Assembly (NCBI GenBank): GCA_945833885.1
Contig: CAMAFY010000021.1
Span: 1 to 44,421 of the forward strand
Length of the DNA: 44,421 bases
Direction of reading: 5' to 3'
DNA from: an uncultured Bacteroidales bacterium
Lineage (GTDB): Bacteria; Bacteroidota; Bacteroidia; Bacteroidales; Bacteroidaceae
Shown here: in pieces, positions 1 through 44,421 of the stretch
Position numbering within the stretch: position 1 is the first letter of the stretch
Layout: each line of letters opens with the position of its first letter
Notes under the pieces: generated by a model
The model's input: the letters and a program-made list of their open reading frames with translations, nothing else
Told to the model about the DNA's origin: nothing
Database searches by the model: none
Position numbers and translations under genes: made by a program

Positions 1-70
1 CTATAGTTCAGTTGGTTAGAGCGTCAGATTGTGGTTCTGAATGTCGTCGGTTCGAGCCCGACTAGGCACC
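1..70 (+). tRNA. tRNA-His (GTG), 5' end truncated by window
   Basis: A cloverleaf is visible. The anticodon stem TCAGA/TCTGA (24-28/36-40) encloses a seven-base loop with anticodon GTG at 31-33, which reads histidine codons. The T-arm GTCGG/CCGAC lies at 46-50/58-62. The 3' acceptor strand TAGGCAC is at 63-69 with discriminator C at 70, as expected for bacterial tRNA-His. Only the last three bases of the 5' acceptor strand are in the window, so about four bases (plus the -1 G) are missing. CCA is not encoded. Confidence 0.95.
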
Positions 71-73
71 CTT

Positions 74-112
74 AAAATCCTGTAAGTCGAAAGATTTGCA
101 GGATTTTTTTTG
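74..112 (+). terminator. Rho-independent terminator of tRNA-His
   Basis: A 12-bp stem (74-85 pairing with 96-107, one G-T wobble) with core AAAATCCTG/CAGGATTTT is followed by a run of T. It begins three bases after the tRNA, so it ends the tRNA transcript. Confidence 0.9.
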
Positions 113-118
113 TTTTAC

Positions 119-229
119 GTTCTCGAATCCCCTGCTTCGGGGGCAATGATTCTATGTCGTTTCCAGGTAGAAAATCCATATTTACGCGTTGGAATCCCAT
201 ACTTCCGGGTGGAAATCATGTGCTTCCGC
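119..229. repeat. degenerate ~21-bp tandem repeat (weak)
   Basis: The gap between the tRNA terminator and the YolD-like gene holds loosely repeated blocks. The clearest two begin near 188 and 209, each with a GGAAATC-like start and a CTTCCG-like end 20-21 bp apart. Earlier blocks at 119, 141 and 167 are more diverged. It resembles the 22-bp arrays elsewhere in the window but is the weakest case. Confidence 0.3.
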
Positions 230-341
230 TGCGGGGAGATACAGGTTTGTATATGTTGGGTTCCGCCTTCCCCAAAGCGGATGTTGGGGAAAGGGGCAGG
301 GGAATGTCGCGGCGGAAGATGTTGCCGTGCGGAAGTTTCCG

Positions 342-563
342 CTATGGGATGGGGTAATCTTCCTCCTGCTCTCCCGCGTCTTCCAACCTCACCTCCTCCG
401 CTTTCCGCTGTGAAGTCTTGTCGATGGCTTCGTCGTAGCCCGTCAACGCGGCGAAGGGCGCGAACTGTGCTGCGCGCGCCTGCAACGACATCCGTTGGTG
501 GAAGCGCAGTTCGTAGTGTGGAAGTCCGATGATGTCGCCGTATTTTCCGCCTTTGTTTTTCAT
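342..563 (-). CDS. YolD-like small protein, partner of Y-family polymerase
   Basis: This 73-residue protein carries the segment RAAQFAPFAALTGYDEAI at residues 30-47, the hallmark block of YolD-like proteins. The C-terminal third is charged (many E, K and R). Its ATG overlaps the stop of the upstream polymerase gene by four bases (ATGA), so the two are translationally coupled. In Bacilli, YolD-family genes sit beside UvrX/YqjW-type Y-family polymerases, and the same pairing is seen here. The molecular role of YolD proteins is not established; a regulatory or accessory role in translesion synthesis is inference. The family assignment rests on the motif and the neighbour. Confidence 0.8.
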   Translation of the reverse strand: MKNKGGKYGDIIGLPHYELRFHQRMSLQARAAQFAPFAALTGYDEAIDKTSQRKAEEVRLEDAGEQEEDYPIP

Positions 564-2068
564 GCTTTGTGTCCTCCTATCTGTGAGTTTCTGTCGCGTG
601 CGGTGGCCCCTTCTTCAAGGTCCGTACCCTTCAAAAACGCGTTTTTTCCAAATTTCTTCTTGATCTTCAAGGTTGTCTCCATCATCTTCCTCTCCTTCAT
701 CAGTGCCTCCTCCTCGGTTTTCCGTTGTCGTTCGAGTGCCTCGTAGTCGGTGAACATGTCGCGTTCCCCCACCTCTTTCTTCTTTTCCTCCACGGAATCT
801 TCCGGAATGGCGTTCCCTGCGGCAATGGTGATGCGGCGGACGAGGAGGATAGGGTTGACGATGGCGTCGAAAATCTCCAATATCGTCTCGCAGATGCGCC
901 GTGCCGAACAGGTGTGGCGCTCCAGTTTCCGCGATCCGTGTGCGGGTTTCGGCACGTTGCGTCCGTAGTGGTCGGTGACGATTTGCCCCTCGTAGTCCAT
1001 CCTCGTCTCGGGGTCGTTGAGGCTTTCACGGTCATATCCGATGGAGAGTGTCAGATGGTTCGCCACCAGACGTTTGTCGAGGAGGTCGAGCGCCACGGCC
1101 TCCGCCATCTCGCGCACCACTATCCGTGCCTTTTCTGTCGGATAGGGCGACATCAGAACCTGGCCGCTGCTCAGCGAATGTGTGGCAGGGCGATAGGCCT
1201 TTACCGCCTCAATGCTACACGGTTCCCAGCCCCAGGCGTGGTCAATCAGCAGTTCGGCATTGACACCGAACAGGCGAAAGAGGAAGTTTTCGCTGATGAC
1301 CGACATCCGTGCCACCTCGCCCATCGTGTGCATTCCGTGGGCTTCGAGTTTGCGCATCGTGCCTTTTCCTATCCGCCAAAAGTCAGTCAGGGGCCGATGG
1401 TCCCACAGTTCGCGGCGGTAAGTCTCCTCGTCGAGGCAGGCAATCCTCACACCATCGGCATCGGCGGGCAGATGTTTTGCCACAATGTCCATGGCCACTT
1501 TGCAGAGATACATGTTCGTTCCGATGCCGGCGGTGGCGGTTATGCCCGTTTGTTGCAGCACATCGCGGATGATGGTGCGTGCCATCAGGTGGGCATCGCC
1601 GCCGTAAGCGTGGAGATAGTCCGTAACATCCATGAAGACCTCATCGATGGAATAGACGTGAATATGGGCTGCCGCCACGTATTTCAGGTACACGGCATAG
1701 ATGTCGGTGCTGTATTTGATGTAGTGCGCCATGCGGGGTGGCGCCACAATGTACCCCGCCTGCCATTCGGGATGCCCGTCCAGTTCGCTCTTCAATACGG
1801 ATGTTCCCGTCAGCCTGCGCCCCGCTGCCCTGCGGCATCGCTCGTTGTTCACCTCGCGCATGCGCTGTTCCACCTCGAAAAGTCGGGCACGTCCGGCGAT
1901 GCCGTAGCCCTTGAGGGAGGGTGAAACGGCGAGGCAGATGGTCTTGGACGTACGGCTTTCGTCCGCCACCACCAGATGTGTGTCGAGAGGGTCGAGGCAT
2001 CGTTCCACGCATTCCACGGAGGCGTAGAACGATTTCAGGTCGATGGCGATGTAGGTTCGTGAGGACAT
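560..2068 (-). CDS. Y-family DNA polymerase (UvrX/DinB/UmuC-like)
   Basis: This 502-residue translesion DNA polymerase resembles UvrX/YqjW more than classic DinB. The palm starts with IDLKSFYASVE, where D10 is the first metal ligand. The second catalytic motif YSIDEVFMDVT places D142 and E143. A GIGTNMYLCKVAMD block (181-194) and a helix-hairpin-helix segment (about 225-260) follow, then the little finger. The extra charged C-terminal tail (about 420-502, rich in E, K and R) carries no obvious clamp-binding motif that I can name with confidence. It overlaps the YolD-like gene by four bases. Such genes are usually damage-inducible. I did not identify a LexA-type operator; a -7 box lies about 33 bp upstream of the start. 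Confidence 0.9.
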   Translation of the reverse strand: MSSRTYIAIDLKSFYASVECVERCLDPLDTHLVVADESRTSKTICLAVSPSLKGYGIAGRARLFEVEQRMREVNNERCRRAAGRRLTGTSVLKSELDGHPEWQAGYIVAPPRMAHYIKYSTDIYAVYLKYVAAAHIHVYSIDEVFMDVTDYLHAYGGDAHLMARTIIRDVLQQTGITATAGIGTNMYLCKVAMDIVAKHLPADADGVRIACLDEETYRRELWDHRPLTDFWRIGKGTMRKLEAHGMHTMGEVARMSVISENFLFRLFGVNAELLIDHAWGWEPCSIEAVKAYRPATHSLSSGQVLMSPYPTEKARIVVREMAEAVALDLLDKRLVANHLTLSIGYDRESLNDPETRMDYEGQIVTDHYGRNVPKPAHGSRKLERHTCSARRICETILEIFDAIVNPILLVRRITIAAGNAIPEDSVEEKKKEVGERDMFTDYEALERQRKTEEEALMKERKMMETTLKIKKKFGKNAFLKGTDLEEGATARDRNSQIGGHKA

Positions 2069-2100
2069 GGGTTGGAGAAGTTCGGCGGTTCTTTGAGGGC

Positions 2101-2108
2101 AAAGTTAC
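2101..2108 (-). promoter_or_regulatory. -7 box (TAACTTTG) upstream of Y-family polymerase
   Basis: On the minus strand the sequence reads TAACTTTG, an exact match to the Bacteroidetes TAnnTTTG element. Its last base is 33 bp before the polymerase start codon. I see no good TTTG -33 element at the expected distance, which could mean an activated or weak promoter. Confidence 0.6.
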
Positions 2109-2329
2109 GATATTTTGCGTTTAGACGACCCTCGTTGTCCGGTTTTTTTGTTACAAATCCGCCCCACTTTTCGATACTGCTACTCTGTTTTGCCTTATAA
2201 GGATGGCAAATCTGAAGTGTTATTATGGTTTTATGACGCTGTTAATTATTCAATGTATCATAAAATGGGTATGATAAGCGGTTTTTTTTGTAGGCGAATG
2301 CGGATTCGCGCGACGTTTCCCCTTGCAAA

Positions 2330-2550
2330 CATTCGTGGAATTCGTGCGATTTGTGGTTCCATGCGGAAGGTTAGGGGAAAAAGACCACGAATCTCACGAA
2401 TCTGGCGAATCTAATCGGGGTGTTTAATCATCAAGAATTTGGAATTTCAGTACCAGCATCCCCATTCGTTTAATTCATGCGATTCGTGGTTAAAAACGTT
2501 GGCCATTGGCGCATTCGCGGTTGCAAACATTCGTGTAATTCGTGCGAAAA
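2330..2550. repeat. CACGAAT-type dispersed repeats, cluster 1
   Basis: Blocks built of ATTCGTG or its complement CACGAAT occur at about 2330-2358, 2385-2411 (opposite orientation), 2463-2491 and 2511-2547. The first two form an inverted pair. Read in frame they give 'NHESHE'-like peptides that look spurious. The same blocks recur in the second cluster. Confidence 0.75.
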
Positions 2551-2654
2551 ATGCCTGTTTTCCTCGATTTTTGTTCATTTCTGACATGAAAATTGTAAAA
2601 TGATGAAGCGTCACCCTTCCTCGTTTCCGCGCACTTTTCCGCAAAAATGAAAAA

Positions 2655-2758
2655 TCATCCTACACTCCTACACCCATCCTGCACGTCATCCTACACACAG
2701 AAACAGCCAATGTAGACTGGCATTTTCCACCGAAAGTGTAGAATGTGTAGGAAAAAAT
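2655..2758 (+). repeat. TCCTACAC stem-loop element, copy 1
   Basis: Four direct copies of (A)TCCTACAC-like blocks lie between 2656 and 2696. After about 40 bp they are answered by the inverted block GTGTAGAATGTGTAGGA (2736-2752) and an A-rich run. Copy 2 at 28421-28522 has the same order: direct TCCTACACCC blocks, a spacer, an inverted GTGTAGGAAATGTAGGA block and a homopolymer run. That shared order suggests a dispersed non-coding family. Confidence 0.7.
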
Positions 2759-2839
2759 CGTAAAAAAATATCTAAGGGAGGAGAGATTGTTGTTTCATTT
2801 CACATTTCCAGGGTGACGGACCTCCGATTTCCGCATCTG

Positions 2840-2928
2840 AAACTTCCGCAGTTTCCGCCATAAACTTCCGCAGTTTCCGCCATAAACTTCCACACTTTCC
2901 GCCATAAACTTCCGCACTTTCCCCCCTC
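2840..2928. repeat. 22-bp tandem repeat array, about 4 units
   Basis: Units begin at 2840, 2862, 2884 and 2906. The first two are identical, the third has two substitutions, and the fourth has small changes and one inserted C. Core: AAACTTCCGCAGTTTCCGCC. There are no unique spacers, so this is not CRISPR, and 22 is not a multiple of three, so it is not a coding repeat. Confidence 0.9.
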
Positions 2929-2981
2929 AAACTCCGCCACTCTTCAAGTCGTCAACGACGTACCGAGAGAGCAAGTTCGCA

Positions 2982-3266
2982 ACCACGAATCGCACGAATC
3001 TTACGAATGTGGACGGGATTTCAACCTGACTAAATTCGTATAATCCGTGGCTTAAACTCCGTTGTCCTCATCCCCCCATCATCCACATTCGTCCAATTCG
3101 TATAATTCGTGGTTCCGCCACTAACATCCCGCATGGTATCCACCAATTAACCACCCAAGGTGTCGCTTTGCTTTGCCCTGGGCTTGGTACTTTTGCGCCT
3201 TCAGCGCGATAACGTTGCGTATCTTTCAACGCATCCACATTCGTTCGATTCGTTCGATTCGTGGTT
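2982..3266. repeat. CACGAAT-type dispersed repeats, cluster 2
   Basis: Blocks are at about 2982-3012 (CACGAATCGCACGAATC), 3031-3053, 3083-3116 (ATTCGTATAATTCGTGG) and 3232-3266 (CGATTCGTTCGATTCGTGG). The first is in the opposite orientation to the others. They are the same family as cluster 1. Confidence 0.75.
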
Positions 3267-3437
3267 TTACCTTTATCGTTCGCATGGGATTCATCTGCGT
3301 ATTTCCGGCAGGCTGGAAACCTGTCCTCCCAGTGCAATCCACTAATTCACAAATTCTTGATAATTAAAAATGGGGTTGATGTCGCTCACGATGTCGTTAA
3401 AGAACAGGAGATGTTGAGGCATAATATCCCAAAATGG

Positions 3438-3474
3438 ACCGTCCCCACCGGCAAAGGCTGTCGGTGGGGACGGT
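3438..3474 (-). terminator. terminator-like hairpin downstream of YD-repeat-like gene
   Basis: A perfect 13-bp stem ACCGTCCCCACCG/CGGTGGGGACGGT has an 11-base loop. It lies 60 bp past the stop of the minus-strand gene ending at 3535. The T-tract on the minus strand is short (CCATTTTG). On the plus strand TATGTTTTT follows, so it may work in both directions. Confidence 0.7.
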
Positions 3475-3534
3475 TATGTTTTTCAGGTGGAGCCGGTGCG
3501 GATGCCGGCTCTCCGATGGGGAGTGTGCGGAAGA

Positions 3535-4719
3535 TTATCGCACGATGAACTTCTGTGCGGTCGACGTGCTTCCGGGCTTGCGCACGACGGCGATGTAGGT
3601 TCCGGCGGGAAGGTCCGAAAGGCAGACTTTGGAATCGTTGTTCATCTCGGCCGTCTTTACGGTTTGTCCGGCGGCGTTCACCACACGTATGCTGGTACCG
3701 GCGTCGGCTCCGCTGACGTTGAGTTCACGCGAATGGATGTCGAACGTCAGGTTCATCGGGCGGTTGTCGCCGATAATCTGGCGGATGCCGTTGGGGTTCT
3801 CCTCATAAGTGTAGTTGATGGTGTGCGACAATACCAGTTTTCCGGTGTTGGTGTCGCCGCTCCATATATCCTCCGTCAAGCGCTTGTGCTTGGCAAGGTC
3901 CGCACGCGAGATGGAATTCTCCATGGTATAGGGATAGTAAATGCGGTCGGCGGTGATGGAGGTGTCGATGTTGAATTCGATACGGTTGATGACAAATCCG
4001 GTGCCGGAATGGAGTTCGTAGCCCGTAAGGTCGCCATCTTTATACTTGAAGTGCTCGCTGTTCGAGAGCGAAAGGCTCTCTTCGGGGTTGCTGGTGCTGG
4101 TAGCGTTGTAGAACGAACGCTTGGCAAGCGTGCCGTCGATGTTGTAGTCGTAGAGCAGTTGTCCCATCAGATTGTAGAGACCTTTCACGCTCCAGTCCTG
4201 CTGATACTCCACTTCCTTGATGAGTTGTCCGCGGCTGTTGTAGTTTTTCACCACATAATAGAACGGCGCGTCGGGCTCATCGGCCCAATAAGTGTCCTCA
4301 CGTGTGAGGCGTCCGCTGGCATCATAGGTGAAGACGATGCGTGCGCTGGGATACATTTCGCCGTTTTCGGCATTGGCGTTCTCGCGCACGATGATGCGTC
4401 CTTGTTCGTCATACGTATAGTCGATGCGGTAGACGGGTACCAACTGTGTCGGGTCAAAGGAGTAACTGAGGTCCTGTTCTGTGGTGATGCTTACAAGTTG
4501 TCCCAACTCGTTGTACGAATGTGTGTCGAAGAGATATAGGGCTTCCAGATAGTTGGTGTACGTGCGTGTCTCCATCAGACCACGGTCGTTGTAGGTGAAA
4601 TCCTCAATCTCCACTTCGTTGGATGTCGCCGTTTGAATCAGACGGATGTCGTAGTCCTGCTGCGCCTGTGCGGCGAAGACGACAGCGAACATCGATGCAA
4701 AAAGGTAGAATTTTCTCAT
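3535..4719 (-). CDS. secreted YD/RHS-like repeat protein with T9SS-type C-terminus
   Basis: This 394-residue protein has an N-terminal signal peptide (MRKFYLFASMFAVVFAAQAQ, probable cleavage after AQA). The middle has repeated segments of the form Y-x-Y-x-x-x-G-R-L/I, such as YTYDEQGRI, FTYDASGRL, YNSRGQLIKE and YNELGQL. They resemble RHS/YD repeats, which form beta-structured shells or strips. The last roughly 75 residues are a T9SS-type sorting domain: beta strands with VVNAAGQTV, LPAGTYIAVV and a terminal KFIVR. It is therefore probably exported and anchored or released by type IX secretion (inference). No toxin domain follows the repeats, so a polymorphic toxin is unlikely. The precise role is unknown. 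A promoter lies 33 bp upstream and a hairpin downstream. Confidence 0.85.
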   Translation of the reverse strand: MRKFYLFASMFAVVFAAQAQQDYDIRLIQTATSNEVEIEDFTYNDRGLMETRTYTNYLEALYLFDTHSYNELGQLVSITTEQDLSYSFDPTQLVPVYRIDYTYDEQGRIIVRENANAENGEMYPSARIVFTYDASGRLTREDTYWADEPDAPFYYVVKNYNSRGQLIKEVEYQQDWSVKGLYNLMGQLLYDYNIDGTLAKRSFYNATSTSNPEESLSLSNSEHFKYKDGDLTGYELHSGTGFVINRIEFNIDTSITADRIYYPYTMENSISRADLAKHKRLTEDIWSGDTNTGKLVLSHTINYTYEENPNGIRQIIGDNRPMNLTFDIHSRELNVSGADAGTSIRVVNAAGQTVKTAEMNNDSKVCLSDLPAGTYIAVVRKPGSTSTAQKFIVR

Positions 4720-4751
4720 GCTTTTTCTGTTTTATGGGAAAAATGGTGTGG

Positions 4752-4783
4752 CGAAATTAAGAAATTTTGTGTGTTTTGTCAAA
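4752..4783 (-). promoter_or_regulatory. promoter for YD-repeat-like gene
   Basis: Read on the minus strand: TTTG (4783-4780), 20 bp, then TAATTTCG (4759-4752). This is one mismatch from TAnnTTTG. The spacing is canonical and the start codon at 4719 is 33 bp downstream of the -7 box. Confidence 0.55.
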
Positions 4784-4931
4784 TAAAACAAAGGAAAAAG
4801 TGCCGTTTTGCTGTAGTTTTGCCGTGATTTTTTGTCAAAATGTTCGGATTAAGTCTGATGAAATCAGGCGGGAACGGGAGTGGAAGAACGGAGGAACGGG
4901 CGGGAAACGCCGCTGGCACGCCGGGAGGAGA

Positions 4932-4972
4932 CAAAAAACGGGACTTCCGCACGGGGGATGGCGGAAGTCCCG
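4932..4972 (-). terminator. strong Rho-independent terminator of LRR protein gene
   Basis: A perfect 12-bp stem CGGGACTTCCGC/GCGGAAGTCCCG (4939-4950/4961-4972) is followed on the minus strand by TTTTTTG. It lies 73 bp past the stop of the leucine-rich repeat gene. The remaining bases to 4869 show two GGAACGGG-containing blocks 22 bp apart (4869, 4891), possibly a minimal member of the 22-bp repeat family. Confidence 0.9.
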
Positions 4973-5044
4973 GAAGCGGGATTCGTAGGGCATGGCGCGC
5001 CGTTTCGGTGGGCGCTCGCCGTGCTCCGGAGAGCGGAATACGGA

Positions 5045-8000
5045 CTATCGGATCACTTTCTTCGATGTGCCGTCGGTCATACGGTATATGACGATGCCGC
5101 TACCGTTGAGGTCGGTGCGTCGGCCGTCGGCGGTGTAGGCGGCTTCGACGGAAGTCTGGGTGTCGATGGTCGGCGTGTCGATGCCGGCGGTGGAGGTGAC
5201 GTCGAACTCTTCGGTCAGCAGAACCACACCGGGAAGTGCGTCGTTGGTGAGTGCGCCCACCACACCGTCGAGGAGCGTGTGGAAGGAGGTGCGGCCGTTT
5301 TCCGTGTTGAATTCCACGTCAACAATGAGTTCCTCGCCGGTAAGTTCGTCGTATTCGTCGTAATAAGGTTCGCCGATGAACCATCTGAATGTCGTGGGCG
5401 TGCCGTCGGCAGCGGCGGCTGTGGCTGAAAGGTCGGAAACACCGCCGTCGAAGTTCGGCGAGAGGTTCTCCTGTCCGGCGTAGGTGTAGAGTTGGAGTTC
5501 CGTTCCCAGCGGCAGCGTGGCGAAGTTAAAGCGGTTGTGGTCGAGGAAGAGCACGCGCAGTTCCTTGTTCCCTGTGAGGTCGATTTCCGTGAGGCTGTTC
5601 TCGGAAAGTCCGCACTGATAGAGGTCGGAGAGCGACGAAAGGTCAATCTTTTCGAGGCCGTTTCCGGCGAGGTCGAGCGACCATAGGCGGGGATTGTCGA
5701 AGATAATCTCGGAAAGATTGTTGCGGCTGATGGAGAGAAGTTGGAGTTTGGGATACTTCGAAGCGTCGAATTTCGTGAACTCATTGTCGGTAAGTCCCAG
5801 ATAGGAGAGTTGGGGATACATCGTGAAATCGAGGTCGGAGAAGTTGTTGTCCTCGAGGTTCATCTCAAAGAGTTCGGGCGATTGCGGCAGGGAGATTTCG
5901 GAAAGTCCTGCCGAAATGACGTTCAACGCGATGAGATTCTTCATACCGCTGAGGTCCATACGGTCCATTCCCACGTTGCGGATGCTGAAGACGGTGAGGT
6001 GGTCATCCTCCTCGTACGACCAGATCTTCGCTGTGCGTCCGGCCTGAGGTTTGATTTCGAAGGTCGTCGGCATGTCGCTCATCACATAGTTCTGCAGGTC
6101 GAAGCCCTCGCCGCTCCAATCGATGCAGATGGAATTTTCCGCCAGGTCGGAGCGGAGGATGAGTGTTGCGGCATCGGAAGTGTTGACGTCGAACTCGCCG
6201 AGCAGGTGTGTCGGCATGCCCGCCATCTGGATAACGGTGGTGGAAAGTACGAGGTCGGGGAAAGCGGGATGGCGGAGTTCGGCATGGATGTCGCGTCCGA
6301 TGAGGTCGTCGCTGAAGCGTACCTTGCCTTCATCGATGGTGTAATCGGTGCCGGCGTTGAGGACTGTTCCGTCGGAAAGCAGGAGGGTGATGGCGGTTTC
6401 GCCGTCCTCGCCATAGAGTTGGTCGGAGAGGTCCATGCCGATGCCCTTGCTTCCTATGGTGATGTCGTCCTGCCGGCCGTAGCGGTATACGGAGCCCCGG
6501 AAGTCGGAGGCCTCGTAGGGGAGGGTGGCGAAGCGGAACATGTTGCCCTCAACATCCAGTTCGTCGAGGTAGGTGACGTCAGAAGGCATCACGATAGACG
6601 TGAGGTTGTTGTCGGAAAGGCGGGCACTCGTGAGTTTCTCGCAGTACGTAAGGCTGATGGTTGTCAGGGCGTTTCCGTGCAAGTCTATGGTTTCCATATT
6701 GTCGGCATCGCGCAGGGAGAGTTCCGTCAGGCGGTTGTTGGCGAGGTTAAGATGGTGTACGCCGTAGTTGTCGACCATGGTTAGTGCCCCGATACCATTG
6801 GAAGGCAGGTTGATGGTGGCGAGCAGATTCTTCTGGAAAGCGTCGTTCACTCCGCGGAGATTCAGGGAATCGAGGCTGTTTCCGCTCATGTCAAGACGGG
6901 TGAGCATGCGGTTCCATGAGAGGTCGATGTCCGTAAGTTGCGTGTCGTTGAGCGTAAGTTCCGACAGCATGTGCGCGGCAGTGAGGTCGATATCCTTGAG
7001 CGGATGGCCCTCGATGGCAAAAGCCGTGAGGTCCTCTCCCTCGGGAATGTAGAGAGTAACGCTGCCAGAAGGTGTGGCGGTGACGGTAACCGTCTCGGGA
7101 GTGGCCTCGGCGGTTGTGGTGAAAGTGCGGAGTTCGCCGTCACCGAGGTCGGCGTAGAAGGTGCGGGGCTCCGTGGCGGAGGCGTCGCGCATGCCGACCT
7201 TGAAGGCCACTTCCTCCCCGCTCTCGGCGGTGAAACTCAGTGCGCGGACGGGAGTGCCATAGTCTTCGGCACTCTTGACCACGAACTTTGTGGTGCGCAG
7301 GGGCAGACCGTCAAGGGTGAACTCGGGGAAGAGGGAGTTGGCGAATGCGATGTAAACGCTGTCGCTGGTAGCGCGGTGAAGGGTGATTCGTCCGTCGTCG
7401 TAGGTGTAGAAGTCGTCGCCGAGTTCCTCAAACACCGAGGGGTCGGCATCCGAAAGACGGTAAACGGCGCAAGTGGTTTCGGTGCCCTCGCGCAGGACGC
7501 GCTGCGAAAGGTCGATGACGTCGTCCACCTTGTAACTGCGGTCGACGGGCATGTTGTCCTGCGTATAGTCGTAGTCTACCCAGTTGGAATTGGGGGCGGG
7601 CAGGGTGGCGAAGTCGAAATTGTTGCGTCGGATGACAAGTGATTCCAGGTAAGGATTCTGCGAAAGGTCGATATTTGTCAGTTTGTTGTTCGAAACAAAC
7701 AACTTCATGAGGTAAGGATTGTTGGAAACGTCGATGTCGGTCAGGGCATTTCCTGCCGCAAAGAGGTAGAGAAGGTAGGGATTGTTCGAGACATCGAGTT
7801 TTTCAAGGTGGACACCGCTGTTGACAGATCCGGAAAGATGGTCGCAATAGAATTGTTGGAGTTCGGTGTTCTTCGACAGATCGATGTTGCGGATGCCGGT
7901 GTCCGAGATGTTAAGAATGGTCAGCAGCGGGTTTTCCGCTGTGTTGAGGCTGGTGACCGGGGTGGAATCGATGGAAATCTTCCGCAGATAAGGACAGCCT

Positions 8001-8653
8001 GACGGATCAAGTTGTTGGAGATCGTTGCAACTCCAGGCGTCGAAGGCGACCATTGAGGGATAATCAGAGAGGTTGAAAGCCTGATTGATGTGGTCTGTCT
8101 GTCCGATATCAAGGATGGCGAGATCGTTCTTCGGCGTTCCTATGGTCAAAGGCTCGAGGTTGAAGGGGTTGTCATTGACGTAGAGGGCCTGAAGTTTTGT
8201 GAGTGCGGTGAGATCGAGGCGTTCCAGTTCGTTGTGGCTCAGGTCGAGGACAATCAGATTGCTGAGTTTGTCGATGTCAACCTCGCGGAAATAGCAGCCG
8301 TATGCGGAGAGGATGTTGATATTCTCGGCATTTCCGTAGACGCGTACCACACCTTCCGCCGAAACGTTCAGTGTTATTGTCGTGCCGTTCCACGTTTCGT
8401 TCTCCGAATCGTAGTTCGCCGGAACGATTTCGTGCTCTTCTGTGCCGAAACCACAGTCGATGTCCACATAATCCTTTTCGGCAATGCCGCCGATGGTCAT
8501 TTGTATGCTGTTGCTTTCGCCGTTCGTCTCGTAGGCCGATGTGCGGAATTCTGCGATAAGCGGCAATGAAGTCTGCGCGAATGTCCCCAGTACCGATGAC
8601 AGGGACAGGACCACAAGGGTAAACAGACGGGATAAATAATAGGTGTTGTTCAT
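5045..8653 (-). CDS. large secreted leucine-rich repeat protein with T9SS-type C-terminus
   Basis: The start was set at 8653, where a signal peptide begins (MNNTYYLSRLF..., cleavage near TFA-QT). The upstream in-frame ATG at 8803 would add 50 non-signal residues and run into repeats. The 1202-residue protein has three leucine-rich repeat blocks at about residues 125-350, 545-705 and 880-1060, with units such as LDLSHNELERLDL and LSNNKLTNIDLSQNP. Each block ends in the same cap, F-x-FATLP followed by a Y-rich segment (NNFDFATLP, NMFRFATLP, NRFNFATLP). Between blocks are beta-rich linkers. The C-terminus has ADGRRTDL, GIVIYRM and KKVIR, a short sorting-domain-like tail. Such proteins typically bind host or bacterial surface partners; the ligand here is unknown. 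It is flanked by its terminator and a 22-bp array. Confidence 0.85.
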   Translation of the reverse strand: MNNTYYLSRLFTLVVLSLSSVLGTFAQTSLPLIAEFRTSAYETNGESNSIQMTIGGIAEKDYVDIDCGFGTEEHEIVPANYDSENETWNGTTITLNVSAEGVVRVYGNAENINILSAYGCYFREVDIDKLSNLIVLDLSHNELERLDLTALTKLQALYVNDNPFNLEPLTIGTPKNDLAILDIGQTDHINQAFNLSDYPSMVAFDAWSCNDLQQLDPSGCPYLRKISIDSTPVTSLNTAENPLLTILNISDTGIRNIDLSKNTELQQFYCDHLSGSVNSGVHLEKLDVSNNPYLLYLFAAGNALTDIDVSNNPYLMKLFVSNNKLTNIDLSQNPYLESLVIRRNNFDFATLPAPNSNWVDYDYTQDNMPVDRSYKVDDVIDLSQRVLREGTETTCAVYRLSDADPSVFEELGDDFYTYDDGRITLHRATSDSVYIAFANSLFPEFTLDGLPLRTTKFVVKSAEDYGTPVRALSFTAESGEEVAFKVGMRDASATEPRTFYADLGDGELRTFTTTAEATPETVTVTATPSGSVTLYIPEGEDLTAFAIEGHPLKDIDLTAAHMLSELTLNDTQLTDIDLSWNRMLTRLDMSGNSLDSLNLRGVNDAFQKNLLATINLPSNGIGALTMVDNYGVHHLNLANNRLTELSLRDADNMETIDLHGNALTTISLTYCEKLTSARLSDNNLTSIVMPSDVTYLDELDVEGNMFRFATLPYEASDFRGSVYRYGRQDDITIGSKGIGMDLSDQLYGEDGETAITLLLSDGTVLNAGTDYTIDEGKVRFSDDLIGRDIHAELRHPAFPDLVLSTTVIQMAGMPTHLLGEFDVNTSDAATLILRSDLAENSICIDWSGEGFDLQNYVMSDMPTTFEIKPQAGRTAKIWSYEEDDHLTVFSIRNVGMDRMDLSGMKNLIALNVISAGLSEISLPQSPELFEMNLEDNNFSDLDFTMYPQLSYLGLTDNEFTKFDASKYPKLQLLSISRNNLSEIIFDNPRLWSLDLAGNGLEKIDLSSLSDLYQCGLSENSLTEIDLTGNKELRVLFLDHNRFNFATLPLGTELQLYTYAGQENLSPNFDGGVSDLSATAAAADGTPTTFRWFIGEPYYDEYDELTGEELIVDVEFNTENGRTSFHTLLDGVVGALTNDALPGVVLLTEEFDVTSTAGIDTPTIDTQTSVEAAYTADGRRTDLNGSGIVIYRMTDGTSKKVIR

Positions 8654-8795
8654 GTGTGTGTGTTGTTGGATTCCATCATCCGTCTCTTTTTCATGGCAAA
8701 ACGTAAGCAGGTTTTCACTTGCTTCCGCTCCATTCATTTGGATTGACGGGACGCAGGAATCGGGATTGCTGGCCGGATAATTCAGCGTTTTGGGC

Positions 8796-8993
8796 TGAAC
8801 CAACCTGTGTTTGGGCTGTATAGTTAGGGATGGGGCAACGGAACCAACCGGTATTGTTGACGGAATCTTCGGACATCGTTGATGGAATACACCGGTGCCG
8901 ATGACAGCATCTGCCGGTTTTGTCTATCGAACAACCGGTGGAACGATATCGGATGGTCCGAAGCCTGCGACGGAAAGATTTGATGTCTTCCGC
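8796..8993. repeat. 22-bp tandem repeat array, about 9 units
   Basis: Unit starts at 8796, 8818, 8840, 8862, 8884, 8906, 8928, 8950 and 8972 keep an exact 22-bp step. A typical unit begins GGAA, has ACCGGT near position 8-13 and ends GTTGAC or GATGAC. The array stops one base before the stop codon of the protease gene. It occupies most of the gap (8654-8994), leaving only about 140 bp upstream of the LRR start. Confidence 0.85.
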
Positions 8994-8994
8994 C

Positions 8995-11328
8995 TTAGGG
9001 GATGATACATTTTGTGCTAAGTCCGTTGACTACGATGACATAAGTGCCGGGAAGGAGGTCGGAAATGTTGAGGTTGGCCTGGTCGCTGCCGGTGTTATGC
9101 ACTTCTCTTACGGTTTTTCCGGCCAGATCCACCATGGAAATGTCGAGATTTTCAGCACCGGCGAGGAAAACTTCCACTTCCTTTTCCCCCGTCTGCCGCA
9201 CGAGGAGTTGTTTTCCCTGGACTTTCACTGTGGAGATGCCGCTGGCGTCGCGGCGACGCAGGACCTCTTTGAGACCGGCATGGGCATCCAGTTTGCCGGC
9301 ACCCGCCTGAACGGGGTCAGCACGCAGGACCGCCTCGTCGCGAATGGCGGTCTCCGTAAGGATTTCACGGACATCGTCGAGGGTAAGTGTGGGGTCTGCT
9401 TCCAGCCATAGGGCGATTGTGCCCGCAACATAGGGAGAAGCCATCGAAGTTCCTGAGGATGCCTCCCAAAAGTACTGCTGTCCCTCATCGTTTTCCGCGA
9501 TGGCGCCACACGTACTGCCGTCGGTGTCGGTGATGTAGTAGGAGTTTGTGGAAGACATCACGGCTGCTCCGGGGGCACATATCAAAGGAAGGTTGCGACC
9601 ATCGTTGAGCGTTCCGTAAGAAGTGAAGTGGGTTATGTCGCCTTCAGGGAGGTTCCAGATGGGTTTATAGGCATAACCATCGACACTTGCCCATTGACTG
9701 GCAGTGTTGTATGAGCCGATTGCGATGACACTGTGGCTACAAGCGAGGTCGTTGATTGAACCATTGCAGGAGCCGTCGTCCCATCCTTCGATGCCGTTGT
9801 CCGACATATAGGAGTAGGTTCCGTCGCAATAGGCATTCAGAAGTTGGCCTTCGTGGCCGGTAACTATAAATCCGATGGCGTAGTTTCCGTCGGCATTGTT
9901 CTCGGAATCGTTGATGGCTGTGTAGTCAACAATGGCATAAAAGCGTCCGTTGTCGGGGTCAATGTCCCATCCAAGACCGATAGCGCCCTCGAAGTAACGT
10001 CCGAAAGTCGTCTCGATAATGTCCGTATCCTCTTCCACGTAGTCCGAAGAACTGACCCAGTATTTTCCCATCTGCTGGGTGGATTCATCAATGGTCAGGG
10101 AGTAGCGTTTCGCAATGGTGTTCCGCTGTTTGTTGTAGATGACGGCCTGAATCTCGAAGGGTGTCTCGTCATTGCTGTATATTGTGACGCTTCCTTGCCG
10201 CGCATAGGCTGTGCCGCTTTGCAGTTCCAGGGTGTAACCTTCGAGGAACGTCTTGAGTTCGGGATCGTCTGCCGTGATGGTCTTTGTGGCTGCAATCTTC
10301 ATGTCGCCCTCATTGCCGGACGACACGCAGATGATGGCGCCGGCTTGTTCGGCACAAAGGTCGAAGAACTGGCCGATTACGCTGCTGCCATCGTGGGGAC
10401 CGGTGTTGCTTCCGAGGGAGATGTTGATGACGTAAGGCTGCTGTTGCTCTTCGGCATATTGGATGATGAAGTCCGTACCATAGGCAATGAACATGTCGGC
10501 GAGCAGACCACAGGCAGCGGCAGCAATGTCAGATTCTGTGGCGACACCGTAGAAAGGGCAGGGCATGTCCGCCGTGACCTCCACTTCGCCGCCGCCAAGC
10601 GGCATGGCCACTACCGCAGGACCGTTGTAACTTCCCGCCATTATGCCCATGGTGTGCGTACCATGGAAGGTCGTCTTGCTGTCTGTGGTGAATTTCTTGA
10701 CGGTGTTCTCGTCGTAGAATTTCGTCTTGATGAGGTCTTCCTCCGCAGTCGCGTTCTGGTTGTATTGAAGATGTGCGAGCATTTTTACGCGCGGGTTGCC
10801 CTCATCATCGCGGAAATTGATGTGGTTGGGCTCCATTCCGGAGTCGACAATGCCGCAGATGACCCCTTTTCCGCTGTACGGTTGCTCCAGACCAACGCCC
10901 TTTTGTACGGATTCCACGCCGGATGCCGCGCGTGCCCACTGCATGTTGGCACGGACGTTTGAGGAGAGTTGCAGGCGTTCCACGGCGGGATGTGCGGCAA
11001 TCTCCTCAACAATATGGAGCGGAATGCTGATGCAGACGAAATTCTCGCGCTGGAAAACCACCTGCGCACCGGCCTCTGTCAGCCGTTCTGCGGCATCGGC
11101 GGTGGAAAGGCGTGCCATTGCCAGCACATTCTGTTGCATGGTGGCCGGCGAGCGCTGCATTCCGCGTGCCTTTGCTTGGTATGAGGCGTTGTCTTGCAGG
11201 CGGGCATCGGTGCGAAGGGTGCGCAACCGTGCCCGGCTGCCAAGGTCAATCTTGCCCTGGGCATGAAGGTTTGTGGGCAATACCATTGTTCCTGACAGCA
11301 GGAGCATGGTGATAAGGGATGATTTCAT
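8995..11328 (-). CDS. secreted subtilisin-family (S8) serine protease with T9SS-type C-terminus
   Basis: This 777-residue protein has a signal peptide (about 1-24, ending NLHAQ). A propeptide-like region to about 130 contains a segment that looks like the inhibitor I9 fold. The catalytic triad is visible: D162 in GIVDSG, H222 in FHGTHTMG and S628 in GTSMASPYVAG. A long insertion of beta segments (about 290-560) separates His from Ser, as in many Bacteroidetes S8 enzymes. The last roughly 75 residues form a T9SS-type domain: MVDLAGKTVRE, DLLPGTYVIVV and a terminal KCIIP. It probably acts outside the cell as an endopeptidase; the substrate is unknown. It is the third of four co-oriented secreted-protein genes, each separated by repeat-rich gaps, so they are probably transcribed separately. 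Confidence 0.92.
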   Translation of the reverse strand: MKSSLITMLLLSGTMVLPTNLHAQGKIDLGSRARLRTLRTDARLQDNASYQAKARGMQRSPATMQQNVLAMARLSTADAAERLTEAGAQVVFQRENFVCISIPLHIVEEIAAHPAVERLQLSSNVRANMQWARAASGVESVQKGVGLEQPYSGKGVICGIVDSGMEPNHINFRDDEGNPRVKMLAHLQYNQNATAEEDLIKTKFYDENTVKKFTTDSKTTFHGTHTMGIMAGSYNGPAVVAMPLGGGEVEVTADMPCPFYGVATESDIAAAACGLLADMFIAYGTDFIIQYAEEQQQPYVINISLGSNTGPHDGSSVIGQFFDLCAEQAGAIICVSSGNEGDMKIAATKTITADDPELKTFLEGYTLELQSGTAYARQGSVTIYSNDETPFEIQAVIYNKQRNTIAKRYSLTIDESTQQMGKYWVSSSDYVEEDTDIIETTFGRYFEGAIGLGWDIDPDNGRFYAIVDYTAINDSENNADGNYAIGFIVTGHEGQLLNAYCDGTYSYMSDNGIEGWDDGSCNGSINDLACSHSVIAIGSYNTASQWASVDGYAYKPIWNLPEGDITHFTSYGTLNDGRNLPLICAPGAAVMSSTNSYYITDTDGSTCGAIAENDEGQQYFWEASSGTSMASPYVAGTIALWLEADPTLTLDDVREILTETAIRDEAVLRADPVQAGAGKLDAHAGLKEVLRRRDASGISTVKVQGKQLLVRQTGEKEVEVFLAGAENLDISMVDLAGKTVREVHNTGSDQANLNISDLLPGTYVIVVNGLSTKCIIP

Positions 11329-11626
11329 TTGTCGTTTGTCGATGATGGTTGATCATTTTTCGTAGGCAAGACCGGGAATATCCTGTGGAAAACAGGGCGG
11401 TAGATTTCTGAAACGCGGTCGTGCATACCTAAGTTCTATTGTAGTTTTTGGTTGGTTCTGCGATGTCTTTGCGGTAGAGGCCGTAAAGAAAACGAGGGGT
11501 TGTGGCGTGAAGCCTGTCCGTCTCCTCCCATAAAGGATGGAAAATGTGTTGGAGAAACGGGTGGAAAGCCTCGGGCGAAGTCGGGAGGAAATGCGTCCGT
11601 GGCAAGGATAGCCCTCGGAAATAATA

Positions 11627-11684
11627 GTGGTATTATCGGGTGTTCCGGAGTCTTTCGACGTGGACTTCTCACCGATAATACCAC
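11627..11684. repeat. perfect 13-bp inverted repeat
   Basis: GTGGTATTATCGG (11627-11639) pairs exactly with CCGATAATACCAC (11672-11684) across 32 bp. There is no T-run on either side, so it is not a typical terminator. On the minus strand it would lie in a leader of the S8 protease if transcription starts further upstream. Confidence 0.7.
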
Positions 11685-11747
11685 CTGTTATAAATGGAAA
11701 TACCTAAATGTAATCCTGCATGATTGTTGAAATGGCGGAGATTCCTT

Positions 11748-11840
11748 CACATCGGTCACTGTAAACAGCCGGTGTCAACCATGTCTTTTTACACGTCGGT
11801 TACAGTGTTGAACCGATGTCGGTAATGAATTTATCGGGAA
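11748..11840. repeat. 22-bp periodic array with nested inverted repeats
   Basis: Blocks begin at 11748, 11770, 11792 and 11814. The first and third are clearly related (CACATCGGTCACTGTAAAC and CACGTCGGTTACAGTGTTGAAC-like). Two 8-bp arms, ACATCGGT and CACTGTAA (11749-11764), pair with TTACAGTG and ACCGATGT (11800-11819) with a four-base bulge. The array ends a few bases before the stop of the next gene. Confidence 0.6.
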
Positions 11841-11847
11841 TCTTCGG

Positions 11848-13668
11848 TTATTTTCCGGCCTTAACAATCACTTTCTTTCCGTTCTTGACGTAGACACCGT
11901 TCTGAAGGCTCTTGCCGTTCATGCGTCTTCCGTCAAGGCTGTAAATGGTGTTCTGCTGTCCGGCAGCGATGCTACTGATGCCGTCGGGCACATCCTTCTC
12001 AATGCGAACATTGGTGTCGGCATTGATTTCCACAGCATATTCTCCCTCCTCGACAGCGACTTCCGTGTCGTTGACGAAGACTTTGATGCTCGTTTCGTTG
12101 CCGGGAACAACAGCGAGACGCGTACCGGAAAGCACTTTCAGACCTTCATTCCATGCGGTTTCGGGGTGGATGTAGTCGGTGGTGACGGCAAATTCGCCCT
12201 CAATGTCCTCGTCTGCGTCAAAGGTGACGTTGTAGGTTTCGGGTGTGCTTGCGAAGTAAATGCGTACGACATCGTTGTTCTTCAGCGAGAAAATGTAGTT
12301 GCTTGAATACTCGTACTCCAGGGGAGCCATCTCGCCATTGACGTAAACTTCGCTGACGGGAGCGCCATAACTTGATGCGCGGAACGGGTTTTGGGCCTCG
12401 CTGAATATGAGTTCGTTGTAACCGCTCTCAAGGGTAAGGCTCTCGCCGCGTGCGGGATAGAGGCTGAAATAGTAGGGGAGTGTAATGTCATCCACGTAGA
12501 TCATGGCCTTCTGGTCCTTGACAATGGGGGCGGTTTCCACGCTCACTTTCATGCCTTTCGTGGCATAAATGGTGTAGGCTCCCGAATAGTCCTTGTCGGG
12601 AACGGCACCGTCTGCAAGGATGGATGTGATGTAATAGCCGCTGTTCTCGGCAATTTGCATGACATTGGAGTTGCTGTTCAGTTCCACAACGTTCTCACCT
12701 TCCACAAGAGGCATGGTGACATTGTTGTAAGTGTACCCCTTGAAGAGGGTGATGGCATCGGGGTTGTCGACAGTTACGTAGGCGTTGAAGGTGCCATATT
12801 TGGTGGCGTTGACGTAAATTTCCGTAGCCTCGGTAACGGTGAACGAATATTGTGAGTAAACGTATTGGCTTACGCCGTTGACAGTGAACTCATTGAGTTG
12901 GTAATCATTGCCGTTTGTGAAGATGGTCACCGTCTGTCCGGCCTTGGCGTCAAAACCATCGTTGAAGTTTTCCACGTTTTCGTTGTCAAGGGTTACGCTT
13001 GTGACGTAGCCTTTTGCATCTTCGGTGGCGTAGGAGAACTTGATGGGGCAGGTGGTATCGGGGAACTCTGAGGTGATTTCCACCTTGTCGCCGTCCTTCA
13101 TGGTCAGATAAAACTGGGAGTATTGTCCGGTCTGCGTCTCACCGTTCAGCGTGACGCGATAGATGGAATTTCCATAAACGGCGGGGCAGATGTAGAATGT
13201 GTTCTCTACGCCATCGATGAATTTCACGGTGTTCTCTCCATCATTGAGGGGCACTTTGGTGTAGGTTCCGTAGCGTTGTACGGAAACGTCGGAGGCGTGG
13301 TCCACGGTGATGGTGCACGAAGCGTCGCGGATTTCATCGGCAGAGGCGGAGGTGATGGTGAAGGTGTCCGGACCGCTGATGTTCAGATAGCACGATGTGT
13401 AACTGCTGATGTACTCGTTGTTACCCGTCGATTCGCGGACAACGCTGGTGATGAAATTGCCGTCGGTTGAGCGGACATACACGGAAACATACTGCTGAAT
13501 CTCGATGGTGTTGCTACCGGCAACCAGACCTTCTACAACAGAATAGTTCACTTCGATGTTTACACGTTCGGGGTCGTCAATGATGAAGTTGACGGTTTCG
13601 GCATGGAGAGCCGTGGGAAGGAGGATTCCCATCAGTACACTCCACAGAAAAACGTAGAATTTTTTCAT
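11848..13668 (-). CDS. secreted beta-rich protein of unknown function with T9SS-type tail
   Basis: This 606-residue protein has a signal peptide (MKKFYVFLWSVLMGILLPTA, cleavage near LHA-ET). The body is a series of about six to seven related beta-sandwich-like segments, each with patterns such as F-T-V/I-T-x-A-x-x-I/V-x-V and 'VEGENVVELNSN'/'NDGENTVKFIDG' turns. This suggests tandem repeats of one fold with high T, V, Y and N content. The tail has GISSIAAGQQ, YSLDGRRMNGK, LQNGVYVKNGKK and VIVKAGK, the short sorting-type motif seen in many Bacteroidales secreted proteins. No enzyme motif is visible. It could be an adhesin, matrix or carbohydrate-binding surface protein (inference). It is the first gene of the four-gene minus-strand block. 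Confidence 0.8.
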   Translation of the reverse strand: MKKFYVFLWSVLMGILLPTALHAETVNFIIDDPERVNIEVNYSVVEGLVAGSNTIEIQQYVSVYVRSTDGNFITSVVRESTGNNEYISSYTSCYLNISGPDTFTITSASADEIRDASCTITVDHASDVSVQRYGTYTKVPLNDGENTVKFIDGVENTFYICPAVYGNSIYRVTLNGETQTGQYSQFYLTMKDGDKVEITSEFPDTTCPIKFSYATEDAKGYVTSVTLDNENVENFNDGFDAKAGQTVTIFTNGNDYQLNEFTVNGVSQYVYSQYSFTVTEATEIYVNATKYGTFNAYVTVDNPDAITLFKGYTYNNVTMPLVEGENVVELNSNSNVMQIAENSGYYITSILADGAVPDKDYSGAYTIYATKGMKVSVETAPIVKDQKAMIYVDDITLPYYFSLYPARGESLTLESGYNELIFSEAQNPFRASSYGAPVSEVYVNGEMAPLEYEYSSNYIFSLKNNDVVRIYFASTPETYNVTFDADEDIEGEFAVTTDYIHPETAWNEGLKVLSGTRLAVVPGNETSIKVFVNDTEVAVEEGEYAVEINADTNVRIEKDVPDGISSIAAGQQNTIYSLDGRRMNGKSLQNGVYVKNGKKVIVKAGK

Positions 13669-13690
13669 AAATGTGTTGGTTGTATGTGTG

Positions 13691-13822
13691 GGTTTAGTCT
13701 ATATATGGCTCGGGTTTACTCTATATATAAATATTGAGTGTTCCGTTTTTTGATATTGTATATCCCAATTCCCGATATCGAATATTCCGATGATGGTTAT
13801 GGCTTGTTCGCAACAATCTCGT
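13691..13822. repeat. 22-bp tandem repeat array, about 6 units
   Basis: Unit starts are 13691, 13713, 13735, 13757, 13779 and 13801. The first two share GGTTTA(G/C)TCTATATAT. Later units end in GATAT or GGTTAT and carry CCGATAT/TTCCGAT cores. It lies immediately upstream of the start codon of the 606-residue gene, so it would be in the leader or promoter region. Confidence 0.8.
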
Positions 13823-13855
13823 GGAATTGCGCGGAATCTCATGGAATTGGGCAAC

Positions 13856-13899
13856 AAAAAAGGTGTCCTGTGCAGACATCCTCGCAGACTACGGGACAC
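13856..13899 (-). terminator. terminator-like hairpin, minus strand
   Basis: On the minus strand GTGTCC (13899-13894) pairs with GGACAC (13868-13863) across 25 bases and is followed by C and six T (13861-13856). No annotated minus-strand gene ends here. It may close a short RNA (see next feature). Confidence 0.45.
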
Positions 13900-13940
13900 T
13901 TTTAATGATATTTATTTGATATCGTTTTGTGTTGGTATGG
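13856..13940 (-). ncRNA. possible small RNA upstream of the 606-residue gene
   Basis: On the minus strand an exact TAAATTTG box (13951-13944) is followed about 85 bp later by the terminator-like hairpin at 13899-13856. No open frame lies between, so a roughly 85-nt RNA is conceivable. There is no good -33 element, so this is a weak call. It could also be an attenuator for the downstream gene. Confidence 0.2.
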
Positions 13941-14109
13941 CGGCAAATTTATAAAAATAGGCTAAAATGATGAAATTATGCTACTGTTTTTTCGACAAAA
14001 GTACGGAATATTCTTCCGAATCAACAGAATGCGATGGATAATTTTTCCGTAATCCCGTTTCAAAAAGCGAAGAAAATAATGCAAAGAATGGTGTTGGCCA
14101 TGTACTTTT

Positions 14110-14141
14110 TTTGCATTTTTGCGGGAAATCATGTAAATTTG
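14110..14141 (+). promoter_or_regulatory. promoter for GH2 gene
   Basis: TTTG (14110-14113), 20 bp, TAAATTTG (14134-14141) is an exact Bacteroidetes promoter. Its position rules out the in-frame ATG at 14111 and supports the start at 14174. Confidence 0.8.
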
Positions 14142-14173
14142 CAACGAAAACCACCATCGTCATTCCACTTTTT

Positions 14174-16591
14174 ATGCAGCGTCTGCTTCCAGTACTCCTC
14201 ATCAGCCTTGCCCCATTCACCGCAATGGCGCAGCGAACGGTCGAGCCTTTCGACGACGAATGGCGTTTCGCCTATGGCCACGCCACGGATGTCCGCAGCG
14301 ATTTCCTTTGCGGAACGGAATACTTCAACTACCTGACCAAGGCCGCTTCCATCCACAATTCCGGTCCGTACAGTCCGAAGTTCGACGATAGCGGTTGGGC
14401 AGTTGTCAGCCTTCCCCACGACTATGCTTCGCAGCAACCTTATGCAGCCGAGGCCAGTCATTCCCACGGTTATCATACCGTAGGTTGGCAGTATCCGTCG
14501 ACGAGCGTGGGATGGTACCGCCGCACCTTCGAACTTCCCGACGACATGAAGGGGAAGAATGTGGCGATATCCTTTGGAGGAATGTTCAGAGACAGCCGGG
14601 TTTGGGTCAATGGATTCTATTGTGGCGGCGAGGAAAGCGGATATCTTCCCCAGGAATACGACATTACGGACTACCTGAATCCGCAGGGCGCGAATGTGGT
14701 GACGGTGCGTACCGACGCTTCTATGGAAGAAGGTTGGTTCTATGAGGGCGCCGGCATCTACCGCCATGCGACCTTGACGGCCCGTCCCTTTGTGCATCTC
14801 GTCAGCGATGGCCACGAAATGGTCGCCGACTTCAATGCTGACGGCAGTTTCCGCGCCCTGACGTTGGGTGCCGAGGTGCGCAATGCCTCCCACGATGCGG
14901 CAGAAGTGGGGGTGGAGTGGCGTGTCCGTGACGCCGAGGGCCGCATTGTCGCCAGCGTGCGTTCGGCTTCGTCGCGCGTTGCTCCGCAGACGACGGCAAG
15001 TTTTCGTGCGGAAACCGTCTGGAATGCCGAACGTCGCTGGTCGGTTGCCGACCCTTATCTCTATCAGGTGGAAGTCCGCACCCTGATGTCCGACGCTTCC
15101 GCCCCCGATGTCCAAAGCCGCCGCATCGGCATCCGCCAGGTTGTCTTCGACGCCGACCGCGGATTGCTGCTCAATGGTGCGCCATTGAAGATACAGGGTG
15201 TGAACATGCACCAGGACCATGCCGGTGTAGGTGTGGCGGTTCCCGATGGTCTGCACCTGTGGCGGTTGCGCCAGTTGAAGGCAATGGGCGTCAACACCTA
15301 CCGCTCATCCCATCATCCCGCTCCCGATGAGGTGCTCGACATGTGCGATTCCTTGGGAATCCTCGTTGTCGACGAGAACCGTTTGGCCGGTGTTTCCGAG
15401 CCCCAACTGCGTGTTTTGCGCGGAATGATCCGCCGTCACCGCTGTCATCCCAGCGTCATTCTATGGAGCGTCGGTAACGAGGAATGGGGCATCGAGTGGG
15501 AGCAGCGCGGCGAGGCCATCGCCCGCACGCTGACCGAGGTGTGCCATAGTGTGGACGCCTCGCGCCCCTCGACCTTCGCTACGAGCAGCGGACCTACGGT
15601 GGTGGTGCCGGTGGATGTGGCGGGTTATAACTATATCATGCAGAATCCCGTGGAGGAACTGCGGGAAAAATATCCCGAAAGGAAGTGCTTCGGCTCGGAG
15701 GAGACAACGGGTTGTGGCACGCGGGGCGAATATTACGACGCCCCGGATGGGAGCATGATGGCAGCCCTTAACCGCATTCCCGACGAGAAGGACGGCACGC
15801 TCAACCGCATCGAACGCGGATGGCGCTTCTACGCCACAAGACCCTGGGCGGCGGGATGCTGCTTCTGGACCGGTTTTGACTATGGTGGCGAGCCCAACCC
15901 GCTGAAATGGCCTGCCGTAAGTTCGGAGTTCGGTATCCTCGACTACTGTGGTTTCCCGAAGGACGAGGCGTATTATCTGCGCGCTTGGTGGAAGTCGGAG
16001 CCCGTCGTCCACGTGCTTCCCCACTGGAACCTCGAAGGCCACGAGGGCGACAGCGTGAACATTTGGGTCTACGGCAACGCTTCGGAGGTGGAACTCTTTG
16101 TCAACGGGCGTTCGCTCGGCCGCAAACCGATGCCGGAATACGGGCATCTGGAGTGGCGGACCACCTATCGTCCGGGACGTTTGCGGGCGGTGGGCTACGA
16201 TTCGCGCGGCCGCCGCTGTGCCACCGACGAGGTGTTCACGGCAGGAAAAGCCGCAGGGTTCCGCTGCGATGTCCATCTCTCCGAGGACGTCTATGTGGTG
16301 AATGTCGACATTTTCGACGCCAAAGGCCGTCCCGTTCCCACTGCCTGCGACACCCTGCATTTCGAAATCCAGGGCGATGTGCGGTTGTTGGGCTCCGGCT
16401 CCGGCAATCCCGCCCACCACAACATCGCACTTTCTGCGCCGACACGCCGCGGAAGCGTGCCCGCCTTCAACGGAAAGGCACAGATTCTCCTGCAATGCAC
16501 CCCGCAGTCTGCGGCATCCGCTGGTCAACCTTCCCTGCTTACCGTCTGGGGAGAGGGTATCGGCAGACAGGAGGTGCGGCTTGAACGCTGA
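14174..16591 (+). CDS. secreted GH2 beta-galactosidase-like glycosidase (with DUF4982-like region)
   Basis: The start at 14174 gives an 805-residue protein with a clean signal peptide (MQRLLPVLLISLAPFTAMA). The order is that of glycoside hydrolase family 2: a sugar-binding jelly roll (about 25-205, with WYRRTFELP and EGWFYEGAGIYR), an Ig-like domain (about 210-320), and a TIM barrel with G-VNMHQDHAG. The acid/base E436 is in WSVGNEEW and the probable nucleophile E509 in CFGSEETTG. A DUF4982-like beta domain (VELFVNGRSLG) and a further beta domain follow. It likely hydrolyses beta-galactosides or related glycans in the periplasm or at the cell surface. The AraC-family gene downstream may control it (inference). 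No SusC/SusD genes are adjacent. Confidence 0.92.
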   Translation: MQRLLPVLLISLAPFTAMAQRTVEPFDDEWRFAYGHATDVRSDFLCGTEYFNYLTKAASIHNSGPYSPKFDDSGWAVVSLPHDYASQQPYAAEASHSHGYHTVGWQYPSTSVGWYRRTFELPDDMKGKNVAISFGGMFRDSRVWVNGFYCGGEESGYLPQEYDITDYLNPQGANVVTVRTDASMEEGWFYEGAGIYRHATLTARPFVHLVSDGHEMVADFNADGSFRALTLGAEVRNASHDAAEVGVEWRVRDAEGRIVASVRSASSRVAPQTTASFRAETVWNAERRWSVADPYLYQVEVRTLMSDASAPDVQSRRIGIRQVVFDADRGLLLNGAPLKIQGVNMHQDHAGVGVAVPDGLHLWRLRQLKAMGVNTYRSSHHPAPDEVLDMCDSLGILVVDENRLAGVSEPQLRVLRGMIRRHRCHPSVILWSVGNEEWGIEWEQRGEAIARTLTEVCHSVDASRPSTFATSSGPTVVVPVDVAGYNYIMQNPVEELREKYPERKCFGSEETTGCGTRGEYYDAPDGSMMAALNRIPDEKDGTLNRIERGWRFYATRPWAAGCCFWTGFDYGGEPNPLKWPAVSSEFGILDYCGFPKDEAYYLRAWWKSEPVVHVLPHWNLEGHEGDSVNIWVYGNASEVELFVNGRSLGRKPMPEYGHLEWRTTYRPGRLRAVGYDSRGRRCATDEVFTAGKAAGFRCDVHLSEDVYVVNVDIFDAKGRPVPTACDTLHFEIQGDVRLLGSGSGNPAHHNIALSAPTRRGSVPAFNGKAQILLQCTPQSAASAGQPSLLTVWGEGIGRQEVRLER

Positions 16592-17044
16592 TGGTTTCCG
16601 GCGGATTCCCGCACACCTTGCCGTGGCGGGAATGCCGGAATGCAGGAAACATCCGGGAAGAATGCGCTTCCTTACCGGAAAATACATGAAAACACACTTG
16701 CTGATGTGCGGACAATCCGTACGGCCGTTCCTTATATGACGCATCCGTTTGTCAGCGCATCCGTCTTCTTCACATAGGCATTCGTCCCTTTCCTTCCCCT
16801 TGCAATGCTGGGATTCTCTCGGTGTCCGCATGGGGCTGTTGCCGTTTCGCATCCTTGAAACGCCATCGTCTTGTAGAGAAGAATCGCCCGTCTTGACCTG
16901 ATGATACGGCTGTTTGGATGGAGTAACGCGACCGTCAATCCGGACAAATGCCATGAATGCCCGTCTTCCGGACGGCATGGGAAAGCCTGAAATACGCCTT
17001 TCCCCGAAAAAATATCTGACCACCTGACCTTAAATCCAATAGAA
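16592..17044. other. 453-bp gap between GH2 and AraC genes
   Basis: No gene is supported. A hairpin with stem ATTCCCGC/GCGGGAAT (16605-16612/16626-16633), flanked by partly complementary GGC/GCC, lies just after the GH2 stop and may aid termination, but it has no T-run. Blocks with AATGC...CCGG spaced 22 bp (about 16638-16681) hint at a decayed 22-bp array. No TAnnTTTG box was seen before the AraC start. Confidence 0.4.
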
Positions 17045-17920
17045 ATGAACGACGTCATCACCGAAATCACCCAACTTTCCGAGCGTGATTGCTATCATCT
17101 TGTGGAACGTCACAAGAAACAACACACCTATCCTCTCCATAAACACGAGGAGTATGAACTGAATTTCGTGGAGCACGGCAAAGGCAACCGCCGCATTGTC
17201 GGTGACAGCATAGAGGTCATCGGCGACTATGACCTTGTACTCCTCGGCAGCGGCATCGAGCATGTATGGGAGCAGCATGAGTGCAATTCCGAGGACATCC
17301 GTGAGGTTACCATCCATTTCTCCAAAAGTTTCCTCTCGGAATCATTGCTTGGCAAGACCTTTTTACAGCCCATCGACCTGATGCTTCAGCACGCCGCCAC
17401 GGGCATAAGGTTTGATATGGGAGCCATCATGCACGTCTATGGCCGCCTCAATGAGTTGGTGAACATGGAGCCGGGATTCTATAGTGTGATGAAATTCCTC
17501 GAACTGCTCTATGAACTTTCCCAAAGCAACGAGTATCATTTGCTTGCCACCAGCGCCTTCGCGCGCACGGAAAACGTGGTGGATAGCCGCAGGGTTCGTC
17601 GGGTAAAGGAGTACATCGACAAGAATTTCCGCGAGGAAGTCCGCCTGAATACCTTGGCGGAACTGGCATCGATGACGCCTACGGCTTTCAGCAGATTCTT
17701 CAAACTTCGCACGGGAAAGAGCATAGCCGAATACATCATCGACGTACGTTTGGGCAACGCTTCGCGCCTGCTTGCCGACAGTACCATGGCCATTATCGAG
17801 GTTTGCTACGCCTGTGGCTTCAACAACATCTCGAACTTCAACCGTATTTTCAAGAAACGCAAGGGTTGTACACCCACGGAATTCCGCGAGAACTACCACA
17901 AAAAACATATCATCGCCTGA
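17045..17920 (+). CDS. AraC-family transcriptional regulator
   Basis: This 291-residue protein has an N-terminal cupin-like effector domain (about 20-100: HKKQHTYPLHKHEEYELNFV and a GSGIEHVWEQH metal-site-like segment). A helical linker follows, then a C-terminal AraC double helix-turn-helix (about 188-285) with VRLNTLAELASMTPTAFSRF and the signature GFNNISNFNRIFKKRKGCTP. It is expected to bind DNA in response to a small ligand, often a sugar. It lies 453 bp downstream of the GH2 gene on the same strand, so regulation of that gene is plausible but unproven. The start is supported by length and by the domain beginning soon after it. Confidence 0.92.
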   Translation: MNDVITEITQLSERDCYHLVERHKKQHTYPLHKHEEYELNFVEHGKGNRRIVGDSIEVIGDYDLVLLGSGIEHVWEQHECNSEDIREVTIHFSKSFLSESLLGKTFLQPIDLMLQHAATGIRFDMGAIMHVYGRLNELVNMEPGFYSVMKFLELLYELSQSNEYHLLATSAFARTENVVDSRRVRRVKEYIDKNFREEVRLNTLAELASMTPTAFSRFFKLRTGKSIAEYIIDVRLGNASRLLADSTMAIIEVCYACGFNNISNFNRIFKKRKGCTPTEFRENYHKKHIIA

Positions 17921-17975
17921 CGTCCGCGACGGTTTTTGCTGATGAAGGTCCATCCCTCCTCGGCATAATGGTGCG

Positions 17976-18085
17976 GAACCATTGTACCTTTTGCATGGAA
18001 AGGGTGGTAGATTCCCTTGAAAAAGTGGGTTGGTCCCCTTGGAAAGGGTGGGTTGATTCCCTGAAAATCCTTGGTCTTTTCGCCA
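17976..18085. repeat. 22-bp tandem repeat array, about 5 units
   Basis: Unit starts are 17976, 17998, 18020, 18042 and 18064. The three central units share GAAAGGGTGGGTTGATTCC-like sequence. It lies directly after the AraC stop codon and before the bidirectional terminator. Confidence 0.88.
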
Positions 18086-18145
18086 CAAGCATTGGCCGTT
18101 GAGTAAGGAATTACGGAAGATTGGGTGCGCGTGCCGAACAGAAAC

Positions 18146-18190
18146 AAAAAAATAGACCGATAAAACTTTCGTTTTACCGGTCGTATTTTT
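18146..18190. terminator. bidirectional terminator between AraC gene and small lipoprotein
   Basis: Stem GACCG-TAAAAC/GTTTTA-CGGTC (18155-18182) has one A/C mismatch and loop TTTC. Seven A (18146-18152) precede it, read as T on the minus strand, and TATTTTT follows on the plus strand. It fits the ends of both the plus AraC transcript and the minus lipoprotein transcript. Confidence 0.85.
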
Positions 18191-18251
18191 CTCAGATGGC
18201 CGATGATATCTTATATCCGGCCCATGTCCGAAACTAAATTCGCGCTCTTAA

Positions 18252-18422
18252 TTAAGCAGCAACGCTGTCAGTAGCGAGGCTATCAGCAACGCTATCGGTA
18301 GCGGTGGTGTCAAGAGTGTCAGCAACGCTGTCGGTTACTTCAGCGGGAGCCTCAGTCTTAGAACCACAAGATGCGAAAGAAATAGCTGCGAAAGCTGCGA
18401 ACATGAAAACAAGCTTCTTCAT
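18252..18422 (-). CDS. small lipoprotein (56 aa)
   Basis: The short frame starts at 18422 and reads MKKLVFMFAAFAAISFASCG, a typical lipoprotein signal with lipobox FASC (lipidated C19). The rest is a low-complexity acidic tail of T, D, S, V and A with repeated TDSVA(D) units and no aromatic residues. It is probably an abundant small surface or periplasmic lipoprotein; function unknown. Support beyond the frame is good: an exact TACCTTTG promoter box 54 bp upstream, and a strong terminator 70 bp downstream. Alanine and valine codons are strongly GCT/GTT-biased, unlike the larger neighbours, which suggests high expression. Confidence 0.9.
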   Translation of the reverse strand: MKKLVFMFAAFAAISFASCGSKTEAPAEVTDSVADTLDTTATDSVADSLATDSVAA

Positions 18423-18475
18423 TTTTGTAAATAGTTTTTAGATGTAAAACAATCAATTGCTGTATTAAAACGATG

Positions 18476-18506
18476 CAAAGGTACGCCCTTTTCGCGCTCT
18501 CCGCAA
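18476..18506 (-). promoter_or_regulatory. promoter for small lipoprotein
   Basis: Read on the minus strand: TTG (18506-18504), 20 bp, TACCTTTG (18483-18476). Both elements and the spacing match the Bacteroidetes consensus. The transcript leader would be about 50 nt. Confidence 0.8.
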
Positions 18507-18649
18507 TATTTTTCATAAAAATTTTTGGTAAAAAGCGAAAAAAGTCCCGTTTTCTTGTAACATTTATATTTTTTGTCTTTTTAATGTTGCAAATATCGCC
18601 CCTCTTTTTCTCCAAATGTTCAAAATGCGAAGATGGGAATATCGGAGAC

Positions 18650-18680
18650 TTTGTGCGCTTCTACTTTTGTCGTAACTTTG
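18650..18680 (+). promoter_or_regulatory. promoter for mtaB, four bases from the start codon
   Basis: TTTG (18650-18653), 19 bp, TAACTTTG (18673-18680) is a full consensus match. The ATG of mtaB follows four bases after the -7 box, so the transcript would have little or no leader. Confidence 0.8.
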
Positions 18681-18684
18681 CGGC

Positions 18685-20010
18685 ATGAATCTCCATTCCT
18701 CAATATTATATAATAAGAAAGCGGTGTATGTCACCCTCGGTTGCAAGTTGAATTATGCCGAAACGTCGTCGTTGCGCGACCGTCTTTGCGCTTTGGGCGT
18801 GACGGATGCCGCGGCTGGCGAGCAGGCAGACTTCTGCATTGTCAACACATGTTCGGTGACGGGCGAGGCCGATGCCAAGTGCCGCCATGCCATTTACCGT
18901 CTTCACCGTCAGCATCCCCAGGCATTGATAGCCGTTATGGGGTGTTATGCCCAGTTGGCTGCCGATGTCATCGCCGGAATTGAGGGAGTTGGACTGGTGG
19001 TCGGCATGGAACACAAGGGACGCATCGTGGAATTGCTTGAACAAGCATTGGCAGGTTCGGAAAAAGGACTGGCATTCACATCCCCTTTGTCCGACATCCG
19101 CACCTTCGTCCCCTCATGTTCCCGTGGCGAACGTACGCGGTATTTCCTGAAAGTGCAGGACGGTTGCAATTATTACTGCACCTATTGCACCATTCCCATT
19201 GCACGTGGACGCTCGCGCAACGGCAGTATCGCCTCATTAGTGGCGCAGGCTGAGGCGGCGGCACGGCAAGGTGGGCGCGAAATCGTCATCACCGGCGTGA
19301 ATATTGGCGACTTCGGACGTTCGACGGGCGAGACTTTCCACGAACTTGTCCGCGCCCTTGATGCGGTGGACGGCATTCAGCGTTACAGAATATCGAGCAT
19401 TGAGCCCAATCTCCTTACGGATGAGATCATAGACTTCTGTGCGCAGAGCCGCGCTTTCATGCCGCATTTCCATATTCCTCTGCAATCCGGCAGCGACGAT
19501 GTGCTGCGTCTGATGCGCCGGCGCTATGACACCGCCCTTTTTCGGCAGAAGGTGGAGCGCATTCGCGGCGTGATGCCTGATGCATTCATTGGAGTGGACG
19601 TCATCGTTGGTACGCGTGGAGAGACGGAAGAATACTTTGAAGACGCCTACAAGTTCATAGAAAGTCTTGACATCTCGCAACTCCACGTGTTCAGTTATTC
19701 CGAGCGTCCCGGCACGAAGGCCCTTGAAATCCCCCATGTGGTCAGTCCTCAGGAGAAACATGACCGCAGTAGCAGGCTCATTGCTTTGTCCGAAGAGAAG
19801 CGGAAGGCGCACTATCGCCGCTACATCGGCAGCGAAAGGAGCGTGCTTTGGGAGCATTTCCGTGATGGACAACCGCTGTTGGGCTGGACGGACAACTACA
19901 TCCGTGTGCGCCTTGCCGAGGGGTTGCAGGCCTGTCCCGACAGTCTTTGCACCGTCAGACTCGGAGCATTGAGCGCCGATGGTGAGACACTTGAAGCCAC
20001 ACCACTTTGA
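18685..20010 (+). CDS. mtaB: tRNA N6-threonylcarbamoyladenosine(37) methylthiotransferase MtaB
   Basis: This 441-residue radical-SAM enzyme adds a methylthio group to t6A37 of tRNAs reading ANN codons, giving ms2t6A. The N-terminal UPF0004 domain supplies three iron-sulfur cysteines: C20 (TLGCKLN), C56 (NTCSVTG) and C87 (MGCYAQ). The radical-SAM cluster is C161-x3-C165-x2-C168 in CNYYCTYCTIPIARG. A TRAM-like C-terminal part follows. The TLGCKLNYAET start and overall length fit MtaB better than MiaB or RimO. The start at ATG 18685 is favoured by homologues beginning 10-15 residues before TLGCK. It leads a plus-strand run with a glycosyltransferase and a methyltransferase, but the 347-bp gap after it suggests a separate unit. 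Confidence 0.93.
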   Translation: MNLHSSILYNKKAVYVTLGCKLNYAETSSLRDRLCALGVTDAAAGEQADFCIVNTCSVTGEADAKCRHAIYRLHRQHPQALIAVMGCYAQLAADVIAGIEGVGLVVGMEHKGRIVELLEQALAGSEKGLAFTSPLSDIRTFVPSCSRGERTRYFLKVQDGCNYYCTYCTIPIARGRSRNGSIASLVAQAEAAARQGGREIVITGVNIGDFGRSTGETFHELVRALDAVDGIQRYRISSIEPNLLTDEIIDFCAQSRAFMPHFHIPLQSGSDDVLRLMRRRYDTALFRQKVERIRGVMPDAFIGVDVIVGTRGETEEYFEDAYKFIESLDISQLHVFSYSERPGTKALEIPHVVSPQEKHDRSSRLIALSEEKRKAHYRRYIGSERSVLWEHFRDGQPLLGWTDNYIRVRLAEGLQACPDSLCTVRLGALSADGETLEATPL

Positions 20011-20130
20011 ATGAAGAACGGACATTTCCCCGACAATCCGTCGCAAACCTTTGTAAAACAAAAAGCAACCTTCCACGATTTTCCCCAAAACCTCCCACGA
20101 ATCTTTCCCCAAACGCCTATATAATATTTA

Positions 20131-20265
20131 TAGATGTGTCGGCAATAAGATTATAGATGTGTCGTACATGCTTTCATGATGTCTTGGACATGGCCTCATG
20201 ATGTGTCGAGCGTAATCCTATAATGTGTCGGACGTGGCCTTATGAAGTCTTGAAGACAGCGTGCG
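20131..20265. repeat. 22-bp tandem repeat array, about 6 units
   Basis: The GATGT/GAAGT core recurs at 20133, 20156, 20178, 20200, 20222 and 20244, with steps of 23, 22, 22, 22 and 22. Typical unit: TATAGATGTGTCGG, then a variable half. It fills much of the 347-bp gap between mtaB and the glycosyltransferase. Confidence 0.88.
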
Positions 20266-20357
20266 GGAGATTCGCGGAATGCCCTTGCCGTATCGGAAAT
20301 CTTTGTGGAAAGCAGGGGATGTGCAGTAACAATATACCAGTAATAGCCTTGAGAACG

Positions 20358-21401
20358 ATGATAGCCATTGTAATATTGAATTGGAACGGAAGCAAGTTGA
20401 TGCGGAAGTTCCTGCCCAGCGTGATTGCAAACAGCCAGGATTTGGGCGAGGTCATTGTGGCCGACAACGGCTCGGATGATGATTCCTTGGAGATGTTGGA
20501 ACGCGAATTTCCGCAAATCCGCCTCCTGAGGTTTGAGAAAAACTACGGTTTTGCCGAGGGTTACAACGTAGCCTTTGAGGAATTGCGCAAGATGTCCGAG
20601 GTTGGAGCCGCTCCGTCCTACGATTATTATCTGTTGCTCAACTCTGATGTGGAGGTTACTCCGGGGTGGCTTGTCCCAATGTTTGAATATATGGAGTCGC
20701 ATTCCGATTGTGCGGCGTGCCAGCCCAAGATAATGGCAGAGTATAACCGGGGCTTTTTTGAGTATGCCGGGGCATGTGGCGGCTATATCGACCGCTATGG
20801 CTACCCGTTTTGCCGGGGTCGGGTGTTCGCGGTGACCGAGGAAGACCGTGGACAGTACGACGATGTGGCCGACATCTTTTGGGCAACAGGGGCGGCACTT
20901 CTGGTGCGCGCGTCGGATTGGCACGTACACGGTGGTTTCGACGGCCGCTTTTTCGCCCATAATGAGGAGATAGATTTCTGTTGGAGGCTGAGGTCGCGTG
21001 GACGACGTGTTGTATGTGTGCCCCAAAGTACTGTGTTTCATGTCGGCGGTGGCACACTTCCGCAGGACAATCCCCGCAAAACCTATCTGAACTTCCGCAA
21101 TAATCTTACAATGCTCTACAAAAATCTGCCGGAAGACGAGATAAGACATGTGATGAGATGGCGTACATTGCTCGATCTTGTGGCGGCGCTGCAGTTTTTG
21201 GCAAAGGGTGACGCCGCCAACTTCAAGGCTATCCGTAGGGCACGCCGCGATTTCAGGGCGTGGAGACGCGACTTTGAGGCCGACCGTAGGGAGAATCTCA
21301 GGTTTGCCACCCTTGAAAACATACCGGAGCGTTGCAGATTCAATCTTATTTTCCAGTACTATCTGCTCCGTCGCAGGATGTTTTCCCAGATTTTCCGTTG
21401 A
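20358..21401 (+). CDS. family 2 glycosyltransferase
   Basis: The start at 20358 gives 348 residues beginning MIAIVILNWNG, the usual N-terminus for rhamnosyltransferase-like GT2 enzymes. The upstream in-frame ATGs at 20223 and 20319 add residues with no GT character and would put the start in the repeat array. The GT-A fold motifs are VILNWNG (nucleotide binding), VADNGSDD, a DxD-like LLNSDVEV at about 95-102, WATGAALLVR and FFAHNEEIDFCWRL (catalytic ED). It transfers a sugar from a nucleotide donor, likely in surface glycan or lipopolysaccharide synthesis; donor and acceptor are unknown. The RsmI-like gene follows after 30 bp. Confidence 0.88.
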   Translation: MIAIVILNWNGSKLMRKFLPSVIANSQDLGEVIVADNGSDDDSLEMLEREFPQIRLLRFEKNYGFAEGYNVAFEELRKMSEVGAAPSYDYYLLLNSDVEVTPGWLVPMFEYMESHSDCAACQPKIMAEYNRGFFEYAGACGGYIDRYGYPFCRGRVFAVTEEDRGQYDDVADIFWATGAALLVRASDWHVHGGFDGRFFAHNEEIDFCWRLRSRGRRVVCVPQSTVFHVGGGTLPQDNPRKTYLNFRNNLTMLYKNLPEDEIRHVMRWRTLLDLVAALQFLAKGDAANFKAIRRARRDFRAWRRDFEADRRENLRFATLENIPERCRFNLIFQYYLLRRRMFSQIFR

Positions 21402-21431
21402 ACTTTCATTCTATTTTTCCAGCAGTTTTCC

Positions 21432-22136
21432 ATGGCAGCCCTTTATCTTATACCTGTCACCCTCGGTGCAACGGCCATCGATAAGGTGATTCCCGCCTAC
21501 AATATCGCGGTCATTCATCAGTGCCGTCACTTCATTGTTGAGGAGATACGTACGGCACGTCGCTTCCTGAAAGCCGTTGACCGCGACATCGACATCGATG
21601 CTCTGACCTTCTATGAAATGGGGAAACATGCCGACAGTGCCCGTTTTTCACAGTATCTTGAACCGTTGCGGAGGGGTGAGAATGTGGGTGTCATTTCCGA
21701 GGCCGGCTGTCCTGCGGTGGCGGATCCGGGGGCGGATGTGGTGGCGATTGCCCAGCGCGAGGGTCTGGAAGTCGTACCTTTGGTGGGGCCTTCAAGCATC
21801 CTCTTGAGCGTAATGGCCAGCGGTTTCAACGGCCAGAGTTTCGCTTTCCACGGCTATCTTCCCATCGATGCCGCCCAGCGTTCCAAGCGTTTGAAGATGC
21901 TCGAAGCGCGTTCCGTGAGCGAAAAGCAGACACAACTTTTCATAGAGACGCCATATCGCAACGCAAAACTCTTTGCCGACATCTGCCATGCCTGCTCTCC
22001 CCGCACCAGATTGTGCGTGGCTGCCGGCATAACCACCGATGAGGAGTGGATAAAGACCCGCACCATCAAGGAATGGAAGCAGACGGGACTGCCGGATCTG
22101 GGGAAGATTCCTGCCATTTTCCTGATAATGGGATAA
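21432..22136 (+). CDS. RsmI-like SAM-dependent methyltransferase (tetrapyrrole methylase fold)
   Basis: This 234-residue protein begins LYLIPVTLG. It carries the fold's conserved pieces: GVISEAGCPAVADPGADVV (about 85-103, the RsmI GxxSDAGxPxxxDPG equivalent), VVPLVGPSSILLSVMASGF and FHGYLP. RsmI methylates the 2'-O of C1402 in 16S rRNA. This protein is shorter than classical RsmI and lacks its C-terminal part, so it is more likely the Bacteroidetes paralogue, whose target is not firmly known. The start 30 bp after the glycosyltransferase stop suggests co-transcription. Confidence 0.85.
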   Translation: MAALYLIPVTLGATAIDKVIPAYNIAVIHQCRHFIVEEIRTARRFLKAVDRDIDIDALTFYEMGKHADSARFSQYLEPLRRGENVGVISEAGCPAVADPGADVVAIAQREGLEVVPLVGPSSILLSVMASGFNGQSFAFHGYLPIDAAQRSKRLKMLEARSVSEKQTQLFIETPYRNAKLFADICHACSPRTRLCVAAGITTDEEWIKTRTIKEWKQTGLPDLGKIPAIFLIMG

Positions 22137-22230
22137 TGCGGTGTAAGCCTTTTCCGGTCGTTTCCTGGAAGTTATATTTGTATTTGTCGGAGGGTTTCCG
22201 TTTTTTTCGGGAACCCTCCGATATTTTTTC

Positions 22231-22384
22231 CGGAACATCGCTTCATAAACCTCGGAACATCGTTTCATAAACCTCGGAACATCGCTTCGGAAACTTCGGA
22301 ACTTTCTGTTCTAAAGTTCGGAACTTTTCGTCACGAACCTCGGAACTTTTCGCCACGAGCCTTGGAACATTGATTCACGAAGAT
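22231..22384. repeat. 22-bp tandem repeat array, 7 units
   Basis: Unit starts are 22231, 22253, 22275, 22297, 22319, 22341 and 22363, with no deviation in step. Units start CGGAACATCG or CGGAACTTT and end ACCT. The first two differ by a single base. Divergence increases towards the right end. Confidence 0.92.
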
Positions 22385-22515
22385 GAAGGTGCTCCGAAAA
22401 TCCTCCCTGCTTTTTCCCGGCGCTTCACCGCAGCCGCGCGATGTGTTTCCGTGCATTCTTATACATAAAATGGTATGGAAAACATGCCGGAATATTGTGA
22501 TTTGTTTACGGAAGT

Positions 22516-22560
22516 CCCCCAAAAAGTCTGAATAATACGGCTTTTGGGGGGATTTTTTTT
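22516..22560 (+). terminator. Rho-independent terminator
   Basis: CCCCCAAAA (22516-22524) pairs with TTTTGGGGG (22542-22550) and is followed by GA and eight T. It is the first terminator after the RsmI-like gene, 380 bp downstream, so that transcript would include the 22-bp array. Confidence 0.85.
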
Positions 22561-22570
22561 CGCTTTTTTG

Positions 22571-22578
22571 TATATTTG
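22571..22578 (+). promoter_or_regulatory. -7 box TATATTTG
   Basis: Exact match to TAnnTTTG just after the terminator. A TTTG lies 24 bp upstream (22543-22546), slightly too far. It would drive the lipoprotein gene starting at 22760. Confidence 0.55.
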
Positions 22579-22759
22579 CCTCCGGATATTCGATGAGAAA
22601 GGGTTGTAGACTGATGATTTTTCCGCCCTTGTCGGAATCTTGTCCTACGTGTTGACTGACGAGTTTGTGTGGCAGAACATGAAGAATGCGAAGTGGTTCA
22701 TTTCGCTTTTCCCCGAAGGTTGACATGGAAAGCATGACGAAAAAAACAAAAAAACCTAT

Positions 22760-24718
22760 ATGTCAAAAAAGTTTTTTCCCCCTATCGCTCTCATTGTCTT
22801 TGCCGGTTTCACCGCAATATCGTGCATTGACGAGAACTATGATCTGAGCGATATCGACCTGACCCTTGGTGTTCAGGGCGACGTCTCCCTGCCTTTTTGC
22901 AGCACAGGCGACATTATTTTGCGGAATATCATGAATCTTGAGGAAGATGGAGTGGTGCAATTCATCGACGACCCCGCCGGTGGCGACCGCATCTACACCG
23001 TACGCCAGAGCGGAAGCACGGACATCCCCTCTATCCACATCGATGAAATCCGTTTCAAATCGCCGACAATCAAACCGATTGAGACGAGCATTGAACTGGA
23101 TGTCGACGAATACGCCTCGTCGAGACCCAAACGTATTTCCGTGGTGTTGCCCGATGGAAGTGGTCAGAAGACCTACGATGTTGAGTTGAAGGACCACAGT
23201 TACGCTTATCCCATACGCAATAATGACCAGACTTCCTTCCTGTTCGAAGACATTCAAGCAAAGGGAATCTCCAAGGACCTTGTGGCATTGGAGGAGATAG
23301 GACTGAAACCGAACACCATAACCATTGAAATCAAGAAAGTGGATTTCGGAGAGGCTGACTTTTTCTACGGCATCCATCTCGACAATTCCACGCTGAGTTT
23401 TCCGAAAGACCTGCATTTGAAGAGCGCAAACCTGAGGTACAATGGCAAGGATCACGCTCTTGTCATTGACACGGACAACAGTGTCATCCCATTCTTCAGC
23501 GGAAAGGGTGAACTTATCAACTTCTTGTCGCCCGTAATTTTGGAACTTGTGGTGGATGGTGCCACGATTGGCGAGAATTTCACGTTTACCACCGGTCCGG
23601 ACGGCGGAGAAATCGTGATGAACGGCGAGTTCCGTCTTGACGCAACCCTGCGTGTCGAGACAAAAGATGTGGACGAGGAGGTGCTTCAGGCAAAGGTTGA
23701 CGAAATGGATGCCGACCTTCTCCTCTCAATGCTCGACCCACAGAGCCAGACCATCATGCTCGACCTGCGCGATGCCGGGTTCATTCCGGAAGAGGTGACG
23801 GTGAAAGGCGAGGGCGAGTTCGCCGAAGATCTTGTCGTCGCCAGTGTTACGGGTACCGTTCGTCGCGAAGTCGAGGACCCCGACCCCATCAAACTTGACG
23901 ATCTCCCCGACTTCCTTGATGACCCCGAGGTGGTGCTCGACCTGGAGAATCCCGCCATTTTCCTAAACGTCAACAGCGATTTGCCCGGAACGGCTACGAC
24001 GGCCTTGAAACTCGTTGCCGACGTTGAGCGCCAGACTGGCGAGATTTCCGTCAAGCAAGGTGCGAACCTTTTTGAACTTTCTGACCATCGCAGCAACCTT
24101 TTCCCCAAAGGTTACGAAAACGCCACGTGGCTTCAGGTTGCCGACCTTGCCGCTCTTGTACACCGTTTGCCCGAGAAGATCGGTGTAGACATCCAGCCTG
24201 TCACCCTCAAAGCGGAGCATCTTACCATACCCGGTTCCTATGACATCACGTTGGACTACGAGATTTTCGCGCCCGTTGTCTGCGGAAAGGACTTCCAACT
24301 TGTTTATCAGGACACCGAGCGCGGCTGGTCTTCTGACCTGGAAGACCTGGAGGATGTCGATGCGGGATTCATAGAAATCCATGCCCTTGCCGACAATGCC
24401 CTGCCCGCATCCATAACCCTTCAGGTGACACCCATTGATGAAAGCGGTCACGAGGTCAAGGCGCTTGAGCCCATCTATCTGGAATTGAAGGCCAATGCCG
24501 CCGACCAATCGTTGGAAATGGCGGTGAAACCCCGCGAAGGATACACGCTGAACGATGTCATCAACGGCAAAAACGGTGCACAACGTCTCGACGGTGTCCG
24601 CTACCGTGCCGTCATCAACGACCCCGTTGACGAAGCCATCCTGCGCGAAACGGCGAAAATCAGACTGCATCATATCAAGGCTACGCTGAAAGGTGGCGTG
24701 GTTATCGATGCGAACTGA
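22760..24718 (+). CDS. lipoprotein of unknown function (652 aa)
   Basis: The N-terminus MSKKFFPPIALIVFAGFTAI is followed by SC, giving a lipobox with C22. The mature protein is long, acidic and beta-rich without any enzyme motif that I recognise. An early block (about 25-60: NYDLSDIDLTLGVQGDVSLPF) is followed by repeated strands with D/N-rich turns. A segment LLLSMLDPQSQTIMLDLRDAG and the C-terminal GYTLNDVINGKNGAQ suggest several folded modules. It is immediately followed by a DUF5723-like outer-membrane protein gene (97 bp), so the two probably work together at the outer membrane (inference). The role in the cell is not known. Confidence 0.8.
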   Translation: MSKKFFPPIALIVFAGFTAISCIDENYDLSDIDLTLGVQGDVSLPFCSTGDIILRNIMNLEEDGVVQFIDDPAGGDRIYTVRQSGSTDIPSIHIDEIRFKSPTIKPIETSIELDVDEYASSRPKRISVVLPDGSGQKTYDVELKDHSYAYPIRNNDQTSFLFEDIQAKGISKDLVALEEIGLKPNTITIEIKKVDFGEADFFYGIHLDNSTLSFPKDLHLKSANLRYNGKDHALVIDTDNSVIPFFSGKGELINFLSPVILELVVDGATIGENFTFTTGPDGGEIVMNGEFRLDATLRVETKDVDEEVLQAKVDEMDADLLLSMLDPQSQTIMLDLRDAGFIPEEVTVKGEGEFAEDLVVASVTGTVRREVEDPDPIKLDDLPDFLDDPEVVLDLENPAIFLNVNSDLPGTATTALKLVADVERQTGEISVKQGANLFELSDHRSNLFPKGYENATWLQVADLAALVHRLPEKIGVDIQPVTLKAEHLTIPGSYDITLDYEIFAPVVCGKDFQLVYQDTERGWSSDLEDLEDVDAGFIEIHALADNALPASITLQVTPIDESGHEVKALEPIYLELKANAADQSLEMAVKPREGYTLNDVINGKNGAQRLDGVRYRAVINDPVDEAILRETAKIRLHHIKATLKGGVVIDAN

Positions 24719-24814
24719 CGTCACATGCCGCAGAAAACAGTGTGTCCCCTTTCCGGAATACGGAAATGACAGGGTGTAATGCCCGCATCAACAACATTTT
24801 TCGTCAACACTTTT

Positions 24815-26230
24815 ATGAAAAAAAGATTATTATATACCGCGGCAACCGCCGCATTCTGTGCGCTCCCCTTCAAAGCATCGGCACAGCAGTTCCAGAGCGC
24901 ATACTTCATGGATGGCTATGTTTACGGACATCAAATCAATCCTGCCCGTGATTTCAACAGCAAATCCTATTTCACCATACCGGTCCTCGGCAATCTGAAT
25001 ATGGGTGTCAACGGCAATCTTGGCATTGATAATCTCCTCTATTCCCGCAATGGCCAACTCGTAACCTACCTCCATCCGAGCATTTCTGTGGAGGAAGCCC
25101 TCGGAAACTTCCACCAGAACAACAAGATCAACTTTGATTTCACCACAACCTTGTTGTCAGTCGGTTTCCATGGTTTCGGTGGTTTCAACACCGTTGAACT
25201 CAATATGCGTGCCAATGCAGGGTTCAATGCCCCCTACGACATGTTTGAACTGACCAAGAACCTCCAGAACCGCAACTACAATCTGTCGGCCTTCGGAGCA
25301 ACCGCGCAGGCCTATGTCGAACTGGCATTCGGACACAGCCGAGAGGTCTACAAGGGAATCCGTGCCGGAGCACGGGTGAAACTCCTCATGGGTGCCGGAC
25401 GTTTCGATGCGCAATTCTCCAACCTGAGCCTCGAATTGCAGGATGAAAGCCGCTGGATGGCCACGGCAAATGCCACGGTGAATGCCCATGTCAAGGGCCT
25501 GACGTGGGGCGAAATGAAGCGCGAAGAGTACGAGTCCGGCGGAACATACGAGACCATTGACTTCGACAACATCGACCTTGAGGGGGGAAGAGGTTTGGCC
25601 GGTATGGGTCTGGCCTTTGACCTTGGTGCCGAGGCGGACTTCGAAAAACTCGGACTTGTGCCGAACCTGAAAGCCGGAATTGCCGTGCGCGACTTCGGAT
25701 TCCTCAAATGGAACGAGGGAATTTCCGCCCATAATGCGGGGCAGCCTTTTGTGTTTGAAGGCTTCCAGGACATACAAGTTCAGGACGGTCCCGGCACAGA
25801 TATCGAGGACCAGACCGATGATTTGGTCGACCGTTTGACGGACCTTTACCGCCTTGAGGACGGTGGTGCCGTCAGCGGACGCAACACGGGACTGGGCACA
25901 ACATTGACCTTGTCGGCGGAATATGCCCTTCCGATGTACGAGAAACTCACGTTCGGCTTTACCTCAACATCGCGCATCCAGAAGAAATATGGCTGGAATG
26001 AGGAGCGCCTTTACGTGACTGTGAAGCCCCTGAGAAAGGTGGAAGTCAGCGCAAATGCCGGTGTCGGAACCTTCGGACCTTCGTGGGGTTGGGCGGTAAA
26101 CCTCGGATATTTCTTCCTGGGTATGGACCACATGCTCGGAAAACTCAGCAAACAGGGCGTGCCTCTCCGCTCGAACGCCGATTTCAGAATGGGAATTGTA
26201 GTCCCCTTGGGCGGTTCTCCCAAGAAATAA
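24815..26230 (+). CDS. DUF5723-like outer-membrane protein
   Basis: The start at 24815 gives 471 residues with a signal peptide (MKKRLLYTAATAAFCALPFK, then ASA-QQ). The in-frame ATG at 24779 would place 12 polar residues ahead of it. The mature part has alternating hydrophobic/polar beta strands typical of a barrel: FNTVELNMRANAGF, ELAFGHSREVYKGIRAGARV and VGTFGPSWGWAVNLGYFF. The FNSKSYFTIPVLGNLNMGVN segment near the start is, as I recall it, characteristic of the DUF5723 family in Bacteroidales. Function unknown; it is probably an integral outer-membrane partner of the preceding lipoprotein. A strong terminator lies about 200 bp downstream. Confidence 0.8.
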   Translation: MKKRLLYTAATAAFCALPFKASAQQFQSAYFMDGYVYGHQINPARDFNSKSYFTIPVLGNLNMGVNGNLGIDNLLYSRNGQLVTYLHPSISVEEALGNFHQNNKINFDFTTTLLSVGFHGFGGFNTVELNMRANAGFNAPYDMFELTKNLQNRNYNLSAFGATAQAYVELAFGHSREVYKGIRAGARVKLLMGAGRFDAQFSNLSLELQDESRWMATANATVNAHVKGLTWGEMKREEYESGGTYETIDFDNIDLEGGRGLAGMGLAFDLGAEADFEKLGLVPNLKAGIAVRDFGFLKWNEGISAHNAGQPFVFEGFQDIQVQDGPGTDIEDQTDDLVDRLTDLYRLEDGGAVSGRNTGLGTTLTLSAEYALPMYEKLTFGFTSTSRIQKKYGWNEERLYVTVKPLRKVEVSANAGVGTFGPSWGWAVNLGYFFLGMDHMLGKLSKQGVPLRSNADFRMGIVVPLGGSPKK

Positions 26231-26433
26231 GTTCCGCCTTTCCTGTGGAAAGTAGGTGTCAACAATTCGCATTGCACAACAATAACGGTCGAGTTTTTTT
26301 CGGTGTTTACATGATTCCGTGCTCTTTGACGCATATTTTTCCTTGGATTTATCTGCATCCAAGTGCATACGACTCATGTTAAACTGATTGTCGAAACCTG
26401 TTGATAGGACTGATGCCCGCCCGTATATGGCAG

Positions 26434-26484
26434 GACCTCCGCGCTTCCTTTTGTCGGGAAACGCGGAGGTCTTGTCGTTTTTTT
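26434..26484 (+). terminator. Rho-independent terminator downstream of DUF5723-like gene
   Basis: Perfect 10-bp stem GACCTCCGCG/CGCGGAGGTC (26434-26443/26462-26471), then TTGTCGTTTTTTT. Its 3' arm and T-run are repeated 66 bp further on, where the 5' arm has decayed. Confidence 0.85.
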
Positions 26485-26568
26485 GCGTGGTGAAGGCTGG
26501 AAACCCGCGCTTCCTTTTGTCGGGAAACGCGGAGGTCTTGTCGTTTTTTTGCGGGGTGAAGGCTGGAA
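26439..26568. repeat. 66-bp tandem duplication (3 x 22 bp) containing the terminator
   Basis: 26439-26502 and 26505-26568 are nearly identical over 64 bp (one internal difference, GCGTGG against GCGGGG), with an offset of exactly 66 bp. Sub-blocks of 22 bp begin CGCTTCC, CGGAGG and CGTGGT. The offset being three times the period of the other arrays suggests the same expansion process. Confidence 0.9.
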
Positions 26569-26635
26569 CCTGCTCCACGGAACAGGCACAAGACGTCGTG
26601 GCGGAAACAGCGGGAATCCGCCGGAAAGCGCATGC

Positions 26636-27583
26636 CTACGATGCGGAGTTCCGTATGTTGCCATCCTGTTCGATCGTTTTCAGGATGTGGTTCCACACAA
26701 GTTGGCGGTCCGTTTCATTGAGGATTTCGTGACGCATACCGTCAAACAGTCTCCAGTCGGTGCGCCGGTATCCCACGTTTTCCATGAGTTTTGCGGCTTT
26801 CAGGAAGGCATTGTCGCTGCGTCTGCACGGGTCTTCGGCACCCGAAATGAAGTGAATCGGCAGATTCACATCCACATGTTCCCAGCCTTTAGGCGAATAG
26901 CAGTAGCGCATCAGTGCGAAGAGGTTGTAGAAACCGTTGGCGGTGAAAATAAATTGGCAAAGCGGATCCATGTTGTATGCCTCCACTACGGCAGGGTCGG
27001 AACATATCCATGCCCCCTGGACCCCCTCGTGTCTGAATGGGCGGTCGAAGGCTCCGAGACTCAGGGCATGGAGCCACTGCGGACGGTAGTGTCCGCCTGC
27101 CAGCCACATGCAGAGGCGGGCAAGACTCTGGGCGAGTGGGGTGGCGGGATGCATGCTCGGACTGCCGCAGACGGTGAGCGAGGCAATGGAGAGGCAATGC
27201 CGCTTGACAAGGGCACGGACCACAAGCGAGCCCATGCTATGGCCCAGCAGATGGCAGGGAAGTTGCGGCAGGGCATCGCGGACCCAACGGTGTACTACCA
27301 GCGCATCATCGACCATCGCCTGCCAGCCTCCGGCATGGAAATAGCCGAGGTCGCCGTGCTCCATGGCCATGGTGCCGTGTCCGCGGTGGTCGTGAATCAC
27401 GCAGGCATAGCCTTCCCGGGCCATGAACTGCATGAAGGAAAGGTAGCGTTCCTTGTGTTCGCACATTCCGTGTACAAGTTGCAGGATGCCTCGGAGGGGA
27501 ACATCCGATGGCAACACCTGGAGAACGGAAAGCTGCAGTCCGTCGGCTGAGGCGGGGAGTGAAATGTTGCGGATGGTAGGCAT
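26636..27583 (-). CDS. alpha/beta hydrolase, monoacylglycerol-lipase/lysophospholipase-like
   Basis: This 315-residue protein has the order of the serine aminopeptidase S33/lysophospholipase-like group: an oxyanion-hole segment LVHGMCEHKERY (37-48), HDHRGHG (64-70), the nucleophile S116 in GHSMGS, D251 in ISGAEDPC and H285 in DGMRHEILNE. There is no signal peptide, so it probably acts in the cytoplasm on lipid-type esters. The real substrate is not evident. It lies 15 bp downstream of the HXXEE membrane protein gene on the same strand and is very likely co-transcribed. The DGMRHEILNE motif is common in monoglyceride lipases. Confidence 0.9.
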   Translation of the reverse strand: MPTIRNISLPASADGLQLSVLQVLPSDVPLRGILQLVHGMCEHKERYLSFMQFMAREGYACVIHDHRGHGTMAMEHGDLGYFHAGGWQAMVDDALVVHRWVRDALPQLPCHLLGHSMGSLVVRALVKRHCLSIASLTVCGSPSMHPATPLAQSLARLCMWLAGGHYRPQWLHALSLGAFDRPFRHEGVQGAWICSDPAVVEAYNMDPLCQFIFTANGFYNLFALMRYCYSPKGWEHVDVNLPIHFISGAEDPCRRSDNAFLKAAKLMENVGYRRTDWRLFDGMRHEILNETDRQLVWNHILKTIEQDGNIRNSAS

Positions 27584-27598
27584 GGGGAGGAGCGAATT

Positions 27599-28141
27599 TT
27601 AGGTTTGGGGGGATGAGGTGTGCCGCTTGCTGCAAATCCACTTTCCAAGACGGTGGGCAAAACCGAGATTGAGGGCAATGACTGCCACACCGCAGAGTCC
27701 GCAGAGGCACATGGAGTGTAACGGCATGACGAGGTGCAGACTCCAAAGTCCGTATCCTGCCCAAGGCAGAAGCAGCAGACTGCTGACAAGGCCGGGTACA
27801 TAACCTCTAACCAGGATACCCTGTAACAGGTGGACCGCCAGATGCAGGCTGAAAGCCATGAATGCCGCACTCCATATCCACATGGCGTAAGGCCCATCGT
27901 AGAGGATGTAGGCGGTAAGTCCCAGCAGCAACAACAATTCTTCGGTGGCGGCAATGGCAAAGGCCGGAGTGGTGAGTCTGGAAAGATGGGCGATGAGGAA
28001 CCGTAACCGCGGAAAGCGGGTGCAGAGTTCCGGACCGTGGCGTAGCATCCAACGGTGCTGAAATATCAGTTCCTCCACATCGTGGAGCAGGAAGAAAAGG
28101 GGAAGTGGCAGAACCAGAGCAAATGCGGAAAAGGCATTCAT
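27599..28141 (-). CDS. HXXEE-domain membrane protein
   Basis: The start at 28141 gives 180 residues. Upstream ATGs lie beyond the promoter box. The first membrane segment contains HDVEE (about 20-24), the motif that names HXXEE proteins. A second EE pair appears in ATEELLLLLGL. About five hydrophobic segments are visible, so it is an inner-membrane protein. Function unknown in the family; the conserved H and E residues in the membrane plane suggest metal binding or catalysis (inference). It is followed after 15 bp by an alpha/beta hydrolase, which hints at a shared lipid-related role. Confidence 0.8.
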   Translation of the reverse strand: MNAFSAFALVLPLPLFFLLHDVEELIFQHRWMLRHGPELCTRFPRLRFLIAHLSRLTTPAFAIAATEELLLLLGLTAYILYDGPYAMWIWSAAFMAFSLHLAVHLLQGILVRGYVPGLVSSLLLLPWAGYGLWSLHLVMPLHSMCLCGLCGVAVIALNLGFAHRLGKWICSKRHTSSPQT

Positions 28142-28168
28142 AGGCAGGGAAAATTGTGTTGTTGTGTG

Positions 28169-28176
28169 CAAAGATA
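28169..28176 (-). promoter_or_regulatory. -7 box TATCTTTG for HXXEE gene
   Basis: Exact TAnnTTTG match on the minus strand, 28 bp upstream of the start at 28141. The -33 region is poor (a TTG only 16 bp upstream). Confidence 0.65.
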
Positions 28177-28266
28177 CGGATATTTTCCCATTCAACCATA
28201 TGGTCAGATCTGAATGAGCAGCGAATAATTCAGAATTCCATGGAAAATGCATCAGAGAAAATATCA

Positions 28267-28489
28267 GTAAATACAGGATGTTTCATTGCTTTTCCCCTTG
28301 GAAAACATGCAATTTCCCGAAGCATTTGGCAAAATCATGCACGATAATTCACAATTTTGCCGCTTTTTCTCAAGGAAAATGCATGTTTCTTACACCTTTT
28401 TTACCTGTTTATGTATGAAATCCTACACCCTTGCGCAGAATCCTACACCCAATCCTACACCCGAAAATGCTTGTAAATACAGGATGTTT
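28267..28489. repeat. 17-bp perfect direct repeat pair
   Basis: GTAAATACAGGATGTTT occurs at 28267-28283 and again at 28473-28489, 206 bp apart. The second copy lies in the loop of the stem-loop element at 28421-28522. Confidence 0.8.
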
Positions 28490-28522
28490 GAGGTTCGGGT
28501 GTAGGAAATGTAGGATTTTTTT
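28421..28522 (+). repeat. TCCTACACCC stem-loop element, copy 2
   Basis: TCCTACACCC occurs directly at 28421, 28441 and 28453. The last copy, extended as TCCTACACCCGAA (28453-28465), pairs perfectly with TTCGGGTGTAGGA (28494-28506), followed by AATGTAGGA and seven T. The layout matches copy 1 at 2655. The hairpin plus T-run looks like a terminator, but no plus-strand gene ends here. Confidence 0.8.
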
Positions 28523-28548
28523 CAAAAACTTTTTTCGGGGGGAGTATG

Positions 28549-28664
28549 CTAGCATTGGCTATAGCCTTGCTCTCTCGCGACTCGGGATAGTCTAAGTAAA
28601 CTTAGTCTCTCCGCTCGCTGCTCTGTCGCTTGGCTGCCGTCTTGCTCTCGCTTGAGGAAAAGCA
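28549..28664. other. downstream region of the outer-membrane protein gene, unexplained structure
   Basis: It contains an imperfect palindrome AGTCTAAGTAAACTTAGTCT (about 28589-28608) inside a CTCTCGC/GCTCGCTG-rich tract. No T-run follows on the minus strand. It gives no convincing gene. Confidence 0.35.
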
Positions 28665-31601
28665 CTATTTTCTTTGTGGAGATTTGCTGAATCTGTATAC
28701 GGCATGCAGCATTGCGTAGCGCGGAATAGACATGTACCACGTTTCTGTGCGACCTTGCGCGTTCAAGGTCTGGCGTACGTCGGAGATGTTGTTCAGAATG
28801 TCGAATCCGTCAAGCATCACGGTCAGCCTGCCCTTCATGAACTTCTTTGCCACACGTATGTTCCACACAAAGTGGTCCGTATTGAATGCCTTGTCGGCGT
28901 ATCCTCTGCGGCTATACATGGTGGCGTCTGTTGAAATCTGCCAGCCCATGGGGATGTCTGCCGTGCAGTTGATTCCGTATTGGTACGACGCAGCGTCTGT
29001 GGGGACGAAACCGGCTCTGGGCGAAGTCTGACGGGTGTATGTCCCTGAGGCTTTTCCCCCCAGATGTATGGAACTTATGGAATAGTTTATGCGCAGACCT
29101 TGTGTCAGGTAGGTGGTGCGGACCGCACTTGTTTGTGGGACTTGGTCCGGGGAGTCGCTGCTGAGGTCCATGCTGTGTCGGTAGGTCACGTCGGTGTTCA
29201 ATTCCAACTTCAGCCGTTTGCGTTTGTCCAATGGTGTGGAGCAGTTTACCTTGCCATTGAGGACATTGTTCCCGTTCACGTTTTCCGGGCGATAGGTGTA
29301 GATGCCGGTATGCCTGTCGTAGGTATATCCCATGGCTACGTCGTTGCGCGACAGTTGGTATGAAACGTTGGAAGATACCATGCGTTGCGTTTCAGGGCTG
29401 TTCCACACATAATTCATTTCCCAACGGTGGCTGTGCGTCACGTGCAGGCGGTTGTTGCCGGTATAGACCTCCAGCGGATTGTCGTCGGTGCGCACATCCA
29501 CGAAGTAATCTATGGTTGCCGGTGCCATGGAGAGCCGGTAACTTGCTTTCAGTTCGTGGTAAGATACCAGTCGGCCATCCTCATCCTTGTTCAGCCACAT
29601 CTTGCCCACCCGTAGTGAGGGACGGAAAAGCACATAGTGCTTGGTAATCGTCGTATCTGTCAGTGCCGGACGGTTGTAGTCCAATCGGTTGCGGTCTATG
29701 CTGAGTGGAAGGTTGAGACCGAATGACCAGGTGCTGTTTTTATACTCATTCCTGTTGATGTTCAGTGCTACCACATGGTAATCGTTCCGCAGGGTGGAAT
29801 ACTTGCTGTGCTCCGGGTCGAAAGTCTGTGTCAGCCAGTCGGTTACTGATGGCAGAACACCGAGTTCCGGCCAGTCGTCGGCATCGTTCGCAAGATAGTC
29901 GAGACGATACAGGCCATAGTTTTGGCGGGTATGGTCTGTAGTGTATTCGTATGAGGGGCTGATGAGCCAGTTGCGTCCGATGCCGCAGTAGTAATATGAA
30001 GCCTTGGCGGTGGCAGAATGGCTGCGGTAGTCCTCCTTCCCGTACTCATTCCTCAAATCCGCCGATGCACCGCCTTGCGGATAGTCATATAGCTTGTGGG
30101 CAAAGTTGTCGTGTCTGGTGTCGACGAAGTTGCCGCGTGCTTCAATCAGGAAGTTGTCGTTCGTGTGCGGCAACTTTATGGCGGCCTGCGCAGTCATGCC
30201 TGCGGACAGATAGTAGCCGTCTCTCTTGGATTCTTCAGATACGCGGTTGATGATGCCGGCAAGTTTGGCAGGAGACACGTCCGGACTGAAAATCGTATCC
30301 AAAGATTCGTCCGTCAGGTTGTCGCTGAATGACTGCACAGAGCGGTCGAGACTGCTGCCGCTGTTGGAGGAATAGTGAAGGTTCGGGTTCAGTGTGACAT
30401 TTACCCACTTGCTGTTGAAGGTCCAGTTGTGATTGGTATTGAAGTAAAGGTCGTGCGCACTGCTTGCATGGCGTATTCGTCCGTACGAGTCGCCACCTTG
30501 CAGGAAGGTTTGTCTGGCTGTCAGTTCCCTTGTCCGTGTGTCGGTGTGGCTTACGGTAGCCTCTCCTTCCAGTTTGACGCTGTGCATACGGGCATTGACC
30601 AGATAGTCTATTCCACCGTTCTGCATGGTTCTTATGCCGTCTTCTATGGCGGGCATCCACTCGCTGCTCTGCCCGGGACGTTGCCTGTCGTTGAGATTGT
30701 TGACATTTGCAAAGGCCGACAGGCGCGAATGGGTGGTATATCTGAGTGCAAAAAGTCGCGCCAGATAGCGTTCGTCGGTGCCGCCTCCACCCTCCACATT
30801 GGCCATCCAGCCTGTTTGGTAGTCCTTCTTCAGCTTGACATCCATGACCAGCATCTCGTCGCCGAGATTCTTGCCCATCAGTTTGCCGAGGCCGCTCATT
30901 CTGTCATAGACTCTGATGTCCTTTACCATATAGGTGGGGAGGTTTTCGAGCATGACCGAGCGGTCTTTCCTGAAGAAATCCTCGCCATTCAGCAGCAGGC
31001 TTTCCACCTGTTTCCCATTGACAAGGATGCGTCCGTCGTCCTTCAGTTCCGCGCCCGGCAACTGGCTGATGAGTGCGTCGAGCATGGAGCCTTCCTCCAG
31101 TTGGAATGCATCGGCGTTGTAGACGACGGTATCTCCGCGAAGATAGAATTTTACTTTCGTGGCCTTTACGACCGCTTCGTCCAGCTTTACTTCGCGCGGA
31201 GCACGTTTCATGGTGATGGGCGCGTGTAGTATGGCCATCTCGCTCCTTCGCAGTTTGTCGATTTTGTAGGGCAGGGTCACCGTCTCGTACCGGTCTTTGC
31301 TCAAGCGTAGAAAGTATTCGCCCGCCTCTGGGAGGGGTGCTACAAAGACGGGGCGCAAATAGGCCACTTCCACGTTGTCAGTGATGGTCCACTCGAACAC
31401 CAGGATGCTATCCTTGTTCAGTAGTTGCGTCTTCACGTCAACCAGCGGCTTGCGTGTCACGTTGTCCAGCACTTGACCATACAGGATATGGTATTCATTC
31501 TTCATCAGATCATCTATCGTAATCAATGGCTTTTCTTGGGCATGGACATACAAGATACACAGATGAAACAGGAAGAAGATAAGGGAAAATAATCTTTTCA
31601 T
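28665..31601 (-). CDS. large outer-membrane beta-barrel protein, TonB-receptor-like
   Basis: This 978-residue protein has a signal peptide (MKRLFSLIFFLFHLCILYVH, then AQ-EK). The first domain (about 30-135) looks like a carboxypeptidase-regulatory-type beta domain (YGQVLDNVTRKPLVDVKTQL, ITMKR). A plug-like region follows (about 145-270) with FYLRGDTVVYNADAFQ, ML-DALISQLPGAEL, GRILVNGKQVESLLLNGEDFF and MVKDIRVYDRMSGLGK. The remainder is a long antiparallel barrel ending in YRFSKSPQRK. This is the Bacteroidetes OMP_b-brl_3/TonB-receptor-like type. No SusD-like partner is adjacent, so the transported substrate cannot be guessed. No consensus promoter was seen in the 80-bp gap upstream. Confidence 0.88.
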   Translation of the reverse strand: MKRLFSLIFFLFHLCILYVHAQEKPLITIDDLMKNEYHILYGQVLDNVTRKPLVDVKTQLLNKDSILVFEWTITDNVEVAYLRPVFVAPLPEAGEYFLRLSKDRYETVTLPYKIDKLRRSEMAILHAPITMKRAPREVKLDEAVVKATKVKFYLRGDTVVYNADAFQLEEGSMLDALISQLPGAELKDDGRILVNGKQVESLLLNGEDFFRKDRSVMLENLPTYMVKDIRVYDRMSGLGKLMGKNLGDEMLVMDVKLKKDYQTGWMANVEGGGGTDERYLARLFALRYTTHSRLSAFANVNNLNDRQRPGQSSEWMPAIEDGIRTMQNGGIDYLVNARMHSVKLEGEATVSHTDTRTRELTARQTFLQGGDSYGRIRHASSAHDLYFNTNHNWTFNSKWVNVTLNPNLHYSSNSGSSLDRSVQSFSDNLTDESLDTIFSPDVSPAKLAGIINRVSEESKRDGYYLSAGMTAQAAIKLPHTNDNFLIEARGNFVDTRHDNFAHKLYDYPQGGASADLRNEYGKEDYRSHSATAKASYYYCGIGRNWLISPSYEYTTDHTRQNYGLYRLDYLANDADDWPELGVLPSVTDWLTQTFDPEHSKYSTLRNDYHVVALNINRNEYKNSTWSFGLNLPLSIDRNRLDYNRPALTDTTITKHYVLFRPSLRVGKMWLNKDEDGRLVSYHELKASYRLSMAPATIDYFVDVRTDDNPLEVYTGNNRLHVTHSHRWEMNYVWNSPETQRMVSSNVSYQLSRNDVAMGYTYDRHTGIYTYRPENVNGNNVLNGKVNCSTPLDKRKRLKLELNTDVTYRHSMDLSSDSPDQVPQTSAVRTTYLTQGLRINYSISSIHLGGKASGTYTRQTSPRAGFVPTDAASYQYGINCTADIPMGWQISTDATMYSRRGYADKAFNTDHFVWNIRVAKKFMKGRLTVMLDGFDILNNISDVRQTLNAQGRTETWYMSIPRYAMLHAVYRFSKSPQRK

Positions 31602-31681
31602 AGAATACCTCTTGTTGAAATTCCTGCATCCCCTTCGTCCTATGCTGTAGCAGGATTAGGGCGTGCCAGGCTGATTGTCAG

Positions 31682-33433
31682 TTATTTCCTTTTCTTGTCC
31701 TTGACAGTTGAGGGGGCTTCTGCAGGCTTCAGACCGAGCATCCTGATGTTGCATGAGTTGAGAAATGCCTTCTCGGCGCGGATGCTGAGGTTGAGATTTC
31801 CGCCGGGATGGTAGAAAGTCTCGGAGGTTTGCAGCCGCATCTTCTCCTTATTGCTGTATTCGTCCCACGCCGTGCTGTCGGAAGAACTGATGATGTCCAT
31901 CGCAACAGCGTCTTTCCAACTCTTGTCCTCGAGATTTATTCCCGGATTTTCCGGAAGAACGGTGGCGAGAATCTCGTCGGGCTTGTCGGCTTTTGCGATG
32001 CTGATGCTCAGTCCGCTACCGCCATTCTGGGTGATAGCCTGGAGTTTGTAGTAGCCCTCGCCGTGATATTCGATGCGGTTCATCGCCAGACTGATGGGCT
32101 TGGAGGCGTCATAGCGGCGGATTGTCAGGAAGTTTTCGGGCAGACTTCCCAGGTTGTCGTTCCTGTCAATGATGTAGGGTTGGATGTTCTGCATCCGCGA
32201 AATCTTCCATCCGTTTTCGTCCATCCGTTGCCATTGCTGCATATTTCCGAGGGTGATGCCGTTGCGTGTGCAGTCTATATGCTGCTGTTCCTGTCTCAAT
32301 TCTTGGAACTTCATGGCGCTCAGTACGCAGCAGGTGATGCCTATGCCCAAGGCAATGAACCAGACGACGAGCCAGACAATGAAGCGTGCGGGGGAAGTTT
32401 TACGTTCCGAACTCCGGATGCGCGAGATGATAGCCCAGAAGGGGAGGGCGCCGACCGCAACACCTGCAAGCAGCGAACACAGGATAAACGGTGAGGATTC
32501 GTGGAGGAACGACATCAAAAGAGGGTCGGCAATGCCGGTAAAAGTGCCGAAACCTATGATGCTTGTCAGCGCCAAAGCGATGAACGAGACGATGGAAAAC
32601 ACGAGCAGAATGCCCAAAGGAAAGAGCAGGGCTGCCAGAAAAAGCATGGCGATGATGTGCAGACAGCCGGAGAGATTGCTGCCACCGCGGTGGGCGGTAG
32701 CGGCCTTTTCGCGGGCAAGGTCCTCAGATTCGCTGACAATCTGGTCCTTCAATGTCTGCGGATTTACCTCGCGTCCCTTCATCCGCAACTTATCTTCGGG
32801 CGTGACAGCGCGGGGAGTGATGATGAGAAGCAGGACGTAAAGCATCGGAATGCAGAAACTTATGCAGCGAGGCATGAAGTGGATGGAGGCGAAAACAATG
32901 GTGAGAATGACCGTAAGGAGTCGCCAAACCGTCACGTCGCCGACCTCGAAATACTCGGCAAGACCGGAGCATACGCCGCCGATCATCTTGTCTTCGACGT
33001 TGCGGTAGAGGCGTTTGTGGCGGACACGGTGGCGGAGACGGGTGAAGAAGTCGGTGTCGGTATCGGCGTTTCCTGCTTTTTCACCGGCAGCATCGCCGTT
33101 TTCCGGGGCGGCATCGGCGGCGGTTTCAGCGGCGGGGTCTTCGGATTCGCTGTTTTCTTCGGGATGAACCTCATCGTCGATGTCGTCGGCGCGGCCTATT
33201 TTTCCGATGATTTCCTTTACGGTCTCGATGTTCACGGCTTCCATGCCTTGTTCTTTGCGTTCCCAAAGCAGTTCTGCCACACGGTGTTCGATGTCGTCGG
33301 CAATCTCCTCGCCGCCTTCCTGACGCTGGAAATAACTCTTCATGCTCTCTAAATAGTTCTCAAGCAGTTGGTAGGCATCCTCGTCGATGGCATAGATGGT
33401 GCCGAAAATGTTGATGCTGATATTCTTTTTCAT
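31682..33433 (-). CDS. PspC-domain membrane protein
   Basis: The 583-residue protein starts with a cytoplasmic region (about 1-140). Its front half (YQLLENYLESMKSYFQRQEG...EDIEHRVAELL) is a helical segment typical of these proteins. It is followed by an acidic, alanine-rich linker and the PspC domain (about 143-215) with LYRNVEDKMIGGVCSGLAEYF and a membrane helix. Further membrane helices lie at about 260-370, and a C-terminal beta-rich domain is probably periplasmic. In other bacteria PspC senses envelope stress. A PadR repressor gene lies directly upstream (117 bp), the usual pairing, and is expected to regulate it. Confidence 0.9.
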   Translation of the reverse strand: MKKNISINIFGTIYAIDEDAYQLLENYLESMKSYFQRQEGGEEIADDIEHRVAELLWERKEQGMEAVNIETVKEIIGKIGRADDIDDEVHPEENSESEDPAAETAADAAPENGDAAGEKAGNADTDTDFFTRLRHRVRHKRLYRNVEDKMIGGVCSGLAEYFEVGDVTVWRLLTVILTIVFASIHFMPRCISFCIPMLYVLLLIITPRAVTPEDKLRMKGREVNPQTLKDQIVSESEDLAREKAATAHRGGSNLSGCLHIIAMLFLAALLFPLGILLVFSIVSFIALALTSIIGFGTFTGIADPLLMSFLHESSPFILCSLLAGVAVGALPFWAIISRIRSSERKTSPARFIVWLVVWFIALGIGITCCVLSAMKFQELRQEQQHIDCTRNGITLGNMQQWQRMDENGWKISRMQNIQPYIIDRNDNLGSLPENFLTIRRYDASKPISLAMNRIEYHGEGYYKLQAITQNGGSGLSISIAKADKPDEILATVLPENPGINLEDKSWKDAVAMDIISSSDSTAWDEYSNKEKMRLQTSETFYHPGGNLNLSIRAEKAFLNSCNIRMLGLKPAEAPSTVKDKKRK

Positions 33434-33454
33434 GATTTTCAGAATTGGTGTTTT

Positions 33455-33499
33455 GCAGGAGTCTGCCCGTAAGGAACGGGCTATATGGTTGGCTCCTGC
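33455..33499 (-). other. nested hairpin between padR-type gene and pspC-type gene
   Basis: Outer stem GCAGGAG/CTCCTGC (33455-33461/33493-33499) encloses GCCCGT/ACGGGC (33465-33470/33476-33481). No T-run follows on the minus strand, so it may be a processing or translation-control structure, 22 bp before the PspC start. Confidence 0.5.
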
Positions 33500-33550
33500 C
33501 GGATAATTAAAGGAAAAGTGGAGGGAGGGACGGGAGTTATGTCGGTTTTC

Positions 33551-33976
33551 TTACCGTTTGTCGTTGTCCGCAGGTTCCGTAGTTTCTGCCGTGGCTGGTC
33601 GGGCTTCCTCTGCGGGAACAGGGGCTGGTGGGGGAGTGGTGACCGAGAAACGCTGCTGGAGGATGCTGACGGTGTTGGCAAGTTCGTTCCAACTGGCATC
33701 GAGTTGCAGCAGGGCAGCCTCGCCTTCTTCGGTCAGGGCATAATACTTGCGGGGAGGCCCCTGCGTGCTTTCCTGCCATTCGTATTTCAGCCATCCGTCT
33801 TTTTTCAGACGGTTCAGCAGGGGGTAGAGTGTGCCTTCCACCACTATCATTTCCGCTTGCTTGAGATGCGAGATGATGTCGTTGGCGTAGGAAGGCCGGT
33901 GTCGGAGCAGAAGGAGTATGCAATATTCGAGCATCCCCTTGCGCATTTGGGATTTGGTGTTGTCAACATTGGCCAT
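33551..33976 (-). CDS. PadR-family transcriptional regulator
   Basis: The start at 33976 (MANVDNTKSQMRKG) gives 141 residues; the longer frame to 34042 adds a segment unlike the family. The winged helix-turn-helix covers about 12-100: MRKGMLEYCILLLLRHRPSYANDII, then VEGTLYPLLNRLKKDGWLKYEW and the wing GPPRKYYALTEEGEA, all PadR hallmarks. The C-terminal tail is proline/alanine/threonine-rich (VTTPPPAPVPAEEARPAT). It lies just upstream of the PspC-domain gene. It probably represses this operon and responds to an unknown signal. Confidence 0.92.
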   Translation of the reverse strand: MANVDNTKSQMRKGMLEYCILLLLRHRPSYANDIISHLKQAEMIVVEGTLYPLLNRLKKDGWLKYEWQESTQGPPRKYYALTEEGEAALLQLDASWNELANTVSILQQRFSVTTPPPAPVPAEEARPATAETTEPADNDKR

Positions 33977-34150
33977 AGGGTAGAGGTTAGGTTTTATCCT
34001 TGGAATTCTTCCTCCGTTTTCTCGCCAAGCCAAAATGAGCAAGTTCTCTTTGGTCTTTTGGCTGAACGAAAACGTTGGTTTGGATATTCATGTGATGTTC
34101 CGCCGCGGACCCTGGCGCCTTTCTTGGTCTGCAGGTTGAAAATCACGGTG

Positions 34151-34180
34151 CAAATGTAGGTATTATTTGGTACATTGCAA
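34151..34180 (-). promoter_or_regulatory. promoter for padR-pspC operon
   Basis: Read on the minus strand: TTG (34180-34178), 19 bp, TACATTTG (34158-34151), a full consensus match. It implies a leader of about 170 nt before the PadR start. Confidence 0.8.
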
Positions 34181-34508
34181 TGCATAGTACTGTAAAAGTG
34201 AAAATATTTGCTGATTTTTTGTATTTTTCTATTGATTTTGCAATCTGACACCCCCGTTTTTGAGGAAAACCGACACGGGGAATTCTGCAAAGGAGTGCGG
34301 AGCCCTTGCGCGGAAGGAGGCGCGCGGGGCGTGAAAAAGCGGGGCGTTCCCCTTCACCCCTCCCGTAGCCTTCAGGTCCGGGGGGTGGGGAGACGAGGTT
34401 GGCGGAGCAGAGGTCCGGAGGGGCGTTTCCAGGCAATTCAGCCCTCTAGCACAGGTGTTTTCGGCGGGAAAAGCAGACCTTCCGTCATGGTGCGCGGAGG
34501 GAGCAGGT

Positions 34509-34596
34509 AGAAAGTGCCGGTGTTTGCCTTGAAAAGTGCCGCACTTTCATGCGGAAAGTTCCGATGTTTCCGATGGAAAGTTCCGATGTTTTTGAG
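34509..34596. repeat. 22-bp tandem repeat array, 4 units
   Basis: Unit starts are 34509, 34531, 34553 and 34575. The last two share GGAAAGTTCCGATGTTT exactly. The first two carry AAAGTGCCG in the same place. Confidence 0.9.
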
Positions 34597-34723
34597 CCCT
34601 TGTCCAGAGGGCTGTAAATCAATGCCTTGAAAATCTTGAAACAGCGAGCGGCTTTCCTCGGTCCGGAAAAACGGACGTTTATGGCAGAAGAAAGGGTTGG
34701 AAAGAGGAATATGGCAAAGAAAA

Positions 34724-34740
34724 ACTGACAAACTGTCAGT
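34724..34740. promoter_or_regulatory. perfect palindrome upstream of dnaK, candidate activator site
   Basis: ACTGACAAACTGTCAGT is a perfect 7-bp inverted repeat with a 3-bp spacer. It lies 42 bp upstream of the sigma-54-like -24 element, a position suited to a bacterial enhancer-binding protein. Confidence 0.6.
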
Positions 34741-34782
34741 AATTTGTCTGTGGCACGTCATACATCTTCTCGTGTTGGAACG

Positions 34783-34799
34783 TTGGCACAGGGCTTGCA
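34783..34799 (+). promoter_or_regulatory. sigma-54-type (-24/-12) promoter for dnaK
   Basis: TTGGCACAGGGCTTGCA matches the RpoN consensus (TGGCACG, four bases, TTGCW). GG and GC are separated by exactly ten bases. Transcription would start near 34811, giving a leader of about 180 nt. No TAnnTTTG box was found between here and the ATG. Confidence 0.65.
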
Positions 34800-34990
34800 T
34801 CCATGGGCATCGGAGGCCCGAAAGACCGACTACCGCCAGTCTTGCCGCCGGGGAACACACATATAATATTATATTAGGCTATCCCGCCTAATTGTAATTC
34901 AAAGTCGCACCCACGGCAAAACGAGCACGGAACCGCCGGGCATCGCATCAAAATCATCAAGAAATAATAATAAAAAAAGAAAATACAACT

Positions 34991-36892
34991 ATGGGAAAAA
35001 TTATTGGTATTGATTTAGGAACTACAAACTCCTGTGTATCTGTGTTCGAGGGTAACGAGCCCATCGTCATCGCAAACAGCGAAGGAAAGCGCACAACCCC
35101 CTCGGTTGTCGGCTTCACCGCTGAGGGCGAACGCAAGGTAGGTGACCCCGCAAAGCGCCAGGCCATCACCAATCCTAAGAAGACTGTCTACTCAATCAAG
35201 CGCTTCATGGGCGAGAACTGGGGACAGGTTCAGAAGGAAATCGAGCGAGTTCCTTACGATGTTGTCAACGAAGGCGGCATGCCCCGCGTGGCAATCGACG
35301 GCAGAAACTACACTCCCCAGGAGATTTCTGCAATGGTTCTTCAGAAGATGAAGAAGACTGCCGAGGACTATCTCGGACAGGAAGTCACCGAAGCCGTCAT
35401 CACCGTGCCCGCATACTTCTCCGATTCGCAGCGTCAGGCTACGAAGGAAGCCGGTCAGATTGCCGGACTTGAAGTGAAGCGTATCGTCAATGAGCCTACT
35501 GCCGCAGCGCTCGCTTACGGTATCGACAAGGCTCATAAGGACATGAAGATCGCCGTCTTCGACCTCGGTGGCGGTACTTTCGATATCTCCATCCTCGAAT
35601 TCGGAAGCGGTGTGTTCGAGGTTCTTTCCACCAACGGTGACACTCACCTCGGAGGAGACGACTTCGACCAGGTGATCATCGACTGGCTTGTCAGCGAATT
35701 CAAGGCAGAACAGGGCGCTGACCTCACGGGTGACCCCATGGCAATGCAGCGTTTGAAGGAAGCGGCTGAGAAGGCTAAGATTGAACTTTCAAGTTCTAAC
35801 ACCACAGAAATCAACCTTCCCTACATCACCGCCACGGCTTCCGGTCCCAAACACCTGCTCAAGACCCTCACAAAAGCAAAGTTCGAGCAGTTGGCACACC
35901 ATCTTATCCAGGCATGTCGCATACCTTGCGAAAATGCCCTCCGCGATGCTGGATGCAGTGCCAGCGAAATCGATGAGGTAATCCTCGTAGGTGGTTCCAG
36001 CCGAATCCCCGCAGTTCAGAAACTTGTGGAGGACTTCTTCGGCAAGGCTCCCTCAAAGGGCGTTAACCCTGACGAGGTTGTGGCAGTAGGTGCCGCCATT
36101 CAGGGTGCCATCCTTAACCAGGAAGTTGGTCAGGACATCGTGCTTCTCGACGTCACTCCTCTGTCAATGGGTATCGAAACCCTTGGTGGCGTGATGACAA
36201 AACTCGTGGAAGCCAACACCACCATCCCCTGCAAGCGCAGCCAGGTGTTCTCAACCGCTGAGGACAACCAGCCCGAAGTGACCATCCATGTGCTCCAGGG
36301 TGAGCGTACGATGGCCGCACAAAACAAGAGCATCGGCCGCTTCAACCTCGCAGGAATCGCACCCGCACGCCGCGGAGTGCCGCAGATTGAGGTGACTTTC
36401 GACATCGATGCCAACGGTATCCTCAATGTAAGTGCCAAGGACAAGGCCACAGGTAAGGAGCAGAGCATCCGCATCGAGGCCAGCAGCAACCTGTCAAAGG
36501 AGGAAATCGACCGCATGAAGGCTGAGGCTGAAGCCAATGCCGAGGCCGACCGTAAGGAGGGAGAACGCATTGCAAAAATCAATCAGGCCGACAGCATGAT
36601 CTTCCAAACCGAGAACATGCTTCAGGAGAACGGGGACAAAATTCCCGCTGACGTGAAGGCCGAGATCGAAGGTGCGCTCGGAAAACTCAAGGATGCCCAC
36701 AAGGCTCAGGACATTGCTGCCATCGATACCGCCATCAATGAACTCAACAGTGTCGTTGGAAAGATGTATCAGGGTGCGCAAGGTCAGCCCGGAGCACAGC
36801 CCGGTGGCGCTGGTTTTGACCAGGGACATCAGCAACCTAACGGCGGAAAGAATGACGATATTCAGGATGCCGACTTCGAGGAGGTCCATTAG
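34991..36892 (+). CDS. dnaK: molecular chaperone DnaK (Hsp70)
   Basis: This 633-residue Hsp70 is essentially full length. The N-terminal ATPase has [12 protein letters not shown] (phosphate 1), [21 protein letters not shown] (phosphate 2) and [15 protein letters not shown] (adenosine). The linker VLLDVTPLS leads to the beta substrate-binding domain ([22 protein letters not shown]), followed by the helical lid and a G/Q-rich tail ending DADFEEVH, close to the EEVD-like ends of many DnaKs. With DnaJ and GrpE it folds and protects proteins in the cytoplasm. dnaJ and grpE are not adjacent, so it is monocistronic here: it has its own terminator (36925) and an apparent sigma-54 promoter. The mobile element starts just after the terminator. 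Confidence 0.98.
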
Positions 36893-36924
36893 TCCAAAGA
36901 TAACAAACAATAACAATCGGAAAC

Positions 36925-36966
36925 CAAATCCGTGTAGCTCTCTGAGTTACACGGATTTGCCGTTTT
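36925..36966 (+). terminator. Rho-independent terminator of dnaK
   Basis: Perfect 12-bp stem CAAATCCGTGTA/TACACGGATTTG (36925-36936/36948-36959), then GCCGTTTT. It lies 32 bp after the stop. Confidence 0.9.
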
Positions 36967-37103
36967 AAGGGGTTTGGATTTCGTTATCGATTTCTATCAT
37001 TTCCTATCTCAGACGTGTTCCATATTTGTACCGCGACAAAAAAGTCGTAAATGAGCGACTAAAACATACTAAACAATATTAAACGTTAAATTAGAACAGA
37101 ATT

Positions 37104-37667
37104 ATGCCAGGTATTTCATTGGAAATCAGACGGAAATGCAAAGTGTGCGGGAAAATCTTCCTCGTGAAGAAATTGGACTCGCAATTTTGCTCTAAGCGTT
37201 GTGGTGATGTATACCGTAAACGTCAGCGCGATGCAGAGAAAAGAGAAGTACGGTTGTCGAAAATCATCCTTCAGATTCCTGAAGCCCGAGACTATATCTC
37301 GGTGAAGGAGGCTGTAGCCATCTTTGGTGTAGAACGTGACACTATCTACAGGCTCATAAGAAAAGGACGAATCCCTGCTATTAACCTTGGAACTCGCCTT
37401 ACGAGAATTAAACGTGAGGATATAGAACAATTGTTGCCCACACGCAAATCCATAAAAAAAGAAAAGGAGAAGCCAATCCCAAAGCTCTACAACCTCGAAC
37501 CAGAGAATTGTTATACCGTTGGAGAGATATGCAAGAAGTATCGCATCAACGACAGCACCGTATGGGCGCATGTACGGAAGTATTCTATCCCCTCACGACA
37601 AATAGGCAACTATGTCTATATCCCCAAAGACGAAATCGATAATCTCTATAAATCCGATATATTATGA
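37104..37667 (+). CDS. zinc-finger plus double helix-turn-helix regulator of mobile element
   Basis: The 187-residue protein begins with a short four-cysteine zinc-binding segment (C12, C15, C29, C33: KCKVCGKIF...FCSKRCGD). It then has two excisionase/MerR-like helix-turn-helix units, at about 61-105 (YISVKEAVAIFGVERDTIYR, with RIPAINLG) and 136-183 (YTVGEICKKYRINDSTVWAH). Such proteins bind near the integrase recombination sites and may steer excision or control int. Its stop overlaps the integrase start (ATGA, 37664-37667), so the two are translationally coupled. No strong promoter is visible; CATATTTG near 37022 is a weak candidate. Confidence 0.85.
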   Translation: MPGISLEIRRKCKVCGKIFLVKKLDSQFCSKRCGDVYRKRQRDAEKREVRLSKIILQIPEARDYISVKEAVAIFGVERDTIYRLIRKGRIPAINLGTRLTRIKREDIEQLLPTRKSIKKEKEKPIPKLYNLEPENCYTVGEICKKYRINDSTVWAHVRKYSIPSRQIGNYVYIPKDEIDNLYKSDIL

Positions 37668-38926
37668 AGAAAGCAATGCTCCACACCAAAGTGTCCGTCA
37701 GACTCCGAAAGTCGGAGCTTCGTGACGAGTGGTATCTTTACCTCGAAGCCTATCCTGTGTTCAAGCCTGGGCATGACAAGCCTTGCCGTGAACGAGAGTA
37801 TCTAAACCGTATCATCAGAACTCCTTTGTGGGACAAGACTCGTCCTGCTCGTATGGATGAATACGGCAACCAATCCTATAAGCCCAAACGGGACGTGAAC
37901 GGTATCATCGTTTGTCGTTCAAAGGCAGACCGTGAAACGTGTGTCTTTGCCGACAATGTGCGCATCCTCCGCCAGCGTGAATACGACAATACGGAGCTTT
38001 ATTCTGACACCGAACAAGCTATGGTGGAGAAGAAAGCAAGAGGACAGGAAGACTTCATTGAATACTTCGGAAAGCAGGCTGCTAAACGCTACAAGAATGA
38101 CACCAAATCCGTCGGTGTCAATTGGGATAGAGCCCATGACTTGCTGAAGATATTCAACAAGAATAAGCCTTTACCGTTTGCTCAGATTGATATGCACTTG
38201 ATAGAGAGTTTCAGGGACTTCTTACTGAAAGCTCCGCGAGGGGGCAATAAAAGAGGTATCATCTCTCAGAATACAGCTTCCACCTATTTCACTCTTTTCA
38301 AGGCTGCTCTACATCAGGCATTCATCGACAATTACTTCGACGTGGACATTGCCGCTAAGGTAAAAGGCATTTCGGGAGTAGAAAGTCGTCGCGAGTACCT
38401 GACTATCGAGGAACTGAACAAACTCGCAGCTACTCCTTGTGATTACCCAATGCTGAAGAAAGCAGCTTTGTTTAGTGCTTTGACTGGCCTCCGTCATAGC
38501 GATATACGGAAGATGAAATGGAGTGAGTTGTCAAAAGAAGGAGACCGCTACCGCATCAACTTCACTCAGAGGAAAACAGGAGGTGTTGAGTACATGCCCA
38601 TCTCGGAACAAGCCTACCTCATCTGTGGTGAGCCAGGCGACCCTGACAGGCTCGTTTTTGAAGGGCTGCAAGACCCATCTTACATCAATCGTCCCGTCAA
38701 GGTTTGGGTTGCAGCAGCTGGTATCAAGAAGAAAATCACGTTCCACTGTTTTCGTCATTCCTACGCAACTAACCAGCTTACCGAAGGCACGGACTTATAC
38801 ACCGTATCAAAGATGTTGGGGCATACCAACATCCGCACCACGCAGATATACGCCAAGGTCGTTGACTCTAAGAAAGAGGAGGCTGCACAAGCCATCAAAC
38901 TCAATCTTCAAAGTGATGTGATATAA
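37664..38926 (+). CDS. tyrosine site-specific integrase
   Basis: This 420-residue recombinase has an N-terminal arm-binding region, a SAM-like core-binding domain (about 125-235) and a catalytic domain (about 245-410). Active-site residues visible: R277 (SALTGLRHSD), K304 (QRKTGG), H361 and R364 (HCFRHSYAT), H387 (MLGHTNIRTT) and the nucleophile Y396 (QIYAKV). It mediates integration and excision of the element and is of the Bacteroides NBU/CTnDOT-related type. A weak terminator hairpin follows at 38952. The length fits intact, functional integrases. Confidence 0.93.
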   Translation: MKKAMLHTKVSVRLRKSELRDEWYLYLEAYPVFKPGHDKPCREREYLNRIIRTPLWDKTRPARMDEYGNQSYKPKRDVNGIIVCRSKADRETCVFADNVRILRQREYDNTELYSDTEQAMVEKKARGQEDFIEYFGKQAAKRYKNDTKSVGVNWDRAHDLLKIFNKNKPLPFAQIDMHLIESFRDFLLKAPRGGNKRGIISQNTASTYFTLFKAALHQAFIDNYFDVDIAAKVKGISGVESRREYLTIEELNKLAATPCDYPMLKKAALFSALTGLRHSDIRKMKWSELSKEGDRYRINFTQRKTGGVEYMPISEQAYLICGEPGDPDRLVFEGLQDPSYINRPVKVWVAAAGIKKKITFHCFRHSYATNQLTEGTDLYTVSKMLGHTNIRTTQIYAKVVDSKKEEAAQAIKLNLQSDVI

Positions 38927-38951
38927 ATCCATCAAGCACCTTACTAAGGTT

Positions 38952-38993
38952 AAGCCATCTATGCAATAGCAAAGGTGGCTTGCCCCGTCTTTT
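38952..38993 (+). terminator. terminator-like hairpin after integrase
   Basis: AAGCCATCT (38952-38960) pairs with AGGTGGCTT (38973-38981), with one G-T pair, followed by GCCCCGTCTTTT. It is modest in strength. Confidence 0.5.
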
Positions 38994-39004
38994 AACTTTC
39001 ATTC

Positions 39005-39152
39005 ATACGGAATAGCCTACGGAAGTGTCCCGTAAGCCATTCCGTATCTCAATTATTTTCGATTTCTATTGTTAAATGATGTTTCTGAAACCGCCAGATT
39101 TCAAGCGTTTTCGGTTATTTATTGATTGTTGTTAATACGGAACGGCATACGG
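39005..39152. promoter_or_regulatory. three copies of an 18-bp motif, candidate operators
   Basis: ATACGGAATAGCCTACGG (39005-39022), its near-complement CCGTAAGCCATTCCGTAT (39030-39047, inverted) and ATACGGAACGGCATACGG (39135-39152) share the pattern ATACGGAAnnGCnTACGG. The first two form an inverted pair. The third lies 25 bp upstream of the -33 element of the next operon. They are likely binding sites for an element-encoded HTH protein or for integrase/excisionase arms. Confidence 0.65.
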
Positions 39153-39177
39153 GAAATTTTCACCCATTTTTCTGCCC

Positions 39178-39208
39178 TTGCGAAGGGCATTTTATCGCAC
39201 TATCTTTG
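39178..39208 (+). promoter_or_regulatory. promoter for HTH-primase operon
   Basis: TTG (39178-39180), 20 bp, TATCTTTG (39201-39208) is a full consensus match. The -33 element overlaps a small hairpin TGCCCTT/AAGGGCA (39173-39189) followed by TTTT, which could end upstream transcription. Confidence 0.8.
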
Positions 39209-39272
39209 CAGCCGAATTCAAATAAATGCTGACTGCGCAGTCGCAAAGTATTAACATCAAATTTCATTTAAT

Positions 39273-39668
39273 ATGGAAGATAGAAAACATACGTCGAGTG
39301 GCGTTCCCACCTTTGACATGATTCCCATGCTGATGGCGAATCTTCTCGAAGACAACAAGATTCTGTCAGCAAAGATTGATGCCCTCAACAGAAAGATTTC
39401 GGCATCTGTTAGTAATAGTAAGGACGATGACCAGCGCATGGATGTAAGTGAAGCACAGAAATACATTCCTGGTCATCCAGCAGTTCAGACCATCTATGGC
39501 TGGACATCCAACAATATGATACCATATCATAAGGTTGGCAAGCGCATTTATTTCGTCAAGTCAGAACTTGATGCTTGGCTCTCTAAGGAGCAGCACAAGT
39601 CTCAGGAGGACTTGCGTAAAGAAGCTGAGGAATATGTGAACAATCGGAGAAAACAACCTACACAGTAA
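39273..39668 (+). CDS. excisionase-like helix-turn-helix protein
   Basis: 131 residues. After a helical N-terminus (about 14-46, coiled-coil-like: LLEDNKILSAKIDALNRKIS) there is a MerR/excisionase-type HTH at about 55-105 (DVSEAQKYIPGHPAVQTIYG, then KVGKRIYFVKSELDAWL). It probably bends DNA at the attachment sites or regulates the operon. It is the first gene after the promoter at 39178 and only 6 bp before the primase gene, so they form an operon. Confidence 0.82.
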   Translation: MEDRKHTSSGVPTFDMIPMLMANLLEDNKILSAKIDALNRKISASVSNSKDDDQRMDVSEAQKYIPGHPAVQTIYGWTSNNMIPYHKVGKRIYFVKSELDAWLSKEQHKSQEDLRKEAEEYVNNRRKQPTQ

Positions 39669-39674
39669 TAAGGT

Positions 39675-42600
39675 ATGAGAATCGCTTCAAACATCATCGA
39701 AACGATTAAAGCAAAAGCCGACATCGTTGAGGTCATCGGTGAATATGTTCACCTGACCAAGAAGGGGCAGAATTTTATAGGACTATGCCCATTCCATAAT
39801 GACTGCACACCGTCATTAACCGTCAGTTCTGCTAAGGGCATCTACAAGTGTTTTGCTTGTGATGCCTCTGGCGACGTGATCAAGTTCTTGCAGGAATATC
39901 TTAATATCTCTTTTGTCGAAGCCGTGAAAATGCTGGCAAAGAAGTATGGTGTAGAGATTCCTGAAGATTCCTATTCATCCATTGGTGATGAAGACCAGCG
40001 TAAACGTGAGTCTATGTTCATTATCAATGACTATGCATCTAAGTTTTATGCAGAGAATCTATTTGCCGACACAAACGAAGCGCGCAAGGCTCTTTCCTAT
40101 GCGACAAATCGTTGGCCACAAGACTTCATCCGTACATTTGGTATCGGCTATGCCAGCAATAGTTGGGACTCATTTTCTCTGTGGGCTAATGACAAGGGAC
40201 TTGACAAAGACCTTTTGGTTGAATTAGGACTTGTCAAGAAGAAAAGCATGAGTAATGATGTTTATGACACATTTCGTGGTCGCATAATGATCCCCGTCCG
40301 TGACAAGCAACATCGAATCATTGCTTTCACTGCAAGGCTCCTGCCTGACATCCTTGCCAATGACCCTAATGTTCCCAAGTATATCAATTCCTCTACATCT
40401 CTTATATATGATAAGGGCAATAGCCTGTTCGGTATTGATGTGGCATGGAATGCAACATCAAAAGCAGGTGTGATGAACTTGGTAGAAGGTGCGCCAGACG
40501 TAATGCGCTTACAGGTCATTGGTGCTTCTAATACTGTTGCCCCTCTCGGCTCTTCGTGGACAGAGGCACAACTCAGTATGTTGAAACGCATAACGGACAG
40601 ACTCAACATCATCCCGGATAGTGATATTCCAAAAGAAGGAGAGCACTTTGGCATTGGATTTACAAGTGCTATGCGCACAGGGAAATTGGCATTGTCCCTT
40701 GGGTTTACCGCTACCATTCAGGAAATTCCAATAGGTGATTGGAAAAATGACCCCGATTCATATCTGGTATCAAAAGACAAACTGGATGAATTAACTGTAC
40801 AAGATTTTGTAATGTGGTATGCTTCAAAAGTAATAAATCTTGATGGAGAAAACATCCCACAACAGGCAAAAGCTATCCATGAGGTCGTAGAACTTGTTAA
40901 GACGATTCCCGACAAAGTCCTTCAGGAGTCATACACGGACAAACTCATTAGTGTATATGGACATGAAGACATGTGGAAGCGTGAAATTATGGGAATTCAA
41001 TCCATGCCAGACCCAGTTGTCAGTTCTGCCATAAGTGATGAAGAATATGCTGCCCTTTTCAAAGGCACTGAGATTAAGGTTGGCAACAACTGCTATTATG
41101 GTTATACCAAAGAGGGTGAAAAAGAAATCTCAAACTTCATCATGATTCCCCTCTACCTGATTCGTGACGGTGCATCTGCTTCCCGTGTATTCATCTTGCG
41201 GAATGTCATGGGCTTTGAAGTCCGTATAGAGTTCAGCATAGAGGAAATGACTGTGTTGCAGAAATTCCGTAACCGTATTGAACGTGAAGTAAACTTCATG
41301 TGGTACGGCACATCGGCCAAGTTCAACAAGTTGCGAGGCATCCTCTACTCCAGTATGGAGGTAATCACTAAGATTTCCACTCTTGGATGGCAGAAGATAG
41401 GCTTCTTCGCTTTTGGGAACGGCATCATTCTCGATGGTGAATGGCATCCGGTAAACGAAGAAGGCATTGTGCGATTGGGAAATCCGTTAGGCTCATTCTA
41501 TCTCCCTGCATTCTCCAAGATGAACGAAGATAATAGCGAGAAGTTCCTCTTTGAACAGAAGTTCATTCATCTGCCAGAGAGCAAAGTGCGTTTCTTTCAG
41601 TTCGCCACACAAATGCGGTTGGTCTATGGCGACAATGCCATCATCGGTATCTGCTTCATAGTGGTATGTCTCTTTCGTGACATTATCATTCGTCATCGTC
41701 GAGAGTTCCCCACACTCTTTCTGTTTGGCCCAAAAGGAACTGGGAAGACCGCCTTTGGTGAACTGCTGCAAAGTGTGTTCGTCTATAATGGTGATCATCC
41801 GAACCTTCGTACATCTACGATGCCAAGTCTTGCTACCGTTTTGTCACAAGCCGAAGATGCCATCATGCATCTTGACGAATACAAGAACGACATTGATGTG
41901 GAAAAGATTGAACTGCTGAAAGGACTTTGGGATTGTCAGGGACGCAGTAAGCTTGACATAGAAACTCGCAAGCGAGAACAATCAAAGGTTCTCAGCGGTG
42001 TCATTGTCAGTGGTCAGGAGAAACCGACTGTTGATATTGCCTTGTATTCTCGTCAATGTGTGTTGCCCTTCCACAAGGACACTCATACTACTGAAGAAAA
42101 AGAGAACTTCCGTGTCCTGAAAGATTGGGAGTATGAAGGAACTTCCTACATCGTCTTGGAACTATTGCAGGTTCGGACACAGTTTGAGCAGTCCTATAAA
42201 GACTGCTATGAACAGGCCGTCAAACGCATCTGCACATCCTTAACGTTCTGTATTGATGAGCGAATCCTTCATAACTGGTCTGTGGTGCTGGCTTCCTTTA
42301 TGGCTGTGCAGCATCATATTCAGTTTCCTTTTACCTATGAGGAGGTTTTCAAGACTGTACTAAATGGCGTGGAATACCAGAACGAGGAATGTCTGCATAG
42401 CAACGAACTGAGCATTTTCTGGAAGACCGTTGACTATCTGAAACATGACAATCAGATATACGGACTTTGTGATTATCGCATCCACGAATATACCAGTCTG
42501 AAGGTTGACATCAAGATGGATGGCAGACGGCAAACCGTAACCAGAGAATACGGCAATGCCAAGAAGATTCTCATGATTCCGACCAACAGCCGTATGTTTG

Positions 42601-42899
42601 CCCTCTATGCGCTCCACCTTCAAAAGACCCGTGAGAAAGTCATTCCTGAGAATACGCTGAAGTATTATCTTGAAAACTCTCCAGAGTATATAGGTAAGGT
42701 GAATAGCGTAAGGTTTGCTTCGGTAGAAAATGTGAAGGACTGGCCACGGCAGTTCGAAGCCAAGTGTTTCCAATGCCAACCCCGTCTTAGCGAAAAGCCA
42801 GTACAGGCATTCTGTCTAGACTTTGAGGCAGTAGAAACCGCCTATGGAATCAGTCTTTATTCTGATTACATGGCATTCGACTTGATTCACAATTCGTAA
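39675..42899 (+). CDS. DnaG-type primase fused to SF3-like helicase
   Basis: 1074 residues. The N-terminal CHC2 zinc finger has C38, H41, C59 and C62 (CPFHNDCTPSLTV, KCFACDASGD). A primase core follows with Toprim motifs: E271 in VEGAPDVMRL and D315/D317 in PDSD. After a linker rich in helices (about 380-640) comes an AAA+ domain: Walker A FGPKGTGKTA (K691) and Walker B IMHLDE (D734, E735), then GVIVSGQE as a sensor-like segment. It should both prime and unwind DNA during element replication, as the prm gene product of NBU elements is thought to act. It is about 70% longer than chromosomal DnaG, which lacks the ATPase, so this is a fusion that could act as a self-contained initiator. Confidence 0.88.
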   Translation: MRIASNIIETIKAKADIVEVIGEYVHLTKKGQNFIGLCPFHNDCTPSLTVSSAKGIYKCFACDASGDVIKFLQEYLNISFVEAVKMLAKKYGVEIPEDSYSSIGDEDQRKRESMFIINDYASKFYAENLFADTNEARKALSYATNRWPQDFIRTFGIGYASNSWDSFSLWANDKGLDKDLLVELGLVKKKSMSNDVYDTFRGRIMIPVRDKQHRIIAFTARLLPDILANDPNVPKYINSSTSLIYDKGNSLFGIDVAWNATSKAGVMNLVEGAPDVMRLQVIGASNTVAPLGSSWTEAQLSMLKRITDRLNIIPDSDIPKEGEHFGIGFTSAMRTGKLALSLGFTATIQEIPIGDWKNDPDSYLVSKDKLDELTVQDFVMWYASKVINLDGENIPQQAKAIHEVVELVKTIPDKVLQESYTDKLISVYGHEDMWKREIMGIQSMPDPVVSSAISDEEYAALFKGTEIKVGNNCYYGYTKEGEKEISNFIMIPLYLIRDGASASRVFILRNVMGFEVRIEFSIEEMTVLQKFRNRIEREVNFMWYGTSAKFNKLRGILYSSMEVITKISTLGWQKIGFFAFGNGIILDGEWHPVNEEGIVRLGNPLGSFYLPAFSKMNEDNSEKFLFEQKFIHLPESKVRFFQFATQMRLVYGDNAIIGICFIVVCLFRDIIIRHRREFPTLFLFGPKGTGKTAFGELLQSVFVYNGDHPNLRTSTMPSLATVLSQAEDAIMHLDEYKNDIDVEKIELLKGLWDCQGRSKLDIETRKREQSKVLSGVIVSGQEKPTVDIALYSRQCVLPFHKDTHTTEEKENFRVLKDWEYEGTSYIVLELLQVRTQFEQSYKDCYEQAVKRICTSLTFCIDERILHNWSVVLASFMAVQHHIQFPFTYEEVFKTVLNGVEYQNEECLHSNELSIFWKTVDYLKHDNQIYGLCDYRIHEYTSLKVDIKMDGRRQTVTREYGNAKKILMIPTNSRMFALYALHLQKTREKVIPENTLKYYLENSPEYIGKVNSVRFASVENVKDWPRQFEAKCFQCQPRLSEKPVQAFCLDFEAVETAYGISLYSDYMAFDLIHNS

Positions 42900-42955
42900 A
42901 GTCCACATACATTTTCTACAATATCTACAATGGTAATAATCAATATGGTATCTTT

Positions 42956-43036
42956 ATGAAAAGAGTTCTTACAAAGAGAAACAAACATCTACACGCTTTG
43001 GGCTGGCAGATGAGTAAGCCCATGAATGAGAAATAA
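42956..43036 (+). CDS. possible 26-residue peptide
   Basis: A short frame MKRVLTKRNKHLHALGWQMS runs on to PMNEK and a stop at 43034. It is basic and lies between the primase and the next gene in the same direction. Without conservation evidence it is a weak call. Confidence 0.25.
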   Translation: MKRVLTKRNKHLHALGWQMSKPMNEK

Positions 43037-43079
43037 ACATGAAGGGTGCCCATGCCTATAACAATTAAAGTAAAAGAAC

Positions 43080-43967
43080 ATGTATCAAGAAAATTTATCT
43101 TATGGTCTGTTTCTATCAGACCGACAGCTGGATTTCCTGTCTAACTATCCACAGGGATTTGACCGCATGAAGTGCTTTGCCACATTCTTGCAAATGGCAG
43201 TGAAGGAACCGACGCACTATGAGAAGAAAGAGTATTCAGTTGATCTAACCCCTGGGCAGTTTGCAATTTCGGAAGTGGAACTTGCCAAGCTCTGGAAATG
43301 CAACCGCAAGACTGCCTCCAAGATGGTTGACATGTTTCATGAGGTGGGACTGGTATCATCCGTTCCGAATTGCCGTACCACAGTCTTTACAGTCCATTGT
43401 GTCGCCAGCTGGTACATTGACAATCGAGTTATCCGTAATACGCATTACTCACGCCATCCTCAGGTCGAGCAGCGCATCAAGGCTAACCACAAATTGCAGA
43501 ATGTTGCCAATGGAATCACCGACAGCAGAACAATAGCCAACAAAACTTCTGCTGAAGGTAGTGCTACCGATGGATTCACTTCCAATAAAAATGCTACAGA
43601 AGATAGCTTGAAGGATAATTCCTTATCCCTTTCTTCAACTGAGATTGATAAGGCGAATACCGCACATCAATCAGATGGGCAAACCATCGAACAAAGGGAT
43701 GAGTACACTTCCAAGCATACTGCCCCCGTTAGGTGTGACAATTCTAATGATAGTAACGATAGGGGAAAGCAACTATTCTATGATGGTGTCGAGACAACCA
43801 ACTGGAATGAAGGAAGCCTTCCCCCGTCCATCATTTTGACAGAAGCAGCCTCTGGCACCAACAGCATACAGAACGTGGTGCAGCCTTCCACTGGCCTCTC
43901 AAACGAAAGCCATACGGATGCTACCGCCACGGTACCAACCAAAAGGGCTTCCGACAATGCCGTATAA
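43080..43967 (+). CDS. winged-helix-like protein of the mobilizable element, function unknown
   Basis: 295 residues. The front (about 5-120) resembles the winged-helix domains of replication-initiation or plasmid-type proteins: FDRMKCFATFLQMAV, LTPGQFAISEVELAKLW, CNRKTASKMVDMFHEVGLVS (recognition helix) and a wing with CRTTVFTVH. The rest (about 140-295) is low-complexity, rich in S, T, N, D and A, without predicted structure, and may be a flexible arm. Its place between the primase and mobC genes suggests a role in replication or relaxosome assembly (inference). No enzyme motif is seen. Confidence 0.6.
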   Translation: MYQENLSYGLFLSDRQLDFLSNYPQGFDRMKCFATFLQMAVKEPTHYEKKEYSVDLTPGQFAISEVELAKLWKCNRKTASKMVDMFHEVGLVSSVPNCRTTVFTVHCVASWYIDNRVIRNTHYSRHPQVEQRIKANHKLQNVANGITDSRTIANKTSAEGSATDGFTSNKNATEDSLKDNSLSLSSTEIDKANTAHQSDGQTIEQRDEYTSKHTAPVRCDNSNDSNDRGKQLFYDGVETTNWNEGSLPPSIILTEAASGTNSIQNVVQPSTGLSNESHTDATATVPTKRASDNAV

Positions 43968-44149
43968 TTCATCAAGGCTTGGGGACAGCCCGAAGGGAGC
44001 CTAATTTTTCGTACTCTCTAAACAAGAAGTGTCAATGTCTGACAATCCGCTCCGCTACTTGCCCGACTGTTTGACCTCTTGCAATACTCGCAGGCTCGCA
44101 TTGGGTTGACCAAACCCATTTATAAACCTACAGATAAAACCATTTAGAA
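43968..44149 (+). other. candidate oriT region upstream of mobC
   Basis: This non-coding stretch lies directly upstream of a MobC-like gene, where oriT sits in many mobilizable elements. It has a small inverted repeat TGGGTT/AACCCA (44102-44107/44113-44118) and a CCCGAAGGGAGCCTAATTTT segment (43989-44008). The nick site cannot be assigned. Confidence 0.35.
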
Positions 44150-44421
44150 ATGAAAAAGAACATAGAACGTAAAGGGCGCAATCCACGCATCACCGTGTGC
44201 TATACACCCGACGAAAACGAAAAGATTGTAAAGCTGGCTACAACCTGTGGACTGAAGAAAAGCCAGTATATCCATGACACTTCCCTTGGGCAGGAGCCAA
44301 AGGTAATGATGAGCGACAAGGAGGCTGATGCCTTGATGTCGCTGAAAGCTGCCCGTGGCGAACTTGTTCTGATTAAGAATGCCCTTCATGGCACTACTCA
44401 AGAACAGCGAAAGAAATACTT
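44150..44421 (+). CDS. MobC-like mobilization protein (partial, 3' cut by window)
   Basis: 90 codons are present from ATG 44150. The start MKKNIERKGRNPRITVCYTP followed by DENEKIVKLATTCGLKKSQYI is the ribbon-helix-helix type N-terminus typical of MobC relaxosome accessory proteins in Bacteroides mobilizable elements (cf. the RITVCYTPDE strand and the helix with L and I). The C-terminus continues past the window. It is expected to bind oriT and help the relaxase. A relaxase gene would follow downstream. Confidence 0.8.
   Translation, partial: MKKNIERKGRNPRITVCYTPDENEKIVKLATTCGLKKSQYIHDTSLGQEPKVMMSDKEADALMSLKAARGELVLIKNALHGTTQEQRKKY

Follow-up and report, generated by a model that had tools for sequence, protein, structure and literature searches.

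Intergenic rows of imperfect palindromes with a 22-bp pitch in Bacteroidales: a putative kind of chromosome-wide protein-binding site

Why do tandem units with a step of 22 bp recur between the genes of a Bacteroidales bacterium, and what keeps the step? The question arises from a 44,421-nt stretch (the window) of the genome of an uncultured Bacteroidales bacterium (G000), in which the original prediction listed nine such loci and proposed either a common expansion mechanism or a binding partner that recognizes spacing plus a few bases. For each locus, we compared the match at lag 22 with that of 1000 pair-block shuffles and with the other lags from 16 to 30. Seven of the nine loci have the 22-bp step (P-value = 0.001, 0/1000 shuffles; lag 22 is the best of lags 16–30). 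At locus 11748, the lag-22 excess over pair-block shuffles is not significant (0.27 versus 0.25; P-value = 0.32). Locus 26439 was rejected as a 22-bp array (0.27 versus 0.25; P-value = 0.30) and consists of two copies of a 66-bp unit with 98 per cent matches. The seven arrays, none of which has an assigned strand, are listed with their lag-22 match versus that of the shuffles:

2840..2920 (locus 2840): four-unit palindrome array of the AAACTTCCGCAGTTT type, units at 2840, 2862, 2884, and 2906; match 0.60 versus 0.28; TRF period 22, score 145; four-unit chain score 79.3 versus a shuffle maximum of -37.9
8780..8995 (interval tested for locus 8796): diverged 22-bp array, possibly a decayed member; match 0.42 versus 0.25, P-value = 0.001; four-unit chain score -15.6 (inflated by periodicity) versus a shuffle maximum of -32.3
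13690..13809 (locus 13691): diverged 22-bp array; lag-22 segment score 27.8; match 0.51 versus 0.29
17990..18083 (locus 17976): 22-bp array without a clear dyad; match 0.45 versus 0.24; dyad test P-value = 0.535
20156..20254 (locus 20131): 22-bp array whose units resemble GATGTGTCGGACATG and which may be a decayed or variant member; match 0.46 versus 0.25; dyad test P-value = 0.326
22247..22349 (locus 22231): five-unit palindrome array (AAACCTCGGAACATC / AAAGTTCGGAACTTT); match 0.65 versus 0.25; recovered by TRF, lag 22, and family score
34511..34591 (locus 34509): four-unit palindrome array (AAAGTGCCGGTGTTT, AAAGTGCCGCACTTT, and AAAGTTCCGATGTTT twice); match 0.55 versus 0.26; recovered by TRF, lag 22, and family score

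The unit sequences were thought to differ from locus to locus, and they do so less than claimed: the arrays at 2840, 22231, and 34509 belong to one palindromic family. Under a family-scoring model that was trained without the window but with other gaps included, the loci 8796, 13691, 17976, and 20131 also score above shuffles in 22-bp phase. Because periodicity alone raises this score, their membership in the main palindromic family is only possible; by the same score, 96 of 211 gaps exceed the 99 per cent shuffle threshold, a count likewise inflated by periodicity. CRISPR loci combine near-identical repeats with unique spacers of about 25–40 bp. The spacers here are 7 bp long and partly common to neighbors, and the repeats are degenerate, which bears out the view that the arrays are not CRISPR. 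A comparison of the window with Rfam returned no match apart from a tRNA, a plasmid collection gave no match to the 22231 array, and no viral contig carried the exact G000 pattern.

To place the window in its genome, we sampled 443.8 kb of the 3.1 Mb of G000 (approximately 14 per cent); five of the sampled stretches were picked for array-like matches, and the fifteen others form one run of contig C1. In this and all other samples, genes and gaps were defined by a custom, non-standard gene caller. The 236 intergenic gaps of the G000 sample hold fifty-nine lag-22 segments, compared to zero to nine segments at lags other than multiples of 22, and to none in coding sequence or in shuffles. The lag autocorrelation of the gaps peaks at 22, 44, 66, and 88 (0.315 at lag 22, with a median of 0.264), that of coding sequence has no peak at 22, and other periods are rare. 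Contig C1 alone, which was not chosen for matches, has thirty-seven lag-22 segments in 166 gaps and at most five at any lag outside the multiples of 22. The 22-bp periodicity is therefore real and widespread in G000, and the excess of period 22 between genes on which the original prediction depended is present in the sampled 14 per cent. At a slightly lower threshold, sixty-six lag-22 segments are spread over 62 of the 236 gaps (39 of 166 on C1 alone), so that arrays occupy about one-quarter of the sampled gaps: many, but not most, as had been claimed. When weak traces are counted, 124 of 201 gaps of at least 120 bp favor lag 22 (33 expected). The intergenic, non-coding placement of the arrays was corroborated. 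In line with their stated absence from the mobile element, TRF gives no 22-bp array past 34.6 kb, where an integrase gene is located.

Palindromes, a dominant family, and a preferred array size were absent from the earlier account. In 35 of 53 G000 arrays, the unit is an imperfect palindrome, AAA-nnn-C-S-G-nnn-TTT, followed by a 7-bp spacer; the AAA, CSG, and TTT positions are conserved and the spacers are largely free. The remaining eighteen lack the main palindrome but keep the 22-bp step, and 28 of the 53 have no significant dyad at 22 bp (P-value at least 0.05). Strict units, whose seed patterns came from the very arrays later counted, fall within gaps in 115 of 137 cases. The distances among these 115 units are 22 (51 cases), 44 (37), 66 (22), 88 (2), and 132 (2), with one case each of 23, 67, and 110. 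The number of units peaks at four, as seen in 24 of 40 arrays in a chain test (18 of 26 on contig C1; 4 of 11 in the five stretches chosen for matches), and the mean unit score drops from about +18 to about -18 directly outside the four. By pitch, the chain test yields forty arrays at 22, twenty-four at 23, and four at 21, the last two classes arising because mismatches were allowed. Among the named loci, four units are about equally common at other periods (12 of 40) and in dyadic 20–23-bp arrays (15 of 37).

Could such arrays be neutral minisatellites, in which slippage, or duplication aided by hairpins, favors a step close to two turns of DNA? Neighboring spacers do agree better than those taken from different gaps (0.451, n = 144, versus 0.295). 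Long, homogeneous arrays occur (locus L017 has ten units), as do arrays that alternate at a step of 44 bp (L004), and the eighteen arrays lacking the main unit keep to 22 bp. However, unit number in G000 peaks at four instead of falling off (23 of 39 arrays with at least three units have four, where a geometric law expects 9.2), a peak not seen in the named loci or in G043. Moreover, many loci have one palindrome in common but differ in flanks and spacers, and the rarity of other periods in G000 also speaks against neutral minisatellites. We therefore consider a purely neutral origin improbable. The common expansion mechanism of the original prediction survives as a contributor at least, given the likeness of adjacent spacers and the 22-bp step of arrays without the main palindrome, but it leaves the preferred size and the genome-wide shared palindrome unexplained.

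The same layout, written in other letters, occurs in three further genomes. We sampled 400–421 kb each from G004, G042, G043, and G049; the G049 stretches came from contigs with matches, so that array density there is biased, and known matches were present in one of the G042 stretches (C40) and in several of those from G043. The G000 pattern has 334+335 matches in G000 and at most 13+15 in 300 other genomes of the family, with a reversed-pattern control near 0 in most genomes (12+13 in G012). G042 and G049 carry different palindromes at 22 bp, mostly in four units (12 of 23 and 12 of 15 arrays, respectively), with twenty-six lag-22 segments in the G042 sample. In G043, a different palindrome is repeated at 21 bp in three to seven units (four in just 2 of 12 arrays, five in 5 of 12). 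Whole-genome searches gave 150+180 matches for the G049 palindrome and 116+119 for that of G043, with controls of 0 for both. One viral contig carries the G049 pattern. A long palindrome spanning the whole array was considered, by eye only, for some G049 arrays and for G000 triplets. G016 has a weak 21-bp signal. In G004, which belongs to the same genus as G000, lag 22 is not in excess (215 gaps gave one lag-22 segment), so that the array system is dispensable. Conserved array position was found for one pair of gaps: the G042 counterpart of 22247..22349 (flanking proteins 86 and 46 per cent identical) has four units of other sequence, as read by eye. The G042 counterparts of two further G000 array gaps hold an extra gene (by eye), and eight G041 and G042 stretches beside three other array-bearing gaps contained no array, with genes or contig ends intervening.

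If transcribed, the arrays might act as 3' UTR hairpins that stabilize or end transcripts. Consistent with this, arrays in same-direction gaps of G000 lie closer to the upstream stop (mean relative centre 0.38, n = 47; for arrays of at least three units, 0.39 in G000, 0.39 in G049, and 0.43 in G042), and they fold better than mononucleotide shuffles (mean z on the two strands of -6.1/-6.0 for fifteen G049 arrays and -2.5/-2.2 for thirty-nine G000 arrays). Yet the two strands fold alike, as those of any palindrome would, G043 has no position bias (0.53, n = 5), and Rfam gives just the tRNA in the window. The half-sites are under no base-pairing constraint: identities versus those expected are 15 versus 16.6 in G000, 19 versus 27.6 in G049, and 1 versus 8.1 in G043, so that in two genomes matching is below expectation; the outer triplets of G049 are neutral (20 versus 19.1). 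An RNA element is thus quite improbable.

Another candidate is a selfish or domesticated palindrome of the REP/BIME kind, spread by a transposase such as RAYT that recognizes a folded single strand, with the sequence following the transposase. Many-copy extragenic palindromes, some of them species-specific, typify some REP families in the portion of PMC3733652 used here, and high-copy, species-specific extragenic palindromes are found here as well. In G049, unit 1 is followed by four or more A in 10 of 15 arrays, which could reflect copying of a single element, although orientation was chosen by this same feature, and G000 has one PF01797 (Y1 transposase) match over the cut-off (40.2 bits). 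That match is partial, however (positions 39–121 of 121), and PF01797 has no match in G016, with its weak 21-bp signal, and two in array-free G004. Spacers of different gaps agree at just 0.295, and recent copying is therefore not seen; the half-sites are unmatched for folding; and the GTAG tag was not seen by eye in G000 and G049 arrays, while CGTC is present inside G043 units. Unlike REP/BIME, the arrays have a fixed 21/22-bp pitch, a preferred four units, and a transposase that is weak or absent. Spread by RAYT is weakly supported, and we regard it as unlikely.

A further possibility is a MITE that encloses a minisatellite, as BrickBuilt does in Porphyromonas gingivalis. As given in the part of PMC4596501 used here, BrickBuilt is always intergenic, occurs in P. 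gingivalis and P. gulae, and consists of 1 to 22.8 tandem units of 23 nt with conserved and non-conserved positions, framed by leader and tail segments with IS5-like terminal inverted repeats (nineteen loci in strain ATCC 33277); the same text mentions 22-nt repeats in P. gingivalis strain W83. The arrays share with BrickBuilt the intergenic location and short tandem units that mix conserved and variable positions. In contrast to BrickBuilt, their units are palindromic and often four. Counts per genome run from tens of loci to 270, the latter figure by extrapolation (C1 has 26 arrays over 300 kb; 58 loci among the G043 matches listed). A leader, tail, or terminal inverted repeats common to the arrays were not found: masked array gaps have little in common and no shared flanks, and the flank profile holds merely a weak decayed half-unit. 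Sixteen gap pairs still match after masking, ten of them among five gaps with a separate element of approximately 200 bp. The MITE reading was rejected for want of shared ends and is very improbable. At least one test speaks against each of four readings: MITE, CRISPR, hairpin RNA, and neutral minisatellite.

Of the two proposals in the original prediction, the one that fits best is the partner responsive to spacing and a few bases, given the strict 22-bp pitch, the conserved AAA, CSG, and TTT positions with largely free spacers, the size peak at four, the failure to find shared flanks, and half-sites unmatched for pairing. We suggest that a putative sequence-specific dimeric DNA-binding protein recognizes the arrays as clusters of sites and acts at many chromosomal positions, a reading that is plausible while still short of likely. 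Each unit would offer two inverted half-sites, and a pitch of 22 bp (21 in G043) would set successive units about two helical turns apart. With this pitch, often four dimers could lie on one face of the DNA, where cooperative binding is possible. Local 22-bp duplication would add and remove units; selection would preserve the pitch, the half-sites, and a size near four; and the recognized sequence would drift between species, presumably along with the protein.

On plasmids, arrays of iterons or partition sites likewise consist of several protein sites that follow one another at intervals of about two helical turns, at one or a few loci per replicon, unlike the tens to an extrapolated few hundred loci here. 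Noc and SlmA have approximately 70 and 24–52 sites, respectively, with one consensus each, according to the portion of PMC4726725 used here. Their sites are palindromic and non-uniform on the chromosome, and the units here are likewise palindromic, with binding predicted, and may be unevenly scattered too; in contrast to them, the arrays are rows of approximately four units that differ in sequence between congeners. Nucleoid occlusion of the Noc type via a ParB paralog was rejected as a candidate: a second PF02195 match was found in none of ten genomes, several with incomplete assemblies (one match in nine, none in G017). In the portions of the literature that our search covered, a published description of such arrays was not found.

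The weakest step of the argument is that the arrays would serve chromosome organization and not the control of nearby genes. Such a role is suggested by the wide spread of the arrays, by their lean toward the upstream stop, seen in three genomes out of four, and by the uneven distribution that one genome shows. In G043, 387 kb near the skew-inferred terminus lack forward strict matches (P-value = 0.003 under a uniform null and 0.010 under a patchy one). A relaxed search places a three-unit array at 115.6 kb, inside this stretch, which also contains a 22-bp-spaced pair, and the distribution is therefore a hint of such a role at most. The fullest reading is a widespread class of chromosomal element in Bacteroidales, not described before, in which genome-wide rows of approximately four imperfect palindromes on a 21–22-bp ruler would serve a putative fast-evolving binding protein in chromosome organization or segregation, with species 'dialects' replaced genome-wide and arrays perhaps thinner near the terminus. 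We regard it as doubtful, slightly more so in view of the array within the seemingly empty stretch of G043.

Repeat finders tuned to sequence identity overlook arrays that are conserved in spacing. From their sequence organization, the arrays look like an undescribed kind of chromosome-wide protein-binding site. If so, the genomes of several Bacteroidales species would each contain tens, perhaps a few hundred, loci of a DNA element that has a fixed geometry but a sequence replaced from species to species, pointing to an unknown chromosomal DNA-binding protein and to genome-wide co-evolution of this protein with its sites.

The 22-bp periodicity between genes is real in the genome of the window (G000; 3.1 Mb in 89 contigs, the window being contig C21). 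This genome encodes Por-type secretion tails, and its closest named relatives belong to the Bacteroidales. We sampled the window and 20 other stretches (443.8 kb, 14 per cent of the genome), in which an in-house gene caller delimited 236 intergenic gaps (89.8 kb); five of the stretches were picked for array matches, and the part on contig C1 was not. Within these gaps, the lag-22 identity is 0.315, compared to a median of 0.264 over lags 4–100, and the next highest lags are 44, 66, and 88; the coding sequence of the sample has no peak at lag 22. The gaps contain 59 local segments at lag 22, along with 50 at lag 44 and 32 at lag 66; each lag from 8 to 69 that is not a multiple of 22 has 0–9. 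The predicted enrichment between genes is borne out in this 14 per cent of the genome; no lag-22 segment occurs in coding sequence or in ten rounds of shuffled gaps. Contig C1 alone yields 37, 31, and 19 segments at lags 22, 44, and 66 (at most 5 at other lags).

The original prediction placed such arrays in most gaps, which overstates their frequency: with the threshold set slightly lower, 62 of the 236 sampled gaps contain a total of 66 segments. Seven of the nine 22-bp loci that it named in the window pass a per-locus test, whereas those at 11748 and 26439 fail. At window 26439–26568, a 66-bp unit occurs twice (98 per cent matches), and this is not a 22-bp array. With arrays masked, a lag-22 excess of 13.5 standard errors persists, and of the 201 gaps of at least 120 bp, 124 lean toward lag 22 (33 expected); many arrays therefore look decayed. 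Arrays were also said to be missing from the mobile element, and TRF indeed gives no 22-bp arrays in window 34991–43967, a region consistent with an integrated mobile element.

Features of the window
1–70: tRNA, 5' end cut by the contig start (Rfam match; ARAGORN gave none)
34991–36892: Hsp70 gene
37664–38926: tyrosine integrase, downstream of the Hsp70 gene
39675–42899: 1074-aa protein with DnaG-primase domains, downstream of the Hsp70 gene

A strict imperfect palindrome, AAA-nnn-C-S-G-nnn-TTT plus 7 largely free bases, is present in 35 of the 53 22-bp arrays of G000 and lacking in the other 18. Its inner triplets come mainly from GTG, GTT, CAT, GTA, CTT, and CCT. The strict unit matches the sample 137 times (115 in gaps), and a reversed control pattern 11 times. 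Distances of up to 140 bp between in-gap units are 22 (51 cases), 44 (37), 66 (22), 88 (2), and 132 bp (2), with single cases of 23, 67, and 110 bp. Dyad symmetry has a P-value under 0.05 in 25 of the 53 arrays. Of 211 gaps, 96 exceed the 99 per cent shuffle threshold for a four-unit chain score, which is inflated by periodicity as such; when pitches are compared under the same inflation, 90 gaps pass at 22 bp, 77 at 21, 57 at 23, and 7–13 at each of 19, 20, 24, and 25. Several long arrays are unlike the main palindrome.

Long 22-bp arrays unlike the main palindrome (stretches L004, L006, and L008 of G000)
L008:12623–13004: sequence drifts along the array, phase kept
L004:6786–6929
L004:14715–14935
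L004:15638–15843
L006:7340–7493
L006:16262–16388

The two halves of a unit are not matched. In G000, half-sites are identical within a unit in 15 cases (16.6 expected) and across the spacer in 3 (9.1 expected), and the mixed pair CAT + GTT is preferred (11 versus 5.1, one count per gap). Of 59 units in the relative G049, 19 have two identical CCAAG/CTAAG halves, compared to 27.6 expected, and the outer triplets are neutral (20 identical, 19.1 expected); in a second relative, G043, halves are identical in 1 of 33 units (8.1 expected), or 1 of 18 distinct units (3.6 expected). The unmatched half-sites of these three genomes speak against a pairing (hairpin) element; a protein dimer, or the avoidance of cruciforms, would fit halves that differ. 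An RNA function of the arrays is possible, although such half-sites do not suit a hairpin.

Chaining outward from strict units gives four units in 24 of 40 G000 arrays, the others having two (1), three (3), five (5), six (4), eight (2), or ten (1); at other pitches, it gives 24 arrays at 23 bp, 4 at 21, and 0–1 at the rest of 17–27. Four units are found in 18 of 26 arrays on contig C1 alone and in 4 of 11 in the five picked stretches. A geometric law predicts 9.2 four-unit arrays, compared to 23 of 39 seen. Units within four-unit arrays score about +18 on average, versus −18 to −19 just outside, and the flanks of G000 arrays hold a weak decayed half-unit and nothing else. Spacers of neighbors are more alike (0.451, n = 144) than those of different gaps (0.295), which indicates that units duplicate locally. 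Neutral slippage is a possible origin, against which some evidence counts.

REP-like dispersal of palindromes is likewise possible, with some evidence against it. A comparison of the 236 G000 gaps with arrays masked found no mobile-element ends around the arrays; 16 gap pairs match, 10 of them among five gaps with one separate ~200-bp element. A dispersed element of ~200 bp, rich in TCCTACAC / GTGTAGGA, lies at window 2564–2809 and is matched in four other sampled gaps (~70–80 per cent identity). Another element, of ~190 bp (L001:5144–5350, on contig C1), has terminal inverted repeats GGGATGTTCTATAAATTAG...CTAATTTATAGAACATCCC and is likely a MITE; it occurs at one place in sampled G000 and, among the matches listed, at no fewer than ~34 places in the genome G041 and at least 38 in G042.

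We gathered 80 named loci around one conserved gene (window 18685–20010), nearly all titled Bacteroidales and one Roseburia. Their 714 gaps hold more segments at lag 22 (46) and at lag 21 (38) than at other lags from 8 to 69, a few of these being simple repeats or runs of N. Dyad symmetry is significant (P < 0.05) in 37 of their 66 arrays of 21–23 bp and in 14 of 58 of other periods. Samples of the source genomes gave 26 lag-22 and 10 lag-21 segments in G042 (locus L022), with a AARTGRYCAYTT-like palindrome; 27 and 10 in G049 (L100), with two palindromes and 23 lag-7 segments from a separate short repeat; and 18 at lag 21 in G043 (L023), runs of N left out. In six genomes representing further families of the order, a small sample of 48 gaps held one lag-21 segment and none at lag 22. 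A single lag-22 segment was found in G004, a congener of G000, where a 9-bp signal takes its place, the main intergenic lags being 9 and 18. Clusters of 9-bp-stepped CACGAATC / ATTCGTGG repeats occur at window 2334–3270.

Across whole genomes, G000 itself has 334+335 matches to its pattern (control, 3+2), and none of 300 other genomes drawn from the family exceeds 13+15; 34 of the 301 have any match, and the control reached 12+13 in one (G012). The G049 pattern matches G049 150+180 times (control, 0), and a slightly changed version has 7–15 matches in three relatives, 1–2 in two, and none in 55. The G043 pattern matches G043 116+119 times (control, 0) and nine other genomes once, in G000. G042 and G043 show the same matches as G362 and G338, which are listed in the genus of G000; sequence thus differs between congeners while the layout stays. 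Four units occur in 12 of 15 arrays in G049, 12 of 23 in G042, and 2 of 12 in G043 (five units in 5 of 12). The named loci alone do not show the preference: about four units are found in 15 of their 37 dyadic arrays of 20–23 bp, but also in 12 of the 40 with other periods. A viral-collection contig (IMGVR_UViG_3300020733_000181; L239:992–1025) carries two G049-type units at 22-bp pitch.

Between same-direction genes of G000, arrays lie nearer the upstream stop (mean position 0.38, n = 47), none of the 47 being in the last fifth of the gap. For arrays of at least three units, mean positions are 0.39 in G000 (n = 23) and G049 (n = 6), 0.43 in G042 (n = 11), and 0.53 in G043 (n = 5). Among gaps of at least 250 bp, arrays (of at least three units in G000) occupy 11/22 convergent, 23/89 same-direction, and 5/25 divergent gaps in G000, an order not found in G042 (1/7, 11/55, 9/24) or G049 (0/6, 6/31, 3/12); the G043 counts are 4/15, 5/51, and 2/25. 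Gaps between similar genes at window 22137–22759 and L022 13149–13835 both hold an array, and the two differ in sequence (L022 units were read by eye); other gap comparisons with relatives gave no array, but in these genes or contig ends intervened.

On the 2.76-Mb G043 scaffold, positions came from 100 of the 116 forward matches (58 loci). None of those listed lies between 49.9 and 436.9 kb (uniform P-value = 0.003; patchy null, 0.010); the second-longest interval without one of them measures 95 kb. A relaxed search of sampled stretches found a three-unit array at 115.6 kb, and another pattern gives a pair within this stretch, which is therefore thinned, not empty. It is also lower in G+C (0.41–0.46). 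GC skew (21 samples) is mostly positive below ~300 kb and above 1.72 Mb, and mostly negative from one point to the other (exceptions at 750 kb, 1.01 Mb, and 2.44 Mb), from which we read a terminus at 300 kb and an origin at 1.72 Mb; dnaA, at 1.08 Mb, does not confirm this origin. There is only a hint of array thinning near the inferred terminus, and we hold the boldest reading, a role of the arrays in chromosome organization, to be less likely on this account.

The closest described elements are, in P. gingivalis, BrickBuilt and a set of 22/23-nt repeats (PMC4596501), REPs (PMC3733652), and Noc/SlmA sites (PMC4726725); the main text of PMC5771137 lacks the terms 22-bp, 22 bp, tandem, and 41-bp. 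We found no description of these arrays in the literature searched, which is largely open-access, and no second ParB in the genomes searched. The system is dispensable, as the lack of array sites in G004 shows. The simplest account is that the arrays are dimer sites for a putative chromosomal DNA-binding protein: each array would form a row of such sites, set at a pitch near two helical turns.
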